From Lachnospiraceae bacterium 3-1 (GTDB lineage Bacteria; Bacillota; Clostridia; Lachnospirales; Lachnospiraceae), in the NCBI GenBank assembly GCA_000403255.2, contig KE159594.1, forward strand, positions 186,001 through 250,000: DNA of 64,000 nt, written 5' to 3'. Made by a program: the position numbers and the translations under genes. Within the stretch, counting starts at the first letter, position 1. Each line of letters begins with the position of its first letter. Shown here in pieces: positions 1-64,000 of the stretch. The notes beneath the pieces are model-generated. The model made no database searches. It was not told the origin of the DNA and worked only from the letters and a program-made list of their open reading frames with translations.

Positions 1-15
1 GGATTCTTTTTGTTC

Positions 16-1287
16 TTACGCTTCATCAATGGCTTTTCCAATGTCATGACGCATATATTTATTGTCAAATTCTACCCATTCTGTAGCTTGATAGGCGTTG
101 GCGCGGGCCTCTTGCAAATCCTTTCCTTTTGCAGTAATTCCAAGAACACGGCCGCCATTGGTGACCATCTTTCCATCCTTCCTGGCGGTTCCCGCATGGA
201 AACAGTAATATCCTTCTTCTTTGTCAAACGCTTCCAGTCCACGTATCTCAAAGCCTTTTTCATAAGAAACCGGATAGCCGTCTGAAGCCAGCACAACACA
301 GACAGCCGCATTATCCTCAAATTCAAGATTGATATCCGAAAGTTTTCCCTCCACGCAGGCTTCCATCACCTCAATCATATCATTTTTCATTCGGGGCAGA
401 ACCACCTGAGCTTCCGGGTCGCCAAAGCGTGCATTATATTCCAGCACCTTTGGCCCATCCTCTGTTAACATCAGTCCAAAGAAAATGATTCCCGTAAAGG
501 GGCGTCCCTCTGCTGCCATGGCGTCCACCGTTGCCTGGTAAATATATTTATGACAGAACTCATCCACTTCTTTGGTATAGAAAGGACTTGGAGAAAAGGT
601 TCCCATTCCCCCAGTATTCAGACCCTGGTCTCCGTCTTTGGCCCGCTTGTGGTCTTGCGCAGAAGACATAATCTTGATGGTTTTTCCATCCACAAAGGAC
701 AGCACAGACACCTCTCTGCCTGTCATAAATTCCTCCACCACCATGTGATTTCCAGCAGATCCAAACTTTTTGTCTTCCATGATTTCCTTTACGCCTGCCT
801 TGGCTTCCTCTAAGGTATTACAAATCAGCACACCTTTGCCCAAAGCCAAACCATCTGCTTTTAAAACAATAGGCATTTTAGCCGTTTCCAGGTAAGCAAT
901 TGCCTTTGTGGGATCATCAAAATTCTCATAAGCAGCAGTAGGAATCTTATATTTTTTCATCAAATCCTTAGAAAAAGCCTTACTTCCCTCTAAAATCGCG
1001 GCATTTTTTCTTGGACCGAATACCTTTAAGCCTTCCGCCTCAAATACATCCACAATGCCGCCCACTAATGGGTCATCCATACCAACAATTGTAAAATCTA
1101 TTTTCTGCTCCTTTGCAAAAGCAGCCAGCTTATCAAATTCCATAGCGCCAATCGGTACACATTCTGCAATCTGCCCAATCCCTGCGTTTCCTGGAGCACA
1201 ATAAATTTTATCTACTTTCGGACTTTTCTTCGCGCTTTCTGCAATGGCATGCTCCCGACCGCCGCTTCCTACAATCAATATTCTCAT
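16..1287 (-). CDS. purD: Phosphoribosylamine--glycine ligase (GAR synthetase)
   Basis: PurD joins glycine to 5-phosphoribosylamine with ATP, the second step of de novo purine synthesis in the cytoplasm. The 423-residue protein has the normal family length. Visible family marks are the N-terminal GSGGREHA loop, the ATP-grasp segment KADGLALGKGV near residue 145, GGMGTFSPSPF in the middle and NARFGDPEAQ near residue 290, which carries metal and ATP ligands. It is the last gene of a purE-purM-purN-purD operon, one base downstream of purN, so translational coupling is likely. The stop codon lies 15 bases from the window edge, so the gene is complete. Confidence is high. Confidence 0.97.
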   Translation of the reverse strand: MRILIVGSGGREHAIAESAKKSPKVDKIYCAPGNAGIGQIAECVPIGAMEFDKLAAFAKEQKIDFTIVGMDDPLVGGIVDVFEAEGLKVFGPRKNAAILEGSKAFSKDLMKKYKIPTAAYENFDDPTKAIAYLETAKMPIVLKADGLALGKGVLICNTLEEAKAGVKEIMEDKKFGSAGNHMVVEEFMTGREVSVLSFVDGKTIKIMSSAQDHKRAKDGDQGLNTGGMGTFSPSPFYTKEVDEFCHKYIYQATVDAMAAEGRPFTGIIFFGLMLTEDGPKVLEYNARFGDPEAQVVLPRMKNDMIEVMEACVEGKLSDINLEFEDNAAVCVVLASDGYPVSYEKGFEIRGLEAFDKEEGYYCFHAGTARKDGKMVTNGGRVLGITAKGKDLQEARANAYQATEWVEFDNKYMRHDIGKAIDEA

Positions 1288-1288
1288 A

Positions 1289-1921
1289 TTATTCTCCTTC
1301 CTGGATTAAAACTTTGCCCTTCTCCACCTGGACTTTTCCATTGGCAATCAAGTCAATGGCCTTGGGCAGTATCTTCCATTCCGCCTGCTCCATCACGCGC
1401 CGTTGCAATGTTTCTGGCGTATCATCTGGTTCTACCGCCACTGGCTGCTGAAGAATAATGGGGCCTGTATCTGTCCCCTCATCTACAAAATGCACCGTCG
1501 CTCCTGTCACTTTTACGCCTCTTTCCAGAGCGCCTTTATGTACTTTTAATCCATAATATCCTGTTCCGCAAAAAGATGGGATGAGAGATGGATGAACATT
1601 TATAATGCGGTTTTGGTACTTCTTAATCATCATTTCTGGCAATACCACAAGAAAGCCTGCCAATACCACCAAATCCACCTGATAACTGTCTAGCTCCTCC
1701 AAAAATGCCTGATTAAATTCTTCCCGGCTTCCAAACTCCTTGGGAGAAATACACATGCTAGCAATTCCATGGGCTTTTGCCCGCTCCAATGCATAGGCGC
1801 TGGAATTGTTACTAATCACAGCCTTTATTCTGGTATTGGTAATGGTCCCATTTTCTATGGCATCTATAATCGCCTGCAAATTCGTCCCACCGCCGGACAC
1901 ACAAACTGCCAGATTTAGCAT
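1289..1921 (-). CDS. purN: Phosphoribosylglycinamide formyltransferase (GAR transformylase)
   Basis: PurN transfers a formyl group from 10-formyltetrahydrofolate to GAR, the third step of purine synthesis. At 210 residues it has the usual size. The N-terminal [13 protein letters not shown] phosphate loop, the catalytic [10 protein letters not shown] segment near residues 106-115 and the [13 protein letters not shown] segment with the catalytic aspartate are all present. The usual PAFPG-H stretch reads [13 protein letters not shown] here, a variant I recall from clostridial members. The start overlaps the purM stop by seven bases, which supports coupled translation inside the operon. Confidence 0.96.
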
Positions 1922-2940
1922 AAAGTAACCCCTTTCTCGCCATCTTCCACTTTACCAATCACATAAGCCGTTTCCCCTGCTTCCTCAATTGCTTTTATAG
2001 TCTGCTCTACATCCTCCTTGTCTACTGCAAGCGCCATGCCAATGCCCATATTATAGGTATTGTACATCATCTTCTCTTCTACCTGCCCTTCCCTTGCCAT
2101 CATGCGGAAAATGGCAGGCACCTCATAACTGTTTTTCTCAATCACTGCATGTTTCCCTTCTGGCAGCATTCTCGGCACATTTTCATAAAAGCCACCGCCT
2201 GTAATGTGGCTGCATGCCTGAATGCGTACGCCAGCCTCTTTCACTGCCCGAAGAGATTTCACATATATTTTGGTAGGCGCAAGCAAAGCTTCCCCAAGGG
2301 TTTTTCCCAACTCTTCATGATAAGTATTTAAAGTTTCTTTATCCATTTTAAAGATTTTACGTACAAGGGAAAATCCATTGGAATGAACACCGGAGCTTGC
2401 CAGACCGATTAAAACATCCCCTGCCTTTAAATCTTTTCCGGTAATAATGTCCTTTTCATCTACCACACCTACTGCAAACCCTGCCAGATCATACTCATCC
2501 TCTGGATAAAACCCTGGCATTTCCGCCGTTTCGCCGCCAATTAATGCAGCATCACTTTGGATACAACCTTCTGCCACACCGCTTACAATTGTTGCAATTT
2601 TTTCTGGAAAATTCTTGCCGCATGCAATATAATCCAGGAAAAATAAAGGCTCACCCCCAGCACATGCAATATCATTGACGCACATAGCTACACAGTCTAT
2701 CCCAATCGTATCATGTTTATCCAGTAAAAATGCCAATTTCAGCTTAGTTCCTACTCCGTCTGTGCCTGATACCAGTGTCGGCTTCTCCATATCTTTGAAC
2801 TTTTCCATAGAAAATGCACCAGAGAATCCTCCTAATCCTGTCAGTACCTCCGGCCGCATGGTCTGCTGCACATGCTTTTTCATCAATTCCACAGACTTGT
2901 ACCCTGCTTCAATATCTACTCCAGAATTCTTGTAATCCAT
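1915..2940 (-). CDS. purM: Phosphoribosylformylglycinamidine cyclo-ligase (AIR synthetase)
   Basis: PurM closes the imidazole ring of FGAM to give AIR with ATP. The 341-residue protein matches the family length and shows [41 protein letters not shown] and [15 protein letters not shown], the standard ATP- and substrate-binding segments of the PurM/SelD/HypE superfamily. It stands between purE (24-base gap) and purN (seven-base overlap). The operon order purE-purM-purN-purD puts its product next to its consumer, PurE. Confidence 0.97.
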
Positions 2941-2964
2941 TCCTTTTCCTCCTGTAATTTCGGA

Positions 2965-3474
2965 TTATATTTTTCCGTAATTCTTATATCCAACTTCCTG
3001 CAAATGAGCATCCTTGGCTTCCACCTGTTCTTTTAATTTCTGAGAATATTCTTTCAGGCGTCCAAGCAATGCTTCATCCGATGTAGCTAAAATTTTCGCC
3101 GCCAAAAGCCCTGCATTGGCTCCACCGTTAATTGCCACGGTTGCAACCGGAATCCCAGAGGGCATCTGTACAATGGAATACAATGAATCTCTGCCCCCTA
3201 ACGATGTAGTATGCATTGGAATTCCAATCACTGGCATTGGAAAAATTGCCGCACACATTCCTGGTAAATGAGCTGCCATCCCAGCGCCTGCAATAATCAC
3301 TTTAAATCCTTTTTCCTCTGCAGATTTTGCATATTCAAAAAATACATCTGGTTCTCTGTGGGCTGAAATAATCTTCATTTCATATTCAATGCCCAATTCT
3401 TCCAAAATATCTGCCGCCTTTGACATCACCGGCATATCAGAATCACTTCCCATAACAATTCCTACTTTTGACAT
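2965..3474 (-). CDS. purE: 5-(carboxyamino)imidazole ribonucleotide mutase / AIR carboxylase
   Basis: PurE makes CAIR, moving the carboxylate of N5-CAIR (class I) or using CO2 directly (class II). The 169-residue protein shows GSDSDMPVM, SAHREPD, AGAGMAAHLPGM and SIVQMPSGIPVATVAI. AAHLPGM resembles class I, but no purK lies beside it, so the N5-CAIR source is not shown here. I chose the ATG at 3474 rather than an upstream ATG at 3501 because GGAAGGAAG sits about eight bases before 3474 and conserved sequence begins there. It is the first gene of the purine operon. Confidence 0.95.
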   Translation of the reverse strand: MSKVGIVMGSDSDMPVMSKAADILEELGIEYEMKIISAHREPDVFFEYAKSAEEKGFKVIIAGAGMAAHLPGMCAAIFPMPVIGIPMHTTSLGGRDSLYSIVQMPSGIPVATVAINGGANAGLLAAKILATSDEALLGRLKEYSQKLKEQVEAKDAHLQEVGYKNYGKI

Positions 3475-3522
3475 AACATTTCTTCCTTCCTCTCTTTGCA
3501 ACCTGATTTCCTTTCTTTTGAC

Positions 3523-3551
3523 ATTCTAACACATTTTTTCGGATAAGAAAA
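3523..3551 (-). promoter_or_regulatory. Candidate promoter of the purE operon
   Basis: An extended -10 box (TGT then TAGAAT, 3528 down to 3523) lies about 50 bases upstream of purE. The -35 at 17-base spacing is weak (TTTTCT, 3551-3546), as is usual for extended -10 promoters. A small hairpin (arms CACAAAAG and CTTTTGTG, 3564-3592) lies further upstream and would not be in the leader. I saw no purine riboswitch. Confidence 0.45.
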
Positions 3552-3634
3552 CATCCACTTTTTCACAAAAGCTGCTTAGCCTTTCTTTTGTGCACAAGCC
3601 AGGCAGCCACCAACAAAAATATTCCAATTATCAC

Positions 3635-3696
3635 GTCATATATGTGACATTTTTTGAATCAATCTGGTATATGCTTTCCAGAAAAACATGTAAACT
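3635..3696 (+). promoter_or_regulatory. Putative glucan-regulon operator and promoter, weak copy, before the SBP-chemoreceptor pair
   Basis: Bases 3635-3658 match 18 of 24 positions of the sequence found before the GH16 gene (11392-11415): GTCAT, then T-TGA, then ATTTTTT. After exactly 32 bases comes TAAACT (3691-3696), a usable -10 box (4/6), and the lipoprotein start codon is 30 bases further on. The spacing equals that at the three better copies. The site also holds an imperfect inverted repeat, TCACGTCATATATGTGA (3631-3647), which is an alternative operator reading. The T-run inflates the match count, so this copy is less certain than the others. Confidence 0.5.
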
Positions 3697-3725
3697 CAAG
3701 AAAAACGAATGAATGGGTGAATACT

Positions 3726-4691
3726 ATGAAGAAAAAAATAAGGTTTATATTTTCAGCTATAACAATCCTGGCTTTTTTAAGCGGATGCCAGAAAAAAGAG
3801 ATGAATAGCAGCGCAAACATTTATTATACCGCAATCGAAAGCGGAACTTACTATGAAGGATGGGCAAACCAATTGCAAGAACAGGCTGCATCCTATGGCT
3901 TTGCTTTTGATGCAGGATATGCGGAAAATTCTGTTGAAACACAAGATTCACAGATAAAAAACGCTGCCGCTGAAGGATGCAACGTGCTCTTATGCGGTCT
4001 CGTTTCCCCTGATACTGTAACCGCAGTAAAAGCAGCCGCAGACCACATGCCAATCGTATTTATCAATAATGCGCCAGACAACAGCCAGTTAAAAAAAGAC
4101 CGCTATATATATGTAGCAAGCGATGAATTTATGGCAGGGCAATACCAAGCAGAATTCATTCTGGAACAATTTCAGGATAAAGATGTAATCAATCTGGCAA
4201 TATTAAAAGGGCCGAAGGGAGCTTCTGGCACAAATGGCAGGACAAACGGCCTAAAGCGGACGCTGAAAGCCAGCGGCAAGAAAATCAATTATGTCTTTGA
4301 AGATTATGCAGGCTGGAATACAGAGACAGCACAAGAATTGATCGCATTATTCCTAAAAACAGGCAGCCCCGTTGACTGCGTAGCTGCAAACAACGATGAC
4401 ATGGCCCTTGGAGGGCTTGCAGCTTTTGAACAGGCAGGCATAAACACAGACTCTATTTTATTTTTAGGTGTAGACGCTTCAGAAGCCGGATGCCAGGCCA
4501 TTGCCGAGGGAAGGATGGATTTTACGGTATACCAACCAATGTCTGCACAGATTTCTGCTGCAATAGAAGCGGCAGGCAAATTAGCTGCCGGACAATCCAT
4601 CCAAGAAATCGAAGGGGCTTCCGAAGATGGAAAATACATTCTGATTCCCTTTGAAAAAGTAGATATCCATAATGTGGCGCAATACCAGTAA
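3726..4691 (+). CDS. Periplasmic-binding-protein-type sugar-binding lipoprotein without its own transporter
   Basis: A 321-residue exported lipoprotein of the type I sugar-binding family (Peripla_BP_4; ribose/galactose-like). The start at 3726 gives a short signal peptide with lipobox LSGC, cysteine at residue 21. An earlier in-frame ATG at 3654 would add a non-signal tail and overlap the putative operator. The mature part has the two-lobe pattern: an N-lobe around AAAEGCNVLLCGLVSPDTV, a hinge near the middle, NNDDMALGGLAAF and LFLGVDASEAG. No permease or ATPase lies nearby. The next gene, 39 bases on, is a chemoreceptor, so I infer that it presents a bound sugar to that receptor or works with a distant transporter. 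Confidence 0.85.
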   Translation: MKKKIRFIFSAITILAFLSGCQKKEMNSSANIYYTAIESGTYYEGWANQLQEQAASYGFAFDAGYAENSVETQDSQIKNAAAEGCNVLLCGLVSPDTVTAVKAAADHMPIVFINNAPDNSQLKKDRYIYVASDEFMAGQYQAEFILEQFQDKDVINLAILKGPKGASGTNGRTNGLKRTLKASGKKINYVFEDYAGWNTETAQELIALFLKTGSPVDCVAANNDDMALGGLAAFEQAGINTDSILFLGVDASEAGCQAIAEGRMDFTVYQPMSAQISAAIEAAGKLAAGQSIQEIEGASEDGKYILIPFEKVDIHNVAQYQ

Positions 4692-4730
4692 ATTTCATCG
4701 CCAGAGAATGAAAACATGGAGGAACTTCAA

Positions 4731-7229
4731 ATGACAAAAAAAAGAAAATTTATTTCTATAAAAATAAAACTGCTAGGTACACTATTGCCTATAATCTTTG
4801 CCATCGTCATCACCCTTATCGGCCTGTCTTACTTCGTCTCAAAAAGCGTCATAAAGTCAGACGCCCACAAGCTTTTACAAACATCTATCGAAAGCCAGGC
4901 TTCTGAGATTGAAGCATGGCTGAACCAGAACCTTATATCCCTTAGCATGGCAAAGCAGACGCTAGAGCAGATGGATTTTGATGACAAGGAGCTGCAAAGT
5001 TTCTTGGATGCTTACTATAACTTTGACAGCAATTATCCCGAAGGGCTTTATGTAGCAGATGTAAAAGGTTCCCTTTTTCAGTCAAAACCAGAAAAAGATG
5101 TGGACTTACGGAAACCAAATGAAAATGGAAACTACATAAATAACGGGGATTTTGCAGAAGGAGAAAGTTTGTCAGATGAAGAAGGGTGGATATTCCTTAC
5201 AACGCTTGAAGGTGAGGCATCCGCAGACATTCAAGATAAAACACTGTCCATTGGCATTATCAATGAAGGGACTGTAGATTACAGCATACAGCTTGTACAA
5301 CCTGGCCTACCACTCCAAAAGGGAGCCACATACCAAATCCAATTTGACGCTTATGCAGATGCAAACAGGGCAATGGCAATCCGTGTAACAGCGCCAGACA
5401 GAGACTATCAGACTTACCTGAATAATACGGTTGTAGATTTAACCCCAGAAAAACAGACATTTACCTATAGCTTTACCATGACAGATTATGATGATGCAAA
5501 CGGGAGGATGGAATTTAACCTAGGAGCCTCTGGTTCTATTGCAGGCATTCAGATAAGCAATGTATCACTTACCATGACAAACCAGCCAGAATCTTCCAGT
5601 ACTTCCCAAAATTCCACCTCTTCTGACATAACACAGACGGAATGGTTCCAAGACGGGCTAACCAGAGTCAATATGGATTTTACAAATGCATATACAAATG
5701 AAGGAGGCAAACAAGTCATCAGCGCTTGCGGCATGCTAAGAACTCATTCGGATGACATACGCATCCTTTCCGCAGATTTATCATTGGATAAAATCAGCGT
5801 ATATGTCAGCAGCTTTATAAAAATGGAAGATGCAGAATCATTTTTGATAAACGCTGAGGACGGAACAATCCTTGCCGCCCGAGACACAAGCCTGATTTCT
5901 CAAAAATTGAGTGAATCAGAAGATGTGTTCATGCAGGGAATTGCAGATAAGATTTCAAAAAATGAACTTGGCTTAACAGAAATGAACGGAAACATATCTG
6001 TTTTAGAAGAGGTAGCCGGAACTGAATGGCTGCTTATGTCATATGTCCCCACCCAAACAATTTATAAAGATTTGAACCAGCTTAGAAATATTATGGTTCT
6101 TTTCGGCATCATTTCTGTGCTGATTCTGATGCTGCTCTTAGAAAGAATTGTACATATTGCCATCCGTCCAGTAAAGCGGCTTACAACTGTGATATCATTG
6201 ATGACAGAAGGAGATTTTACCATCTATAGTGAGAGCAAAAGCAATGACGAAATCGGGATTATGAGCCGGTGTGTCAATAAATTCATTGATACCATGCGCA
6301 GCATGATTGCCTCCATTGATAATGTTTCCCACACTCTACATGGTCAGGCAGATAACAGTAATGATGTATCCAACCAATTATTCCAGGCATCAAAAAGGCA
6401 AAACCAGTCCATGAAAGAACTCAATACTACAGTAGGTCAATTATCCATCTCCGTCAGCGAAGTGGCGCAAAGCGCCACCACTCTGGCAGCTCTTGTAGAA
6501 GAGACAAAAAATGACGGAGACGGAATGAATGGGAAAATGAAAGAAACCATCGACATATCACAAAAAGGCAAAGAAATCATGTGGGATGTAAATGCATCCA
6601 TGCAGAATATCAACCGCTCGGTACAACAACTTCAATACGCTATTGACGATGTAGGAAACGCCTCAGAAGAAATCACCGACATTACAAAGGTAATTGGCGA
6701 AATCGCAGACGAAACTAACCTGCTATCCTTAAATGCATCCATTGAGGCGGCACGGGCAGGCGAGGCAGGAAAAGGGTTTGCTGTAGTAGCAACGGAAATC
6801 GGCAAGCTAGCGCAGACAAGCATGGATTCCGTGAATCATATAGATACGCTTGTTTTGGAAATAAAGAAGCTAATTAGAGATGTCATCCACCTGTCAAAAG
6901 ATAATGTGGAAAATATCAACAACAGTAGTGTATTAATTGGAAATGCTGTAAAAACATATGACAATATTTTTGAAAATATAATTACGGTTGGAGATTTAGC
7001 ACAACAAATGATGCAAAAAGTAAACCAGGTTGAAAATGTTGCAAAGGATGTTGCCACAATCTCAGAGGCACAGGCAGACAGCTCTCAAACAATACTTGCT
7101 TCTTCTGATATTCTGGTAGAACAAACGGATAACCTAATGATGAACAGTGAGACAGTAGCAAAAGAATCCAAAGAATTAACAACATCCGCAGAAGAATTGG
7201 AAACTCAGATAAAAACCTTCAAAGTATAG
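4731..7229 (+). CDS. Methyl-accepting chemotaxis protein with a CBM4_9-type module inserted in its dCache sensor
   Basis: An 832-residue chemoreceptor. Order: TM1 (about 13-40); an extracellular dCache-like sensor (about 42-450); TM2 (about 454-475); HAMP (about 477-530); a cytoplasmic signalling domain with the conserved tip around [20 protein letters not shown]. Residues about 130-285 are a carbohydrate-binding module that splits the sensor between [12 protein letters not shown] and the family mark TEWFQDGL. By hand count about 92 of 152 positions are identical to the first module of the GH16 enzyme at 11586-15320. The start at 4731 follows GGAGG by seven bases. An in-frame ATG at 4716 overlaps that site. 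The C-terminus has no CheR-tethering pentapeptide. I infer chemotaxis toward beta-glucan. The architecture is unusual. Confidence 0.93.
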
Positions 7230-7248
7230 CTTTCATAAATATACAAAA

Positions 7249-7381
7249 TTACTCCAGGGGTTTAAAGTTGATAGAATCTAGTGTAGTGTCTCATTCACTT
7301 TCAGACAAGTTAATTTGACGAAATGTGAATGAATCACTACACTAGACAAGTAAAAATATCAATAGTTAACCGCCGGAGTAA
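7249..7381. repeat. Imperfect palindromic intergenic element, long copy
   Basis: This 133-bp palindrome lies between two converging genes. The outer ends are TTACTCCAGGGGTTTAA and TTAACCGCCGGAGTAA. The inner arms share TCTAGTGTAGTG and CACTACACTAGA, with ATTCAC/GTGAAT further in. The outer ends are shared with the element at 38820-38896. It could be a two-way transcription stop or a miniature transposon-like repeat. It holds no ORF of note. Confidence 0.7.
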
Positions 7382-7399
7382 TATATGGGAAATGTCAGT

Positions 7400-9472
7400 T
7401 TATTCCAGGGGCTTATTCAGCAATTCCGTTCCAGGCACTACAAATTTTCCATCCCGAATCACATCGATACAGGTCTGATCTGCCTTTTGTACCGTAATCC
7501 GGTCCAGTTCATCGTAGGGAATCGTAATATCCGTATGACAACTGAAATAGGCTTTCTGGGGGTCTTCTTTCCGAAGGATGGACACCTCATTATCTCTTGC
7601 CATAATTTCTTTTCCATCTGGATTAAATACAGGGGTATCCTCCGCCCAGCTATAGCAAGTGTCCCCCACTGCGAAATGAGGGCCTGTTTTTTCTGCAATC
7701 AAAATGGGCAGCTTATCCTGAATCTGATAATCAATTCCCATTCGATAGGCAGTCGTATTTGTCCCAATCGCAAATTCGCCTAAAGGCAGGGTATCGTGAT
7801 ATTTCAACAAATTTTCCTTTAAAAATGCTTGGTTTTCCTGCTCTGTTTCAAAATTTTTGCAGGAATACCTGCTTATCATGCCATCGTTAAAATCCAATTC
7901 CAAATCTAGATACTTCAATCCATTCAAATATACCTGTGTTACATGAAGACGCCCATTGGTTCCTTTCAACACAGGGGATGTAAACACTTCTCCCACCGGA
8001 ATATTTACATCCGCAACACAATTTTCAAATGCAGTTTCCTTCTCTTTATCCTTCAAGGGATACAATGCAACCGTCAAATCTGTGGTATTCTTGCCTTTTC
8101 CAGTAATACGAACAGTCTCTCCTTCATCCAACACATCAATGATTTTCTGCTGCATTTCCCGATACAATTTGTAATCCAAGGTATTGACTTTTACCGTTTC
8201 CGCAAAAATCTTTTCATATTCAGGACCAATCTCTGGTATAGGATAAGCGATAATCGTAAAGCTCCGCTCCTCCCCCTTAATATATTGATTGGTAATCTGC
8301 TTTGCTATATTAGAATAATACACATTCAGCTTCTGCTGTTTCTCATCAAACTGATAAGCATGAGAATTCTTTTTCGGCTCAAATCCTACCTCCCCGAAAG
8401 TCTCCACTACAGCCGGCCCAGCATACCAGGCTGCTTCCTTTTTCCGCCCTTCATAAGCCGTTTTCAGCACTTCCAGTCTGCGCTCCACCAATGCCTTGTC
8501 CAAATAAACTGCCTGATCTGATTTATGGTCATATTCATACTGACGGTTGGGCAAAACGCTCTCAACAGAACTTCCCCCGATTCCCCTGCCAGAAAAAGAA
8601 AGCTCCCCAGTGCGCATCACCACTGGCTGCAAATCCATCTTTTCAAAATTTCTCACTGCTGCCCGCATCATCCGTTCAAATCCGATGGGATAGCGTAAAT
8701 CTACAAATTTCTTTTTGGATAAATCCTTTCCTGTTACCTCAAATCCAATCCGATATCCTTCGGTATAAGTATCTGCCATCGCCTGAATTTCTTCCTGAGA
8801 CATCCGGTTTAAAAACTCTGCTGTACGAATTTCATTTTCTGTAATATAAGCGCCATAACGATAAAGATAACCCAGGTCATTCAAATCGCTGTCCAAAATA
8901 ATACGGGTATAAAAATCCATTTCCGGATTCGTCTGGGCCATCACGCCCATTTCTGTAAAGACCTCGCCATAATCATGAAAAAACCAATACAAAATCTGCT
9001 GAATTTCATGCTCCTCTGGAACTTCCTCCCTTTCGAAAACATTATAAATTTCCACCAGCAGCTCACTGAATATGGTAATATCATAAGATCTTCCCTCGAA
9101 AGCGTATGGAATGAGAGAACGGAGATCTGCATACAGCATACTTAACAATCTTCCAAGAGACTCCCCCAGCTTCCTGCTGGCATATTCTGGATTGCCATAG
9201 CTGTTTCCATAATGCTTGGGTAAAATATCTTCATACAAGAACCTGTTTTCCTCTTTTAGTTCCTCCAGGCTCTTTTTTTCCCACATCCCAGAAGTGACTT
9301 CTTCCTCCAAAGTCCCAAGCTTCTGCAAAAAAGCTGCCGCCTGACGGAAATAATTCCGATAGGGCTGCTGCACCGTTTCTTCTGTCTCTATCTGTTTCAA
9401 ACGGCCCATCACCAAAGGAAAACGCTCCTTTACTTCCTCCCGGTAGGGCTGCCAAATTTCCCTATAACCCAT
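7400..9472 (-). CDS. M29-family metallo-aminopeptidase with a long N-terminal extension
   Basis: This is a 690-residue cytoplasmic protein. The C-terminal half (about 300-690) matches the M29 (AmpS/AmpT/AmpII) aminopeptidases. The metal-ligand segments PVGEVFTSP (near 494), LPLGEFAIGTN (near 562), TGPHFAVGDT (near 600) and SCHTDITIPY (near 645) supply the expected Glu, Glu, His and His/Asp residues. M29 enzymes usually have about 370-410 residues, so the roughly 280-residue helical front part, rich in Glu, Tyr and Arg, is an addition with no function I recognise. It likely removes N-terminal residues from peptides. It converges with the chemoreceptor gene, separated by the palindromic element. 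Confidence 0.88.
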   Translation of the reverse strand: MGYREIWQPYREEVKERFPLVMGRLKQIETEETVQQPYRNYFRQAAAFLQKLGTLEEEVTSGMWEKKSLEELKEENRFLYEDILPKHYGNSYGNPEYASRKLGESLGRLLSMLYADLRSLIPYAFEGRSYDITIFSELLVEIYNVFEREEVPEEHEIQQILYWFFHDYGEVFTEMGVMAQTNPEMDFYTRIILDSDLNDLGYLYRYGAYITENEIRTAEFLNRMSQEEIQAMADTYTEGYRIGFEVTGKDLSKKKFVDLRYPIGFERMMRAAVRNFEKMDLQPVVMRTGELSFSGRGIGGSSVESVLPNRQYEYDHKSDQAVYLDKALVERRLEVLKTAYEGRKKEAAWYAGPAVVETFGEVGFEPKKNSHAYQFDEKQQKLNVYYSNIAKQITNQYIKGEERSFTIIAYPIPEIGPEYEKIFAETVKVNTLDYKLYREMQQKIIDVLDEGETVRITGKGKNTTDLTVALYPLKDKEKETAFENCVADVNIPVGEVFTSPVLKGTNGRLHVTQVYLNGLKYLDLELDFNDGMISRYSCKNFETEQENQAFLKENLLKYHDTLPLGEFAIGTNTTAYRMGIDYQIQDKLPILIAEKTGPHFAVGDTCYSWAEDTPVFNPDGKEIMARDNEVSILRKEDPQKAYFSCHTDITIPYDELDRITVQKADQTCIDVIRDGKFVVPGTELLNKPLE

Positions 9473-9494
9473 AACAAATCGTCCTTTCTACTAT

Positions 9495-9818
9495 TTACAT
9501 ATAAAATCCCAGCACATAAACTGCCACCCATCCGGCGAAGGTAATACCAGAACAAATACTTCCAAGCACTGGAAATAATTTATAGCTTTCTTCTCTCAAA
9601 CTGCTAAGGCCAATCAACAGGGATACTCCTGATAACAGCAGCATTGCCAATCCTGCTGTTCCAATATACACATCTGCATTCCCACCATTTTGAATGGAAA
9701 ATACAACCATCCCAATTCCTGCAAAGACAGTACATAAAGCAAGGACTAACGATATCTTTCCTCTTTTGGAATGTTTCTTACCCGCGAATTTAAAACTATT
9801 TTTTTTCTTTCGTTTCAT
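9495..9818 (-). CDS. Small three-helix membrane protein, DUF6142-like
   Basis: A 107-residue protein with a very basic start (KRKKKNSFKFAGKKHSKRG) followed by three hydrophobic segments (about 22-43, 50-71 and 80-106). The layout, a Lys-rich tail and then helices with SLR between the second and third, resembles a small family common in Lachnospiraceae that I recall as DUF6142. Its function is unknown. The start overlaps the end of the VanZ-like gene by 23 bases, and it lies 22 bases before the aminopeptidase, so the three genes probably share a transcript. Confidence 0.75.
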   Translation of the reverse strand: MKRKKKNSFKFAGKKHSKRGKISLVLALCTVFAGIGMVVFSIQNGGNADVYIGTAGLAMLLLSGVSLLIGLSSLREESYKLFPVLGSICSGITFAGWVAVYVLGFYM

Positions 9819-10269
9819 AAATTCTCCTTATCCGGTTCATCCAATGAAAAATCAGACAGCCTATCGCCCCTCCAATGGTATTCAGCAACATGTCATCCAC
9901 ATCAAAGCTGCCCACCTTTGATACCAATTGTATGGTTTCTACAATCAGACTGCATTCAAAACTAAAAAATACTGTACGTAAAAATGACCTGCATCTGGGA
10001 TAAAGAATGGGTAGAAAGAATCCAAAGGGAAGAAACGCTACAATATTTCCCACAAGATTCAATAAAACCGCCCCTGTGCCCAACGTGTGCCGATGTACAA
10101 TAAACCGCTTGATTTCTTTAAACAGTTCCAGATTGTAATGATATGTCCTTCCCTCAAACGTACGTCCCGTACTTTCTGCAAAAAACAAAAAATACGTCAA
10201 ACAAATAATATAGACTCCGAACATGATTTTGCTGCATATTCGGAGCGTCGCTTTATAATCTTTCTTCAA
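9796..10269 (-). CDS. VanZ-family membrane protein
   Basis: This 157-residue integral membrane protein has the VanZ pattern: a first helix ending FFAES, the stretch NLVGNIVAFLPFGFFLPIL in the second, a third helix with SLIVETIQL, then VGSFDVDDMLLNTIGGAIG before the last helix. VanZ proteins raise teicoplanin resistance by an unclear mechanism in Enterococcus, but most genomic homologues are not tied to resistance, and no van genes are nearby. The downstream small membrane protein overlaps its 3-prime end. Confidence 0.88.
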   Translation of the reverse strand: MKKDYKATLRICSKIMFGVYIICLTYFLFFAESTGRTFEGRTYHYNLELFKEIKRFIVHRHTLGTGAVLLNLVGNIVAFLPFGFFLPILYPRCRSFLRTVFFSFECSLIVETIQLVSKVGSFDVDDMLLNTIGGAIGCLIFHWMNRIRRIYETKEKK

Positions 10270-10280
10270 CTTTTCATCCT

Positions 10281-10433
10281 TTAAAATATAATGTCTGATT
10301 TACGCTTTAAGAGTCTTGCCCCACTTACAATTGCCAAGACTCCGCATACAATGCCGCTCACCAGGACAACTATGCCCAAGGCAATACTTCCAGCCCCTGT
10401 TACTGCCATTGTCTTGTATATTTTCTCGTTCAT
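10281..10433 (-). CDS. Small single-helix membrane protein, unknown function
   Basis: A 50-residue protein starting MNEKIYK, with one or two short hydrophobic Gly/Val/Ile-rich stretches (about 12-40) and a basic tail RLLKRKSD. I chose the ATG at 10433 because GGAGG stands eight bases upstream. A longer frame from 10472 would place that ribosome site inside the gene. Similar tiny proteins occur in related clostridia, but I do not know a function. It precedes the VanZ-like gene by 11 bases. Confidence 0.65.
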   Translation of the reverse strand: MNEKIYKTMAVTGAGSIALGIVVLVSGIVCGVLAIVSGARLLKRKSDIIF

Positions 10434-10513
10434 TCCTGTAACCTCCATCATACTCAGCCTGCGATACGGCATTTTTTAGAAAGAATCCTGCTGCCCGTCT
10501 TCTGGAAAATCAG

Positions 10514-11188
10514 TTATTTTGCGCCATACTGTGCATAATAATTGTCTATGGCTTCTTTCATTTCATCATTAATATATATATTTCCTTTATATGGTTTATT
10601 ATACAAATATTCTGTGACATCTTCCATGGTAACAATGGCATTCGCATCAAAACCATAGAGTTCTTTAATTTCCTCTAAGGCGCTCTTCTCCCCTTTGCCT
10701 CGTTCCATACGGTTTAATGACACCATCAATCCCTGAATCTTTATATCTGCTTGTGCCCGGATGATAGGAACTGTCTCTTCCATAGACTTACCAGAAGTAG
10801 TAACATCCTCAATAATCACTACCTTATCTCCATCTGCTAATTTACTTCCCAATAAAATCCCTGCATCACCGTGGTCCTTTTCCTCCTTGCGGTTGGAGCA
10901 ATAACGGATTTCCTTCCCATACAATTCACTATAAGCGATCGTAGTAGCAACACTCAAAGGAATTCCCTTATATGCTGGCCCAAATAATACATCAAAATCA
11001 TCTCCATAATGCTCATGAATTGCCTTCGCATAATATTCCCCTAGCTTACGAAGCTGCGCCCCTGTCACATAAGCGCCTGCATTCATAAAAAAAGGTGATT
11101 TTCTTCCGCTTTTTAAAATAAATTCACCAAATTTCAATACCTGACAGTCTACCATAAATTCAATAAATTCCTGCTTGTAACTTTCCAT
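10514..11188 (-). CDS. pyrE: Orotate phosphoribosyltransferase
   Basis: PyrE adds the ribose-phosphate of PRPP to orotate to give OMP in pyrimidine synthesis. The 224-residue protein shows LKSGRKSPFFMNAG at the orotate site, FGPAYKGIPLS, the catalytic-loop stretch RKEEKDHGDAG and the PRPP motif VVIIEDVTTSGKS. A C-terminal extension (about 195-224) is rich in Tyr and Asn. It is separated from pyrC-F-K-D, which lie about 18 kb away. No PyrR-type binding loop was recognised in its leader. Confidence 0.97.
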   Translation of the reverse strand: MESYKQEFIEFMVDCQVLKFGEFILKSGRKSPFFMNAGAYVTGAQLRKLGEYYAKAIHEHYGDDFDVLFGPAYKGIPLSVATTIAYSELYGKEIRYCSNRKEEKDHGDAGILLGSKLADGDKVVIIEDVTTSGKSMEETVPIIRAQADIKIQGLMVSLNRMERGKGEKSALEEIKELYGFDANAIVTMEDVTEYLYNKPYKGNIYINDEMKEAIDNYYAQYGAK

Positions 11189-11295
11189 TCTTTTTATTCT
11201 CCTTACACCATAGCCATTTGGCCATTTTCATTTTCCAAAATCACCCACTTGTGGCAATCACATGCCTTGGAAATGCATCGTTAAATATTTTCCCA

Positions 11296-11324
11296 ATTTT
11301 ACCACATTTATAATCTATATTCAA
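11296..11324 (-). promoter_or_regulatory. Promoter of pyrE
   Basis: TTGAAT (11324-11319), a 17-base spacer and TAAAAT (11301-11296) preceded by TGG form a good sigma-A promoter with an extended -10. The leader to pyrE is about 100 bases and holds a small GGCCAAATGGC palindrome. The 319-base gap 11189-11507 holds this leader and promoter and, facing the other way, the GH16 operator and promoter. I saw no gene in it. Confidence 0.7.
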
Positions 11325-11391
11325 CTATTTTTCTTTGAGTCTGCATTCTATTCCTTTGGCAGCCCAACGCAAAAATAACAAAATAATAACT

Positions 11392-11453
11392 GTCATGAAT
11401 CTGATATTTTTTTCAAATTGATAATATACACAAAAATTTAATTACTATATAAT
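11392..11453 (+). promoter_or_regulatory. Putative glucan-regulon operator and promoter of the GH16 gene
   Basis: Bases 11392-11415 begin GTCATGAATCTGATATTTTT. Near-identical copies (22/24) stand before the ABC operon (21376-21353, minus) and the GH94 pair (21435-21458, plus). The -10 box TATAAT (11448-11453) starts after exactly 32 bases, as at the other sites. The -35 region is poor (TATACA), which fits an activator-dependent promoter. The AraC-type protein at 26872-27657 is the obvious candidate binder, by inference only. Confidence 0.75.
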
Positions 11454-11585
11454 CATTTTTACCATAAAATCTATAATGTTTGCTTTTTTATACTTAGGAA
11501 GGGGGTTATGAAAAAATATAAATTTATGGTAACAAACCAAGGAGAAATCATTGCCGCCCAAATGAATGGGAGAAAGGAAAACAAA

Positions 11586-14500
11586 ATGGACAAAACAAAA
11601 CGGAACAGGCTCCTGGCATTTGCCGTGGCGCTGGCCATGGTATTTACTTCTGTAATGACGCCGTCTGTCCAGGCAGAAGCCGCATCTAGAGGTAAAACTG
11701 TAAAAAATGTAAAATTAAAGATCGGAAAAAAGACTGTGACCAATAAAACATACACTATGACAGCTGGCCAAAAAAAGACAATAAAAGTAACAGTTGCCCC
11801 AAAGACAGCCAAAAAGAACATCACATTCAAATCCAGCAAGAAAAAAGTAGCGACAGTGACTAAAAAGGGAGTCATCACTGCCAGATCTGCCGGAAAAACA
11901 ACAATTACAGTAACTGTTACTGGAAAAGACAAAAAGAAAACGAAAAAGACTGTCAAATTGATAGTCAAGAAGGCCACAGCAGTAAAGAGCATCAAATTAA
12001 CGATTGGAAAAAAAACTGTGACCAATAAAACATATACCATGACATCTGGCCAGACGAAGAAACTAACTGTAACAGTTTCACCGAAAACAGCAAAGAAAAG
12101 CATTGCATTTAAATCTGCTAACCGACGAGTTGCAACCATAAATAAAAGAGGAACAATTACTGCTAAATCCGCCGGAAAAACGAAAATTACAGTAACTGTC
12201 ACAGGAAAAAACAAAAAGAATAAGAAAGCATACATCAACTTGACAGTAAAAAAACCTGGCAATAATGATAACAACAACAATAACAATGATAACAATGATA
12301 ACAACGATAACAATAATAATGATAACACAAAAGAAATACCCGTAACCAGTGTAACAGCAACCATTTCTCCATCTTCCATACAGGTTGGGGCGACGGCACA
12401 GGTGCGCGCTGCTGTACAACCGGGAAATGCAACCAACAAGACCCTTACTTATTCCTCAGGAAACAAAGCGGTAGCTTCTGTGGACAGTGGGGGAAAAGTT
12501 GTGGGTATTAGCGCAGGCAAAACAGCTATTACTGTAAAATCTGCAAATGGAAAAACCGCATCCGTGTCTGTGACAGTTGTGGAAGCGCCTACAACAGGGA
12601 AGACGGATTTGTCCTATGACGGATATAATCTGAAATGGGAAGACAATTTTGATGGAACCAGCCTCAGCAGGGAAGACTGGAATGTAGAAACACATGACCC
12701 CGGATGGGTAAACAACGAGCTCCAGGCATACGTTGATTCAGAGGAAAATATTTTCCTTAAAGATGGCAACCTGGTGCTTAAGCCTGTGGAAAAGGCAAAC
12801 GAGGACGGAACGGTATCCTATACTTCCGGACGTATCAATACACAGAATAAGCACAACTTTAAATATGGATTATTTGAAGCCAAGGTTAAAGTTCCAAAGG
12901 GCCAAGGATTCCTTCCTGCATTCTGGATGATGCCAGCCAACGAAAACCTCTACGGACAGTGGCCCAGATGCGGGGAAATAGATATTATGGAAGTGCTTGG
13001 GCATGAGACCAATAAGTCTTATGGAACCATCCATTATGGAAACCCCCACAGTGAGAGCCAGGGAAATTACACTTTAGCCAGCGGAGATTTTTCAGAAGAG
13101 TATCACGTATTTAACGTGGAATGGGTGCCTGGAAAGATCAGCTGGTATGTGGACGGAACGCTTATCCATACAGAAGATGACTGGTATTCTGCGACAGAAG
13201 GCCAGGGCGAAATCAGCTATCCAGCGCCCTTTGACCAGCCATTTTATATCATTCTGAATCTGGCTGTAGGCGGAAGCTGGCCGGGCAACCCAGATGAGAC
13301 AACGGATATTGCAAGTTCTGCATTTTATGTGGATTATGTACGGGCATACCAGAAAGACAGCTATGACGAAAATGTACAGAAGCCCATCAAAGACGTTGTA
13401 TTAAGAGATCCGGATGCAAACGGAAATTATGTGATAAACGGAAACTTTGCCGTACAGGAAGATCTTACCGACAGCAAAGACTGGAGTTTCCTTACAACAC
13501 TTGGCGGAGAAGGCACAGCATCCATCCAAAATAATGAGATAGCCATCCACACGACGGCCGCTGGAACTGCAGATTACAGCATCCAGCTTGTACAGCCTAA
13601 TCTTCCTATGAAAAAGGGTGGGGTATACCAGCTTACCTTCGATGCATATGCTGACAGCCCCAGGACAATGAAAGTCGACATATCGGCCCCAGACAGGTCT
13701 TACCGCAGATATCTCAATGATACGGCAGTAGATTTAACAACAAGAAAGCAAACATATACCTATAGCTTTACCATGGGTGACAATGATGATGCCAACGCAC
13801 GGCTGGAATTTAATTTAGGTGCGTCTGAATCAACCGCAAACGTACATATCAGCAATGTATCTTTGAAGAAGACAGACGAGATTGTGATTGAAGAAGGCAA
13901 AAAGACAGTCCTGGCAGACGGAAATTATGTCTATAACGGCAGCTTCCAGGAAGGAGAAGGACGTCTTGGCTACTGGAACGTAACGAAGAATCCAGGGTCA
14001 GAAGTAAAGGTAACAAATGAGAATAATATCCGGCGGCTGATGATCAATGCCCCAGAAGGAACATCACCCCAGAATCCTGTCATTGTTTCTCAAGAAGAAC
14101 TGGCGCTGACAGAAGGGAATACCTATGCCCTGAGTTTGAAGGCAGAAGGGGAAAATGGAAAGAGTATCCGACTGAAAGCAGCAGGGAAGGACTTTACCTT
14201 TGCCCTTGCAGGGGAAGAGAAAGAATATGCGGATAAGCTTGTTTTGGACACGAAGCCGACTGATACCAACATTGCATTCTATATCGAACAGCCAGGCGTC
14301 TTTTACATTGACGACGTCAGAATTGAGGAAGACAGCCTGATTAAAAACGGAAGCTTCAACGCAGGATTTGCAGGTTATGAGGCGTTTGTGGATGGAAGTG
14401 CAGCTGCTGAGTATGTAGTGGACAGCCTGAGCGAAGATAATGCGGCAGACTTCAGCATTAAGGATACCGGCGATGCAGACTGGAAGATTCAGTTGAAGCA

Positions 14501-15320
14501 AAATAATGTAAGGCTGGAAGAAGGCCAATGGTACAGGCTTTCCCTGAAAGCGAAATCAAGTATAGAAAGAAAACTGATGTTTGCTATCCAAAGGGACGGG
14601 GTAAAGCATAATGACGATTGGACGCCTTATTCCAATCAGAAAATAGTGGATCTGGGCGGAGAATACCAGATTTATACGGATGAATTCCAGATGACGGAAG
14701 TTTCCGATAACGAAGCGGTATTCAGCATTTCCATGGGTGCAGTGGGAGGCGCTCAGATTACAACACAGCACCGCATTTGCATTGACGATATCAGCCTGGA
14801 GAAAATTGAAGCTCCTGAAACGCCTCCTGTCCAGCAGCAGCCAGGAGAAGACTTACTGGGAGACGGAAATTTTACCGATGGAAAAGGCGCATGGATTGAA
14901 AATGTCATTGCTCCTGGAGAAGCTGCAGTTACTTTTGAAAATGGCAATGCAAAATTTGATATCGCAAATGTTGGAACCGCAGATTGGAACGTTCAGTTAA
15001 AGCGTCCAGGCATCACCCTGCAAAAAGGCAAAACTTATACCATCAGCTTTAGCGCAACCTCTACCGCAGCCCGGGACATTAAAGTTGCTCTATTAAGTGA
15101 AAAAAATGACTGGTACGGCGGAGCGGACTTGTCATTGGAGGCAAATCAGGAAATGCCGTTAACCTTTGACTTTACCATGGAGCAGGAGACAGATTTGAAT
15201 GCAGCATTGGTGGTTTCCATGGGGAAGATAGAAAATAAAGATACCCCTGTATCATCGATTACCCTGAAAGGCTTCTCATTGATTTTGAAAGAGGAGGCGC
15301 AAGAAAATCCGGCAAGCTAA
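11586..15320 (+). CDS. Secreted multidomain endo-beta-glucanase (GH16, laminarinase type) with Ig-like and CBM4_9 domains
   Basis: This 1244-residue exported enzyme likely cuts beta-1,3 or mixed-linkage glucans outside the cell. Order: signal peptide ending near QAEA (about 30); two Lys-rich Big_2-type Ig repeats (about 35-215) that are near copies of each other; an Asn/Asp-rich linker (about 222-245); a third Big_2 repeat (about 250-338); GH16 (about 343-590) with the catalytic GEIDIME, nucleophile E464, D466 and acid/base E469; then four CBM4_9-like modules (about 610-762, 777-915, 916-1075 and 1088-1235). No LPXTG or SLH anchor is seen. The ATG at 11586 gives the cleanest signal peptide. 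An ATG at 11508 with AGGAAGGGGG close upstream would add 26 residues and remains possible. Confidence 0.93.
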   Translation: MDKTKRNRLLAFAVALAMVFTSVMTPSVQAEAASRGKTVKNVKLKIGKKTVTNKTYTMTAGQKKTIKVTVAPKTAKKNITFKSSKKKVATVTKKGVITARSAGKTTITVTVTGKDKKKTKKTVKLIVKKATAVKSIKLTIGKKTVTNKTYTMTSGQTKKLTVTVSPKTAKKSIAFKSANRRVATINKRGTITAKSAGKTKITVTVTGKNKKNKKAYINLTVKKPGNNDNNNNNNDNNDNNDNNNNDNTKEIPVTSVTATISPSSIQVGATAQVRAAVQPGNATNKTLTYSSGNKAVASVDSGGKVVGISAGKTAITVKSANGKTASVSVTVVEAPTTGKTDLSYDGYNLKWEDNFDGTSLSREDWNVETHDPGWVNNELQAYVDSEENIFLKDGNLVLKPVEKANEDGTVSYTSGRINTQNKHNFKYGLFEAKVKVPKGQGFLPAFWMMPANENLYGQWPRCGEIDIMEVLGHETNKSYGTIHYGNPHSESQGNYTLASGDFSEEYHVFNVEWVPGKISWYVDGTLIHTEDDWYSATEGQGEISYPAPFDQPFYIILNLAVGGSWPGNPDETTDIASSAFYVDYVRAYQKDSYDENVQKPIKDVVLRDPDANGNYVINGNFAVQEDLTDSKDWSFLTTLGGEGTASIQNNEIAIHTTAAGTADYSIQLVQPNLPMKKGGVYQLTFDAYADSPRTMKVDISAPDRSYRRYLNDTAVDLTTRKQTYTYSFTMGDNDDANARLEFNLGASESTANVHISNVSLKKTDEIVIEEGKKTVLADGNYVYNGSFQEGEGRLGYWNVTKNPGSEVKVTNENNIRRLMINAPEGTSPQNPVIVSQEELALTEGNTYALSLKAEGENGKSIRLKAAGKDFTFALAGEEKEYADKLVLDTKPTDTNIAFYIEQPGVFYIDDVRIEEDSLIKNGSFNAGFAGYEAFVDGSAAAEYVVDSLSEDNAADFSIKDTGDADWKIQLKQNNVRLEEGQWYRLSLKAKSSIERKLMFAIQRDGVKHNDDWTPYSNQKIVDLGGEYQIYTDEFQMTEVSDNEAVFSISMGAVGGAQITTQHRICIDDISLEKIEAPETPPVQQQPGEDLLGDGNFTDGKGAWIENVIAPGEAAVTFENGNAKFDIANVGTADWNVQLKRPGITLQKGKTYTISFSATSTAARDIKVALLSEKNDWYGGADLSLEANQEMPLTFDFTMEQETDLNAALVVSMGKIENKDTPVSSITLKGFSLILKEEAQENPAS

Positions 15321-15346
15321 ACAGAGCTGGCACCCTTGAAGCAAGT

Positions 15347-15377
15347 CAAATACCCCGCCCCTTAGGCGGGGTATTTG
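15347..15377. terminator. Two-way terminator hairpin between GH16 and GH3 genes
   Basis: The arms CAAATACCCCGCC (15347-15359) and GGCGGGGTATTTG (15365-15377) form a perfect 13-bp stem with a five-base loop. The A/T ends act as weak U-tracts in either direction. It lies between converging genes that stop at 15320 (plus) and 15441 (minus). Confidence 0.8.
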
Positions 15378-15440
15378 CACCCGCAGGGCACTTACCCTCG
15401 CGGGAATAAACTCTAAACTTAATGATATGTCCTGAATATA

Positions 15441-17888
15441 TTACCCCAGCCTTCCTGCCATGGCAATCACCCGTCCTGCGCAAGCGCAAATATCATCTTT
15501 TGTCAACTCTCCCCTCTCATATGCTTTTCTGATATCTGCATCATCCTCTGGATTTCCCGGCATGATAATATCATTCCCAGCAGCAACACATTTCCACGGC
15601 ACACTTCCGTCTTCTGGAATCGTTGTATTCCAGTCTGACATAATCACGCCTTCAAATCCCCACTCCTTACGCACCACAGTTGTGCAGATATCTCCATTAT
15701 TTGCCGCATGAACGCCATTAATCAGGTTATAAGAAGACATAATGGCTATGGGAGCGCTTTTCTTTACCGCAATCTCAAACCCACGAAGATAGATTTCCCG
15801 AAGCGCTCGTTGAGAAATACAAGCATCCAGCCCCATCCGGTTATCCTCCTGGTTATTGCAGGCAAGATGCTTGATGGTTACGCCACACTTTCCACTCTCC
15901 TGCACCCCAGAGGTTACGGCCGCTGCCAACATCCCTGACAAATATGGATCCTCGGAATAATATTCAAAATTGCGCCCACACAAAGGGTTTCTTTGAATAT
16001 TCATCCCTGGAGCCAGCCACAAATCCACATAAAATTCCTCCATCTCCACCGCAATGGCTTGTCCAAACCTCTTCATCACCTCTGTATCCCAGGTCTGCGC
16101 CAATAATGTGCCAACGGGAAATGCTGTGCAAAACTGATAGTAAGTATCTGCATCCTCATGGTATTCCATTTCTTCCAAAAATCCATTCTCTAAAGAACCC
16201 AGAACTCCAACCCCATACACGGAATCTGTCTTCCTATCTACCTGATAGCTTTGCCGCAGACGAAGCCCAGCGGGACCATCTGCCATAACCAGAGAACGTA
16301 TTCCATACTTTTTCTCTAACCCTTCTGATGTTTCTCCGGCTGAGCCAGGCACCCGAACCCCAGCAGAGCCAAGGTTGCTGGTCCCTTGGGTGATGTTTCC
16401 ATACAGAAGAGGAATCACTTCTTCCACAGACTGCTCAACGGCAATTGGCTTTTTTTCTTCCCTCTTCTCTGCTTTGGGAAGGAATTGAAAAACAGGTATT
16501 TTCTGTTCCCTTTCCAATTTCATCCATTCTTCCGCCCTATTTCTTACCGCTTCTGTCCTAGCTATATCCTGGAATGCTGCCTGCTTCGGACATATTTCTT
16601 CTGTCTCTTCCAAAATTACTGTTTCTGGAACTGTAAGGAATGCTGCCAGCTTTAAAGATGCAGAATGATTCCCAATCCACAGGCCATACATGCCCCCTTC
16701 CACAATCCAGGCCAGCTTTTCTTCCGAGAAGCTGGCAAACTGCTTCTGTTCAATAACAACCGTAACCCTCTGACTCTCTCCTGGCTCCAAAGAACCTGTC
16801 TTGACAAATCCTGCCAGCCGCTTATATTCTTTTCCAAGACTTGTCTGGGGTGGCGTTACATAAATCTGCACCACCTCCCTGCCAGAATAAAAGTCTCCTG
16901 TATTTGTCACAGTAACTGTCACCGCAACTTCTGTTTCCAGTACCTTAAGCTTTTCAAATTCAATCGAAAAATCCGTATAAGAAAGTCCATAACCAAACGG
17001 GAATAGCGGTTCTATTCCAAAATTGTCAAAATACCGATATCCCACATATATTCCTTCCTTGTACTCTTCCCTTTTCAAGTTTCCCTTCAAATATCCAAAA
17101 TTTTCCGCAAAAGGATAATCCCCATAATGTTTTGCCCATGTAGCAGTCAGCCTCCCTCCTGGCATGGCCTTTCCAAAGAGCACATCTGCAACTGCATGAC
17201 CTCCTTCCTGGCCAGGCAGGGAAATGTTTAAAACCGCCTGGATGTTTCCTGCTTCCTGCAAAATATCTGTCAGCTCTATGGGTGCGCCCACATTCAAAAG
17301 TAACGCAATAGGTATATTTTTCTGATTCAGATATAAAATATCTTCTCTCTCCCTTGCGCTTAAATAATAATCGCCCTCTTCCTTACGGCGGTCTTTCCCC
17401 TCACCGGAAATGCGGCTGAGTACATAAACAACTGCCGAAGCCCCTTTGATATCCTCTTCTTCTATTTTTCGTCCCTCCGGCAAGGCAAAAGGATTTGTTG
17501 CATAAGCATCAAATGGATTATCCACCTGTTTCGCATCCTTTAGAACCTTTTGCTTCCATTTATTTCTTGCATCCTCATAACAGTTCTGGTAATCCAACAG
17601 CCATCTCTCACTTGTGATACATGCGCCCGCTTCTTTCATCCCTTTGTATATGGAGATATTCTCCCGATTATTTACATCCCCAGAACCCGTCCCACCTTTG
17701 ACCGTTTTCTCTGCTCCACTGCCAAACAGTGCAATCGGCTCTGAAAGCTCCAAGGGAAGCATTCCTTCATTTTTCAAGAGAACGAACCCTTCGGCCGCCA
17801 GCTCTCTACTCAGTCTGCCATGCATAAGTTCCCTGTTTGAAATTTCTTTTTCCATGGTTCCGCTGTGAACCTGTCTCATTACTGCCAT
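15441..17888 (-). CDS. GH3 beta-glucosidase with swapped (C-first) domain order
   Basis: A cytoplasmic beta-glucosidase of 815 residues without a signal peptide. The usual GH3 order is reversed. The protein opens with the GH3 C-terminal domain (AAEGFVLLKNEGMLPL, then FGSGAEKTVKGGTGSGDV), continues with a fibronectin-III-like part (VTNTGDFYSGREVVQIYV) and ends with the catalytic barrel, where GVIMSDWNTT carries the nucleophile Asp near the C-terminus. This order is known from Butyrivibrio and Ruminococcus beta-glucosidases. The start at 17888 sits six bases after GGAG. It is the fourth gene of the sugar ABC operon, 123 bases after the second permease, so it likely hydrolyses imported glucan oligomers. 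Confidence 0.92.
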   Translation of the reverse strand: MAVMRQVHSGTMEKEISNRELMHGRLSRELAAEGFVLLKNEGMLPLELSEPIALFGSGAEKTVKGGTGSGDVNNRENISIYKGMKEAGACITSERWLLDYQNCYEDARNKWKQKVLKDAKQVDNPFDAYATNPFALPEGRKIEEEDIKGASAVVYVLSRISGEGKDRRKEEGDYYLSAREREDILYLNQKNIPIALLLNVGAPIELTDILQEAGNIQAVLNISLPGQEGGHAVADVLFGKAMPGGRLTATWAKHYGDYPFAENFGYLKGNLKREEYKEGIYVGYRYFDNFGIEPLFPFGYGLSYTDFSIEFEKLKVLETEVAVTVTVTNTGDFYSGREVVQIYVTPPQTSLGKEYKRLAGFVKTGSLEPGESQRVTVVIEQKQFASFSEEKLAWIVEGGMYGLWIGNHSASLKLAAFLTVPETVILEETEEICPKQAAFQDIARTEAVRNRAEEWMKLEREQKIPVFQFLPKAEKREEKKPIAVEQSVEEVIPLLYGNITQGTSNLGSAGVRVPGSAGETSEGLEKKYGIRSLVMADGPAGLRLRQSYQVDRKTDSVYGVGVLGSLENGFLEEMEYHEDADTYYQFCTAFPVGTLLAQTWDTEVMKRFGQAIAVEMEEFYVDLWLAPGMNIQRNPLCGRNFEYYSEDPYLSGMLAAAVTSGVQESGKCGVTIKHLACNNQEDNRMGLDACISQRALREIYLRGFEIAVKKSAPIAIMSSYNLINGVHAANNGDICTTVVRKEWGFEGVIMSDWNTTIPEDGSVPWKCVAAGNDIIMPGNPEDDADIRKAYERGELTKDDICACAGRVIAMAGRLG

Positions 17889-17912
17889 CATTTTCTCCTT
17901 TCTATTGCAAAG

Positions 17913-17967
17913 AGCGTGTTGGAACATCCTCTCCGCCATTTGGCAGAAAGCAACTTCCAAACACGCT
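17913..17967. terminator. Intra-operon hairpin before the GH3 gene
   Basis: The arms AGCGTGTTGGAA (17913-17924) and TTCCAAACACGCT (17955-17967) enclose a smaller GCCA/TGGC hairpin. On the operon strand no T-run follows, so this is more likely a processing or partial-stop hairpin that lowers GH3 output relative to the transporter. On the plus strand a T-run (CTTTTTCG) follows. Confidence 0.45.
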
Positions 17968-18011
17968 TTTTCGTTACATTCTGGAACTGTCTTCTATAAC
18001 ATCTATACTAT

Positions 18012-18857
18012 TTATTCTTTCACTCCTCCAAGGGTTACACCTGCAATAATATATTTTGACAGGAACAGATACACAAGAATAATTGGCACAATCGCTACCA
18101 AAATCATCGTATATATTTTTCCCATATCAAAATTCATATAATCCGCTCCCCGCAATGTGGCAATCAAAATCGGCACTGTCATCTTATCCTTTGACTGAAT
18201 CACCAAGGCTGGAACGAAATAATTATTCCAGGAGCCTACAAAGGTAAAAATTGCCTGTACTGCAATCGCCGGTTTCATAATCGGAATCACAATCCGGTTA
18301 AAGGTTCGAAATTCCCCGGAACCGTCAATCCTTGCCGCCTCTATCAATGACATTGGAAGAGAAGACTGTAGATAACTGTACATAAAATAAAACACGGCCG
18401 GAGACGCAATGGATGGGATAATCAACGGCAGCAGGGAATCATACATGCCCAGATTTGTAACCAACCGTAAAAATCCCATTGCAGTAACCTGTGTAGGCAT
18501 AACAAGAATAGCCATTATAAATGTAAATGCTGCTTTCTTTAATTTAAAATTATACGCATACAGACCATAAGCTGTCAATGAAGAAAAATATGTACAGATT
18601 GCCGCTGAACAACCAGAAACAATCAAACTGTTTAAAATTCCCCGGAACATAGGAAAGGTTCCGTCATTTGCAACATTCTTTAGATTTTCCAGCAAATAGC
18701 TTCCTGGAAGAGCAGAAAAGCCTTTTTGTAAATCTGCATGGGACCTTGTAGCGTTGACAAACAGGATATAAAAGAAAAACAAACACATAAATGACAGGAG
18801 CACCAGCAGCACATGTGCAAAAATGCTTCGTAAATGGTTTGGGCTCTTTGATTTCAT
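18012..18857 (-). CDS. Carbohydrate ABC transporter permease (MalG/LacG type)
   Basis: A 281-residue inner-membrane permease with six predicted helices. The EAA loop reads EAARIDGSGEFRTFNRIVIPIMKP split over residues about 190-213, the contact site for the shared ATPase of CUT1 sugar importers. The start lies two bases from the stop of the first permease. The operon (binding protein, permease, permease, GH3) has no ATPase, which is usual for Gram-positive CUT1 systems that use a common MsmK-like subunit encoded elsewhere. The likely substrate is a beta-glucan oligosaccharide, judged from neighbours. Confidence 0.93.
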   Translation of the reverse strand: MKSKSPNHLRSIFAHVLLVLLSFMCLFFFYILFVNATRSHADLQKGFSALPGSYLLENLKNVANDGTFPMFRGILNSLIVSGCSAAICTYFSSLTAYGLYAYNFKLKKAAFTFIMAILVMPTQVTAMGFLRLVTNLGMYDSLLPLIIPSIASPAVFYFMYSYLQSSLPMSLIEAARIDGSGEFRTFNRIVIPIMKPAIAVQAIFTFVGSWNNYFVPALVIQSKDKMTVPILIATLRGADYMNFDMGKIYTMILVAIVPIILVYLFLSKYIIAGVTLGGVKE

Positions 18858-18859
18858 AG

Positions 18860-19810
18860 CTATCCCCTCCTTTGCTTTTTCGCTTTTTTCGCAGCCGCCT
18901 TGGAACCATCCGGGTCGTCATTATTTGTCATCCGGTATACGATAAAGCACAGGATACCACTGACTACAAACAAATATACGGACAATGCACCTGCCATACC
19001 GTAGTTTTTGCTTTTCAGATGGCTATTCAGGAACATAATCAGAGTCATAGCGGTACGGTCTGGCGTCCCCTGCCCATTGGTCAAAATCTGAGGCACATCA
19101 AACATCTGAAGTCCGCCAATAATAGAAGTGATTAACGTATAAGCAAGAATCGGCCTTATCTGGGGAAGGGTAATAAAGAAAAACCGCTGTATACTGTTGC
19201 AGCCATCCAACTCTGCCGCCTCAAATACATCCGGGCTGATACCCATAATGGCAGCCATCAGCATAATCGTGGTATTCCCAAACCACATCAGAAAATTCAT
19301 AAATCCTACCAGTGATCTGGTTCCCAATACAGACCCCAGAAAATCAATGGGCTCACCGATGAATCCCATTGACATCAAAATGGAATTGATAGGACCGTTG
19401 GTAGAGAACATGGTAAAAAACAACATAGCAAACGCAGATGCCATAATCAAATTCGGCAGATAAATAACCACCTTAAAAAACTGTGTCCCATGGATTTTCA
19501 GGCGGGCGTCCACGAACCACTCTGCAAGCAGTAATGCAATTACAATCTGAGGAATAAATCCTATGATCCATAATATTAAGGTATTGCCTGCATATTTAAG
19601 CATATCTGATCCCAGAAGGCTTACATAATTTTCAAGGCCAATAAAATTAGGCCCCACTTCTTTAATTCCGGAACGGTAATATTCAAAAAAACTGTACCGG
19701 ATGGTATCTACCAAAGGAATCAAAGAAAAGATAAAAAAACTTACAAAAAACGGAAGGATGAAAAGATATCCCCATTTGGAATAATCAATTTTTTTATTTT
19801 TCGGTTTCAT
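18860..19810 (-). CDS. Carbohydrate ABC transporter permease (MalF/UgpA type)
   Basis: A 316-residue permease, the partner of the next gene. Six helices are visible, beginning YLFILPFFVSFFIFSLI, with the EAA loop FEAAELDGCNSIQRFFFITLP in the second half. I chose the ATG at 19810 (MKPKNKK), preceded by AGGGGTGG at six bases, over an upstream in-frame ATG at 19879 that lacks a good site. The C-terminus is Lys-rich (AAAKKAKKQRR). It lies 72 bases after the binding protein gene. Confidence 0.93.
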   Translation of the reverse strand: MKPKNKKIDYSKWGYLFILPFFVSFFIFSLIPLVDTIRYSFFEYYRSGIKEVGPNFIGLENYVSLLGSDMLKYAGNTLILWIIGFIPQIVIALLLAEWFVDARLKIHGTQFFKVVIYLPNLIMASAFAMLFFTMFSTNGPINSILMSMGFIGEPIDFLGSVLGTRSLVGFMNFLMWFGNTTIMLMAAIMGISPDVFEAAELDGCNSIQRFFFITLPQIRPILAYTLITSIIGGLQMFDVPQILTNGQGTPDRTAMTLIMFLNSHLKSKNYGMAGALSVYLFVVSGILCFIVYRMTNNDDPDGSKAAAKKAKKQRRG

Positions 19811-19882
19811 AAATATCCACCCCTTTCTCTTTTCGAAAAGTCTGCCCCATCTATAATTGAAATGCAGCAGACTTTTCAAAAT

Positions 19883-21259
19883 TTATTCTGGCCACTGAAT
19901 TTCAGTAATATCCGGGTAACGCTCCCTGATGGCAGTCTCAAAATTTGACTTTGCCTTTTCAAAATTTACATTCCCCTGAAAATAATCATTAAAGGAATTC
20001 TGAATTAACTCCACACAGCCCTGGTCATAGGCAGAGAGGGGAGCTATCTTAATATTCTCTGCAACAGGGGTGAAATATTTGAATGCATTCTGTCCACCCA
20101 GAAAATCCGATGCATAGCCTGCATCATCCTTTGCTGCCTCCTGCATTCCGCTCTGCGTATTCGTAAAGTCCAGATACTCTTTTGAAATTTTTAACAGGTT
20201 GTCTTTATTGGCAGTAACTGCAAGAATAATGTCTTTTACATGCTGAGGATTATCTGTACCAGTACATGCATGAACATAGGAACCGCCCCAATTGTATTCC
20301 TGAGGAGGATTGGTAACCGCCCATATGCCGTCATCGCCATCCCAATTGGGTTTCAACGTAAAATCAATTCCCCATGCCGGAAACAGAAATGCAAATACTT
20401 TTGACTCAGAACTCATGGCTTTGTTCCAATCATCATTCCACTGACCCTTGATATTTTTATCCAGATAGCCTGCATCCAGCCATTCCTTCGAATCGCTGAC
20501 CCAGTCCATGATTTTTTGATCAACTTTGATCACAGATTCCCCAGGGCTGACCCAGGATTCCGAAATGCTGTTACCATAGAGCCGGAAGGTATCTGCGTAA
20601 GAAGAAAATACAAAATATCCCTTTGTTTTTAATTCCTCTGCGGTTGCCTTCATGGTTTCCCAGTCCTTTACCTTCTTTGCAACTTCTTCCGGGTCATCTG
20701 TACCAAATACATCTTTGGCTATATCTCTGCGATATACCAACAACCCTGGGCAGCACTGCCAGGTAGATGCTCTCTGGACGCCGTTTACATCTGAAGCAGT
20801 CACCTTTGTAAAGCTATACTGGTCTGCCAGATCCTTCTCTGGGTCAATCCCCAAATCTGAAAGAGGCATCGCTGCATCCGCTTCTGCATCGGTATACTTA
20901 TTCACATAATCTGTCTCTGACAAAAAGATATCTACCTTGTCATCTGGGGCTGCATCAGCTTGCTTCATCAATGCTTCATCCAGTTTCTGCTGATAAACAC
21001 CGTCCTGATTAGGATTAATAATCCAGTGAATCTCCGTTCCATCCTTCAAAGTGGTCACCGTTCCATCCTTCGAGGTTTTTTTTACCTCTGGATACACCGC
21101 TTCCACACGCTGACGGAATTCATCATTCCAACTGTAAATATTGATGACTTTCCCTTCTTCCGCGCCTGATCCGGTTTCATCTGTGCCCTTCCCGCATCCG
21201 GCCAACGCGCCTGCGGCTAAGGCTGCTGCCAAAAGAATACTGACTGCTTTCTTTTTCAT
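19883..21259 (-). CDS. Extracellular sugar-binding lipoprotein of the glucan ABC importer
   Basis: A 458-residue solute-binding protein of the CUT1 type (SBP_bac_1 family). The signal peptide ends in lipobox LAGC with cysteine at residue 22. The mature part has an Asp-rich front and aromatic residues in the C-lobe (WNDDW, FPAWGIDF, YNWGGSYVH) suited to stacking on sugar rings. GGAGG lies ten bases before the ATG. It is the first gene of the operon and faces the GH94 pair across a 270-base divergent control region. The likely ligand is an oligosaccharide from beta-glucan, inferred from context. Confidence 0.92.
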   Translation of the reverse strand: MKKKAVSILLAAALAAGALAGCGKGTDETGSGAEEGKVINIYSWNDEFRQRVEAVYPEVKKTSKDGTVTTLKDGTEIHWIINPNQDGVYQQKLDEALMKQADAAPDDKVDIFLSETDYVNKYTDAEADAAMPLSDLGIDPEKDLADQYSFTKVTASDVNGVQRASTWQCCPGLLVYRRDIAKDVFGTDDPEEVAKKVKDWETMKATAEELKTKGYFVFSSYADTFRLYGNSISESWVSPGESVIKVDQKIMDWVSDSKEWLDAGYLDKNIKGQWNDDWNKAMSSESKVFAFLFPAWGIDFTLKPNWDGDDGIWAVTNPPQEYNWGGSYVHACTGTDNPQHVKDIILAVTANKDNLLKISKEYLDFTNTQSGMQEAAKDDAGYASDFLGGQNAFKYFTPVAENIKIAPLSAYDQGCVELIQNSFNDYFQGNVNFEKAKSNFETAIRERYPDITEIQWPE

Positions 21260-21314
21260 TTCATATTTCCTCCTTTTTCTGTGGGCATTCGCCTCACATT
21301 TATCTTGTGGCAGA

Positions 21315-21376
21315 ATTATAACTTAACTTCTTGAACGAATATACTACGAATTTTAACAAAATATCAGATTCATGAC
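21315..21376 (-). promoter_or_regulatory. Putative glucan-regulon operator and promoter of the ABC-GH3 operon
   Basis: Read on the minus strand, 21376-21353 begins GTCATGAATCTGATATTTT and matches the GH16 site at 22 of 24 bases. After 32 bases comes TATAAT (21320-21315), followed by the binding protein start 56 bases on. The -35 region is weak. The site lies 58 bases from the divergent copy that serves the GH94 genes. Confidence 0.75.
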
Positions 21377-21434
21377 ACCTTTTCTTAATATTGCAGATTT
21401 TCTTATTCCCCGTCATTTAAGGAATTTATTTTAG

Positions 21435-21496
21435 GTCATGATTCTGATATTTTTCTCATATTTCTGATTTTCTAAATAAAAAAAGTTTTATATGAT
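21435..21496 (+). promoter_or_regulatory. Putative glucan-regulon operator and promoter of the GH94 pair
   Basis: Bases 21435-21458 begin GTCATGATTCTGATATTTTT and match the GH16 site at 22 of 24 positions. TATGAT (21491-21496) starts after 32 bases. TTCTGAT occurs again 20 bases downstream of its first copy (21442 and 21462), two helical turns, as expected for two AraC-type half-sites, but this second half is not evident at the other promoters. The predicted leader is only about 27 bases. Confidence 0.75.
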
Positions 21497-21529
21497 ATTT
21501 CTATTAACCTTATGAAAGGAGAAGAAAAT

Positions 21530-24259
21530 TTGAAACATATAAAATTTACCGACAACTCTGGCAGCTTTACCATGGAACAGCCAGAAAATACCAGTTATTT
21601 GTATTTCCCTCTTGCCTCGGAAGCTGGATTAAAAAGCGCTGTAACGCCGAATCTTGGGGGCGATGCTAAGATTAACCAGGAAACCTTTCTTTTAGAACCA
21701 GTAAGCTCAGAAAATCTCCATAATAACCGTTCTGTCCGAAACTTCTGGTTCACAACAAAGAACAAGGAGATTTATTCCGTTACGGGAGCTTCTGCCCAGC
21801 AGGAAGCGGCAAAGTTCTCTCCCCAACAGGAAAAAAGTGAGTTGACCGCAGGCTTCATGTGGCAAACATTAAAACGTACTTCCAAAGCTTTACAGCTTAC
21901 ATCCACAGTCAGCATCTTTATCCCAAAGGATGAAAATGTTGAAATCATGTATATTACTGTACAAAATCAAGGAGAAGCTGCACAGAAACTGACTGGCTAT
22001 GGCGCTATCCCAATTTACGGCCGCAGTGCAGACAATATCCGAGACCATCGGAATGTAACCTCCATGCTCCATCGTATTAATATAAAAGAAAATGGGATAT
22101 ATGTGTGTCCTACCATGTCCTTTGATGAAAAAGGCCACCGCCCCAACCACTGGATTTATTATGCACTGGGTTGTACAGGCAGTGGCAATGTACCAGAAAG
22201 CTTTTACCCAACTGTGGAAGATTTTCTTGGAGAAGGAGGCGCCTTCACCCATCCTCGGGCCGTATACGAATCGCATCCAGGAACTCCTGCTCCCTGCCAA
22301 GCAGCAGGAAAAGAAGCTATGGGAGCTTTTCGCTTTGCTCCTATCACCCTGGCCCCTGGCCAGCAGACAGAATATATCCTTCTTCTTGGAGCAGAAGATA
22401 ATGAGGAAAAAATTAACTATATTTTCCAAAAATATTGCACCTCCCAACAGGTGCAAAAAGCTTTCACAGAAACAAAATCTTACTGGCAGGCAAAGGTAGA
22501 CGCTAACTTTCATACCAGTGATGCAGATTTTGACTGTCTCATGAAATGGGTCAGCTTCCAGCCCTTCCTGCGTCGGTTATTTGGCTGCTCCTTCCTCCCT
22601 CATCATGACTATGGTCGCGGTGGCCGGGGATGGCGGGATCTTTGGCAAGACTGCCTTTCTCTGCTTCTCATGGAGCCAAAAAATGTCAGGGACATGATAA
22701 TCAAAAACTATGGCGGCGTGCGCATGGATGGCACAAATGCTACGATTATAGGAGCCGGAGACGGAAACTTTCTGGCAGACCGTAACGGCATTGCCCGGGT
22801 CTGGATGGATCATGCACTCTGGCCGCTGATAACCACAAAGCTCTATATTGACCAGACAGGCGACATTGCTATTTTGAACCAACAGGTTCCTTATTTTAAG
22901 GATGCACAGATTATGCGTGGGACAGCCCTGGATACTCTTTGGAGCGATCAGGATGGAAGCAGACAGCGTACAGAAAAAAATGAAATTTATACCGGAAGTA
23001 TTCTGGAACACCTTTTAATCCAGCAGCTTACTGCTTTCTATGAAGTAGGAGACCACAACATCTACCGTCTGCGGGATGCAGACTGGAATGATGCCCTGGA
23101 TATGGCTTCCCAAAAAGGAGAAAGCGTTGCTTTTACCTGTGCCTATGCCGGCAATCTACTGGAGCTTGCAGCTATGATACGTTTATTAGACAGCGCTGCC
23201 CAGGAACATACCGTTCTTCTCACAGAAGAGATAAAGCTCCTGCTTTGCAGCGATACAGAAATTTATGATGATATCAGCAAAAAGCAAGGAATTTTAAACG
23301 ATTATGTTTCCTGTTGTAAGCACACCATTCCTGGCAGACGTACCAGCTTTGCCCTTTCCCACCTTGCCGCAGACTTAACCCAAAAGGCTCACTGGCTGAT
23401 GAACCATCTAAGGAATCAGGAATGGTTGGAAACAGGGAATGAAGAAGGCTGGTTTAACAGTTATTATGACAACCATGGATGCGCTGTGGAAGGAATACAC
23501 AACGGGCAGGTCCGCATGATGCTGACGGGTCAGGTTTTCGCCATCATGAGCGGCACAGCAGAAAATGCACACATCCAAAAAATAATCAAAAGCGCTGATC
23601 ATTACCTTTACCGAAAAGAAATCGGCGGCTACCGCCTCAATACAGATTTTCAGGAACTGAAATTCGATCTGGGACGCATGTTTGGATTTGCCTATGGAGA
23701 AAAAGAAAACGGCGCGGTTTTCTCCCATATGACTGTCATGTATGCAAATGCCCTCTATCGCCGTGGATTTGTGCAGGAAGGATGGAAAGCCTTAAAAACC
23801 CTTGCTGACACTGCCTTGAATTTTGATGTCAGTCATATTTATCCAGGCATCCCGGAATATTTCCGTTCGGATGGCCGTGGGATGTACCACTATCTCACTG
23901 GTGCGGCAAGCTGGTACATGTTAACCATGATTACAGAAGTCTTCGGCGTCCGGGGAGAAGCCGGGGATTTGGTCTTGCGCCCCAAGCTTTTGGCAGAACA
24001 ATTTGATTCCCAAGGAACTGCCTCCATCGCCGTTCCTTTTGCCGGAAAACATTTTGCCATTACTTATAAAAATAAATCTGGTAAAAATTTCGGAAATTAC
24101 ACCATTGGTTCCGCTCTCTGCGACCAAACAGAGCTTACCGTATGTGAAGGTTCCTTTGCAGTCCTTCCACGGACTATGCTGGATACCATGTCGAATGATA
24201 TGCACGAAATTATAATTGAACTCATAGAATGCCAGGAAATAATAGGCAATTGCGAATAA
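21530..24259 (+). CDS. GH94 glycoside phosphorylase, laminaribiose-phosphorylase-like
   Basis: A cytoplasmic inverting phosphorylase of 909 residues that splits a beta-glucoside with phosphate to give glucose-1-phosphate. GH94 marks include HHDYGRGGRGWRDLWQD, ADRNGIARVWMDHALW and the catalytic acid in RDADWNDALD near residue 517. Length and N-terminus (KFTDNSGSF, LYFPLASEAG) resemble the laminaribiose phosphorylase group of GH94 as I remember it, rather than the 810-residue cellobiose enzymes. The exact linkage cannot be read from sequence. I chose TTG at 21530: AAAGGAG sits eight bases before it and overlaps the only earlier ATG (21512), which has no ribosome site of its own. Confidence 0.87.
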   Translation: MKHIKFTDNSGSFTMEQPENTSYLYFPLASEAGLKSAVTPNLGGDAKINQETFLLEPVSSENLHNNRSVRNFWFTTKNKEIYSVTGASAQQEAAKFSPQQEKSELTAGFMWQTLKRTSKALQLTSTVSIFIPKDENVEIMYITVQNQGEAAQKLTGYGAIPIYGRSADNIRDHRNVTSMLHRINIKENGIYVCPTMSFDEKGHRPNHWIYYALGCTGSGNVPESFYPTVEDFLGEGGAFTHPRAVYESHPGTPAPCQAAGKEAMGAFRFAPITLAPGQQTEYILLLGAEDNEEKINYIFQKYCTSQQVQKAFTETKSYWQAKVDANFHTSDADFDCLMKWVSFQPFLRRLFGCSFLPHHDYGRGGRGWRDLWQDCLSLLLMEPKNVRDMIIKNYGGVRMDGTNATIIGAGDGNFLADRNGIARVWMDHALWPLITTKLYIDQTGDIAILNQQVPYFKDAQIMRGTALDTLWSDQDGSRQRTEKNEIYTGSILEHLLIQQLTAFYEVGDHNIYRLRDADWNDALDMASQKGESVAFTCAYAGNLLELAAMIRLLDSAAQEHTVLLTEEIKLLLCSDTEIYDDISKKQGILNDYVSCCKHTIPGRRTSFALSHLAADLTQKAHWLMNHLRNQEWLETGNEEGWFNSYYDNHGCAVEGIHNGQVRMMLTGQVFAIMSGTAENAHIQKIIKSADHYLYRKEIGGYRLNTDFQELKFDLGRMFGFAYGEKENGAVFSHMTVMYANALYRRGFVQEGWKALKTLADTALNFDVSHIYPGIPEYFRSDGRGMYHYLTGAASWYMLTMITEVFGVRGEAGDLVLRPKLLAEQFDSQGTASIAVPFAGKHFAITYKNKSGKNFGNYTIGSALCDQTELTVCEGSFAVLPRTMLDTMSNDMHEIIIELIECQEIIGNCE

Positions 24260-24281
24260 AAAGGAAAGGATACTTTGTAAT

Positions 24282-26693
24282 ATGAAATATGGATATTTTG
24301 ACGACGACAACAGAGAATATGTCATTGAACGGCCTGACACACCAACCCCTTGGGTAAATTATTTAGGTTCCCCGGAATATGGAGCAATCATCTCCAACAA
24401 TGCAGGTGGCTACAGCTTTACAAAGTCCGGCGCAAACGGACGTATCCTGCGCTATATTTTCAACAGCTTTGATATGCCTGGACGATATCTTTACATTCGT
24501 GACAATCATTCCAAAGATTACTGGTCCGCTTCCTGGCAGCCCGTTGGAAAAGATTTAAACGATTATAAAAGCAATTGCCGCCATGGAATGGGCTATACCC
24601 ATATGGATGCTACATACGACGGAATTTCTTCCAGAGCCTCTTACTATGTTCCCCTGGAAAAATCTTATGAAGTATGGGCGTTATCCCTGACCAATCATTC
24701 CGAGCATCCCCGGGAGCTAACCTTAACCGGGTATGCAGAATTTACCAATCACAGCAATTATGAGCAGGACCAGGTAAATCTCCAATATTCCTTATTTATT
24801 GGCAGAACCATATTTGAAAAAAACCGTATCATGCAAAAGATACATGGAAACCTGGACGCTCTAAAGGAGCATGAAAAGGTAGATGAAAAAAATGTAACAG
24901 AACGTTTTTTCGGTCTTGCTGGCGCCGAAGTTTTCTCCTACTGCGGAGATAAAGACCATTTTCTTGGAAAATATCATGGATACAATAACCCCCAAGGCAT
25001 TGCATCCGGCAATCTTGGAAATGTCACAAGCTACAATGAAAATTCCTGTGGCTCTCTCTCCTGTATCATCACTCTTGCCCCAGGGGAGACAAAAACAATT
25101 GCATTTCTGTTAGGGGAAAAATATTCCCAGGAAGCAGCGGCTATTCTTGCTGCCTATGAGGATACAGCAAAAACCATTGAAAAGGAACTAGCTGAATTGA
25201 AAGGCTATTGGCATAAAAAGCTAGATCATCTGAAAGTAAATACCCCCAGCTCAGAATTCAACACCATGGTCAACACATGGAATGCCTACAATTGCTTTAT
25301 GACCTTCCTTTGGTCTCGTGCAGCCTCTTTTATCTACTGTGGCCTGCGCAATGGGTATGGCTACCGTGACACAGTACAGGATATCCAGGGCATCATCCAC
25401 CTTGCACCAGAACTGGCAGCAGATAAAATCCGGTTTATGCTCTCTGCCCAGACAAGTAACGGCGGCGGCCTTCCCCTGGTAAAATTTACCCACAATCCCG
25501 GGTATGAGGATACCCCAGACGACGCTTCCTACCGTGAGGAAACCGGACATCCGGCATATCGGGCAGATGACGCCCTCTGGCTGTTCCCAACAATCTATAA
25601 ATATATTTCTGAAACAGGAAATATTGATTTTCTGAAAGAAAATATCCCTTATGCGGATAAGGAAACAGACAATGTATACCACCATTTAAAACGTGCCGTT
25701 GAATTTTCCTTCCAACGTCTTGGCCCTCATGGTATGCCTGCCGGACTTTATGCAGATTGGAACGACTGCCTACGACTAGGAGCAAATGGAGAATCTACTT
25801 TTGTTGCCCTGCAGTTTTATTATGCCATGACAATTTTAAAAGAGTTTGCTGTATACATGCAGGATTCCGATTACCTGAAATATTTGGAGGAAAAACAAAA
25901 GGAGATGGGTGAACGCATCCAAACACTATGCTGGGATAATGACAGATTCATCCGCGGCTATACGGAAGAGGGCGCACGTATCGGAGCAGCCGCAGACCCA
26001 GAAGCCAACTTATGGTTGAATCCTCAAAGCTGGGCCATCATCAGCAAAGTTGCAGATACCTCACAGACAGAAACCATATTGGACAATGTCTATCAACGGC
26101 TAAACACCCCATATGGCGCACTGCTGATGGATCCGCCTTACCATACGCATGCCTTTGACGGTGCGCTGGCTGTCATTTACAATCAGGGCACAAAGGAAAA
26201 TGCTGGCATCTTCTCCCAATCCCAGGGCTGGCTCATTCTTGCAGAAGCACTCAGCGGCCACGGAGAACGGGCTTTCACTTACTTTATGGAAAACGCACCT
26301 GCAGCACAGAACGACCATGCAGACATCCGCCATTTGGAGCCATATTGTTATGGACAGTTTACAGAAGGAAGAGCCAGCAAACATCCGGGCCGTTCCCATG
26401 TTCACTGGCTCACCGGTACTGCCTCCACCGTTATGGTAGGATGCGTAGAAGGAATTTTAGGACTTCGTCCGGACCCGAATGGAATTACCCTATCCCCCTC
26501 TATCCCCAAAGACTGGGCTAGCTTTGAAATAGATAAGGATTTTCGGGGATGTCGTCTACACATTCTAGTAGAAAATCCTGACAGGCAGGAATCCGGCTGC
26601 AAAAAACTTACATTGAATGGAAAGCAGCTAACTGGAAATTATATCCCAGCCAGCCTTCTTCTAGAGCAAAATGAAATTGTACTGACTATGTAA
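24282..26693 (+). CDS. GH94 glycoside phosphorylase, cellobiose-phosphorylase-like
   Basis: An 803-residue cytoplasmic phosphorylase. It opens KYGYFDDDNREYVI, very like clostridial cellobiose phosphorylases, and shows RNGYGYRDTVQDIQG, the catalytic acid in YADWNDCLRLG near residue 491, and the C-terminal GRSHVHWLTGTAS, which contributes to the phosphate site. The usual size is about 810, so it is full length. It lies 22 bases after the first GH94 gene and shares its promoter. Two phosphorylases of different length suggest that dimers of different linkage, or dimers and longer chains, are handled separately. Substrate assignment is tentative. Confidence 0.88.
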   Translation: MKYGYFDDDNREYVIERPDTPTPWVNYLGSPEYGAIISNNAGGYSFTKSGANGRILRYIFNSFDMPGRYLYIRDNHSKDYWSASWQPVGKDLNDYKSNCRHGMGYTHMDATYDGISSRASYYVPLEKSYEVWALSLTNHSEHPRELTLTGYAEFTNHSNYEQDQVNLQYSLFIGRTIFEKNRIMQKIHGNLDALKEHEKVDEKNVTERFFGLAGAEVFSYCGDKDHFLGKYHGYNNPQGIASGNLGNVTSYNENSCGSLSCIITLAPGETKTIAFLLGEKYSQEAAAILAAYEDTAKTIEKELAELKGYWHKKLDHLKVNTPSSEFNTMVNTWNAYNCFMTFLWSRAASFIYCGLRNGYGYRDTVQDIQGIIHLAPELAADKIRFMLSAQTSNGGGLPLVKFTHNPGYEDTPDDASYREETGHPAYRADDALWLFPTIYKYISETGNIDFLKENIPYADKETDNVYHHLKRAVEFSFQRLGPHGMPAGLYADWNDCLRLGANGESTFVALQFYYAMTILKEFAVYMQDSDYLKYLEEKQKEMGERIQTLCWDNDRFIRGYTEEGARIGAAADPEANLWLNPQSWAIISKVADTSQTETILDNVYQRLNTPYGALLMDPPYHTHAFDGALAVIYNQGTKENAGIFSQSQGWLILAEALSGHGERAFTYFMENAPAAQNDHADIRHLEPYCYGQFTEGRASKHPGRSHVHWLTGTASTVMVGCVEGILGLRPDPNGITLSPSIPKDWASFEIDKDFRGCRLHILVENPDRQESGCKKLTLNGKQLTGNYIPASLLLEQNEIVLTM

Positions 26694-26778
26694 GAGCAGC
26701 GCTACTCTGCCTCCTCAATCTTTAGGGACTTGTACGGTTTGCTGCGCCGAGTGCGCATATTATTTTTTATTCTATAGG

Positions 26779-26825
26779 AAAGACAGGATTGCCCAGTTTG
26801 TGTACAAAGGGGCAATCCTGTCTTT
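26779..26825. terminator. Terminator hairpin between the GH94 pair and the AraC-type gene
   Basis: The arms AAAGACAGGATTGCCC (26779-26794) and GGGCAATCCTGTCTTT (26810-26825) give a perfect 16-bp stem. The A-rich and T-rich stem ends allow termination from both sides. The flanking genes converge (stops at 26693 plus and 26872 minus). Confidence 0.85.
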
Positions 26826-26871
26826 GATCCATATCCAAATATAAAAAGCTCTCTTTCCATGCGATTCATCC

Positions 26872-27657
26872 TCAGCAGTCTGATTTTTTCAAGGTGGGTT
26901 CTGCACCAATGTCAATATCCCACTGTACCATATAATTATTATCACGGTATTTTTTCGGTGTGATGCCTTCAAATTCCCGAAACTGCTGAATAAAATGGCT
27001 CTGGGAAGAAAAAGACAAACGATTTGCAATCTCAATAATAGAATAATCACTATAGCGCAATAGGTTCTTTGCCTTTTCCATCTTCTGTCTTCGGATATAG
27101 GCGCTGACAGAATCCCCTGTCTCTTTCTTAAACAGTCGGGAAAGATAGCTGGCAGATACTCCCAGCTCATCTGCCAAATCTTCAATGGTAATACGTTCTT
27201 TTATATGGGAGTATATATATTCCTTACATGCGCTAATATGACGGGAATTCGTATCACTTCTGCGAAACTTACGCATTTTTTCTGCATAATCCAATACCAT
27301 CTCATCATGCAGATCCCGCATAGCTGACACCGTATGGATATCATCTAACTTCTGAATATAAAAATCACTCATCCGAAAAGCCTGTTCCAATTCCATGCCA
27401 TTCTGTTTACACAAGCGTGTAATCATTGCTGTTGTTATCACAAAATGATATTTCAAATTAGTCATTGGATTTCTAGACAGAATGCCAACTCCTTCACTGT
27501 CCAAAAATCTTTCTTGCTCACAATTTTTCCGAACCGCTTCCACATTACCATCGGATACCGCCTGATAGAACAAAAATTCTTCTGTGGGCGGCCTGTGCTC
27601 CATCTCATCTATGTCATCTTCTGCTTCGAAAAGAAGCCACTCATCTTGATATCCCAT
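26872..27657 (-). CDS. AraC-family transcriptional regulator, candidate activator of the glucan genes
   Basis: A 261-residue regulator. The C-terminal 100 residues hold two helix-turn-helix motifs (ITIEDLADELGVSASYLSRLF and the conserved SFSSQSHFIQQFREFEGITPKKYR, each read in parts). The N-terminal half is a helical domain with NPMTNLKYHFVITTAMITR and DLHDEMVLDY, a type seen in other clostridial AraC proteins, not the sugar-binding cupin of AraC itself, so the signal is unknown. I chose ATG 27657 with GGAGG seven bases before it. Its place beside the GH94 genes suggests that it binds the repeated sites at 11392, 21353 and 21435. No copy of that site was found before its own gene. Confidence 0.9.
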   Translation of the reverse strand: MGYQDEWLLFEAEDDIDEMEHRPPTEEFLFYQAVSDGNVEAVRKNCEQERFLDSEGVGILSRNPMTNLKYHFVITTAMITRLCKQNGMELEQAFRMSDFYIQKLDDIHTVSAMRDLHDEMVLDYAEKMRKFRRSDTNSRHISACKEYIYSHIKERITIEDLADELGVSASYLSRLFKKETGDSVSAYIRRQKMEKAKNLLRYSDYSIIEIANRLSFSSQSHFIQQFREFEGITPKKYRDNNYMVQWDIDIGAEPTLKKSDC

Positions 27658-27673
27658 AGCGCTTCCTCCCTTT

Positions 27674-27928
27674 TTACTGAAATTTATCACGTATATGTAT
27701 CATGGCTTGCTTTGCTTTTTGTTCCGCCTTCGTAATTTCAGCAGCCGTTACCCTTTTTCGCATATAAGAAAGAACCGTATCACAGCCGGATTCTAATCCG
27801 AGATACAGCATTTCAAGGCCACTGAAATGGAGCAGCTCCAGATCCTCCTGGGATTTCAACAAGAGACTACGACGGGTAGCATAACTGGCTTCACTTGGTG
27901 GGCGGTATACTATACCTTCATATCTCAT
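27674..27928 (-). pseudogene. Remnant of a radical SAM protein with internal deletion
   Basis: The 84-residue frame starts MRYEGIVYRPPSEA, the N-terminus of a clostridial radical SAM family whose next segment should carry the CxxxCxxC iron-sulfur site. Here that segment is missing, and the frame continues with YATRRSLLLKSQEDLELL and GLEMLYLGLESGCD, which belong about 90 residues further on. The frame then ends soon after KKAK-like sequence, well before the family C-terminus. With no cysteine cluster it cannot work as a radical SAM enzyme. A GAGG lies before the ATG, so a peptide may still be made. Confidence 0.75.
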
Positions 27929-28005
27929 AAAAAACCTCTTTACTTCTACTTTTAACCATGAAATCTTGTCAGAAAATCATTTTAGTCACAACACTAATAT
28001 ACCCA

Positions 28006-28633
28006 CTATTTATTTTTCCAAGAATAATCTGGCGCTGTTAATTCCATTCCTACTGCATCGCATATTGGCTGAAAATCTTTTCGGTTGCTGCTGCATATTC
28101 CCAATTCATACCCACATTTGCTCAATTTCTGACTTTGCTTCCCTCCACAAAAGACAGACATCACATACTTCCTCACACTTTCTACATGTAACATCTGACA
28201 GAACAGGGACGTCATCCTCATATTCAATTTTTCTTTTTGCACGCACACATTTTGTTTTATCCAACACTTCTTCCAGATTCAAAAAGAACTCATCTTGAAT
28301 TAAATCTATGTATAACTGAAAAGTATCTTCTACTTCACTAACATCAAAATTGCACATAGACAAAATATTTGCATATAACTTTGATACCCTGCCCTGTCTT
28401 CTGCCAAATACTCTTTCTGTAATAAGCTTTCCTGTTTCTCCCATATCTTTGTTCATCAAAAACAGTCCATAGAGGGTTAGCAAATCATTAACAATATTAG
28501 AGTAATATTCTCCTAAGACAAAAGTGGAACAATATAGCTTATTACCTTTCAATACCTTTTGTATTGCCTCTTTCCGTTCCTTCGATCCGATAATTCTGTC
28601 AATCTGTATCGTTGTATCTAACAGTAAATCCAT
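28006..28633 (-). pseudogene. PIN-like domain gene broken by a frameshift
   Basis: The first frame (28633-28106, 175 residues) opens MDLLLDTTIQIDRIIG, like the first strand and Asp of PIN nucleases, and holds CRKCEEVCDVC, a possible zinc-binding insert. It stops after SEIEQMWV. Shifting one base (+1) near 28107-28120 continues with YELGICSSNRKDFQPIC and PDYSW to a stop at 28006, the usual SSN-DF end of a PIN domain with its last acidic residue. I read it as one gene broken by a single-base change. A sequencing error or recoding cannot be excluded. It lies three bases after the unknown gene upstream. Confidence 0.6.
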
Positions 28634-28636
28634 ATT

Positions 28637-29092
28637 CTATTCCCATGCCGGCATTGTCTGCAAGCCTGCTTTCCGAAATTCTCTATTTAATCGTAACAAA
28701 TCCTCTTTCCGGATATTCTCAGTAATAATTACTGAAAATCCCTCTTTCAAAAGATATAGCTGCTCTTTGGAAAGCATTTCTTCTACTGCATTTAAGCGAA
28801 TCACATTTCTCAACAATGTACAGATTTTTTTCCTCATTTCATTCGTACGGATGATATTCTTTTTCTTTAAATTATCTATTTTTCCTATAAGCAAGGCTGC
28901 ATACTGTACTTGAATCCTGATATCATCGTTCTCTTCCCATTTCGATAAAATCTCCATGGAACGAGTTACAATTTTCTGTGATTCTTCCCATTCACCCAAT
29001 GCGCAATAACTCCCAAACTGCACGTTCAAATTCATCCCACGAGCTGGCATATCTAAAACCTTCAACCATATTTTTCCTCTTTCTAATGACAT
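28637..29092 (-). CDS. Unknown helical protein paired with the PIN-like gene
   Basis: A 151-residue, mostly alpha-helical, charged protein with no family I recognise. It starts 14 bases after the pyrD stop, with no clear ribosome site before the ATG, and the N-terminus (MSLERGKIWLKVLDMPARG) looks as if it may begin mid-domain. The gene could be a front-truncated remnant. It ends three bases before the PIN-like gene, so the two probably formed a unit that became attached to the end of the pyrimidine operon. A toxin-antitoxin reading is possible but not supported by motif. Confidence 0.45.
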   Translation of the reverse strand: MSLERGKIWLKVLDMPARGMNLNVQFGSYCALGEWEESQKIVTRSMEILSKWEENDDIRIQVQYAALLIGKIDNLKKKNIIRTNEMRKKICTLLRNVIRLNAVEEMLSKEQLYLLKEGFSVIITENIRKEDLLRLNREFRKAGLQTMPAWE

Positions 29093-29106
29093 TTATACAA
29101 GGTATT

Positions 29107-30012
29107 TTAACCGTTTACCCCACCAATCAGTTCCGAAATATCCCTCACACCATATTCTTCCATATAATCCTGGATTCCTTCTACAATTTCCATAGTAACC
29201 TTCGGATTATGGAAATTAGCAGTTCCAACAGATATGGCAGATGCTCCTGCCAAAATCATCTCAATTGCATCCTCCGCTGTACATATCCCACCCATGCCGA
29301 TAATTGGAATCTTCACTGCGTGAGCTGTCTCATATACCATCCGCACAGCCACCGGATGAATCGCCGGGCCAGACAGCCCTCCTGTTTTATTGGCCAGGGC
29401 AAATGCTCTGCGGTGAATATCTATTTTCATTCCTGTAATTGTATTGATCAAAGAGAGTACATCCGCTCCTCCAGCCTCAGCCGCTCTTGCCATTTCCGTA
29501 ATATCTGTAACATTAGGGCTTAATTTCATAATCACTGGCTGTTTCGCATATTTTTTTACTTCTTTTGTAATTTCCTCCACTGCTTTTGGGTTTTGTCCAA
29601 AAGCAATGCCCCCCTCCTTTACATTGGGACAGGAAATGTTAATTTCCAACATATCTACAGGCTGCTCTGCCAGACGCATGACTACTTCGCAATAGTCCTC
29701 CGTGGTTTTTCCGCATACGTTTACAATAATTTTTGTATCGTACTTGGTCAAAAATGGTATGTCACGTTCCACAAATAAATCAATGCCTGGATTCTGGAGC
29801 CCTACTGCATTCAGCATCCCGCCATAAGTCTCAGCAATCCTTGGCGTGGAATTCCCCTCCCATGGCACATTGGCAACCCCTTTCGTCACCACTGCTCCCA
29901 GTTTATTCAAATCCACAAATTCCGCATATTCCGCCCCAGAGCCAAAAGTTCCTGATGCAGTCATAACGGGATTTTTCAACGTAACCCCTGCCAGCTTCAC
30001 CTTTGTGTTCAT
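29107..30012 (-). CDS. pyrD: Dihydroorotate dehydrogenase B, catalytic subunit
   Basis: A 301-residue FMN enzyme that oxidises dihydroorotate to orotate. Class 1B marks are the catalytic cysteine in NISCPNVKEGG, TASGTFGSGAEYAEF near the start, LSGPAIHPVAVRMV and the FMN-phosphate motif IIGMGGICTAEDA. It works with PyrK, the electron-transfer subunit, encoded directly upstream. Its ATG overlaps the pyrK stop (TAATG). This class uses NAD as final acceptor, as expected for an anaerobe. Confidence 0.97.
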   Translation of the reverse strand: MNTKVKLAGVTLKNPVMTASGTFGSGAEYAEFVDLNKLGAVVTKGVANVPWEGNSTPRIAETYGGMLNAVGLQNPGIDLFVERDIPFLTKYDTKIIVNVCGKTTEDYCEVVMRLAEQPVDMLEINISCPNVKEGGIAFGQNPKAVEEITKEVKKYAKQPVIMKLSPNVTDITEMARAAEAGGADVLSLINTITGMKIDIHRRAFALANKTGGLSGPAIHPVAVRMVYETAHAVKIPIIGMGGICTAEDAIEMILAGASAISVGTANFHNPKVTMEIVEGIQDYMEEYGVRDISELIGGVNG

Positions 30013-30779
30013 TAAAACTCTACCTCCTCTGCACGGAATACCGGACCTTCTTTACAAATCCTTTTATTATTTACATTGGTATGGCTGTCCCTTTCCCTGG
30101 ACTTGCAGACACACGCCAGACAAGCTCCGATTCCACATGCCATCCTCTCTTCCAAAGACAGCCAGCACTCGATATTCTTTTCTTTTGCATATGCCTTCAC
30201 TGCCCGAAGCATCGGAGCAGGGCCGCAGGCATAGATAATTTCTGCATCCAGCCCATTTTCCCGAATAGCATCCAGCACATTTCCTTCTATGCCGTAGCTT
30301 CCATCTTCTGTCGCCACATACAATTTTCCTTGCTTTTTAAACTCTTTGTGCAAAAACAGAAAATCTCGGTAACCCAAAATAATCTGTTTCTCACATTGCA
30401 GCTCCTTTGCAAGCTGCAAAATGGGTGGAATTCCAATCCCTCCGCCAATTAAAAAGGCTTTTTTTTCTTTTAGCGGAAATCCATTTCCTAAGGGCCCTAC
30501 AATTTCAAGGCTGCCTCCGGTTCTCATGCCGGATAATTCCTCTGTTCCTTTTCCAGCCACACGGTATACAATCCGAATCGCCTGATCTGCCCTGTCTATT
30601 TCACAAATACTAATGGGCCGAGGCAGTAACCGACTGCCCTCATGACAATAGATAGATAAAAACTGTCCTGGCTTCGCCTGTGCTGCAATCTTATCTGTTT
30701 TCAGCCACATACTGTAAATTCCGTAGGAAATCTCCTCCTGACGGATGATAACTGCCTGTTCCTTAAACTTCTCTGCCAT
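30012..30779 (-). CDS. pyrK: Dihydroorotate dehydrogenase B, electron-transfer subunit
   Basis: A 255-residue iron-sulfur flavoprotein that passes electrons from PyrD to NAD. It shows the FAD motif LPRPISICEI, the NAD-site stretch LIGGGIGIPPILQLA and the 2Fe-2S cluster CGIGACLACVC with a fourth cysteine in KRICKEGPVF. I chose ATG 30779 (MAEKFKEQ) with AGGAG six bases before it. An upstream in-frame start at 30857 would overlap pyrF. It lies 58 bases after pyrF. Confidence 0.96.
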   Translation of the reverse strand: MAEKFKEQAVIIRQEEISYGIYSMWLKTDKIAAQAKPGQFLSIYCHEGSRLLPRPISICEIDRADQAIRIVYRVAGKGTEELSGMRTGGSLEIVGPLGNGFPLKEKKAFLIGGGIGIPPILQLAKELQCEKQIILGYRDFLFLHKEFKKQGKLYVATEDGSYGIEGNVLDAIRENGLDAEIIYACGPAPMLRAVKAYAKEKNIECWLSLEERMACGIGACLACVCKSRERDSHTNVNNKRICKEGPVFRAEEVEF

Positions 30780-30837
30780 ACGCTTCTCCTGAAATATAAT
30801 GTTCTCTTTTCCCCTGAAAGCAAACTTTCTGGATGTC

Positions 30838-31758
30838 TCAATGCAAAGCACCATCAATGTCTTTGATCATATCTTCCACAGCAGCCCTAGATGCTTCTCC
30901 AAAATTCTCTGCGCCAAACCTTGCATAAGCTTCCTGTTTATAGGCTGCAATGATTCCCCTGGAAGAATTTACAATGGCTCCCAGCCCATCTTCATTGAAG
31001 AAATGAACCAAATCTGCACCTTTGCCACCTTGTGCACCATATCCTGGCACAAGAATATAGCTCTTTGGCATAAGCTTTCTCAATACTTTTCCCATTTCCG
31101 GATAAGTAGCTCCTACCACGGCTCCAACATAACTGTAGGATTCTCCCATGCAATCCGCTCCCCACTTGGCTACCATCTCGCCCACATGCTCATACAATGG
31201 CCTGCCGTCGACAATCCTGTCCTGAAATTCTCCACTGGAAGGATTGGAGGTTTTCACCAAAATAAACAGTCCTTTCTTTTCTTCCTTGCATACATCCGTA
31301 AAGGGCTTAATTCCATCTGTCCCCAAATAGGGATTTACCGTAATAAAATCCTCCTCAAATGGATGGAATGTCTGACTTCCTACCGTTACCGTCCCAATGT
31401 GCCCAGATGCATAGGCAGCAGAGGTAGATCCGATATCTCCTCTTTTCACATCCCCAATTACCACCAAATCCTTTTGGTGGCAGTAATCGATGGTTTTTTT
31501 GAACGCCATAAGCCCTGGTATGCCAAATTGCTCATACATGGCAACCTGAGGCTTTACCGCTGGAATCAAATCATAGACAGCATCCACAATCCCTTTATTG
31601 AACTGCCAGATTGCTTCCGCTGCTCCTTCCAGCGTTTCCCCTTTTTCTTCGAAGGCTTTTTTCTGAATATGCTCTGGAATGTAACTTAACATAGGATCAA
31701 GCCCCACTACAATTGGAGCATTGGTTTTTTTAATTTTTTCTACTAATTTATCAATCAT
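30838..31758 (-). CDS. pyrF: Orotidine 5-phosphate decarboxylase (long type)
   Basis: A 306-residue enzyme converting OMP to UMP, the last step of the pathway. The barrel shows VVGLDPML at the start, the catalytic VIGDVKRGDIGSTSAAYA with Asp-Lys-Asp, and LVPGYGAQGGKG for phosphate binding. It belongs to the longer subfamily (about 300 residues) rather than the 230-residue one. Its start overlaps the pyrC stop by eight bases. Confidence 0.97.
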   Translation of the reverse strand: MIDKLVEKIKKTNAPIVVGLDPMLSYIPEHIQKKAFEEKGETLEGAAEAIWQFNKGIVDAVYDLIPAVKPQVAMYEQFGIPGLMAFKKTIDYCHQKDLVVIGDVKRGDIGSTSAAYASGHIGTVTVGSQTFHPFEEDFITVNPYLGTDGIKPFTDVCKEEKKGLFILVKTSNPSSGEFQDRIVDGRPLYEHVGEMVAKWGADCMGESYSYVGAVVGATYPEMGKVLRKLMPKSYILVPGYGAQGGKGADLVHFFNEDGLGAIVNSSRGIIAAYKQEAYARFGAENFGEASRAAVEDMIKDIDGALH

Positions 31759-33046
31759 TTTTTTCCTCTCTCACTCTTTCAAATACTATCTTCCCATCTA
31801 CAATCGTTGCCATGACCATTCCTTTGACTTCTCTTCCGCCAAAAGGAGTATTTTTCCCTCTGGAACAAAAATCTTCTGGTTGAATGGTATACTCTTTCTC
31901 TGCATCAAATATCACAAGATCCGCTGCTTTTCCTTCCTCTACCACGCCCTTGTCCAATCCCAGAATTCTTGCCGGATTATAACTCATTTTTTCCGCCATC
32001 TGCATAATCGTAATCCATCCTTTGTCCACTAATTCTGTCATAGTCAATGCGGCGGCAGTCTCCAACCCTACAATCCCAAAAGGAGCTTTTCGAATTCCCA
32101 CTCCCTTTTCAATGGCAGTATGAGGTGCATGGTCAGTAGCAATTACATCTATAATATCTGCTTTCAGACCTTCCCGCAATGCCTCCACATCCTCCTTCGT
32201 ACGTAAAGGCGGATTCATCTTGTAATTGGCATCATTTTCTTTGATATCGCTGCTGGTCAATATAAAGTGGTGAGGACAAACCTCTGCTGTTACGCGAATT
32301 CCATCCTGTTTCGCCAAATCAATCATTCTCACACTGTCCTTGGTGGAACAATGACACAAATGAAGGGCGGCCCCCGTCTCTTTCGCCAAGGTAATGTCCC
32401 TTGCTACAATCACATCTTCCACCGAATTGCTAATTCCCTTGAGACGCATTTTTTCCGTACACTCATCGGCATTTACCACACCGCCATTCACCATATTAAT
32501 ATCCTCGCAATGGGCAAGTACTGGGATATCATATTTCACTGCAAGAGTCATTGCTTCCCGGTATAGCTGTGCATTCATAACAGATTTTCCATCTTCGCTG
32601 ATGGCTGGAATTCCTGCTTCTACCATTCCCTCTATCTCTGACAATACTTCTCCCCGCTGACCCTTTGTAACAGAACCAGTCTGCAGCACATGGGCAAGCC
32701 CTACATTTTTTGCCTTGTTATGGACGTAATTTACCACATCTGGATTGTCCACTACCGGCTTGGTATTAGGCATTGCCACCACTGTTGTAAAACCCCCATG
32801 AACAGCCGCCCGTACCCCTGTTTCCACTGTTTCTTTATGCTCCATTCCAGGATCACGCAAGTGCACATGCAGATCAATAAACCCTGGCATCACATAGCAA
32901 TCTTTTGCATCAATTGTGCGGTCTGCCTTGATATCCTGTTTTGGAGCGATTTTCTTAATTATTCCATTTTCCACAAGAACATCTGCTTTTGCCTGTGTCT
33001 TGTCCCCTGGATTAACTACCGTCCCATTCTTAATTAGAAGCAACAT
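31751..33046 (-). CDS. pyrC: Dihydroorotase, class I
   Basis: A 431-residue zinc amidohydrolase that cyclises carbamoyl-aspartate to dihydroorotate. It shows the metal-binding DLHVHLRDPG near residue 60, the middle HCEDINM and HLCHCSTK histidines, and VIATDHAPHT with the catalytic Asp. The length fits class I. It is the first gene of pyrC-pyrF-pyrK-pyrD. The pathway genes pyrB and carAB are not in the window. Confidence 0.97.
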   Translation of the reverse strand: MLLLIKNGTVVNPGDKTQAKADVLVENGIIKKIAPKQDIKADRTIDAKDCYVMPGFIDLHVHLRDPGMEHKETVETGVRAAVHGGFTTVVAMPNTKPVVDNPDVVNYVHNKAKNVGLAHVLQTGSVTKGQRGEVLSEIEGMVEAGIPAISEDGKSVMNAQLYREAMTLAVKYDIPVLAHCEDINMVNGGVVNADECTEKMRLKGISNSVEDVIVARDITLAKETGAALHLCHCSTKDSVRMIDLAKQDGIRVTAEVCPHHFILTSSDIKENDANYKMNPPLRTKEDVEALREGLKADIIDVIATDHAPHTAIEKGVGIRKAPFGIVGLETAAALTMTELVDKGWITIMQMAEKMSYNPARILGLDKGVVEEGKAADLVIFDAEKEYTIQPEDFCSRGKNTPFGGREVKGMVMATIVDGKIVFERVREEKND

Positions 33047-33101
33047 ACCCGTATCGAATCCTTTCTCAAATCAATTCATACAAACTTATTTTTGTACTTT
33101 T

Positions 33102-33130
33102 ATTTTAGCACAGAAAAAAAGTAGGAGCAA
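33102..33130 (-). promoter_or_regulatory. Promoter of the pyrC operon
   Basis: TTGCTC (33130-33125), 17 bases, then TGC and TAAAAT (33107-33102) form a sigma-A promoter with an extended -10. The leader is about 50 bases, too short for a PyrR-type attenuator, and none was seen. Confidence 0.7.
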
Positions 33131-33175
33131 CCTTCTTTTCCTGTTTCCTCTAAGAACTATCCTGTGGAAGAAAAC

Positions 33176-33204
33176 TTGATATTATTCGCCCAAACAGATA
33201 TAAT
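33176..33204 (+). promoter_or_regulatory. Promoter of the two-component/ABC operon
   Basis: TTGATA (33176-33181), exactly 17 bases, then TATAAT (33199-33204). The start codon TTG at 33237 follows AGGAGG by nine bases. This is a strong constitutive-looking promoter. Confidence 0.85.
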
Positions 33205-33236
33205 AGCCACAGTACAATTTAGGAGGTTTAAACTGT

Positions 33237-33914
33237 TTGAATGAAAAAATATTAGTAATTGAAGATGATGAAATCTTAAATTCCGGCTTGTGCTACAACA
33301 TTCAAAAAATACAACTATCCCCGGTTCCTGCATATTGCATAAAAGATGCAAAGGAAAAGCTCAAAGAAGATACCTTTGATTTGATTTTACTTGATGTAAA
33401 TTTACCAGACGGAAACGGATTTGATTTTGCAAAAGAGGCAATGCCCAAATACAATACTCCTTTTATTTTCTTAACCGCCCATAATTTGGAAGAAGAAATC
33501 ATTAAAGGATTACAATTAGGGGCTGATGATTATATTGTAAAACCTTTCAGCATTAAAATAGTTATGGAAAAAATACAAGTGGTATTAAGGCGATGCTGCG
33601 GCGAACGCAGATTAGAAAGCTATTCCTGTGGCAATTTGGTCATTGACTTCAAAAACCATACCATCCTGCGGAAAAAAGAAATCTTGGCTTTAACACCCAC
33701 AGAGTTTGAAATTTTAGAAACTTTTGTTGAAAACAGAGGACAGCTTTTAACAAAAGATTTGCTGTTAGAAAAGATATGGGATAGAAAAGGTAATTTTGTG
33801 AATGAGCATACCTTATCCTTAAATGTCAGCAGACTGAGAAATAAAATAGCAGATGAAGAATTTGATTATATCAAAACCATATATGGATTAGGCTACAAAT
33901 GGAGTGAGAATTAA
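33237..33914 (+). CDS. OmpR-family response regulator
   Basis: A 225-residue DNA-binding response regulator. The receiver domain (1-120) has the phosphoacceptor Asp53 in LILLDVNLPDGNG, acidic residues near 10 and Lys in GADDYIVKPF. The C-terminal winged helix (about 128-222) has LTPTEFEILE and VNEHTLSLNVSRLRNKI. The start is TTG with AGGAGG nine bases upstream. The only nearby ATG is out of frame. It is followed at once by its kinase and by an ABC exporter, the bacitracin-sensor type arrangement, and probably controls that exporter. Confidence 0.94.
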   Translation: MNEKILVIEDDEILNSGLCYNIQKIQLSPVPAYCIKDAKEKLKEDTFDLILLDVNLPDGNGFDFAKEAMPKYNTPFIFLTAHNLEEEIIKGLQLGADDYIVKPFSIKIVMEKIQVVLRRCCGERRLESYSCGNLVIDFKNHTILRKKEILALTPTEFEILETFVENRGQLLTKDLLLEKIWDRKGNFVNEHTLSLNVSRLRNKIADEEFDYIKTIYGLGYKWSEN

Positions 33915-34931
33915 ATGAAACTATGGAAATATATATTAATTATCTTGAACATACTACTGCTTTTTTCAGGTATGCACATGGTGCTGACCCTGCCAGAAAA
34001 TACGATGATAAAATGTATGCTCATATGCACTATCCTGTCTTTAGGACTGATAAATCTTGGACATTATTTCTATTTCCGCCGAAGATTTATTTGCTTTTCA
34101 AATGAAATGTGCCAGAATACAGAAAAAATATTGCATGGACATTCCATCAAAGACCAACAAAATAAGGAAACTCTTACGTCTAAAATGGTAATGGAGCTAG
34201 AAAAAGTAGAAGATATTGTTTCCTTCCAGCTTAGGGAAAACAAACGGGAAAAAAGAGAGCTTCAAAAAATGATTTCTGAACTTACACACCAAATTAAAAC
34301 CCCTGCCTCTAACATTCAAATGTATTGTGAAATGTTTTCTGATCCAGATATTTCTTCTGCAGAAGCGAAACAATTTGTATCAATTATCCAGCAGCAATTA
34401 GGAAAGTTATTATTTTTACTGGATGTTCTTGTAAAATCCTCGCGACTTGAAAAGGACATGATAAGTCTTCAAATGGAAAATAGCAGAATGATTGAAACAT
34501 TATCCATTGCGGTAAACAATGTAATGCCAAAAGCAGAACATAAAAAAATAGAAATTTCTGTTTCATGCAAATCTGCAATTCAAGTCTATCACGACATGAA
34601 ATGGACGGCAGAGGCAATTGAAAACATTTTGGATAACGCCATTAAATACACCTCTGAAAATGGAAAAGTCCTGATATCTGTAGAGGTTGGAGAAATGTAT
34701 ACGATAATCAACGTAAAAGATACTGGAAAAGGAATAGAGGCGGCACACATCAATGATATTTTCAAAAGATTTTACAGGGAAAAATCCTCCTCTAAAGATG
34801 AGGGATTAGGCTTAGGATTATATCTTGCAAGAAATATCATCTCCTTACAGGGCGGATATATTTCTGTTCATTCTTCTCTTGGGAAAGGCAGTAGTTTTTC
34901 TGTATGTCTGCCTAATCGGGCTACACTATAA
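33915..34931 (+). CDS. Intramembrane-sensing histidine kinase (BceS-like)
   Basis: A 338-residue kinase. Two N-terminal helices (about 5-25 and 34-53) are joined by a loop of only about eight residues, so it has no extracellular sensor. The phosphorylated histidine is H125 in SELTHQIKTPASN, followed by the ATPase boxes ENILDNAIKYT, VKDTGKGI and GLGLGLYLARNI. Kinases of this kind take their signal from the neighbouring ABC permease. The ATG directly follows the regulator stop. Confidence 0.93.
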   Translation: MKLWKYILIILNILLLFSGMHMVLTLPENTMIKCMLICTILSLGLINLGHYFYFRRRFICFSNEMCQNTEKILHGHSIKDQQNKETLTSKMVMELEKVEDIVSFQLRENKREKRELQKMISELTHQIKTPASNIQMYCEMFSDPDISSAEAKQFVSIIQQQLGKLLFLLDVLVKSSRLEKDMISLQMENSRMIETLSIAVNNVMPKAEHKKIEISVSCKSAIQVYHDMKWTAEAIENILDNAIKYTSENGKVLISVEVGEMYTIINVKDTGKGIEAAHINDIFKRFYREKSSSKDEGLGLGLYLARNIISLQGGYISVHSSLGKGSSFSVCLPNRATL

Positions 34932-35029
34932 AATGTTTCAATATTGATACTTTTTATTTGAAAATTGAAACCGAATCGATAAAATTTCTTTTTATTCTAA
35001 GAATATCAAGACAGAAAGGAATAAAGAGA

Positions 35030-35704
35030 ATGAATATTTTAAGCACAAACAATCTAACAAAATACTATGGCGCAGAGCCCTTATTGGTAAAAGCAATTGA
35101 TGGAATTTCTTTAGAGATTGAACAAGGGAGTTTCACAGCAATTGTTGGAACCTCTGGTTCTGGCAAAAGTACATTGCTCCATATGCTTGGTGGATTAGAT
35201 ACTCCCACAAGCGGAAGCATATACGTTGATGGACAGGAATTAAGCGGTATGGGAAAAAATGAGCTTGCTATTTTTCGGAGAAGAAAAATAGGCTTTATTT
35301 TTCAAAACTATAACCTTATGCCAAACCTTACGGTATATGATAATATTGTTCTACCTGTGGAATTGGACGGAAGAAGTGTGGATAAAGAATATTTCACCAT
35401 CATCGCAAGAACCTTAGGCTTGGAAGATAAATTAAACCGAAAACCGAATAAATTATCTGGCGGACAACAACAAAGAGTTGCCATTGCAAGAGCTTTGGCA
35501 GCAAAACCTGCGATTATTTTAGCAGACGAGCCCACTGGAAATCTGGACAGCCATACCAGTGGGGAAGTCATTGGCTTATTAAAAACAACAAGCGAAAAAT
35601 TTCATCAAACAATCGTTATGATTACTCATAATGAAGAAATTGCACAGTCAGTTGACCGCACGATTCGTATTGAAGATGGAAAAATTGTGGAAAGCAGGTG
35701 GTAA
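35030..35704 (+). CDS. ABC transporter ATPase, antimicrobial-peptide exporter type
   Basis: A 224-residue ATPase of the MacB/LolD/BceA group. It shows Walker A GTSGSGKST, Q-loop FQNYNLMPNL, signature LSGGQQQR, Walker B IILADEP and the switch His in VMITHNEE. I chose ATG 35030 (MNILSTNN), with AAAGGA upstream, over an in-frame start at 34958 that adds 24 non-conserved residues. It pairs with the next gene and probably detoxifies or senses a cell-wall-active peptide. Confidence 0.93.
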   Translation: MNILSTNNLTKYYGAEPLLVKAIDGISLEIEQGSFTAIVGTSGSGKSTLLHMLGGLDTPTSGSIYVDGQELSGMGKNELAIFRRRKIGFIFQNYNLMPNLTVYDNIVLPVELDGRSVDKEYFTIIARTLGLEDKLNRKPNKLSGGQQQRVAIARALAAKPAIILADEPTGNLDSHTSGEVIGLLKTTSEKFHQTIVMITHNEEIAQSVDRTIRIEDGKIVESRW

Positions 35705-35706
35705 GC

Positions 35707-38094
35707 ATGAGTTTGAATAAAAACAACAATGAAGCTATTATTTACCGCATTGCGAAAAACAATCTAGTGTCAAAGAAAATGTCAAGCTTCTTCTCTATGT
35801 TATCTATTTTGTTAGCAATTACTTTGGTATCTACCCTTTCGCTTTTTATCATCGGCACACAAACTGCTGAACAGAATATTTTGAACCATATGCAGCATGT
35901 AATGTATATGAATGTCACAGATGAACAAATACAACGTATGGCTTCTGATGATAGAATAGAACAATGTGCCCCATATAAAGAGTTGGAAAAAGAATTTCAG
36001 ACCCAAGGGGTAGCATACCGCTTTTTTTATAACGGAGCCTGCGGCGGAAACATCCAAAGCTATATTCTAAAGAAAGGCAAAGCCCCACAGGCTTATCATG
36101 AAATTCTTGTAGATCAGGCTTTTCTTCAAGAGCTTGGCAGGGATGCCGTTCTTGGAGAAAGGATTGACTTAGATATCGGCGGAGAAACCCAGGAATTTAC
36201 CGTCTGTGGTTATACAGAAGGTAACGATTCGACGGTAACACATCCTATCCACGTATCGAAAACATTTGCAGACCAAAATCCACTCATGAAGGACTTGCCC
36301 TATACTGCTCTCGTGCGAATAAAAGATGTTACTAATGTCTCTGGGTCTACCTTCACCACTATTGCCTATCAAATAGCCCTGGATTATAAGATTGAACGGC
36401 CAAATGTTAATTTGAATGGTAAATTTGAAGAATCTCTTCTGAAGGGAAATTCTGGAACGTATGTCATTCTTTTTATTTCCACACTGCTTTTCATCGCCAG
36501 CAGCATTGTGATCTACAGCATTTTTTATCTTTCTGTTACTGCCCGTGTACAACAGATTGGACAATTACAGACCATTGGTATGACAGAAAAGCAGGTAAAG
36601 CAAATGATACGCAGAGAAGGTTTTCTTTTAAGTGTATGTGGGATTCCCATCGGACTGCTGATGGGCGGCATGATTTCCTATCTCTTAATTCCAGAAGGAT
36701 GGACTTTTCAAAACTTTTGGATTGCAGCTTTGAATATCAGTGTCTTAGGTATTCTGATCGTACAGCTCTCTGTAAGAAAACCAGCTTCCATTGCATCAAA
36801 ATTTTCACCCATAGAAGCATCAAGAACTGTGGAGCCAGTAACAAAGGAACGGCCTGTCAACAAACATAAAGCATTGACACCGTATGTGTTAGCCCGAATG
36901 GAAAGTAAAAATAATCGTAAAAAATGGTGGTTTACAACAGTTTCACTTGCATTTGGAGGAATCCTTTTTATGGTCGCAACTACTTGGGTTGCCTCCTGGG
37001 ATCAGGAACAGTATGCAAGAGAAGGAATATTCTCAAATAGCGAGTATGATATCTCTTACCTTTACACTCATAGCACACCAAAACCTTATGGAATAACCGA
37101 ATTTCAGTTGTCTGGTCATCTCGGAAGCCAATTAGAAGATGACATACGAAAGATACCAAATGTAAAAGATATCCATATTGAAGAAGAAGTGTTTGGAAAT
37201 ATTGAATACAAAGGGGTTACATTTCTACAGGGATTTTATCCTATTAGTGCAGATGATACAGAATATTACCAGCTTCTCTCCAAAGGAAACAACAATTATA
37301 ACTATATGGTAGAGCATGATGCTATTTTAATTACAGATAGCTCTTTCAGTGAAAATATAAATGGAATAACCTTTGAAGCAGGAGAAAAAATAAAGTTTCG
37401 CTATTTTGATGGTGAAGAACATACGATAGAGCTGGAAATAGGCGCGGTAACAGCAGAGAGCGCTGACGGATATGGAAACAGACCAAATTTCTGTATGGCA
37501 GACAAGACAGTAGAAAAATTATGGAAAGCTATGAATACAGCCAGCTCATTCTCCATATCTGTTGAAGATTATGAGAAAAATGGAAAGCAAGTAGAGGCAG
37601 CATTACAAACCTTGCTTGTGGATTATGAAGACTTGTCCCTTTCCACATTACGTGAAAAAGAAATTGAGGTATCTGGAGAAATTAAGAACATACAAATGCA
37701 AATATACGGAATCTCTATATTTATAATTTTGTTCAGTATCTTTAACTTAATTAACACGGTAATGAGCAGCATTATAAACCGTAAGAAGCAATTGTCTATG
37801 TTAGAATCCATTGGTATGGAAGAACGACAGGTCCGCAATATGCTGTTTTGGGAAAGTTTTCTGCTTGCACTGCCGAATATTCTTTTTACATTGACTTTCG
37901 GTACCATAGCAGGATTTGCTTTTACCTCATTTATGCAGCAATCAGCACACTATCTGGAATATCACTTTCCAGTTATCCCAGTGATTTTTTACGTAATTGG
38001 TATGATAGGCATCCCTATGTTGATTTCTTTCGGCTGCCTAAAAAGACAAAACAACATTTCTTTGGTAGAAAGAATGAAAAATGAGGATTCCTAA
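35707..38094 (+). CDS. FtsX-type ABC permease of the peptide exporter
   Basis: This 795-residue membrane protein has two FtsX units. Each has a leading helix (about 22-47 and 405-427), a long extracellular part (about 50-245 and 430-650) and three further helices with the RIxQIG(L)LQTIGMT- and LSMLESIGMEERQ-like coupling stretches. This two-unit form differs from BceB, which has one large loop between helices 7 and 8. ATG 35707 follows AGGTGG at five bases and overlaps no gene. It completes a regulator-kinase-ATPase-permease operon. Confidence 0.9.
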   Translation: MSLNKNNNEAIIYRIAKNNLVSKKMSSFFSMLSILLAITLVSTLSLFIIGTQTAEQNILNHMQHVMYMNVTDEQIQRMASDDRIEQCAPYKELEKEFQTQGVAYRFFYNGACGGNIQSYILKKGKAPQAYHEILVDQAFLQELGRDAVLGERIDLDIGGETQEFTVCGYTEGNDSTVTHPIHVSKTFADQNPLMKDLPYTALVRIKDVTNVSGSTFTTIAYQIALDYKIERPNVNLNGKFEESLLKGNSGTYVILFISTLLFIASSIVIYSIFYLSVTARVQQIGQLQTIGMTEKQVKQMIRREGFLLSVCGIPIGLLMGGMISYLLIPEGWTFQNFWIAALNISVLGILIVQLSVRKPASIASKFSPIEASRTVEPVTKERPVNKHKALTPYVLARMESKNNRKKWWFTTVSLAFGGILFMVATTWVASWDQEQYAREGIFSNSEYDISYLYTHSTPKPYGITEFQLSGHLGSQLEDDIRKIPNVKDIHIEEEVFGNIEYKGVTFLQGFYPISADDTEYYQLLSKGNNNYNYMVEHDAILITDSSFSENINGITFEAGEKIKFRYFDGEEHTIELEIGAVTAESADGYGNRPNFCMADKTVEKLWKAMNTASSFSISVEDYEKNGKQVEAALQTLLVDYEDLSLSTLREKEIEVSGEIKNIQMQIYGISIFIILFSIFNLINTVMSSIINRKKQLSMLESIGMEERQVRNMLFWESFLLALPNILFTLTFGTIAGFAFTSFMQQSAHYLEYHFPVIPVIFYVIGMIGIPMLISFGCLKRQNNISLVERMKNEDS

Positions 38095-38115
38095 AACTTT
38101 CCCATTTCTTCATTT

Positions 38116-38159
38116 GTGCAGGTCAAAAGGCTGCTGCTCCTATGCTTTTTGACCTGCAC
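38116..38159 (+). terminator. Terminator after the ABC permease gene
   Basis: GTGCAGGTCAAAAG (38116-38129) pairs with CTTTTTGACCTGCAC (38145-38159), with one bulged T. It lies 22 bases after the stop. No strong T-run follows, so efficiency is uncertain. Confidence 0.55.
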
Positions 38160-38220
38160 CCTCGAAGAAATCCATACATCCTTTATCCATCTAAAATTAC
38201 CAAGAGCAACAAGGATACTT

Positions 38221-38748
38221 TTAGCGGATTCCCCTTTCTACCTCATATTTCTGAAATGTGCGGACACATCGTTTCAATTCCTCATAACGCTGATCCAAAT
38301 CCCCTTCCTCAATCACCACATCCAGCACAACCGCCATATTATTAATCATCCGGTCTGTGATATCCCCTCGCATCTCCTGCAAAATACTATATTTTTTCTC
38401 CATGGTTTCCGCATCAAAAAAAGCCATCATTTTCTCTTCCGCAGTACGATTTTGCAAAGAAATCCCTTTCTGCTTGCCATCTTTGGCTCTTTGCTCATTC
38501 TCTTCACCCTGTTCCCGCTCTACAAGCTGAAACCGATACTCCTGGTCTACATCTTTATATTTTCTTTTGTCTACTAAGCTGACAAACATGTCAAATGGCC
38601 TTGCATATGTCTCAAATCCATCGTACAATGCCTGATAAATCACCAGAGCCTCCCCCGTTTCCGAATGCTTTGCAACGGTAAGTATCTGGTACAATTTCTG
38701 TTTAAAATGTAAATATAGTTCTCCCGGCTTTGGATTCCCTTGGGGCAT
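38221..38748 (-). CDS. DUF1653-domain protein
   Basis: A 175-residue soluble protein. The first 60 residues match DUF1653: PKPGELYLHFKQKLYQILT, then HSETGEALVIYQALY and YARPFDMFVS. The rest is a charged helical extension with EEKMMAFFDAETMEKKYSIL and GDITDRMINNMAVVLDVVI, seen in clostridial members. The domain is small and its role is unknown. It stands alone on the minus strand between two hairpins. Confidence 0.85.
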   Translation of the reverse strand: MPQGNPKPGELYLHFKQKLYQILTVAKHSETGEALVIYQALYDGFETYARPFDMFVSLVDKRKYKDVDQEYRFQLVEREQGEENEQRAKDGKQKGISLQNRTAEEKMMAFFDAETMEKKYSILQEMRGDITDRMINNMAVVLDVVIEEGDLDQRYEELKRCVRTFQKYEVERGIR

Positions 38749-38819
38749 ATGATCTCCTCTTTTCTTCTTAAATTTAATAGATAATTGCGAAACTTATAAG
38801 TATTGTTCCTTTCCTGTTA

Positions 38820-38896
38820 TTACTCCGGCGGTTAAATATCGCAGCAGATGGAGATTTGGGCAAGGAAAATGTTGTGATATTTAACCGTCGGAGTAA
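38820..38896. repeat. Palindromic intergenic element, short copy
   Basis: TTACTCCGGCGGTTAAATATC (20 of 21 bases) pairs with the inverted copy ending CGGAGTAA, around a 35-base centre. The outer 16 bases TTACTCCGGCGGTTAA also end the element at 7249-7381. It lies five bases after the PAP2 gene stop and may act as its transcription stop. Confidence 0.7.
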
Positions 38897-38901
38897 TAAA
38901 A

Positions 38902-39441
38902 TCAGCCTGCCGATTCCTTCACATTCCTGGTAATCCGAAAAGCACATACCGCCGCCAATACGCCAATGGCCGCACCACACAGCACATCTGTAGGATAATG
39001 AACCCCCACATACAATCTAGATAAGCAGATAAGCGCCCCCAGAATCAATGCTGGAACTCCCATTTTTTTTGGTAGCCCCAAAAGCATCGAAACAGCGCCA
39101 GCCATAGAGCAGGTGGAATGCCCAGAGGGAAATGACCAATCGTGGGCTGTCACCAGGGCATGAAGCTCTGGGATCATATTGTAAGGTCTTGGGCGGCACA
39201 CCCAGTTTTTTAACAGCAAATTCGTTATCAAAAAGCCAATCAACAGGGAAATAGCCATAGAAACCCCTGTTTTCTGATATTTCTTTTGTAATAAAAGTAT
39301 CGCCGCCAGCAGTATCCAGATAACGCCTGCATCCCCCAGGCTGGTCAGAAACAATACAATCGGATTCAACCACTCAAACCGCAAAAATTCCTGAATCAAC
39401 AGCAAAATCCGACCATCAACTTCTACTATATACGGAAACAT
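38902..39441 (-). CDS. PAP2-family membrane phosphatase
   Basis: A 179-residue membrane protein with about five helices. The three acid-phosphatase motifs are complete: KNWVCRPRP, the PSGH with the catalytic His in WSFPSGHST, and SRLYVGVHYPTD. Such proteins dephosphorylate undecaprenyl pyrophosphate or other lipid phosphates on the outer membrane face. No neighbour points to a specific substrate. It is 37 bases downstream of the potassium channel regulator gene and may be co-transcribed. Confidence 0.92.
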   Translation of the reverse strand: MFPYIVEVDGRILLLIQEFLRFEWLNPIVLFLTSLGDAGVIWILLAAILLLQKKYQKTGVSMAISLLIGFLITNLLLKNWVCRPRPYNMIPELHALVTAHDWSFPSGHSTCSMAGAVSMLLGLPKKMGVPALILGALICLSRLYVGVHYPTDVLCGAAIGVLAAVCAFRITRNVKESAG

Positions 39442-39478
39442 TCATTCTCTCCCTTATCTTTTGTTCATAATATGCGTT

Positions 39479-40126
39479 TTATAGCTTTTTTAGTATCCGG
39501 TCAATATCCTCTTTTTCTCCTATGACCATTAAATGCTCATCCTTCTGAAATATATGCTCTGCATCTGGCATCAAGCTAGTATGGCCATTTTGCTTGATAC
39601 CCAAAATATTGGCATTATATTTCACACGGAAATTCATTTCTTTGATAGATTTTCCTATCCACTCCTCCAAAGGCTGAATCTCATAGATGGAATATTCTCC
39701 CATTTCCAGATAATCATACACGTGATTTGCGCTCACCTTGACAGCAATACGCTTTGCAATATCTCTGTCAGGATAAACCACCTCATCTGCTCCATTGCGC
39801 AGCAAAAATTTTGCTTGAATATCCCGGGTTGCTTTGCTTATAATATAAGGCGCCCCCAAATCCTTCAGCAAACTGGTAACCTCCAGGCTGCTCTGAAAGT
39901 TGGTTCCGATGCATACAAAGCAAATATCAAAATTCCGAACACCGAAGCTTTTAAGTACCTCCTCTCTGGTGCAATCCCCAATTTTAGCGCTGGTAACAAT
40001 GGGAAGAATATCCTCCAATTTTCCCTCGATCTGGTCCACCGCCATCACATCATTTCCGTTTGCTACCAAATTTTCACACAAATGTTTTCCAAACCTTCCG
40101 ATTCCAATAACCAGAATTGACTTCAT
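39479..40126 (-). CDS. Potassium uptake regulatory subunit (KtrA/TrkA type)
   Basis: A 215-residue cytoplasmic ring subunit. The N-terminal RCK Rossmann fold starts ILVIGIGRFGKHLCENL, and the C-terminal TrkA_C domain (about 135-215) holds IYEIQPLEEWIGKSI. It gates the membrane subunit in the preceding gene by binding nucleotides, and in Gram-positives the C-domain can bind c-di-AMP. The gene follows the membrane subunit by 11 bases. Confidence 0.93.
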   Translation of the reverse strand: MKSILVIGIGRFGKHLCENLVANGNDVMAVDQIEGKLEDILPIVTSAKIGDCTREEVLKSFGVRNFDICFVCIGTNFQSSLEVTSLLKDLGAPYIISKATRDIQAKFLLRNGADEVVYPDRDIAKRIAVKVSANHVYDYLEMGEYSIYEIQPLEEWIGKSIKEMNFRVKYNANILGIKQNGHTSLMPDAEHIFQKDEHLMVIGEKEDIDRILKKL

Positions 40127-40137
40127 CTTTTTTCCTC

Positions 40138-41472
40138 CTATCCGATTGTAATACGCTCTATGGGTAGCTGTACCAATGAACCCTGCTTTTTCTCTGTAAA
40201 TGACAAAGCAAAGGACATACTTCCAATTCTTCCGCTGTACATAAGAAAAATCAAGAGATACTTTGATGCCATGGTAACATCCCTTGTAATTCCTGTGGAA
40301 ATTCCTACCGTTCCAATGGCTGAAAATACCTCCATAAAAATGTCAGACATAGGCATGGAACCTTCCAGCCCACACATGAGCAAGGCGGATACCGATGCCA
40401 ATAACAAATTTATGAAAAATACAGTGCTTGCCTTTTTGATAGAATCCTCATCCAGCCTTCTGCCAAAAATATTAAGTCCTTTTTTATTCCTGAGATTTGA
40501 CCAGATATATAACAAGATCACCATCATTGTAGTAGTTTTCACTCCACCTGCAGTAGAACCTGGACTTCCTCCAATAAACATTAAAAGTACTGTCAAAAGC
40601 CTTGTTCCCTCCGTATAAGCCCCAGTATCTACCGTATTAAATCCTGCTGTCCTGGGCGTTACTGCCCCAAACATAGAAGCCAGTATCTTTCCTTTCATAT
40701 CCATATCTGCCAATAGATTATTCCTCTCAAACAGATAGAAACAAATGCTTCCTCCAAGAATCAGCGCCAATGACATAACAAGCACAATTTTTGTATGCAG
40801 CATATATTTCTTGACCTTCCATTTATGCATAGTAATGTCATCCCACACAATAAACCCAATACCGCCTACAATAATCAATGTCATAATTACCAGATTAATC
40901 AAAATGTCATCATAATACATGGTCAAAGAACCATAAGGCTCAAACTGACCCATCAAATCAAATCCTGCATTGCAGAAAGCAGAAATAGAATGAAAAATCC
41001 CATACCAAACGCCCTTAAGCCAGCCAAATCTTGGAATAAACCTGAGCATCAAAAGCAATGCCCCCAGACCTTCTATCCATACGCTGTAACAGATAATTTT
41101 CTGTACCAGACGCACCGTTCCTCCAATCTGTAAGGTATTGACGCTCTCCTGAATCAGATTTCTCTCCTTTAAACCAATCCGTCTTTTCAGAAAAATGGAG
41201 AAAAATACACCAATAGAAATAAATCCCAACCCACCGATTTGAATGAGAAGAATAATCACAATCTGTCCAAACAACGTCCAATTGGTATATGTGTCTACTA
41301 CCACCAGTCCCGTCACACAGGTACTGCTGGTGGCAGTAAAAAGCGCATTTAAAAATCCTACGCTCTCTCCATTTCTGGATGCAAAGGGCAGCATCAAAAG
41401 TATTGTCCCTACTGCAATAATCAATAAAAATCCCAAGGCAATGGTCTGTACCCTGCTTAATCTCCGTGCCAT
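40138..41472 (-). CDS. Potassium uptake membrane subunit (KtrB/TrkH type)
   Basis: A 444-residue channel-like protein with four M1-P-M2 repeats. Filter-loop glycines are seen in TSSTCVTGLVVVDT, SISAFCNAGFDL, TPRTAGFNTVDTG and FSAIGTVGISTGIT. I chose ATG 41472 (MARRLSRVQ), after AAAGGAG, over an in-frame ATG at 41490 that contains that site. It forms a two-gene K+ (or Na+-linked) uptake system with the next gene. The upstream gap carries the palindromic element at 41501-41587. Confidence 0.93.
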   Translation of the reverse strand: MARRLSRVQTIALGFLLIIAVGTILLMLPFASRNGESVGFLNALFTATSSTCVTGLVVVDTYTNWTLFGQIVIILLIQIGGLGFISIGVFFSIFLKRRIGLKERNLIQESVNTLQIGGTVRLVQKIICYSVWIEGLGALLLMLRFIPRFGWLKGVWYGIFHSISAFCNAGFDLMGQFEPYGSLTMYYDDILINLVIMTLIIVGGIGFIVWDDITMHKWKVKKYMLHTKIVLVMSLALILGGSICFYLFERNNLLADMDMKGKILASMFGAVTPRTAGFNTVDTGAYTEGTRLLTVLLMFIGGSPGSTAGGVKTTTMMVILLYIWSNLRNKKGLNIFGRRLDEDSIKKASTVFFINLLLASVSALLMCGLEGSMPMSDIFMEVFSAIGTVGISTGITRDVTMASKYLLIFLMYSGRIGSMSFALSFTEKKQGSLVQLPIERITIG

Positions 41473-41500
41473 TTTATCTCCTTTTTCCATTTAACCTTCT

Positions 41501-41587
41501 CGCTCCAGTGGGATAAGAGCTTTTTATCTTTCTATCGGAAAGAAACTTTCGCATGACAAGGTATATTCAATAGAAAGATAAAAAGCT
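41501..41587. repeat. Terminator-adjacent palindromic element, copy 1
   Basis: The arms AGCTTTTTATCTTTCTAT (41518-41535) and its exact complement (41570-41587) enclose ACTTTCGCATGACAAGG. The flank CGCTCCAGTGGGATAAGAGC is shared, with three mismatches, by the element at 50964-51051. The arms differ between copies, yet each is perfectly self-complementary. It stands directly after the terminator hairpin of the chemoreceptor gene, so its T-rich arm doubles as that terminator's U-tract. Confidence 0.7.
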
Positions 41588-41613
41588 GTTGCACAAATCC
41601 TTCGTGCAACAGC
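41585..41613 (-). terminator. Terminator of the chemosensory operon
   Basis: Read on the minus strand, GCTGTTGCAC and GTGCAACAGC form a perfect 10-bp stem followed by TTTTTATCTTT. It begins 16 bases after the chemoreceptor stop. Confidence 0.9.
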
Positions 41614-41628
41614 CTCTTGCTCTATACT

Positions 41629-42954
41629 TTAGTATTTCCCAAAATCGCCTTCCAGAGAAATAATCTTTTCGTTTTCTTCCGGTGCATGGTAATTGTTTGT
41701 TTCTGATATACCACTGAAACTACTGTCTCTATTCTTTAATTTATAATTTCCTACTAAGCTACGCAATGTTGCTGCCTGGTTGGACAACTCTTCACTGGCT
41801 GCTGCACATTCCTCACTAGTTGCAGAATTCGTTTGAGTTACCTGAGATACCTGGTTAATTGCCTGGTCAATCTGAGTAACTGCAGTCGCCTGATCATTGG
41901 AAGCCACTGCAATACTATGTGTCAATTCAACGACCTGTTCAATCTTATGCATAATCTCTGACAGGGACCCACTCGTCTCCTGTGCAAGTCTGGAACCAAG
42001 ACCTACCTTATGGATAGAATCTTCAATCATCTCTGCTGTTTCACTGGCTGCAGAAGCGCTTTTCCCAGCAAGACTCCTTACCTCTTCTGCTACAACTGCA
42101 AAGCCTTTTCCATGAATACCAGCTCTTGCTGCTTCCACAGCTGCATTCAATGCAAGAATATTGGTCTGAAATGCAATATCATCAATTACTTTAATAATCT
42201 TAGAAATATTTTCAGAAGCTTCATTGATATCTGTCATCGCGCCCATCATTTCTGACATACTATCATTTATCGTAATTGCTTCTTTGCCCATATTCTCCAC
42301 CAAATCATTGGCTTCGTTAATCTGTTCCACATTTACTTTGGTTCGCTCAGCAATCTCATTCATGGAAGCAGTAATTTCTTCCGTTGCACTTGCCTGCTGG
42401 GTTGCTCCCTGTGCCAATGCCTGGCTTGCATCTGAAACCTGCTCCGCGCCTACCGTTACCTGCATGGTAGACTCCTTGATATCCGAAAGCATTTTGTTAT
42501 TTTCTCTTACCATGTTCTCTAATGCATTGCCCAAAACGTCTTTTGTACTCTTGGGCTTTACATCAACAGTCAAATCACCTGATGCAATCTTCTCTGAAAT
42601 CTCACCCTGATATTTGATATTATCTACAATTTTCTGGAATTCATCCACAACTTCACCAAATTCGTCATCTCTGAGTTTCTTTAATGTTATATTTGCATTT
42701 CCTTCTGCAATCTCTCTCGCTGCATCGCTCAAAATCTCCAGAGAAAGACGGATATCTCTGATAATGCTTACGGACAAAAACACGGAAAAACCTAAAGTTG
42801 CCACCAATAAAACTGCCAAAATAATCTGTTGCTGCAGGGTATCTGCATTCGATGAAGCCAGAACATTATAACTACTTATTCCCATAATAAGAATCAACAA
42901 TCCGATAATTGCAAATCCAACGATCAATCGCGTCCTCATTTTTATATCTTTCAT
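41629..42954 (-). CDS. Methyl-accepting chemotaxis protein almost without an extracellular sensor
   Basis: A 441-residue receptor. TM1 (about 9-31) and TM2 (about 42-64) are joined by only about 10-15 residues, so there is no ligand domain outside. Two HAMP-like stretches follow (about 65-175), then the signalling domain with the tip [22 protein letters not shown] split over about 260-285. The C-terminus has no CheR pentapeptide. It is the last gene of the cluster with cheW, cheA, cheB and cheR, so it may report membrane or internal state, or couple to partner proteins, rather than bind an external ligand. Confidence 0.93.
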
Positions 42955-43006
42955 TTTTTCTTGTCCTCCTTGTTATCATCCTGTTACAAAATTTCAGTCC
43001 TATTAC

Positions 43007-43528
43007 CTATTCGAGCATTGTCGGATCCTCATCCCTGATAAGCTTTTCTGGATCTAACAATAACTTTACCTCATCTACTACCCTTACAAGGCCGAATACA
43101 TATCTATCTCTTCCATAACTATTTGGATTTAACGATGGAGGTGGGATAATACTTTTCTCATCCACTGTGATAACATCCGCAATTTGTTCCACAATAAGCC
43201 CTACGGTTGTAGATTTCACATCAATTACAATTATGCAAGTACGGTCTGTATAATCAAAAGGCTCTTCCTGGAAACGTACCTTAACATCTATAACAGGTAT
43301 AATCTTTCCTCTGATATTAATAAGCCCTTTGATATAATCCTCTACCTCTGGAACAGGGGTAATTGACTGGGCGCCAATAATCTCACTTACATAATTAATT
43401 GCAATTCCATAACACTTTTCTCCAATTCGGAAGGTCATAAACTTTCCTTTTTGCGTATCTTCCCCCAGATCTTCTGCTTCATCCAGTTCATCTGCTTCAT
43501 TCAATACATCCATCAATTCTTCTGCCAT
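43007..43528 (-). CDS. cheW: Chemotaxis coupling protein CheW
   Basis: A 173-residue CheW that bridges receptor and CheA. After an acidic front of about 25 residues (NEADELDEAEDLGED) comes the two-barrel SH3-like domain with FMTFRIGEKCYGIAI, YIKGLINIRGKIIPVID and TVGLIVEQIADVI. AAGGAGT stands eight bases before the ATG. It lies three bases after cheA and 52 bases before the chemoreceptor. Confidence 0.96.
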   Translation of the reverse strand: MAEELMDVLNEADELDEAEDLGEDTQKGKFMTFRIGEKCYGIAINYVSEIIGAQSITPVPEVEDYIKGLINIRGKIIPVIDVKVRFQEEPFDYTDRTCIIVIDVKSTTVGLIVEQIADVITVDEKSIIPPPSLNPNSYGRDRYVFGLVRVVDEVKLLLDPEKLIRDEDPTMLE

Positions 43529-43531
43529 GGC

Positions 43532-45664
43532 CTAACTCCTTTCCTGTCCAGCAATTAACCCTGCAATATCCAGAATCAATGCAATGCTTCCATCCCCAAG
43601 CTGGGTACAACCTGAAATTCCCCGTACTCTTTTTACATAAGAAGGAATAGGTTTTACTACGATTTCCTGCTCTGCAATCAACTGGTCGATAAACACACTG
43701 ACATATTTATTCTCATGTTCCAATAACACTACAATACCATCTTCAATATCTGTTACGTTATCAGAAAGATGATAAAATTCATTCAGCCGAATGAAAGGAT
43801 AGCACTCACCACGAAGCATTACATATTCTTCTCCATTGGGTTCCTTCACTATCATCTCTCGTGTGATCCGTACAAACTCCTTCACCGCATTTGTCTCAAT
43901 TACAAACGTAGAGGAAGCCACCTGCATCACAATTCCATTGATAATCGCCAATGTCAACGGAATCTTCATGGTCATTTCAGAACCGGCGCCTTCCATACTG
44001 TCGATTTCCAGCTTACCGCCAATGGCCTGGATATTTTTCACCACTACATCCATTCCAACGCCGCGGCCAGACAGCTCTGTAACCTGCTCTTTTGTAGAAA
44101 AGCCTGCATAAGTAATAAACTGGTAAATCTCTCTGTCTGTATAATCAGACATAGGACGATTTCCAATCAAACCATTATTTCTTGCCTTATTATATAGAAC
44201 CTGCTTATTCAGTCCCTTTCCATCATCCCGCACGATGATATATACCTTGCCACCTTCATTTTTGGCCTCCAAGGTAATCTTTCCTCTAGGATTCTTCCCA
44301 GCAGCAATACGATCTTCCTTATCCTCAATTCCATGGTCTACAGAATTGCGGATTAAATGCATCAGCGGATCGGAAATATGTTCAATAATATTCTTATCCA
44401 CTTCTGTATTCTCACCAATCACTTCCAGCTCAATGTCTTTCCCCAATTTTCTGGATGTATCAAAGACAATACGATTCATCTTCTGGAAGGTATTGGTCAA
44501 AGGCATCATACGCATGGACATAATGACATCCTGCAGCTCTGTGGTAATTTTCGCAAGCTGTCCAGCAGCCTTCTGGAAATTGGTCAAATCTAACCCTGGT
44601 ACTTTCAAATCTGGATTTTGGAGTACAACTGCTTCTGAAATTACAAGCTCGCCAATCATATCCATCAATGCATCCATCTTTTCCACGTTTACGCTGATAT
44701 AAGACTGCTTGTGGGAAGGCTTAGGCTGACTCTTTGCCAATTTCTTTCCTTTTCCAGTTTCTTTCCCCTTAATAACATAATCACCAGGCTGCGGCGCTTT
44801 CTTCTTGCCCTTGTTGTCCTCTTCCTTGTCTTTTTCCTCCATTTCAATGACAATATGTTCCGGTCCATGATCATGAAAGCCCATCTCAAATTCCTGCTGA
44901 GTACAATCATTAATCTCCACCCGGTCCATTCCGGAGGTGTCCCCAATTGCATTTACAATATCATCCTTCGAGCACTGGCATTTAATCAGCATATGGAAAC
45001 CATCTTCCAAAATCACTGCCCCACTGTCCTCATTGGTAATGATATCACCTGGCATATATTCCAAGTCTTCAACAACCTCTTTCAAAGAATATACGGCAGT
45101 ATATGCTCTGATATTGCACATTTCCGTATCGCTTCTGTAATAAATGGAAGCTTTAAAGTATTTATTGCTCTCACTTCCAGTAGGTGCAATATAAAATTGA
45201 CTTGGCGCTACATAGGTATTCTCCGGTGGCAATTCCTCACCTTTTTCCTCAACACCTGATTTCAGTCTCTTTAAAAATTTGTCTATATCCTCTACAATTT
45301 TAGTTTCATCTCCATCTGGCGTCTCACCCTCTTTGATCTTATCCAATTCTCCGGTAATAAAATCGGCTACGTCAAGCACATGATCCACCAATTCCAAATG
45401 GGGAACATTTTCTGGATGAGATTCCCTCAAGTAATAAAATACATCCTCCAGCTTATGGGACACCTTCGTGATATTTTCATACATCATAATACCCGAAGAA
45501 CCTTTTATTGTATGCATGACACGAAAAATTTCGTTGATGGAGGTTTCATCAAAACAATCTTCATCTTTTTTCTCCAGCACAGTATTCTGAAGTTCTCCAA
45601 GCAACTGATCGCTCTCATACAAAAACATATCCAGCATACTGTCTGTGTTAAAATCCTCTGCCAT
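43532..45664 (-). CDS. cheA: Chemotaxis histidine kinase CheA
   Basis: A 710-residue kinase with the full P1-P5 layout. P1 holds the phosphorylated H51 in RVMHTIKGSSG. P2 (about 165-255) is a receiver-docking domain. A charged linker (EEKDKEEDNKGKKK) leads to the P3 dimer helices, P4 has HLIRNSVDHGIED, VRDDGKGLN and GRGVGMDVV, and P5 is the CheW-like end (about 575-705). It phosphorylates CheB and the 130-residue receiver upstream. No flagellar gene is nearby, so its output (motility or another process) is not shown by context. Confidence 0.97.
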   Translation of the reverse strand: MAEDFNTDSMLDMFLYESDQLLGELQNTVLEKKDEDCFDETSINEIFRVMHTIKGSSGIMMYENITKVSHKLEDVFYYLRESHPENVPHLELVDHVLDVADFITGELDKIKEGETPDGDETKIVEDIDKFLKRLKSGVEEKGEELPPENTYVAPSQFYIAPTGSESNKYFKASIYYRSDTEMCNIRAYTAVYSLKEVVEDLEYMPGDIITNEDSGAVILEDGFHMLIKCQCSKDDIVNAIGDTSGMDRVEINDCTQQEFEMGFHDHGPEHIVIEMEEKDKEEDNKGKKKAPQPGDYVIKGKETGKGKKLAKSQPKPSHKQSYISVNVEKMDALMDMIGELVISEAVVLQNPDLKVPGLDLTNFQKAAGQLAKITTELQDVIMSMRMMPLTNTFQKMNRIVFDTSRKLGKDIELEVIGENTEVDKNIIEHISDPLMHLIRNSVDHGIEDKEDRIAAGKNPRGKITLEAKNEGGKVYIIVRDDGKGLNKQVLYNKARNNGLIGNRPMSDYTDREIYQFITYAGFSTKEQVTELSGRGVGMDVVVKNIQAIGGKLEIDSMEGAGSEMTMKIPLTLAIINGIVMQVASSTFVIETNAVKEFVRITREMIVKEPNGEEYVMLRGECYPFIRLNEFYHLSDNVTDIEDGIVVLLEHENKYVSVFIDQLIAEQEIVVKPIPSYVKRVRGISGCTQLGDGSIALILDIAGLIAGQERS

Positions 45665-45718
45665 TTTTTAGCCTCCCTTCTTCCCATTGTACCTTTTTCA
45701 TGTTCTTCCCTGCTGTCA

Positions 45719-46111
45719 TCATATTAATTCCAACTTTTTCAATATTTTTTCAAACTTTTCCAAATCTATGGGCTTACCAGAATAAACCGTACATCCCATT
45801 TCAAATGCCTTTTTCACATTCCTTTCTTCATTTAAGGCTGTGGTCATAATAATCTTGGCGCCCTTATCTCCTTGAATTCCTCTTTCTTTCTCAATATCGC
45901 GGATTGCCTTTAAAGCCTGATAGCCGTCCAATACCGGCATCATTACATCCAGACATATCAAGTCATAGGGTTCCCCATCCTCTAATGCCATTAAAAATGC
46001 ATCTACTGCTTCTTCTCCATCTACAGTAATGTCACATTCTCCATATTTTTCCAGATAATTCGTCATAAATTTACGGCTCGCGAAATCATCTTCTGCCAGT
46101 AAAATCTTCAT
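45719..46111 (-). CDS. Single-domain response regulator (CheY-like)
   Basis: A 130-residue receiver-only protein with phosphoacceptor Asp55 in LICLDVMMPVLDG, acidic residues at 8-9, Thr in IIMTTAL and Lys in SGKPID. An insert, EKERGIQGDKGAK, precedes the fourth strand, a form common in Lachnospiraceae chemosensory clusters. It sits between cheB (17-base gap) and cheA, so it is the likely CheA target. Whether it binds a flagellar switch cannot be told. Confidence 0.93.
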   Translation of the reverse strand: MKILLAEDDFASRKFMTNYLEKYGECDITVDGEEAVDAFLMALEDGEPYDLICLDVMMPVLDGYQALKAIRDIEKERGIQGDKGAKIIMTTALNEERNVKKAFEMGCTVYSGKPIDLEKFEKILKKLELI

Positions 46112-46128
46112 ACTCTCTGCTCTCCTTT

Positions 46129-47151
46129 CTAAGTTGCTTTTAAAACGCTGTATACTTTATTTGCTATATTTGAAAGTTCCGTCTGATATTGAACAGCTCC
46201 AATATCATAAGCAACTTTTGGCATACCATAAACCACGCAGCTTGCCTCATCCTGGCCAATTGTAATTGCCCCGGCATTGCGCATTTCCAAAAGCCCCTTG
46301 GCTCCATCGCCGCCCATGCCAGTTAAAATCACACCCACAGCATCTTTCTTGGCAGCTTTTGCCACAGAGGAAAACAGCACATCCACAGAAGGACAATGCC
46401 CACTGACCTTTTCTCCATGCTTGCATTCCACTTGATACATACCATTTACTTTCACTAGACGCATCTGTTTATCACCAGGCGCAATCAACACCTGGCCTTG
46501 CATCACCCGGTCTCCCGTAACGGCTTCCTTCACCATTACCTGGCACTGATTATTCAGCCTGTTTGCATACATCTGGGTAAATCCAGGAGGCATATGCTGC
46601 ACAATCACAACTCCTGGAATGTCCTTACGAAACTGCTTCACCACATCATAGATTGCCTCTGTTCCTCCAGTAGATGCTCCAATGGCAATTACTATGTTGC
46701 TTTTCAAATTCGTCTTATTGTTCACTGGAAATGTTTCTGCACGTTTCATCCTTCCAACTTTCACCGTGGAAGCGATCTTTATTTTAGTTCCCAGCTCTTT
46801 TCGCAAAAACGCGCTAACCCTACTACGGTCTACGGTGCTGGGCTTACAAACAAAATCCACTGCTCCAGCTTCCATAGCGTCAAAAACCTTTTCATCCATT
46901 GCACTGATGACTACCACAGGCAAAGGGTACTGGGGCAACAGCTTTCGTAAAAATTCTATTCCACCCATCCTGGGCATCTCTACATCCAGAGTCATAACAT
47001 CTGGACGGTACTTCAAAATTGCATCTCGCGCCTCATAAGCATCTCCTGCCTGGGCTACCACTTCTATGTATGGATCTTCACTCAGGCTTTGTACCAACAG
47101 ATTACGAAACAGCATTGAGTCATCTACTACTAATACTTTGATCTTACGCAT
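46129..47151 (-). CDS. cheB: Protein-glutamate methylesterase CheB
   Basis: A 340-residue two-domain enzyme. The receiver has Asp in MTLDVEMPRMGG. The esterase domain (about 155-340) has the catalytic triad in GASTGGTEAI (Ser), VQHMPPGF (His) and MGGDGA (Asp). It removes methyl groups from receptors when phosphorylated by CheA, opposing CheR. I chose ATG 47151 (MRKIKVLVVDD), where homology begins. An in-frame ATG at 47208 adds 19 unlike residues. The ribosome site is weak in both cases. Confidence 0.95.
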   Translation of the reverse strand: MRKIKVLVVDDSMLFRNLLVQSLSEDPYIEVVAQAGDAYEARDAILKYRPDVMTLDVEMPRMGGIEFLRKLLPQYPLPVVVISAMDEKVFDAMEAGAVDFVCKPSTVDRSRVSAFLRKELGTKIKIASTVKVGRMKRAETFPVNNKTNLKSNIVIAIGASTGGTEAIYDVVKQFRKDIPGVVIVQHMPPGFTQMYANRLNNQCQVMVKEAVTGDRVMQGQVLIAPGDKQMRLVKVNGMYQVECKHGEKVSGHCPSVDVLFSSVAKAAKKDAVGVILTGMGGDGAKGLLEMRNAGAITIGQDEASCVVYGMPKVAYDIGAVQYQTELSNIANKVYSVLKAT

Positions 47152-47237
47152 CCTGTTTACCCGCTTTCTTTTATATAAATAAAATTTCCATTCTGTCTCA
47201 CCTGTCAAATTGTGGTTTTATCTCATCCCTATACTTA

Positions 47238-48041
47238 TCACTTCTGATATATGGATGGCTTCACATACTGGAACTTATTCCCTTTTCTGTCAATAGATTC
47301 TGTCGTTCCTACAAACAAGTAGCCTCCCGGCTCCATATAATCATAAACCTTCCTAAGAAGCTGCTGTTTCGTCGCATCATCAAAATAAATCATAACATTC
47401 CGCATGAATACCACATGAAATTTCTTACGAAATGGAAATGGATTCATCAGGTTAAACTGTCGGAAAATCACTTCTTTCTTAAGCTCCGAGGTTGCCTGGT
47501 ACTCAAGTGCGCTTACCCTTTTAAAATAATGTCTTTTCCAGCTCTCTGGTAAAGGGTCTATCTGTTCTTTCAAATACTTACCTCTCTGGGCAACCTCCAA
47601 CACTCTCGTGGAAAGATCCGTAGCAAGCACCCTGGTATCCCAAAGCTTGTGATCAAGACCAAAATAATCTTTTAACACCATTGCAATTGTATACGGTTCT
47701 TCTCCCGTAGAAGAAGCTGCAGACCAGATTCGAATATCCTTTTTCGCAGATTCCTTCGCTTTCAGTTGAGGAAGTATGATCTGCTTGAGATAATCCATAT
47801 GCTCAAATTCTCTCATAAAATATGTATGGTTTGTAGTTAAAACATTAATTAAATTCCGGGCTTCCTCCCCTTTGGGATTTTTTTCTACCTTTGCCATATA
47901 CTCATCATATCCGCTATAACCATTCCGCAGAATATAATTTTCCATTCTTCCATTTACTAACACTTGTTTTCCAGCAAGGTCTATCCCATATTTCTGCTTT
48001 ACAAATACTACAATCCGATGAAATTCCTGCTCTGTAATCAT
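47238..48041 (-). CDS. cheR: Chemotaxis protein methyltransferase CheR
   Basis: A 267-residue SAM-dependent methyltransferase acting on receptor glutamates. The small N-domain is followed by NHTYFMREFEHMDYL, the SAM motif WSAASSTGEEPYTIAM, TDLSTRVLEVAQRGKY and VFMRNVMIYFD. AAGGAGTT directly precedes the ATG. It is the first gene of the che operon, which has a long structured leader (48042-48230). Confidence 0.96.
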   Translation of the reverse strand: MITEQEFHRIVVFVKQKYGIDLAGKQVLVNGRMENYILRNGYSGYDEYMAKVEKNPKGEEARNLINVLTTNHTYFMREFEHMDYLKQIILPQLKAKESAKKDIRIWSAASSTGEEPYTIAMVLKDYFGLDHKLWDTRVLATDLSTRVLEVAQRGKYLKEQIDPLPESWKRHYFKRVSALEYQATSELKKEVIFRQFNLMNPFPFRKKFHVVFMRNVMIYFDDATKQQLLRKVYDYMEPGGYLFVGTTESIDRKGNKFQYVKPSIYQK

Positions 48042-48080
48042 AACTCCTTACTCCTATGACAAAAACTTCTTATCGAATTA

Positions 48081-48128
48081 TGGTCACCAATACACAAACC
48101 ACTTCGTGATATGATTTGGTCACCAATA
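48081..48128. repeat. Pair of palindromic direct repeats in the cheR leader
   Basis: TGGTCACCAATA occurs at 48081-48092 and 48117-48128, 36 bases apart. Each copy contains the near-palindrome TTGGTCACCAA. They lie 40-88 bases before cheR and could be operator sites or RNA stem parts. Confidence 0.6.
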
Positions 48129-48162
48129 GGTATGGTATGGTTACCGACGCGCACTTCGCCGT

Positions 48163-48236
48163 GTATAATATCTCTCGATATTATACCATAACCATTCCAC
48201 ATCATCTATGGTACTATATTCACCCTTATTTGTCAA
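48163..48236 (-). promoter_or_regulatory. Candidate cheR operon promoter and leader hairpin
   Basis: On the minus strand TTGACA (48236-48231), 17 bases and TACCAT (48213-48208) form a candidate promoter. Downstream, GTATAATATC and GATATTATAC (48163-48186) make a perfect 10-bp stem with a four-base loop. The same stem also contains TATAAT, which could be an alternative -10 box. No known riboswitch was recognised. Confidence 0.5.
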
Positions 48237-48259
48237 TTCTGTTGCATCTTCTCCAGTAT

Positions 48260-49333
48260 CTAGCGGAGCTGCTTTTGCACCTTGAAAAATACGTCCAAAA
48301 TCTCAGGATCAAAAATGATTTCTCTGCCTTCTTCCATAATTTTCAAGCTCTCTTCCTGGGTATAATCTCTCTTATAAGACCTTTCTCCCCGCAACGTATC
48401 ATAAATATCCAATATGGTGGTAATTCTTGCCGACAAAGGAATATCCTTCCCTTTGGCATCCTTGGGATAACCGCTTCCATCCCACCGTGCATGATGATAA
48501 TGCGCAATTTCAATCGCCATAGGTAAAAAACTATTCTCTGGCATACTGGCATATACACAATCTAAAATTTCTGCCCCTTGCTCTACGTGAGATTTTACAA
48601 CCTCCATTTCCTCTGGCTTCAATGTTTTTTCCACCAATAAAAGATTGCAAGGCGCCTGGATATTTCCAATATCATGAAGTCTGGAAGCAACTTCTATGGT
48701 ATTGATAAAGCTCTCTGATATTTCTTCGGAAAAATCCGGACTAAACTGAAGACTTTGCGCTAAGATCCGACAATTATATGACACATGATCCAGATGATTT
48801 CCACCGTTTCGCTCTTTCCCCTGGGCAAGAGTAGCAAGGGCATACAGGATATTTTTCTGTTCATCCTCAATCCGTTTCGCCTGGCTGCTAATTACACTGT
48901 GCAAACGCCGATTGCTCAGCTCCAGTTCATGCTGCACCTCATAAAGCTTTAAATGATTCCTTACCCGCATAACAACTTCTGTCACTTCAAAAGGCTTTCC
49001 AATGTAATCCACTGCTCCAAGATTAAAGCCCCTCATTTTATCTTCACTGGAATCTGCCGCTGAAATAAAAATAATAGGAATATCCCTGGTAACTGGATTT
49101 TCTTTTAATCTCTCGCAAAACTCATATCCATCCATTTCTGGCATAAACACATCCAAAAGAATCAACTGCGGCAATTGCTCTGCAATTAATTTTGCAGCTT
49201 CATTGGCGCTGCTTGCACACCGAGGTGTATGCCCCATCTGAAGAATAATATTTTCCAGAATCATAAGATTTGTATCCACATCATCTACAATTAAAATCTG
49301 TGGCCCCGTACCGGACTTTTCTATATTTTCCAT
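48260..49333 (-). CDS. Response regulator with HD-GYP domain (putative c-di-GMP phosphodiesterase)
   Basis: A 357-residue protein. The receiver domain (about 12-130) has Asp in LILLDVFMPEMDG. A short coiled linker leads to HD-GYP (about 165-350) with the metal-binding RLHDIGNI and the signature YHHARWDGSGYP complete, so it is likely active in breaking down cyclic-di-GMP. It lies two bases after the kinase gene and 218 bases before the cheR operon, which hints at a link between c-di-GMP level and this chemosensory system. Confidence 0.93.
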   Translation of the reverse strand: MENIEKSGTGPQILIVDDVDTNLMILENIILQMGHTPRCASSANEAAKLIAEQLPQLILLDVFMPEMDGYEFCERLKENPVTRDIPIIFISAADSSEDKMRGFNLGAVDYIGKPFEVTEVVMRVRNHLKLYEVQHELELSNRRLHSVISSQAKRIEDEQKNILYALATLAQGKERNGGNHLDHVSYNCRILAQSLQFSPDFSEEISESFINTIEVASRLHDIGNIQAPCNLLLVEKTLKPEEMEVVKSHVEQGAEILDCVYASMPENSFLPMAIEIAHYHHARWDGSGYPKDAKGKDIPLSARITTILDIYDTLRGERSYKRDYTQEESLKIMEEGREIIFDPEILDVFFKVQKQLR

Positions 49334-49335
49334 AT

Positions 49336-50775
49336 CTACACTCCTCCAATATTCTCCTCAAATAGTTCTTTCAAATTGTTATATTGCTCTACTGCTTTTT
49401 CGTATTTTTCCTTTCGAACGTTCATCTCCAGACGGAATGCGGCCTTTTTTAGTTCTTGTGGGCCTTCCTCCACCAATTCTTTAATATTATGAGAAAAGCT
49501 TTCTGCCCGATCCCAGGCTCCAACCTCTATGCAAATAATCAACTTCTCCATCTTACTGCGGAGCTCTGCCACATTTTCCGCTGACCCAAAATGAAAGATT
49601 TCTCCAATGTTCTCATATTTAGACATATCCTGGTTCTGATTGATAAATTCAAACTGGCCGCGGATACTATTTTCTTCGTCTTTGTCCTGTGCTACATGAA
49701 GGCGCACAGAGTAAGAAAAACTACTGCCTTTTCCCTTTTCACTATCCAAATGGATACTTCCACTCATCAGCTCCACCAGCTGCTTGGTAATCGCAAGCCC
49801 CAATCCAGTTCCGCCGTATTTTCTGGTAATAGAAGCATCTACCTGTGAAAAACTTTTAAATAATTTATCCTTTTCTTCCTGAGAAATTCCAATCCCTGTA
49901 TCTGAAACCACAAAAAATAATTCTATTTCATCATCAAATTGTACCGTTTTGGTTACTTCTATATTTATGTATCCGACACTGGTAAACTTTACCGCATTAG
50001 ACAATAGATTATTCAAAATCTGTGTCAAGCGCAGCTCATCTCCAATCAAAAATTCAGGAATCGCCTTATCAATATTCACCATAATATGAAGACCCTTGGA
50101 ATTAATTGCCGTTATGTTGGTCTCTACCGCATGATTTACCATCTGATAGAAGTTAAATTCTTTTTGTTCAAGGGTAAATCTTCCAGCCTCCAATTTTGAA
50201 AAATCCAGAATATTCGTGATAATCGCAGACATATTTTCACAGCAACGGGTAATGATATCCAGCGTACGCTTTTGTTCACTGTTAACACCAGCTTCCAACA
50301 TATTGGTCACATGTCCTTTGATGCCATTGACTGGAGTACGCAGCTCATGGGTAACATTTGCCACAAATTCATTTCTTACCTTAATGGTGTCTTCCATCTC
50401 TTCCTTCATCCGCACAAGCTTTCGTTCTGTCTCAATCCGTTTTGCAATATTAATTGCAAACAACAGGTTCCGGTTTCCTTCTACCACAGTCATCATGCGC
50501 ACTGGAAAGCAGGTTCCATTCTTCCGATACATCATCCCTTCTCGCATGGAAGCCATCTTCTCTAAAAAATCCTTTTGTTCCTCTTCCTGCTGCAGCTCTG
50601 CTGGAAAAAGGGTAAAAAGACTGATATTTATCAATTCTTCTCCATATCCAAGCTCTGCCTGAGCTTGTCGGTTTGCATATAAAACTTTACCTGTCTCATC
50701 AAATCTTATAATAATTTCCAAAGCCACATCCGCAAGCTGGTAGAAATCCTCTACTTGAAATGCATCCTGCTCCAT
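49336..50775 (-). CDS. PAS-domain sensor histidine kinase with an HPt-like tail
   Basis: A 479-residue soluble kinase without helices in the membrane. Order: PAS (about 12-120) with VLYANRQAQAELGYG; HisKA with the phosphorylated His in NVTHELRTPVNG; ATPase with NNLLSNAVKFT, VSDTGIGIS and GTGLGLAITKQL; then about 120 residues, of which the last 80 look like a helical HPt bundle (SHNIKELVEEG, AFRLEMNVRK). The start at 50775 follows AGGGGGCAGG. The promoter at 50849-50877 rules out the longer frame from 50877. Its probable target is the HD-GYP regulator encoded next. Confidence 0.92.
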   Translation of the reverse strand: MEQDAFQVEDFYQLADVALEIIIRFDETGKVLYANRQAQAELGYGEELINISLFTLFPAELQQEEEQKDFLEKMASMREGMMYRKNGTCFPVRMMTVVEGNRNLLFAINIAKRIETERKLVRMKEEMEDTIKVRNEFVANVTHELRTPVNGIKGHVTNMLEAGVNSEQKRTLDIITRCCENMSAIITNILDFSKLEAGRFTLEQKEFNFYQMVNHAVETNITAINSKGLHIMVNIDKAIPEFLIGDELRLTQILNNLLSNAVKFTSVGYINIEVTKTVQFDDEIELFFVVSDTGIGISQEEKDKLFKSFSQVDASITRKYGGTGLGLAITKQLVELMSGSIHLDSEKGKGSSFSYSVRLHVAQDKDEENSIRGQFEFINQNQDMSKYENIGEIFHFGSAENVAELRSKMEKLIICIEVGAWDRAESFSHNIKELVEEGPQELKKAAFRLEMNVRKEKYEKAVEQYNNLKELFEENIGGV

Positions 50776-50848
50776 AATTCCTGCCCCCTTCTTTCCGACA
50801 TTTTCAACATTTCTGCCTGTTGCTGCCCTGCTTTTTTTCATTATTTTT

Positions 50849-50877
50849 AGTATACGTTCTCCAAATTTTTGTGTCAA
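50849..50877 (-). promoter_or_regulatory. Promoter of the kinase/HD-GYP operon
   Basis: TTGACA (50877-50872), exactly 17 bases, TATACT (50854-50849): a near-consensus sigma-A promoter. It gives a leader of about 65 bases before the ATG at 50775. Confidence 0.85.
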
Positions 50878-50902
50878 GTAAAAAATATGTCAAATACAAG
50901 AA

Positions 50903-50971
50903 AGAATCCTGCTTTGCGGGATTCTCCGCCTGCGGCGGGTCGCTTTGCGACAGATTTCATGCCCGCCGCAG
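50903..50971. other. Nested hairpins in the gap between kinase gene and tRNA operon
   Basis: The 320-base gap 50776-51095 holds no gene. Besides the promoter it has a hairpin at 50903-50925 (AGAATCC/GGATTCT, a T-rich tail on the minus strand) and a larger one with arms CTGCGGCGGG (50930-50939) and CCCGCCGCAG (50962-50971) around an inner GTCGC/GCGAC stem. The palindromic element and the tRNA terminator follow. These probably insulate the kinase promoter from the tRNA transcript. Confidence 0.6.
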
Positions 50972-51051
50972 TGCGATAAGAGCTTTTTTATTCTAATAGG
51001 AAAACACTTTCACGCTTTAGCGTGACAAGGGTTTTCCTATTAGAATAAAAA
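50964..51051. repeat. Terminator-adjacent palindromic element, copy 2
   Basis: TTTTTATTCTAATAGGAAAA (from 50985) pairs perfectly over 21 bp with 51031-51051. The centre ACTTTCACG...CGTGACAAGG and the outer flank CGCCGCAGTGCGATAAGAGC match the copy at 41501-41587, while the arms differ. As in that copy, it follows directly after a terminator hairpin on the minus strand (tRNA operon). Confidence 0.7.
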
Positions 51052-51052
51052 C

Positions 51053-51088
51053 AGGGCTTCGAAGACACCTGAATCCCTCCGAAACCCT
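51053..51088 (-). terminator. Terminator of the tRNA operon
   Basis: On the minus strand AGGGTTTCG pairs with CGAAGCCCT (one G-U), and the T-rich arm of the neighbouring palindrome follows as the U-tract. Confidence 0.7.
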
Positions 51089-51095
51089 AATATCA

Positions 51096-51175
51096 TGCGG
51101 ATGACAGGAATCGAACCTGCACGGTCTCCCACCAGATCCTAAGTCTGGCGCGTCTGCCAGTTCCGCCACATCCGC
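51096..51175 (-). tRNA. tRNA-Leu(TAG)
   Basis: The cloverleaf starts GCGGATGTGGCGGAACTGG. Anticodon stem CCAGA/TCTGG encloses CTTAGGA, giving anticodon TAG. There is a short class II variable arm and a GGTTCGATTCC T-arm. It is the last of seven tRNA genes. CCA is not encoded. Confidence 0.95.
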
Positions 51176-51248
51176 CTGCACGAAAATAAAGATTTTTAAA
51201 ATCCCCTTAAAACCACGAATCTACTGGCTTATGGGGATTTCTAATTCA

Positions 51249-51321
51249 TGAGACATCGGGGATTCGAACCCCGGACAACTTGATTAAAAGTCAAGTGCTC
51301 TACCGACTGAGCTAATATCCC
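51249..51321 (-). tRNA. tRNA-Lys(TTT)
   Basis: The anticodon loop CTTTTAA between CTTGA and TCAAG gives TTT. The D-arm AGCTCAGTCGGTAGAGC and T-arm CGGGGTTCGAATCCCCG are complete. The acceptor stem includes two G-U pairs. Confidence 0.95.
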
Positions 51322-51330
51322 ATATATAAA

Positions 51331-51402
51331 CTGGGCTAGCTGGATTTGAACCAGCGAATGCAGGAGTCAAAGTCCTGTGCCTTACCGCTTGGCGATAGCC
51401 CA
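51331..51402 (-). tRNA. tRNA-Gln(TTG)
   Basis: It starts TGGGCTATCGCCAAGCGG. The anticodon loop CTTTGAC between CAGGA and TCCTG gives TTG. The U1-A72 pair and G73 fit a tRNA-Gln. Confidence 0.95.
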
Positions 51403-51446
51403 TCAATTGTACTCGTGCTCTGCAAACAACCCATTAATCTAGGAAA

Positions 51447-51521
51447 GGTGGATACAGGGATTCGAACCCTGGGCCTCCAGAGCCACAATCTGGCGCGCTA
51501 ACCAACTGCGCTATACCCACC
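51447..51521 (-). tRNA. tRNA-His(GTG)
   Basis: The anticodon loop TTGTGGC between CCAGA and TCTGG gives GTG. An extra 5-prime G opposite C73 is encoded, the identity mark of tRNA-His. Confidence 0.95.
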
Positions 51522-51527
51522 ACAGAA

Positions 51528-51601
<74 letters not shown>

Positions 51602-51605
51602 ACGA

Positions 51606-51676
51606 AGCGGGTGATGGGAATCGAACCCACGTATCCAGCTTGGAAGGCTGGTGTTCTACCATTGAACTACACCCGC
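51606..51676 (-). tRNA. tRNA-Gly(TCC)
   Basis: It starts GCGGGTGTAGTTCAATGG. The anticodon loop CTTCCAA between CCAGC and GCTGG gives TCC. The length of 71 bases is normal for tRNA-Gly. Confidence 0.95.
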
Positions 51677-51684
51677 ATGTTAAA

Positions 51685-51759
51685 TCGGGGTGACAGGATT
51701 CGAACCTGCGACCTCCTGGTCCCAAACCAGGCGCTCTAGCCAAGCTGAGCCACACCCCG
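51685..51759 (-). tRNA. tRNA-Pro(TGG)
   Basis: It starts CGGGGTGTGGCTCAGCTTGG. The anticodon loop TTTGGGA between CCTGG and CCAGG gives TGG. C1-G72 fits tRNA-Pro. It is the first gene of the Pro-Gly-Arg-His-Gln-Lys-Leu operon. Confidence 0.95.
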
Positions 51760-51796
51760 GAAGTTATTTCCTTGCGTCATCTGTAACGCAAGTCAT

Positions 51797-51825
51797 ATTA
51801 TATGCGAAACTTCTCCAAATGTCAA
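51797..51825 (-). promoter_or_regulatory. Promoter of the tRNA operon
   Basis: TTGACA (51825-51820), 17 bases and TATAAT (51802-51797): a perfect sigma-A consensus, as expected for stable RNA. A small hairpin CTTGCGT/ACGCAAG lies in the leader. The rest of the gap up to 51977 is T-rich, with no gene seen. Confidence 0.92.
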
Positions 51826-51977
51826 TAACTTTTTTCTCTTTTTTTTACATTTTTTTATCTTTTTTATTTTTCTCCTATTTCAGATACGGAATTAGGGTAT
51901 ATTTTCTCCCTTTTGGGTCCCTTGATTCAAATACATTTTCTGCTTTTTGCCTCCTCGCTCTGATACATGTTCCCTCA

Positions 51978-52457
51978 TTATAGATACTTAATAAAAAAAT
52001 GTGCTTCTCCTTCCCCATCAAGCTCCATAATTGCATAAGAGGGTCTTCTCCCTTCCTGCCGGGGATACGAAACACTCCCAGGATTCAAGGTGACGACGCC
52101 TCTGCTGTAATCCAAAAGGGGCCGATGGGTATGCCCAAACATCACCACATTCATCCCTCTGCCTATGGCCTCTTTTTTCAAATCTTCCACCCCCATAGAC
52201 ACATAATAGTAATGACCATGGGTAATCAGTACATGATATTTCCCAACCTGCAGCTCCTTTTCCCTGTCTAAATCCGAAAAAAAATCATTATTTCCAGAAA
52301 CAATCTCCAATGGACATCCTGCTAACTCTGCAATGTAATCTTCATATCCCTCAGAATCACCCAAATGTATCATAAGGTCAATATCTGTCTCACGCTCCAG
52401 AATTTTCACTAAATTATCATGTTTTTTATGTGTATCACTCACAATTAATATTTTCAT
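51978..52457 (-). CDS. YfcE/MJ0936-type metallophosphoesterase
   Basis: A 159-residue two-metal phosphodiesterase. All motifs are present: VSDTHKKHDN, IHLGDSEG, SGNNDFF, LITHGHYY and FGHTHRPL. Family members cleave phosphodiesters, but the natural substrate is generally unknown. It follows the rdgB-like gene by ten bases, a frequent pairing in Firmicutes, so both are probably co-transcribed. Confidence 0.94.
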   Translation of the reverse strand: MKILIVSDTHKKHDNLVKILERETDIDLMIHLGDSEGYEDYIAELAGCPLEIVSGNNDFFSDLDREKELQVGKYHVLITHGHYYYVSMGVEDLKKEAIGRGMNVVMFGHTHRPLLDYSRGVVTLNPGSVSYPRQEGRRPSYAIMELDGEGEAHFFIKYL

Positions 52458-52467
52458 AACCCATTCC

Positions 52468-53067
52468 TTATCTTCCCATCAATATCTCTTTCATGGCACG
52501 AAGAGCCTTACCCCTGTGGCTCAAACTGTTTTTCACTTCTCTTGGCAATTGGGCAGTGGAACAATTGTATTCCTCTACATAAAAAATTGGATCATATCCA
52601 AATCCATTCTCTCCTGCTGGCTCCCACCCAATATATCCTTCTATGGTATCCCTTATTACCTTCGTCTCTCCATTGGAAAAAGCGGCTGCAATTGCACATA
52701 CAAACCTTGCTGTCCGCTGCTCTTTTGGCACTCCTTCCAAACGTTCCAGAATATTCTGGTTCTTAATATCATATGAAGTATCCTCTCCCATATACCTTGC
52801 AGAATAAATTCCTGGCTCCTTGTTCAGATAATCTACTTCAAGCCCAGAATCGTCTGCCAGTACTACCCAGTCCTCGCCCGATACTTCTCTTGCTATGGCG
52901 CTCGCCTTAACCAAGGCATTTTCTTCAAAGGTTTTTCCATCCTCCACAACCTCTGTCTGAATGCCAGCTTCCTTCATAGATAAAATTTCCAGCTCAGAAT
53001 CCGATAAAATTTCACGAATTTCCTTCATTTTATCCTGATTTCCTGTGGCAAATATAATCTTTTTCAT
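52468..53067 (-). CDS. rdgB: XTP/dITP pyrophosphatase (non-canonical purine NTPase)
   Basis: A 199-residue HAM1/RdgB protein that hydrolyses dITP, XTP and ITP to monophosphates, keeping deaminated purines out of nucleic acid. It shows IFATGNQDKMKEI, ENALVKASAIA, LADDSGLEVDYLN with the key Asp, GIYSARYMG, GFGYDPIF and LSHRGKALRAM. It is full length and lies directly upstream of the phosphoesterase gene. Confidence 0.96.
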   Translation of the reverse strand: MKKIIFATGNQDKMKEIREILSDSELEILSMKEAGIQTEVVEDGKTFEENALVKASAIAREVSGEDWVVLADDSGLEVDYLNKEPGIYSARYMGEDTSYDIKNQNILERLEGVPKEQRTARFVCAIAAAFSNGETKVIRDTIEGYIGWEPAGENGFGYDPIFYVEEYNCSTAQLPREVKNSLSHRGKALRAMKEILMGR

Positions 53068-53157
53068 AAGTAGTATCCTCCATCCTTACTGTATGGTAAC
53101 AAAATAATAACAACCCAAAGCCTGACGGCAAACTTAGGCCCTATTGTTCTAAGTTAA

Positions 53158-54186
53158 TCAATATCCCTCATCTAAAGCCCTCATAATTGCATTGTAAATC
53201 CCCTGAGCCATCAATTCTTGATATTCAGAAGAAACCAGCTTATTTAATTCTGTCTGGTTTGTCATAAATCCTGTCTCAATCAACGCCGCAGGCACTTCAT
53301 TATTTCTTATAATATAAATGCCATTTCCATGGGTCAAGCCGTTATTTTTACTGCCTGTGAGCTCAGTTACCTCTTCCAGACAAATCTGGGCAAGATGTTT
53401 GCTGCTTCGCCCTTCCTTATCCTTTGTTTCATCATACATGACCTCCGTACCGTTATATTCAGACATCTGACCATCTGTAGTAGAATTGCTGTGAACGCTG
53501 ATATACAGGTTGGCTTTTGCCTTTCCACCTAACTGTGCTCTGTGCTCAAAGGTGGGATTGATATCCTCTGTCCTGGTATAATATACTCCAATATTTCTGT
53601 CGCATTGTTCTAAAAGCTCTTTTAGCTGAAGCACAATCGCTAGGTTGATATCTTTTTCCATAATCCCTTGCTTAATCGCCCCTGGCGCGCCACCCCCATG
53701 TCCTGCGTCAATCACAATCACTTTATCATACACCTGCTGGGGGGTTAAAAAATCCACATACAGATATCCCTCTTCCACTGCACTTTTTACTTCATAAACT
53801 GCATCCAATGTGATTTCTATCACACCCTTTTCCATATACAGGTCATCGATAGAATCACTTCTTCCTAACAAAGGATGCTTGCTGAAATAATCTTTTTCCA
53901 CTCCTGGAATCTGAATGGTAACCAACTGTTTCACATAATCATTTTTAATGATAACTTCATCTTCCGTCATATCTGGCGGAAGCTCTAACCGAAGCTGCTG
54001 ACGGAAGGTAATATCCTCTTTTTTTTCCGCCTGTTCCGTATAAAAAGCAAGCATCTGAAGATCTGACATCTGCTCACGCTTTGCTTCCTTTCTATTTACC
54101 ACTGAAAACTGGCTTAAAACCACAAGGGCTGCCGTTATCATTCCTGCAAGAATAACGGATGACATTTTCAGTATTCTCTCTTCCAT
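53158..54186 (-). CDS. Membrane-anchored N-acetylmuramoyl-L-alanine amidase (Amidase_3)
   Basis: A 342-residue protein anchored by one N-terminal helix (about 8-28), with a 130-residue region of unknown fold and then a zinc amidase domain (about 155-342). The motifs are VIDAGHGGGAPGA (first ligand), a Glu/His pair around PTFEHRAQ, SVHSNST and the catalytic Glu in ALIETGFMTN. It cuts the stem peptide from cell-wall glycan. It lies eight bases after the papain-like gene, so the two surface enzymes probably share a transcript. Confidence 0.92.
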   Translation of the reverse strand: MEERILKMSSVILAGMITAALVVLSQFSVVNRKEAKREQMSDLQMLAFYTEQAEKKEDITFRQQLRLELPPDMTEDEVIIKNDYVKQLVTIQIPGVEKDYFSKHPLLGRSDSIDDLYMEKGVIEITLDAVYEVKSAVEEGYLYVDFLTPQQVYDKVIVIDAGHGGGAPGAIKQGIMEKDINLAIVLQLKELLEQCDRNIGVYYTRTEDINPTFEHRAQLGGKAKANLYISVHSNSTTDGQMSEYNGTEVMYDETKDKEGRSSKHLAQICLEEVTELTGSKNNGLTHGNGIYIIRNNEVPAALIETGFMTNQTELNKLVSSEYQELMAQGIYNAIMRALDEGY

Positions 54187-54194
54187 ATTTTTTA

Positions 54195-55910
54195 TTACCT
54201 CTTCCCTGTTTCTTTATCACTGTAAACCTTCAAACACAGATTACACTTCTGATCCTTTTCTGCACTTTCCCACTTCTTTCCATTGGGGCTGATATAACCC
54301 TCTCCATCTGTAAGATCCACGTGATCCGTCAAATCATCTGCCGCATACTCAACTGCCATTGGGTGTACAGAGCCTGGGGTGGTAATATAAAGAAGAACTG
54401 CATACCTTTCTCCTTCTCTCACCTGACATTCTTTTTCAAAATCTATTGTATAATATCCAGCATTTGCAAGACTTCCCTCTGCCACCTTAATACGCTTTTC
54501 GAAAGAATCTGTATTTTCAAAATCCTTCACAACATATAATTCATAGGAGGTTTCCTTTCCAGTGGCATAAAATCCTGCTGCCTTTAAAACCTCTTCTGAC
54601 TGAGCAGTATATACATTTGCTCCATACAGGCTTTCCTTGTCATATCCCAATTGTCCCACCCAGCCACACAAATCGCTCTGATAAATCTGGGAATAATTAT
54701 CGGTTTCCTCTATTCCTGTATAAATCACACTGTGAAGCCCTATATTTACATCGTAATAAGACACATAAAAAACTCCATCATCGCCAAACTCTTCTCCCCA
54801 GCTATTCTGACAGAGAAAAGCCCCGTCATCCTCCACCTCAAGATTGAAATTTTCTTTCGGATAAGTATCATCCCAACCAATAATTAGAATTTCGTGATTA
54901 GGTTTTTCCGCTCCTACATAGCAGTACGCATGCTCCTTGCTATTATAATAAGGAGAATAGGCCGCGGAATTCTGTAATGCACTATAAATAGCAGTCTGTA
55001 CTCCACCATACCGGAATACCGACTCCTTAATTTTTTCAAAATCCTTTCCATCTAGAAGCTGCATCTCCTGTATATGCTTTACTGGCTGCAAATTCTCTTC
55101 TGACTTCCCATCCCCATAGGGATCATCCTTTTCATAAACCGGTCCCTGCCAGGCGGCAAGGTATGCCATTCCCATGGTGTACTCTCCGCCCTCCATCTGC
55201 TTTCGGGCAAATCCATTCTGCAGTGTCATATGATCCGGTGAAAACTCACAGGCTTCTTCTGGAAGCAAAATGGATTCCAAAGCAGAAAGGGCGGCGAAAG
55301 CCCAACAGGTTCCATAAGGCCCCTGATTTTTCACGTGTGGCGCCCTCTGCCTATCCCTTAAATCATATTTGAGGGGAAAAATACTGTCCTCTGCACTATT
55401 AATAGCAATCGCCATATTTTCTGCAATGTTCCAATTATAATTAAAATTCAGCTTTTCCGCAACGATCTTGGCTGATACATAGTATTCTCCATCCATCTGT
55501 ACCATAGGAGCGGTAATGTTTTCCTTTTTATGATTCACCTCCACAGTATCTTCTTCCAATTGGAAGGAAACCACATCCGAATGCTTTTCTAACACAAGTT
55601 TTTTCTTTTCATATAAATGGGCGCTACACTGAAAGCTGTCGCTCAAAATAGAAAATGGCACCATAATATTCAGATTCTTATCCATATAAATGCCATCTTC
55701 CTTGTTGGTCAATTCCCGGTTATCCACTGTTAAAGTAAGGTTTTTTTCATTGACGCTGGCTGCAATCAATGGATTCCATATGTTTTCTTCTAGTCTGGCT
55801 CCACGAAAGCTTTCCACTTTCCCATTCTTTCCATCATGATTGGAAAATTTTACTATGACTACAAGCAAAAGGACAACTGCCATAATTATGTATCTTCTTG
55901 ATTGTTTCAC
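54195..55910 (-). CDS. Surface papain-like cysteine protease with a copper-amine-oxidase-type N-domain
   Basis: A 571-residue exported, membrane-anchored protein (helix about 7-21). The region about 50-165 resembles the Cu_amine_oxidN1 stalk repeats (LTLTVDNRELTNKEDG, MVPFSILSDSF). The C1 peptidase domain (about 180-410) has the catalytic Cys in GPYGTCWAFAALSALES, His in NHEILIIGWDD and Asn in QNSWGEEFGDDG. The last 150 residues form a beta-rich lectin-like domain (YYTIDFEKECQVREGERYA). The start overlaps the methylase stop (ATGA). Its substrate is unknown, perhaps surface or host proteins. Confidence 0.9.
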   Translation of the reverse strand: MKQSRRYIIMAVVLLLVVIVKFSNHDGKNGKVESFRGARLEENIWNPLIAASVNEKNLTLTVDNRELTNKEDGIYMDKNLNIMVPFSILSDSFQCSAHLYEKKKLVLEKHSDVVSFQLEEDTVEVNHKKENITAPMVQMDGEYYVSAKIVAEKLNFNYNWNIAENMAIAINSAEDSIFPLKYDLRDRQRAPHVKNQGPYGTCWAFAALSALESILLPEEACEFSPDHMTLQNGFARKQMEGGEYTMGMAYLAAWQGPVYEKDDPYGDGKSEENLQPVKHIQEMQLLDGKDFEKIKESVFRYGGVQTAIYSALQNSAAYSPYYNSKEHAYCYVGAEKPNHEILIIGWDDTYPKENFNLEVEDDGAFLCQNSWGEEFGDDGVFYVSYYDVNIGLHSVIYTGIEETDNYSQIYQSDLCGWVGQLGYDKESLYGANVYTAQSEEVLKAAGFYATGKETSYELYVVKDFENTDSFEKRIKVAEGSLANAGYYTIDFEKECQVREGERYAVLLYITTPGSVHPMAVEYAADDLTDHVDLTDGEGYISPNGKKWESAEKDQKCNLCLKVYSDKETGKR

Positions 55911-57076
55911 TCATCTACCTCTGCCTTCTGCCGGTTCCGCTTGGGAGGCTTTGGCCCCAGAAACTGATAAAAATATGTTTTTAACATTCCATTATAAATT
56001 TTACGATTTTTATCTGCCTTCCTCCCAATATATTTTTCCGCATCCTCATAACTGGTAAGCAGGTAGGTTGACCAGCTATCCAGCCGCCCCATGGCTTCCC
56101 CAATCTCTGTATACAATCCTCCAAGGGCTTCCTTTTCTTCCATACGTTCTCCATAAGGAGGATTACTAATAAGAAATCCGTATTTTTTTGGATGGCTCAA
56201 TTCGCTGACTGGACGCTGCTGAAAATGAATCAAATGATCCACACCTGCTAATCTGGCATTTTCCCTGGCCGCCTTTACAATCTCACCGTCAATATCGTAT
56301 CCCTGAATATCAGTTACAATTTCCCGATGAATCAAATCGCCAGCTTCCTCTATCCCTTCCTGCCATAGCTTACGTTCTATCAGGTTTGTCCATTTTTCTG
56401 CCTGAAATTCACGATCCATGCCTGGTGCAATATTGGCTGCCATCATAGCGGCCTCTATGGGAAACGTCCCACTCCCGCAAAAAGGGTCTACCAGAATCCG
56501 GTCTCCCTTCCAGGGTGTCAGCATAAGCAATGCCGCTGCCAATGTCTCCGTAACAGGAGCTTTACTGGTCAACCGACGATATCCTCGTTTGTGCAAAGAA
56601 TTTCCCGAAGTATCAATACCTGCCACTACCTCATCTTTCATCAAAAACAAGCGCAGCGGATATTCTGCACCGGATTCCTGAAACCAATTGGTATGATACT
56701 TTTGCTTCAGCCGCTCTACCATTGCCTTTTTAACCACAGACTGAATATCTGAAGGGCTGAACAATTTACTTTTAATCGAGGACGCTTTGGCAACCCAGAA
56801 TTTTCCATCTTCTGGAATATACGCTTCCCATGGTATATTGCGGATTCCCTGAAACAGCTCTTCAAATGTCTCCGCATGAAACTGGCCTGCCTTTAGAAGC
56901 ACCCGCTCCGCTGTCCGCAAAAAAATATTTGCGCGGCAGATTGCTTCCTCATCTCCTTCAAAGGTTACTCTTCCATCCTCTACCTTGGTGATTTCATAAC
57001 CAAGATCATATATTTCTTTTTTTAAAACCGCCTCTAACCCAAAATGGCAGGGGGCAATCAATTCATATCGCTTCAT
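55907..57076 (-). CDS. THUMP-domain class I rRNA methyltransferase (RlmL/YpsC-like)
   Basis: A 389-residue RNA methylase. Ferredoxin-like and THUMP parts (about 1-165) precede the Rossmann domain with VDPFCGSGTFPIEAAMMAA and the catalytic ISNPPYGERM. Homologues make m2G in 23S rRNA (position 2445 in E. coli numbering). I chose the second of two adjacent ATGs (57076), seven bases after GGGAG. The first, at 57079, is only one codon longer. Confidence 0.93.
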   Translation of the reverse strand: MKRYELIAPCHFGLEAVLKKEIYDLGYEITKVEDGRVTFEGDEEAICRANIFLRTAERVLLKAGQFHAETFEELFQGIRNIPWEAYIPEDGKFWVAKASSIKSKLFSPSDIQSVVKKAMVERLKQKYHTNWFQESGAEYPLRLFLMKDEVVAGIDTSGNSLHKRGYRRLTSKAPVTETLAAALLMLTPWKGDRILVDPFCGSGTFPIEAAMMAANIAPGMDREFQAEKWTNLIERKLWQEGIEEAGDLIHREIVTDIQGYDIDGEIVKAARENARLAGVDHLIHFQQRPVSELSHPKKYGFLISNPPYGERMEEKEALGGLYTEIGEAMGRLDSWSTYLLTSYEDAEKYIGRKADKNRKIYNGMLKTYFYQFLGPKPPKRNRQKAEVDE

Positions 57077-57157
57077 CATTATTCTCCCAATCGTCTGTTT
57101 TGCCGGAAGGTTCTAAGTCTATATTATCTTTTCCCCTTCCGGCTGTCAATCATTTTA

Positions 57158-57451
57158 TCATTTTTGCAATACAACCTGAATGCCGCCAACTAATGTTGCT
57201 GTCCGGTAACCATCCCGACTTAATTCTTTTGCTGCCATCAGGCTGCTGGAGCCTCTGTCACAATACAAAAGGTACAATTTATCTTTTGGAAGATACTTTC
57301 GAAACATATTTAACTCCTCATAAGGTATGTTCCTAGCTCCCTCCACATGAACTTCCTCAAATTCCTCTTTGCTGCGCAAATCTATCACCCATGTATCGGG
57401 ATGTTTACGGTATTCATTGAATTGCCGAATACCAACTGTCTGAAATTCCAT
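57158..57451 (-). CDS. Single-domain rhodanese-like protein
   Basis: A 97-residue sulfurtransferase-like domain with VIDLRSKEEFEEVHVEGARNIP split in the first half and the active-site loop YCDRGSSS carrying the cysteine near residue 65. It could carry persulfide sulfur, but no sulfur gene is nearby. I chose ATG 57451 (MEFQTVG), after AAGGGGTGA at four bases, over an in-frame ATG at 57496. Confidence 0.9.
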   Translation of the reverse strand: MEFQTVGIRQFNEYRKHPDTWVIDLRSKEEFEEVHVEGARNIPYEELNMFRKYLPKDKLYLLYCDRGSSSLMAAKELSRDGYRTATLVGGIQVVLQK

Positions 57452-57527
57452 ACTCTCACCCCTTAACCAGTATCCCGTTCTCAAAACTTTGTACAAGGGT
57501 TTTTGGAACGAACTACCAGGAAATACA

Positions 57528-57566
57528 AAACAGATTACCAGAAGAATACTTTCTGATAATCTGTTT
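57528..57566 (-). terminator. Terminator of the Asn/Ser-rich small protein gene
   Basis: AAACAGATTACCAGAA (57528-57543) and TTCTGATAATCTGTTT (57551-57566) form a 16-bp stem with one mismatch, then TTTTG on the minus strand. It lies about 40 bases after the small gene. Confidence 0.8.
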
Positions 57567-57607
57567 CTACACTACTATATTATGCAGTTTTCTTTTCTTC
57601 GTACCAT

Positions 57608-57808
57608 CTATCTTTCGTATGAGTCGTGGCAGTTAGAACCGCTGGCATTGCTTGCCTTATTGCTAGACTTGTTCTGAGAAGAAGAATTCTTTGCGCTATT
57701 CTGAGAACTTGTATTTCCTGTGGTGTTCTGAGAAGAAGCATTCTTCATATTTCCAGATACATTGGTTCCGTTTGTGCTTTTGTTCTGCATATCACTGTTT
57801 TTAGCCAT
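57608..57808 (-). CDS. Small Asn/Ser-rich low-complexity protein
   Basis: A 66-residue protein made almost wholly of Asn, Ser, Lys, Thr, Gly and Ala. SSQN occurs three times (TSSQNSAKNSSSQNKS contains two) and the end is SNCHDSYER with its only Cys and His. A strong site, TAGGAGG, lies 11 bases before the ATG and a terminator follows, so it is a real one-gene unit. It is probably disordered. Similar composition occurs in some clostridial spore or matrix small proteins, but I recognise no family and assign no function. Confidence 0.72.
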   Translation of the reverse strand: MAKNSDMQNKSTNGTNVSGNMKNASSQNTTGNTSSQNSAKNSSSQNKSSNKASNASGSNCHDSYER

Positions 57809-57901
57809 TATTTTTTCCTCCTAAATCTTTAATGCTTTCATAGTATCTGCAAAGACATATTTTTTATTCATAAATTTTTTTCGATTTTTTTCATTTTCTT
57901 C

Positions 57902-57930
57902 TTGCTTTTTTCGACAACCTATATTATAAT
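57902..57930 (+). promoter_or_regulatory. Promoter of a possible small RNA
   Basis: TTGCTT (57902-57907), exactly 17 bases, TATAAT (57925-57930) on the plus strand, pointing to a stretch without an ORF that ends in a terminator at 58011-58057. Confidence 0.6.
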
Positions 57931-57936
57931 AGTTTT

Positions 57937-58057
57937 TGTAAGAAGGATTTCACCTTCAGAAATTCTTTTTATAAGTTATACCCCTTATTAATTATTTATA
58001 CTCCCCTCATAGAAGAGACCAGTGGCTCCCCCGCTGGTCTCTTCTCATTTTATTTAT
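57937..58057 (+). ncRNA. Candidate small non-coding RNA
   Basis: A transcript of about 120 bases is predicted from the promoter just upstream and an intrinsic terminator: arms AGAAGAGACCAG (58011-58022) and CTGGTCTCTTCT (58034-58045), then CATTTTATTTATTTT. There is no start codon with a ribosome site in between and no plus-strand gene on either side. The 383-base gap 57809-58191 holds this unit, the upstream region of the Asn/Ser-rich gene and the hairpin at 58074. No known RNA family was recognised. Confidence 0.4.
58011..58057 (+). terminator. Intrinsic terminator in the 57.8-58.2 kb gap
   Basis: A perfect 12-bp stem (58011-58022 with 58034-58045) followed by a T-rich tail on the plus strand only. 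Confidence 0.75.
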
Positions 58058-58073
58058 TTTAGGGTGTCAAATA

Positions 58074-58117
58074 GGGGCTGTCGCACTAATATAGTTACTT
58101 GTTAGTGCGACAGCCCC
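58074..58117 (-). terminator. Strong hairpin after the cNMP-domain gene
   Basis: GGGGCTGTCGCACTAA (58074-58089) and TTAGTGCGACAGCCCC (58102-58117) form a perfect 16-bp stem. It lies 75 bases after the stop at 58192, with only a short T-stretch following. A smaller AGCCCC/GGGGC stem is closer to the gene. Confidence 0.6.
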
Positions 58118-58191
58118 CATGACCTATCTTGTTCTTTCCGCCCCAAGGGGCTGGGTAAATCTTACAGCATATGAATTGCCAAGTCACCTGC

Positions 58192-60465
58192 TTACATATT
58201 ATAAAAATCTTTATTCGCTTGTAATTCTTCCGTAATCACGCCACCCTTTTTCTGATAGCGGTCATACCAAAGCAGCATATGGCGGGCCTTGCGATCCTTT
58301 AAAATCTCATATTTTTCAAACATTTCCCGATACATAGGATTTGCCTTAAGATCTGCCCGAATCTTTTTGTTGAAGGGACAATACCGGAAAATAATATCCC
58401 TTGCCACCTTATTCAAACGGAAGCTTCCCTTAGATTCATAGCGAATCCAGCTCTGATAATCCTTTACAAATACCTCACGATAATTATTCTTAGATTTATA
58501 AAGGGCATTTTTCACCTTTTCCTTGGCGTCCGCGGACAAATCATGATTCTTCCTATAGTACTGGATATAATCACTGTACTCAGATGTCAAAGAAGCCTCT
58601 GTTACATCATTCCAACGAACCCCTTGGATTTTCCGGCACATTTCCCAACGGAACCGGCCGCATACTTCCACCATCATCTCACCCACATCTGTAACCGTAA
58701 GGATGGGGAAAATCACTCTAGCCTGGGTATCCTTTTTAATTCCGGCAGTTTCCTGCCACATCATTGCCTTACTTCCAGCATTTGGCATGAGAATGATATA
58801 TGGAATCACTTCTTTTTGTATCATTTCCATATTTACCTCATGTTCTGGGTCTGAGAATCCCACTTCACGATAAAACAAAGAGAAATCAATGTTACGTATC
58901 TCATTCAAAGCATTGTTTGCCTTCTCTGCGGAGACCAACATATTCTCAGGAGCGCCAATAATATCGTCTTTGTACAAAATGGGACAAAAGGTGGATATTT
59001 TTCCATATGTAGCACGGTTTGTGGAAACAAACATATTCTGTATCTCAAATTGTAGCTTAGAACGATTATCCTTGGCCAGAATGGGAACCTGGGCTGCTGT
59101 AATCTTTCCAGTTTTCTTCTGCTCATTCAGATAGCCAGTATAATCCATATCAAATTCATTTCTGGAAGGTTCATTTTTCCCCTGGTAAACACTCAACAGC
59201 CATTGATATATGGTAAAAACATTATCCGCCTTGCATCGATTCATCCTTCCAGCTAATTCAAACAGGCTGCGGGTATTTTCCTTTCCTACCATCTCCTCAT
59301 CCATGAAACCGAAATTCAAAAACATTTTCACGGAAGTAGGCATATAGCTCATCTCCAGAGAATGGAAAAATGCCAATTCGTAAATCTCATAAAAATCATC
59401 TGTCAGCTTCCGACGCAGCTTACGCACGTCATCTGTCGTAGCCAGAATATCAGGAAGGTTCTTGTATTCCTGTAACGCAGCCACAAAGCTTTTAGCCTTC
59501 TTCTCTTCATATCCAGAATATTCCAGAATCTGCCCCAGATAATCAATTCCCTCTTCATATGGCTCTGTCTGCTCTTGCTGGGAATCGTCGCTCTCTGCCT
59601 GCATCACCCGGCTGAAATCATAACCTTCATACTCTGCAAAAACAGTCTGCATCAACTGTTCGGAATAGAAACCACTTTTTTTCGCAAAATCCATCAGCTC
59701 CGAAATTTTTTGACGCACTGGTGTAATGTCTGCTCCTGTAAAAGCCGCCTTTTTCGCCAATTCAAAATACATGGAAAAAAGACTGTCCGGGCTCTTGGAT
59801 AACAGCATATCTTTATTTTCTTTCAGATATCCCTTCCATATGGCAATTAATTCCATAGATTTCCCCATCCAGCAGACTGCATTGGAAATCGCCCCAATTC
59901 CAAGAACATAATCCCTGGCCAGCTGCTGGTCCATGACTTTTAAAGACAATCCAGACATCTTCTCATAATATTCCAAAACCCAGGGCTCTATCTTTCCACC
60001 CATCGCCACTGTTCCAAAGGAGGCAATACCTGGATGGGATTTTTCCGGCAGCTTATACTCGTCGCAAAATTTCTGGTAAGCCTCATAGCTCCCTGTAAAA
60101 AATTTATCATATTCTTGTGCCTTTTTATAAAATATAGAATATCTCCGTATCAGCATATTTGCCTGGTGCATAGCTCCCATGGCAAATACCGCCACATACT
60201 TTTCCTCTTCTGTAAATATTTTCTTATAATCTTCCACAGTCCGGTACGGAAAAGCATAAAACACACAGTCTGCATTCGCTACGTAATCGTATCCGTAGCT
60301 TCCAGAAAGACTCTCAGGCAACCCAATGATACTTCCCGGTTCCATATTGTACTCGTCATTTTCCGAAACCGCCCGTACACTTCCCTGCAAAATAATAAAT
60401 AAACCTTTGATTTTGTCTCCCTTTTTTAGAAAATTTCTTCCTTTGCTTACTTTTACTGTTTCCAT
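58192..60465 (-). CDS. Large cyclic-nucleotide-binding-domain protein of unknown function
   Basis: A 757-residue soluble protein. The first 115 residues form a CRP-like cNMP-binding barrel (KGDKIKGLFIILQGSVRAV, MEPGSIIGLPESLSG), but no helix-turn-helix follows. The remaining 640 residues are helical, Tyr-, Lys- and Glu-rich, with no family I can name. FRWEMCRKIQG, YYRKNHDLSADAKEKVK and FVKDYQSWIRYESKGSFRLNK (read in parts) look conserved. There is no signal peptide. It lies 17 bases after a DUF1700 membrane protein and may work with it. I recall similar long cNMP proteins in Lachnospiraceae, of unknown role. Confidence 0.75.
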   Translation of the reverse strand: METVKVSKGRNFLKKGDKIKGLFIILQGSVRAVSENDEYNMEPGSIIGLPESLSGSYGYDYVANADCVFYAFPYRTVEDYKKIFTEEEKYVAVFAMGAMHQANMLIRRYSIFYKKAQEYDKFFTGSYEAYQKFCDEYKLPEKSHPGIASFGTVAMGGKIEPWVLEYYEKMSGLSLKVMDQQLARDYVLGIGAISNAVCWMGKSMELIAIWKGYLKENKDMLLSKSPDSLFSMYFELAKKAAFTGADITPVRQKISELMDFAKKSGFYSEQLMQTVFAEYEGYDFSRVMQAESDDSQQEQTEPYEEGIDYLGQILEYSGYEEKKAKSFVAALQEYKNLPDILATTDDVRKLRRKLTDDFYEIYELAFFHSLEMSYMPTSVKMFLNFGFMDEEMVGKENTRSLFELAGRMNRCKADNVFTIYQWLLSVYQGKNEPSRNEFDMDYTGYLNEQKKTGKITAAQVPILAKDNRSKLQFEIQNMFVSTNRATYGKISTFCPILYKDDIIGAPENMLVSAEKANNALNEIRNIDFSLFYREVGFSDPEHEVNMEMIQKEVIPYIILMPNAGSKAMMWQETAGIKKDTQARVIFPILTVTDVGEMMVEVCGRFRWEMCRKIQGVRWNDVTEASLTSEYSDYIQYYRKNHDLSADAKEKVKNALYKSKNNYREVFVKDYQSWIRYESKGSFRLNKVARDIIFRYCPFNKKIRADLKANPMYREMFEKYEILKDRKARHMLLWYDRYQKKGGVITEELQANKDFYNM

Positions 60466-60482
60466 CTGTTCCTCCTGCCCAC

Positions 60483-60953
60483 TTACCGTCTATTTCCAAA
60501 AATCAAAGAATATAACAACAATAATAATATAATCGGCACCAGAATAGGTAACAGAAATGCTACCACATTGGCTACAATTACAATCAAAAGAACTGCTATC
60601 ATAATCAACAGCAATTTTCCATACCAACTGTTTAATTTTAATCCGCCAAAACGTACATCCCATCCATTCTGCTCAGAATAATCCGCTTGGAACCCTCTTC
60701 CTGTATCTGAGCCATAATCTCCAGAATAATACTGTCCCTGGGAAGACGCAATCTTCTCAGAAGTGTCAATCAATGTCTTTGCAATCAGCCTGGGACTTCC
60801 AAGCTGAGCTGTCACTTCCTCTTCCGTTTTTCCCTTTCTTGATTCTTCCATGATATAATTATCATAAAATCTTATGTTTTCATTTACCGCCGCCTGGTCA
60901 ATCTCCCCTTGCAGCGCAACCTGCAATTCATGTAAAAATTCCTGTTTTGTCAT
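60483..60953 (-). CDS. DUF1700 (HAAS-domain) membrane protein
   Basis: A 156-residue protein. The N-terminal 65 residues are the HAAS/DUF1700 helical domain (TKQEFLHELQVAL, ENIRFYDNYIMEE, EEEVTAQLGSPRLIAKTLI). A Ser/Tyr/Gly-rich linker leads to one long or two short helices (about 115-152) and a basic end, FGNRR. Such proteins are often paired with PadR-type regulators; none is here. Instead the downstream partner is the cNMP-domain protein. Confidence 0.87.
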   Translation of the reverse strand: MTKQEFLHELQVALQGEIDQAAVNENIRFYDNYIMEESRKGKTEEEVTAQLGSPRLIAKTLIDTSEKIASSQGQYYSGDYGSDTGRGFQADYSEQNGWDVRFGGLKLNSWYGKLLLIMIAVLLIVIVANVVAFLLPILVPIILLLLLYSLIFGNRR

Positions 60954-61062
60954 GAAAGTTCTCCTACCTGTATATCCACCAATATTTTATCGACTATTTG
61001 TTATTCTATCACACTATGATATTTTTTTCACCATATTTCCCAAATTTTTTTCAAAAACCCTA

Positions 61063-61091
61063 TTGACAAATGTAGGAATCTGGAGTAAGAT
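61063..61091 (+). promoter_or_regulatory. Promoter of the tRNA-Arg gene
   Basis: TTGACA (61063-61068), 17 bases, TAAGAT (61086-61091), ending 29 bases before the tRNA. It is a strong sigma-A promoter. Confidence 0.88.
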
Positions 61092-61120
61092 AATAAACGT
61101 TCCAAATGAACATTTGTTAT

Positions 61121-61194
61121 GTGTGTGTAGCTCAGCTGGATAGAGCACTTGGCTACGGACCAAGGTGTCGGGAGTTCGAATCTTCTCACGCACG
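61121..61194 (+). tRNA. tRNA-Arg(ACG)
   Basis: The cloverleaf starts GTGTGTGTAGCTCAGCTGG. The anticodon loop CTACGGA between CTTGG and CCAAG gives ACG, which is normally edited to ICG. The T-stem GGGAG/CTTCT has two G-U pairs and the acceptor stem one. It has its own promoter and terminator. The discriminator is G. Confidence 0.93.
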
Positions 61195-61197
61195 TAG

Positions 61198-61230
61198 AAA
61201 GAATCTCGCTTAATGCGGGATTCTTTTTTA
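61198..61230 (+). terminator. Terminator of tRNA-Arg(ACG)
   Basis: AAAGAATCTCGC pairs with GCGGGATTCTTT, followed by TTTTTTA. It merges into the palindrome at 61225-61262. Confidence 0.85.
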
Positions 61231-61262
61231 TCTTATCAGAAATATTTCCGATAAGATAAAAA
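61225..61262. repeat. Terminator-adjacent palindrome, short copy
   Basis: TTTTTATCTTATC (61225-61237) and GATAAGATAAAAA (61250-61262) are perfect complements. As with the elements at 41501 and 50964, it starts in the T-run of a terminator and ends in an A-run, with TTTCC before the second arm. It lacks the outer flank, so membership in that family is likely but not certain. Confidence 0.55.
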
Positions 61263-61284
61263 TAGCAATTCTCACTTTGTTCTC

Positions 61285-61926
61285 TCATAATTCCAATTGA
61301 TTAAGCTCTGAGAATTCTACAATCCTGGTACAAATCCGTTTTGCCAACGCAAGATTATGGGTAATCACAAGCAGTCCCATTCCGCATTTTTTTGTGTGCT
61401 CCAACACCACCTGCCAAATCTGTGCCTGGGTAATCACATCCAGCATCGTACTAATTTCATCACAAATCAAGAACTTAGTCTCAGGTCCCAAAACCCGGGC
61501 GATACAAAAACGCTGCAGCTCCCCACCAGATAATTCAATGGGCCATCGTGTCATCCATGATGGATCTATACCCATTTTTTGTAAGAGCTCTTCCTCTGGT
61601 TCCCAGCATTCCCGCAAAATTTTTCCCATTCTCCACCGAGGATTCACTGCTTTCTCTGGATGCTGTCCAATCAACTGAATGGGGCAATATCCCTTTTTCT
61701 TCAAAGCTCCCCCGTTCCAAACTACCTCCCCCTGTATCGGCGTCTCATACCCTGCCAAAATTTTTGCCAAGGTACTTTTCCCAGAGCCAGAAGGTCCCAC
61801 CAATGCTACCCGTTCTCCAGCTTTCACCGTAAAATTGATATTCTTTAGCACCCAGGGAGTATCTTTCCGATACCGAAAACTGATATTCTTAGCTTCTAAT
61901 AGGATGCTTGTCTTTTCATACTGCAT
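61285..61926 (-). CDS. ABC transporter ATPase, second of a nickel/peptide-type system
   Basis: A 213-residue ATPase of the NikE/DppF group: Walker A GPSGSGKST, signature ELSGGELQRFCIARVL, Walker B FLICDEIS and switch His in VITHN. It lacks the C-terminal oligopeptide/dipeptide transporter extension, which points to the shorter nickel or metallophore-type systems rather than Opp/Dpp, though peptides cannot be excluded. GGGAGG lies about nine bases before the ATG. The gene ends an operon that runs in from beyond the window end. Confidence 0.88.
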   Translation of the reverse strand: MQYEKTSILLEAKNISFRYRKDTPWVLKNINFTVKAGERVALVGPSGSGKSTLAKILAGYETPIQGEVVWNGGALKKKGYCPIQLIGQHPEKAVNPRWRMGKILRECWEPEEELLQKMGIDPSWMTRWPIELSGGELQRFCIARVLGPETKFLICDEISTMLDVITQAQIWQVVLEHTKKCGMGLLVITHNLALAKRICTRIVEFSELNQLEL

Positions 61927-61976
61927 ACATACACCTCCCTGGACCTACATTTATTTTCCACCATAAATTTGTATCA

Positions 61977-62777
61977 TTAAAAAAAATCATTTTGAGGCAA
62001 TGCCCGCAAGAAAGCCTTGCTATACGGATGATAAAGCCTCTTCCCATCACCGCTAAAAGCTTCCGCTGGCGCAGCCTCAACAACACTTCCTTCATAAAAA
62101 ACAGCAATCCGGTCTGCCATCTGTAAAGCCAAATCTACGTCATGGGTAATCACCAATACTCCGCAGCCTTCTCCTGCAAGCTCGCGGAAATTTTTCATGG
62201 TTTCCCTTGCAAGCTCCTCCTGAAGCCCTGGAGTGGGCTCATCCGCCACAATCAGCTTCGCCTCATTCATGACTCCGCCAGAAATCAATACACGCCTTGC
62301 CATGCCGCCAGATAATTGGTATGGATACAGCTTTGCCACAGATTCCTCTAATTGATACCGTACAAAAAGCTGCCTCATCTTTTCCTGACGCAATTTCCGC
62401 TCCTTACGGCTTCCGGCGCCAATCACCTGCTTACCCACCTTCATCAATGGGTCCAAATATTCTACTGACTGGGGAATGAAAGAAATATCCCGTCCCCGCA
62501 GCTTTTTGATCAGAGCTTCGTCCAAATTGTTACCGCAAAATTTCATCGTTCCTTCCACCCTGGAATTCTTTGGCAATATTCCTAGAATTGCATGAGCCAG
62601 CAGACTTTTCCCCGAACCGCTGGCTCCCACGACCGCCACAATTTCCCCAGCATTTACCGTAAGAGAAAGCTTATGTACCATTTCTACTGTATGTTTCTCC
62701 ATCCCTTGACGATACATATCAAAAGAAATACTCAGATTCTCCACCAAAAGCACTGGTTGTTGTTCTTGATCTTGCAT
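61977..62777 (-). CDS. ABC transporter ATPase, first of a nickel/peptide-type system
   Basis: A 266-residue ATPase of the NikD/DppD group: Walker A GASGSGKSL, signature QLSGGMARRVLISGGV, Walker B KLIVADEPTPGL and switch His in VITHDVD. At 266 residues it is shorter than most DppD proteins (about 320), and its tail ends near HPYSKAFLRALP, the start of the usual C-terminal region. It powers the permease pair encoded upstream, together with the second ATPase. Confidence 0.9.
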   Translation of the reverse strand: MQDQEQQPVLLVENLSISFDMYRQGMEKHTVEMVHKLSLTVNAGEIVAVVGASGSGKSLLAHAILGILPKNSRVEGTMKFCGNNLDEALIKKLRGRDISFIPQSVEYLDPLMKVGKQVIGAGSRKERKLRQEKMRQLFVRYQLEESVAKLYPYQLSGGMARRVLISGGVMNEAKLIVADEPTPGLQEELARETMKNFRELAGEGCGVLVITHDVDLALQMADRIAVFYEGSVVEAAPAEAFSGDGKRLYHPYSKAFLRALPQNDFF

Positions 62778-62789
62778 TTTTTACGCCTC

Positions 62790-63659
62790 CTATTCATTTC
62801 CGCTGTTGGGATTCATTAACCGTTTAAGATTTTCTCCTGCCCCGTCAAAAAGCATCACCGCCGCCAAAAGCAAAAGCCCAGGAAATACTGCCATCCACCA
62901 TTTTCCAGTGGCAATATGATTCATAGATTCTGACAAAATCACACCAATTGCTGGGGTTTCTGGTGAAAATCCGAAGCCCAGAAAGGTAATGGCCGCCTCA
63001 TGCATAATGGCATGGGGAAACAGCAGTACCACTCCAATCAGATAAATGGGCAACACTTGTGGAATCATATGCTGCCAGGTAATCTCCAACCAGGATTTTC
63101 CCATGCGGTAAGAAGCCTGCACATATTGGGCTGAGCGAATTTGGAGTACTTCCCCTCGCACCAGCCGGGTCAATTCCGGCCAATGGGTTAAGGCCACTGC
63201 TATCATAACGCCCTTCCCTCCTCTGCCCATCATAAAGGAAATCAAAATTAACAGCATCAAATGGGGAATCCCCATACACAGGTCCACACACCAATTGACA
63301 AACCGATCTATGATTCCACCTCTCACAGCAGCAGCCACCCCCAGCGCCAATGCAAACAAAGAGCTAACGGCTGAAGCTATCACGCCAATGACAATACTAT
63401 TCGACAACCCTTTGATACTTCGAAAAAACATATCCCTTCCCATGTAATCCGTACCAAAGGGATGTGAAAAACAGGGAGCTATAAATTTTGCGCCATAATC
63501 TACCCCATAATTTTCTGGGGGCATCCCCCATCCATCTAACAAAATAAGCATGACATACACCACTGCAAGCCAAATCCAAAAGAAGGTTTTTCTTCTCTGG
63601 TTCCAGAAACCGTCCCTTTCTTTTTTCCGGCTCCAAAGCCCCCATATCTGTTTACTCAT
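62790..63659 (-). CDS. ABC transporter permease (DppC/NikC type)
   Basis: A 289-residue permease. After a basic start and a first helix (FFWIWLAVVYVMLILL), the lumenal stretch HPFGTDYMGRDMFFR marks the DppC family, and QASYRMGKSWLEITWQHMIPQ near residue 185, read in parts, is the ATPase-contact loop. Six helices are expected. The ATG overlaps the stop of the upstream permease by eight bases. Confidence 0.92.
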   Translation of the reverse strand: MSKQIWGLWSRKKERDGFWNQRRKTFFWIWLAVVYVMLILLDGWGMPPENYGVDYGAKFIAPCFSHPFGTDYMGRDMFFRSIKGLSNSIVIGVIASAVSSLFALALGVAAAVRGGIIDRFVNWCVDLCMGIPHLMLLILISFMMGRGGKGVMIAVALTHWPELTRLVRGEVLQIRSAQYVQASYRMGKSWLEITWQHMIPQVLPIYLIGVVLLFPHAIMHEAAITFLGFGFSPETPAIGVILSESMNHIATGKWWMAVFPGLLLLAAVMLFDGAGENLKRLMNPNSGNE

Positions 63660-64000
63660 GAGAAATGCCCTCCCTGATTCTTGGGTCTATCACTCCATAT
63701 AAAATATTCCCAATTAAATTCCCTACAAATACAAAGACTGCACTGAAAAGGGCAATCCCAAGCAATAAAGGCACGTCTCCGCCAAGCCCCGCCGCAGTTA
63801 CTGCACTTCCAATTCCTGGATAAGAAAATACTGTCTCAGCCAAGGCAATCCCACCAAACAGTTCACTAAAAGAAGCAAACTGTACCGTGACTGCCGGAAG
63901 CGCTATGTTTTTTATCCCATGCCTTCTTACCATCTGCCAGGTACTTTCGCCTCTTGCTCTTGCATATAAAATAAATTCACTCTCAAAAATTTCCAACAGC
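63652..64000 (-). CDS. ABC transporter permease (DppB/NikB type), partial
   Basis: This is the C-terminal 115 or so residues of a permease whose start lies beyond the window. YARARGESTWQMVRRHGIKN is the ATPase-contact loop, and AETVFSYPGIGSAV and the final IDPRIREG are family marks of DppB/NikB. The frame is open to the last base of the window, with no true start codon. The substrate-binding protein is presumably further upstream. Confidence 0.9.
   Translation of the reverse strand, partial: LLEIFESEFILYARARGESTWQMVRRHGIKNIALPAVTVQFASFSELFGGIALAETVFSYPGIGSAVTAAGLGGDVPLLLGIALFSAVFVFVGNLIGNILYGVIDPRIREGISHE

Follow-up and report, generated by a model that had tools for sequence, protein, structure and literature searches.

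A probable mixed-linkage beta-glucan utilization locus of the Blautia producta type in Lachnospiraceae bacterium 3-1, with a putative phosphorylase relay and an associated CBM4-bearing chemoreceptor

The window, that is, the whole stretch of 64,000 nucleotides analyzed here (Lachnospiraceae bacterium 3-1, contig KE159594.1, positions 186,001 to 250,000), contains a predicted beta-glucan utilization locus and, upstream of it, a chemoreceptor gene (Table 1). A sequence-only reading had described a complete locus comprising a secreted GH16 enzyme with the motif GEIDIME, a CUT1 importer without an ATPase, a cytoplasmic GH3 enzyme, GH94 proteins of 909 and 803 residues, and an AraC regulator. Calling of open reading frames (ORFs) together with Pfam profiles recovered all of these genes within 11392-27657. 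Both GH94 genes, along with those for GH16, GH3, the permeases, and AraC, exceed the Pfam cut-offs and are thus not chance matches. "Complete" went too far in one respect only, the importer ATPase being encoded elsewhere. The operator-like sites, the swapped domains of GH3, and the upstream receptor did not figure in that reading.

Table 1. Features of the locus and of the upstream receptor pair, numbered from the first nucleotide of the window
Feature	Position	Strand	Basis
Lipoprotein sugar-binding protein (Peripla_BP_4, MglB/RbsB-like), directly 5' of chemoreceptor	3726..4691	+	ORF from 3654; Pfam
Chemoreceptor (MCP), CBM4 inserted in sensor region	4716..7229	+	Pfam; paralogue alignment
Inserted CBM4, receptor residues 124-291	5085..5588	+	Alignment, AF2, fold search
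Operator-like site upstream of GH16	11390..11410	-	Motif search
Secreted GH16 (ExDxxE), 3 Big_2 + 4 CBM4	11586..15320	+	ORF from 11508; Pfam, PDB matches
GH3 beta-glucosidase, swapped domain order, probably cytoplasmic	15441..17891	-	ORF from 17960; Pfam
CUT1 permease 2	18012..18857	-	Pfam BPD_transp_1
CUT1 permease 1	18860..19810	-	ORF from 19879; Pfam BPD_transp_1
Solute-binding lipoprotein	19883..21259	-	Weak PDB matches to solute-binding proteins
Operator-like site, left half of inverted pair, divergent promoter	21358..21378	+	Motif search
Operator-like site, right half of inverted pair	21433..21453	-	Motif search
GH94, laminaribiose phosphorylase type, 909 aa from TTG	21530..24259	+	Pfam, PDB match
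GH94, BpGH94MLG orthologue, 803 aa; catalytic D495, Y633	24282..26693	+	Pfam, PDB match
AraC-type regulator	26872..27657	-	ORF from 27690; Pfam

The locus belongs to the mixed-linkage-glucan type published for Blautia producta (PMC10318527). Like the gpPUL of that species, it combines a secreted GH16 bearing ExDxxE and four CBM4 modules, a GH94 orthologous to BpGH94MLG, and an AraC regulator, a solute-binding protein, and permeases, all together. In the GH16 reading frame, Pfam places three Big_2 domains, the GH16 domain, and four CBM_4_9 modules, with EIDIME at residues 490-495; signal peptides were judged by eye, as present in GH16 and absent from GH3. By analogy with BpGH16MLG, the secreted enzyme would release tri- and tetrasaccharides from mixed-linkage glucan or laminarin. 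A locus devoted mainly to laminarin or another beta-1,3-glucan, with the shorter GH94 trimming occasional beta-1,4 units, would agree with the best PDB matches of GH16, which are endo-beta-1,3-glucanases and laminarinases, with its own ExDxxE motif, with the beta-1,3 specificity of laminaribiose phosphorylase, and with the reported binding of laminaritriose by BpSBPMLG (PMC10318527). We consider it unlikely. According to the same report, barley glucan induces the orthologous locus, the kcat/Km of the B. producta GH16 is lower for laminarin than for barley glucan or lichenan, and laminarin is said not to support growth of B. producta (PMC10318527). Mixed-linkage glucan, among the diets first suggested, stands as the likely one, given the homologous locus in B. 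producta (PMC10318527).

The importer comprises two BPD_transp_1 permeases and a solute-binding protein, the latter having no Pfam match at E 0.001, and there is no ATPase gene in the locus. The genome has a single match to OB_MalK (PF17912), on another contig, in a product that looks MalK/MsmX-like by eye; no permease gene lies in the 3.2 kb around it. PF08402 was rejected as a marker for the importer ATPase after it returned a permease-adjoining protein, PotA-like by eye. Oligosaccharides would enter through the binding protein and the two permeases, possibly powered by the MalK/MsmX-like ATPase encoded elsewhere. Inside the cell, the GH3 enzyme, in which Pfam finds the order GH3_C, Fn3, GH3_N, could hydrolyze leftovers such as cellobiose. 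The idea that import is followed by both hydrolysis and phosphorolysis has support as a reading of the locus.

The two GH94 proteins differ in their probable substrates. The longer one is encoded by an ORF of 915 aa from the first ATG or 909 aa from TTG 21530; the latter length fits, since a well-spaced Shine-Dalgarno-like AAAGGAG precedes this TTG. Its match to 6ggy runs along nearly the whole length (940 bits, against 98 for the next chain), and it carries DWND at residues 524-527 and GWRD at 373-376, corresponding to the WND and RD motifs described for laminaribiose phosphorylase (PMC6771811). It is laminaribiose phosphorylase-like, as had been proposed, its closest PDB match being PsLBP of Paenibacillus sp. 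YM-1 (6GGY). The shorter GH94 had been taken for a cellobiose phosphorylase, and this part of the sequence-only reading did not hold. Residues 1-801 align without gaps to 8bou (1353 bits), which is BpGH94MLG (PMC10318527), and on this match the protein is the BpGH94MLG orthologue. The B. producta enzyme reportedly acts on G4G3G and G4G4G3G, with laminaribiose among the products, but on neither cellobiose nor laminaribiose (PMC10318527). The catalytic Asp is retained in 80 of 80 named relatives, and the Tyr that separates this group from chitobiose phosphorylase is Tyr in 75 and Phe in 5. An identity as chitobiose phosphorylase was rejected, with Y633 standing where ChBP has V631, the Val that marks that enzyme (PMC10318527), and a score of 534 bits, the next after 8bou. 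Cellobiose phosphorylase was likewise rejected, the nearest characterized enzyme being BpGH94MLG.

These assignments bear on how the two enzymes divide the work. Two disaccharide phosphorylases working in parallel, on laminaribiose and cellobiose respectively, would be compatible with both proteins being GH94 and with cellobiose phosphorylases appearing among the PDB matches of the shorter one (409-462 bits). That arrangement is highly improbable in view of the reported inactivity of the 8bou enzyme on cellobiose, and the locus of one relative shows what a cellobiose phosphorylase-like gene looks like: its third GH94 matches 3qde with 1238 bits and 8bou with only 448. The presence of this third enzyme also fits the cellobiose branch of the proposed scheme. 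With the specificity of the shorter GH94 corrected, the parallel scheme becomes a relay, which the two enzymes probably form. Specifically, the 803-aa enzyme, by analogy with BpGH94MLG, would release Glc1P from beta-1,4-linked glucosyl units and stop at laminaribiose, and the 909-aa enzyme, by analogy with PsLBP, would split laminaribiose into Glc1P and glucose. On G4G4G3G the yield would be 3 Glc1P + 1 glucose, and a two-phosphorylase relay of this kind would appear to save energy.

The genomic pairing of the two genes is consistent with a relay. In a 299-genome sample, a laminaribiose phosphorylase gene lies within 15 kb of 19 of the 23 close short-GH94 genes (at least 66% identity) and within 200 bp of 16 of them, compared with none of 30 genes of this type at 60-65% identity, where the 66% line was set after seeing the data and the counts ignore relatedness. 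Among 80 named loci, 59 include laminaribiose phosphorylase, in every case on the same strand. The shorter GH94 occurs without it in 11 of the 43 named loci with full flanks, 7 of these in Treponema, which, together with the empty 60-65% class, indicates that the relay is not obligatory.

Regulation of the locus may run through a short operator. A 19-mer pattern has three sites in the 5.08-Mb genome, all in the locus, compared with none for the reversed-pattern control, and the AraC protein, whose start at 27657 and Pfam score agree with the regulator described earlier, may act at these sites. In relatives, the operator may serve to list the regulon. It precedes the receptor gene group in five relatives, weakly in one. 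For the receptor in the window, there is no convincing operator upstream. The best candidate scored 4.5, a value reached by only 3 of 500 random stretches, and is oriented in a way seen at none of the other promoters; in a promoter and terminator scan of 3400-11700, sites were no more frequent than in shuffles.

The receptor gene itself lies 4.3 kb upstream of the locus, outside the interval described earlier, with three unrelated genes between. Its product has a signaling domain (MCPsignal, 116.5 bits) and a CBM_4_9 match of 59.1 bits (cut-off, 25.9), and a CBM-less paralogue in the same genome aligns to it on both sides of the insert. A dCache type of sensor is a tentative assignment, suggested by the paralogue and by low scores: the dCache profile (PF22673) reaches 21.9 bits, below the cut-off of 27, with a weak PctC match of 18.8 bits. 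A whole-ectodomain AF2 model built on 3 sequences has a pLDDT of 40. The inserted module is modeled at pLDDT 93, with 1gui as its best fold (Z 21.3, rmsd 1.8, 146 aligned), and is 60% identical over 167 aa to the first CBM4 of GH16. Genome-wide, CBM_4_9 has five matches, four in GH16 and one in the receptor. The receptor seems, from these likenesses, to have taken over a beta-glucan-binding domain of the GH16 type. In a tree, the six receptor CBM4s group against 36 others (95/85, from a bootstrap that had not settled). Once three distant CBM4s are included, the six no longer form one side of a branch, and a single origin is thus likely, not more. Recent copying of the module from GH16 to the receptor within this one genome is unsupported, given that the six group together.

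Full-length CBM4 receptors are rare, turning up in 4 of the 397 genomes of the family when no more than four candidates were scored in each; an order-level search of 392 genomes, in which the matching ones were nearly all of the same family, returned a full-length match only in the receptor's own genome. The genome-wide search placed the receptor in three other genomes, beside the laminaribiose phosphorylase gene in all three, and two further receptors were found inside named loci, so that two of the five relatives were detected only through position in a locus. An orthologue of the sugar-binding protein (67-72% identity) lies directly upstream of the receptor in 5/5 relatives. It could be argued that receptor and locus are neighbors by chance in the window, through two separate insertions. 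Another genome of the genus lacks the receptor pair here, with ~78 bp instead of 3.9 kb, and the glucan locus sits between pyrD and pyrE, which are adjacent in two relatives, so receptor and locus occupy different sites; the lack of a convincing operator before the pair points the same way. We nevertheless find chance quite unlikely in light of the three genomes in which the receptor adjoins laminaribiose phosphorylase.

Binding to fiber is the usual role of CBM4 modules, and the one in the receptor could be a passive anchor of the receptor or the cell to fiber, without signaling. We regard this as possible, though doubtful: the module persists in six species, among which the aligned parts of the receptor genes share 64-70% DNA identity, its aromatics are retained (W158 and Y189 in 6/6), it sits inside the sensor region, and the locus operator stands before the gene group in the five relatives. 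If the receptor does signal, it would sense beta-glucan through the CBM4 and possibly sugars through the neighboring binding protein, directing swimming; flagellin and CheA genes are present, and the cell may steer toward the fiber it eats. The fuller account is, in our judgment, evenly balanced between right and wrong: a CBM4 of the GH16-first-CBM4 lineage was inserted, probably once, in the sensor domain at the loop carrying DPR in the paralogue, so that a single locus has its enzyme and its receptor recognize a common polysaccharide, the sugar-binding protein serving as second input and the operator wiring the receptor to the locus in relatives. It offers a specific candidate mechanism by which a motile gut bacterium could move toward dietary fiber itself instead of its breakdown products.

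Taken together, our results make it likely that this is a mixed-linkage beta-glucan utilization locus of the B. producta type in which two phosphorylases act in relay and with which a polysaccharide chemoreceptor is associated. The locus bp1313-bp1318 of B. producta ATCC 27340 shares with it a GH16_3 with four CBM4s, the GH94 orthologue, AraC, the solute-binding protein, and transporter genes (PMC10318527). The published locus lists one GH94, whereas here laminaribiose phosphorylase and GH3 genes lie inside the locus (that report's two GH3s are, by their numbers, encoded elsewhere), operator sites are defined, and a CBM4 chemoreceptor is nearby; the main text of that report names laminaribiose phosphorylase in one place, as a structural homologue, and never refers to chemotaxis (PMC10318527). 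In GH161-GH94 tandem loci, adjoining oligosaccharide and disaccharide phosphorylase genes are likewise proposed to act sequentially, and importers mostly lack an ATPase (PMC6484121), but in the present locus the two enzymes both belong to GH94, and mixed-linkage glucan is a more probable substrate than pure beta-1,3 glucan. MCP genes also occur within the polysaccharide loci of Lachnospiraceae, in Roseburia gpPULs, with no carbohydrate-binding module described in the accessible parts of those reports (PMC11913394, PMC5320581). The kind of locus is already known and the CBM4 chemoreceptor is the putative new element; the passages covered by the literature search describe no CBM within a chemoreceptor, and since subscription papers fell mostly outside that search, its novelty is not proven. 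In cellulolytic clostridia, CBM-bearing RsgI anti-sigma sensors couple an extracellular CBM to a transmembrane signal with transcription as the output, whereas the receptor described here would give a chemotactic output from a CBM inserted in the sensor region.

All the genes that the sequence-only reading had assigned to a beta-glucan locus at 11392-27657 (GH16, GH3, an importer, two GH94 enzymes and an AraC regulator) were found in the window. They run in the order GH16 (+), GH3 (-), permease 2, permease 1 and solute-binding lipoprotein (SBP; -), then, across a divergent promoter, long GH94 (+), short GH94 (+) and AraC (-). A profile search of the genome (5.08 Mb, 27 contigs) for PF17167 at E 0.001 matched only the two GH94 genes. 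A swapped GH3 domain order is known for Ruminococcus albus enzymes. Matches of the window GH3 to the PDB beta-glucosidases 5wug and 5k6l begin near the N-terminus and span some 450-550 residues, which suggests an identical order in both, so the arrangement is not new. Many related loci also carry a GH3 homologue: 21 of the 43 that have full flanks, among the best 80 of at least 592. The pyrE-pyrD gap is 17.9 kb in the window (11188-29107), compared with about 200 bp in the relatives L143 and L144. The glucan locus occupies this gap and was thus apparently inserted within the pyr genes.

Positions of operator-like sites, the GH3 gene, and chemoreceptors without a CBM4 match in or beside other beta-glucan loci
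Feature	Location	Position	Remark
Operator-like site	window	11390-11410	AAAATATCAGAWTCATGACMC, up to 3 mismatches
Operator-like site	window	21358-21378	AAAATATCAGAWTCATGACMC, up to 3 mismatches
Operator-like site	window	21433-21453	AAAATATCAGAWTCATGACMC, up to 3 mismatches
GH3	window	15441-17960	domain order swapped: GH3_C, Fn3, GH3_N
Chemoreceptor	L070	8157-9857	
Chemoreceptor	L074	18145-19878	
Chemoreceptor	L036	16049-17758	
Chemoreceptor	L012	811-2397	

The best PDB match of the short GH94 is 8bou (1353 bits, residues 1-801 without gaps), followed by chitobiose phosphorylase (534 bits) and cellobiose phosphorylases (409-462 bits). According to the accessible text of PMC10318527, 8BOU is BpGH94MLG from Blautia producta, which is inactive on cellobiose, laminaribiose and laminaritriose, acts on cellotriose, G4G3G and G4G4G3G, and forms laminaribiose, cellobiose and Glc1P from barley glucan. 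Carried over from this orthologue, the same specificity is predicted for the short GH94. Among the best 80 of at least 592 named relatives, the catalytic Asp (D495) is conserved in 80, and Y633, a Tyr in place of the ChBP valine, is Tyr in 75 and Phe in 5. Residues 8-904 of the long GH94 match 6ggy (PsLBP) at 940 bits, with the second-best chain at 98 bits. Laminaribiose is the sole substrate phosphorolysed by GH94 laminaribiose phosphorylase (LBP) in the available portion of PMC6484121, and this specificity, likewise carried over, would apply to the long GH94. Several LBP matches in the genome search contain one internal stop (e.g., G136, G111, G028, G162), though in some of these the stop may simply terminate a gene that is a little shorter.

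With up to three mismatches, AAAATATCAGAWTCATGACMC has three window sites against 0.02 expected. The 19-mer, allowing up to two mismatches, occurs three times genome-wide, always at these sites, and its reversed control never. The 14-base operator core is present in 25 of 138 related loci, including L003, the window's own genome; in the part of the 25 compared with gene maps, core sites precede SBP, LBP, short GH94 or GH16 genes. We infer that the AraC protein binds these candidate operators.

A second tblastn match to GH16 (5085-5585) falls within a chemoreceptor gene (4716-7229) and corresponds to the sensor region. Over 167 aa, the CBM4 of this receptor shares 60% identity with the first of the four in GH16; identity to the remaining three, over different stretches, is 26-29%; the genome's five CBM_4_9 matches are these four and the receptor's own. 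A paralogue in the same genome (contig C1) lacks CBM4 and is alignable on both flanks of the insert, so about 175 receptor residues take the place of a short DPR-carrying loop of the paralogue. In fold, the CBM4 model (pLDDT 93) comes closest to a laminarinase CBM4, 1gui (Foldseek E 2.3e-12; Z 21.3, with 146 residues aligned at rmsd 1.8). Engineered xylan-binding CBM4s follow so closely (Z 20.3 and below) that the ligand is not deducible from fold alone. Y189 and Y231 align with two 1gui Trp residues that we take to be sugar-binding; Y189 is conserved in 6/6 receptors and 34/36 other CBM4s of this type, and position 231 is aromatic in 6/6 and 36/36. The genome has six flagellin matches and two CheA matches, the second (C24:230513-230704) within window ORF 43532-45664.

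Full-length relatives of the receptor sensor occur in 4 of 397 family genomes, including its own (up to four candidates scored per genome), and in the order draw only in its own genome among 392. In L123, L124 and L125 the receptor gene immediately precedes LBP (2-29 bp gap); the L124 short GH94 is located on a different contig. Further receptors in L031 and L045, from a scan of the best 80 of at least 592 named loci, are no test of linkage because they were findable only within 10 kb of a short GH94. Linkage was thus seen in 3/3 relatives free of this search bias, which affects two of the five. Across six species in total, receptor DNA is 64-70% identical where aligned. All five other receptors exceed the cut-off for CBM_4_9 and MCPsignal, and all five relatives have an orthologue of the sugar-binding protein immediately upstream. 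This pair also precedes LBP in L031 and follows the permeases in L045. In a tree, the six receptor CBM4s formed one group against 36 others (95/85; bootstrap not settled), which was not recovered once distant outgroups were added.

An operator matrix built without the loci of these five relatives was used to score the 200 bp upstream of the binding-protein gene against 500 random stretches. Best scores in L031, L123, L124 and L125 were 18.8, 10.9, 21.1 and 13.0, equalled by 0, 0, 0 and 1 random stretches, each site lying on the opposite strand from its gene, as at the window's other promoters. L045 had no operator in these 200 bp; a site scoring 29.6 lies ahead of its SBP, at the start of a gene series that ends with the receptor pair and, from its spacing, is probably one transcription unit. 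For the window pair the best score was 4.5, on the other strand and reached by 3/500 random stretches, and we claim no operator there. Because the window receptor lies outside the gene cluster and has no convincing operator, its functional link to the locus is taken from the relatives, three of them free of search bias, and would hold by analogy. In G176, of the same genus, about 78 bp (L146 14286-14363) stand in place of window 3475-7398, which holds the binding protein and chemoreceptor genes. Roseburia polysaccharide loci contain MCP genes (PMC11913394), classed as regulators (PMC5320581), in the accessible text of both reports. This text describes no chemoreceptor with a carbohydrate-binding module, within a literature search that covered mainly open-access papers.

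Among 299 family genomes (matches at E 1e-150; up to three candidates scored per genome; those below 60% identity excluded), 53 scored genes were at least 60% identical to the short GH94. In the class of at least 66% identity (23 genes, including one contig-end fragment), LBP lay within 15 kb of 19, within 200 bp of 16, and somewhere in the same genome for 21. The four without LBP nearby were in G076 and G064, where it is on a separate contig, and in G040 and G070, which have none. None of the 30 genes at 60-65% identity was near LBP, with 10 in LBP-bearing genomes; LBP occurred in 24 of 249 genomes having neither class. Fisher's P for the upper class versus LBP was 4e-16, with the 66% line set post hoc and relatedness ignored. 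Among the best 80 of at least 592 named loci, LBP was present in 59, always on the same strand, within 200 bp in 52, upstream of the short GH94 in 53 and downstream in 6. Where 9 kb was available on each side, 32 of 43 had LBP, and Treponema made up 7 of the 11 without it. Among the matches listed, the tandem occurs in Lachnospiraceae, Faecalibacterium/Gemmiger, Oscillibacter/Flintibacter and two Streptococcus species. L123 also has a third, cellobiose phosphorylase-like GH94 (5409-7853).

Laminaribiose, a reported end product of the short-GH94 type, would be the substrate of the long GH94; by arithmetic on the reported reactions, one G4G4G3G would yield three Glc1P and one glucose. We found no description of a two-GH94 relay for mixed-linkage glucan in the accessible parts of the literature examined. 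The relay principle itself is known, since sequential action was already proposed, in the available portion of PMC6484121, for a GH161-GH94 phosphorylase tandem. That tandem, however, joins two families, whereas both members of the window tandem are GH94.
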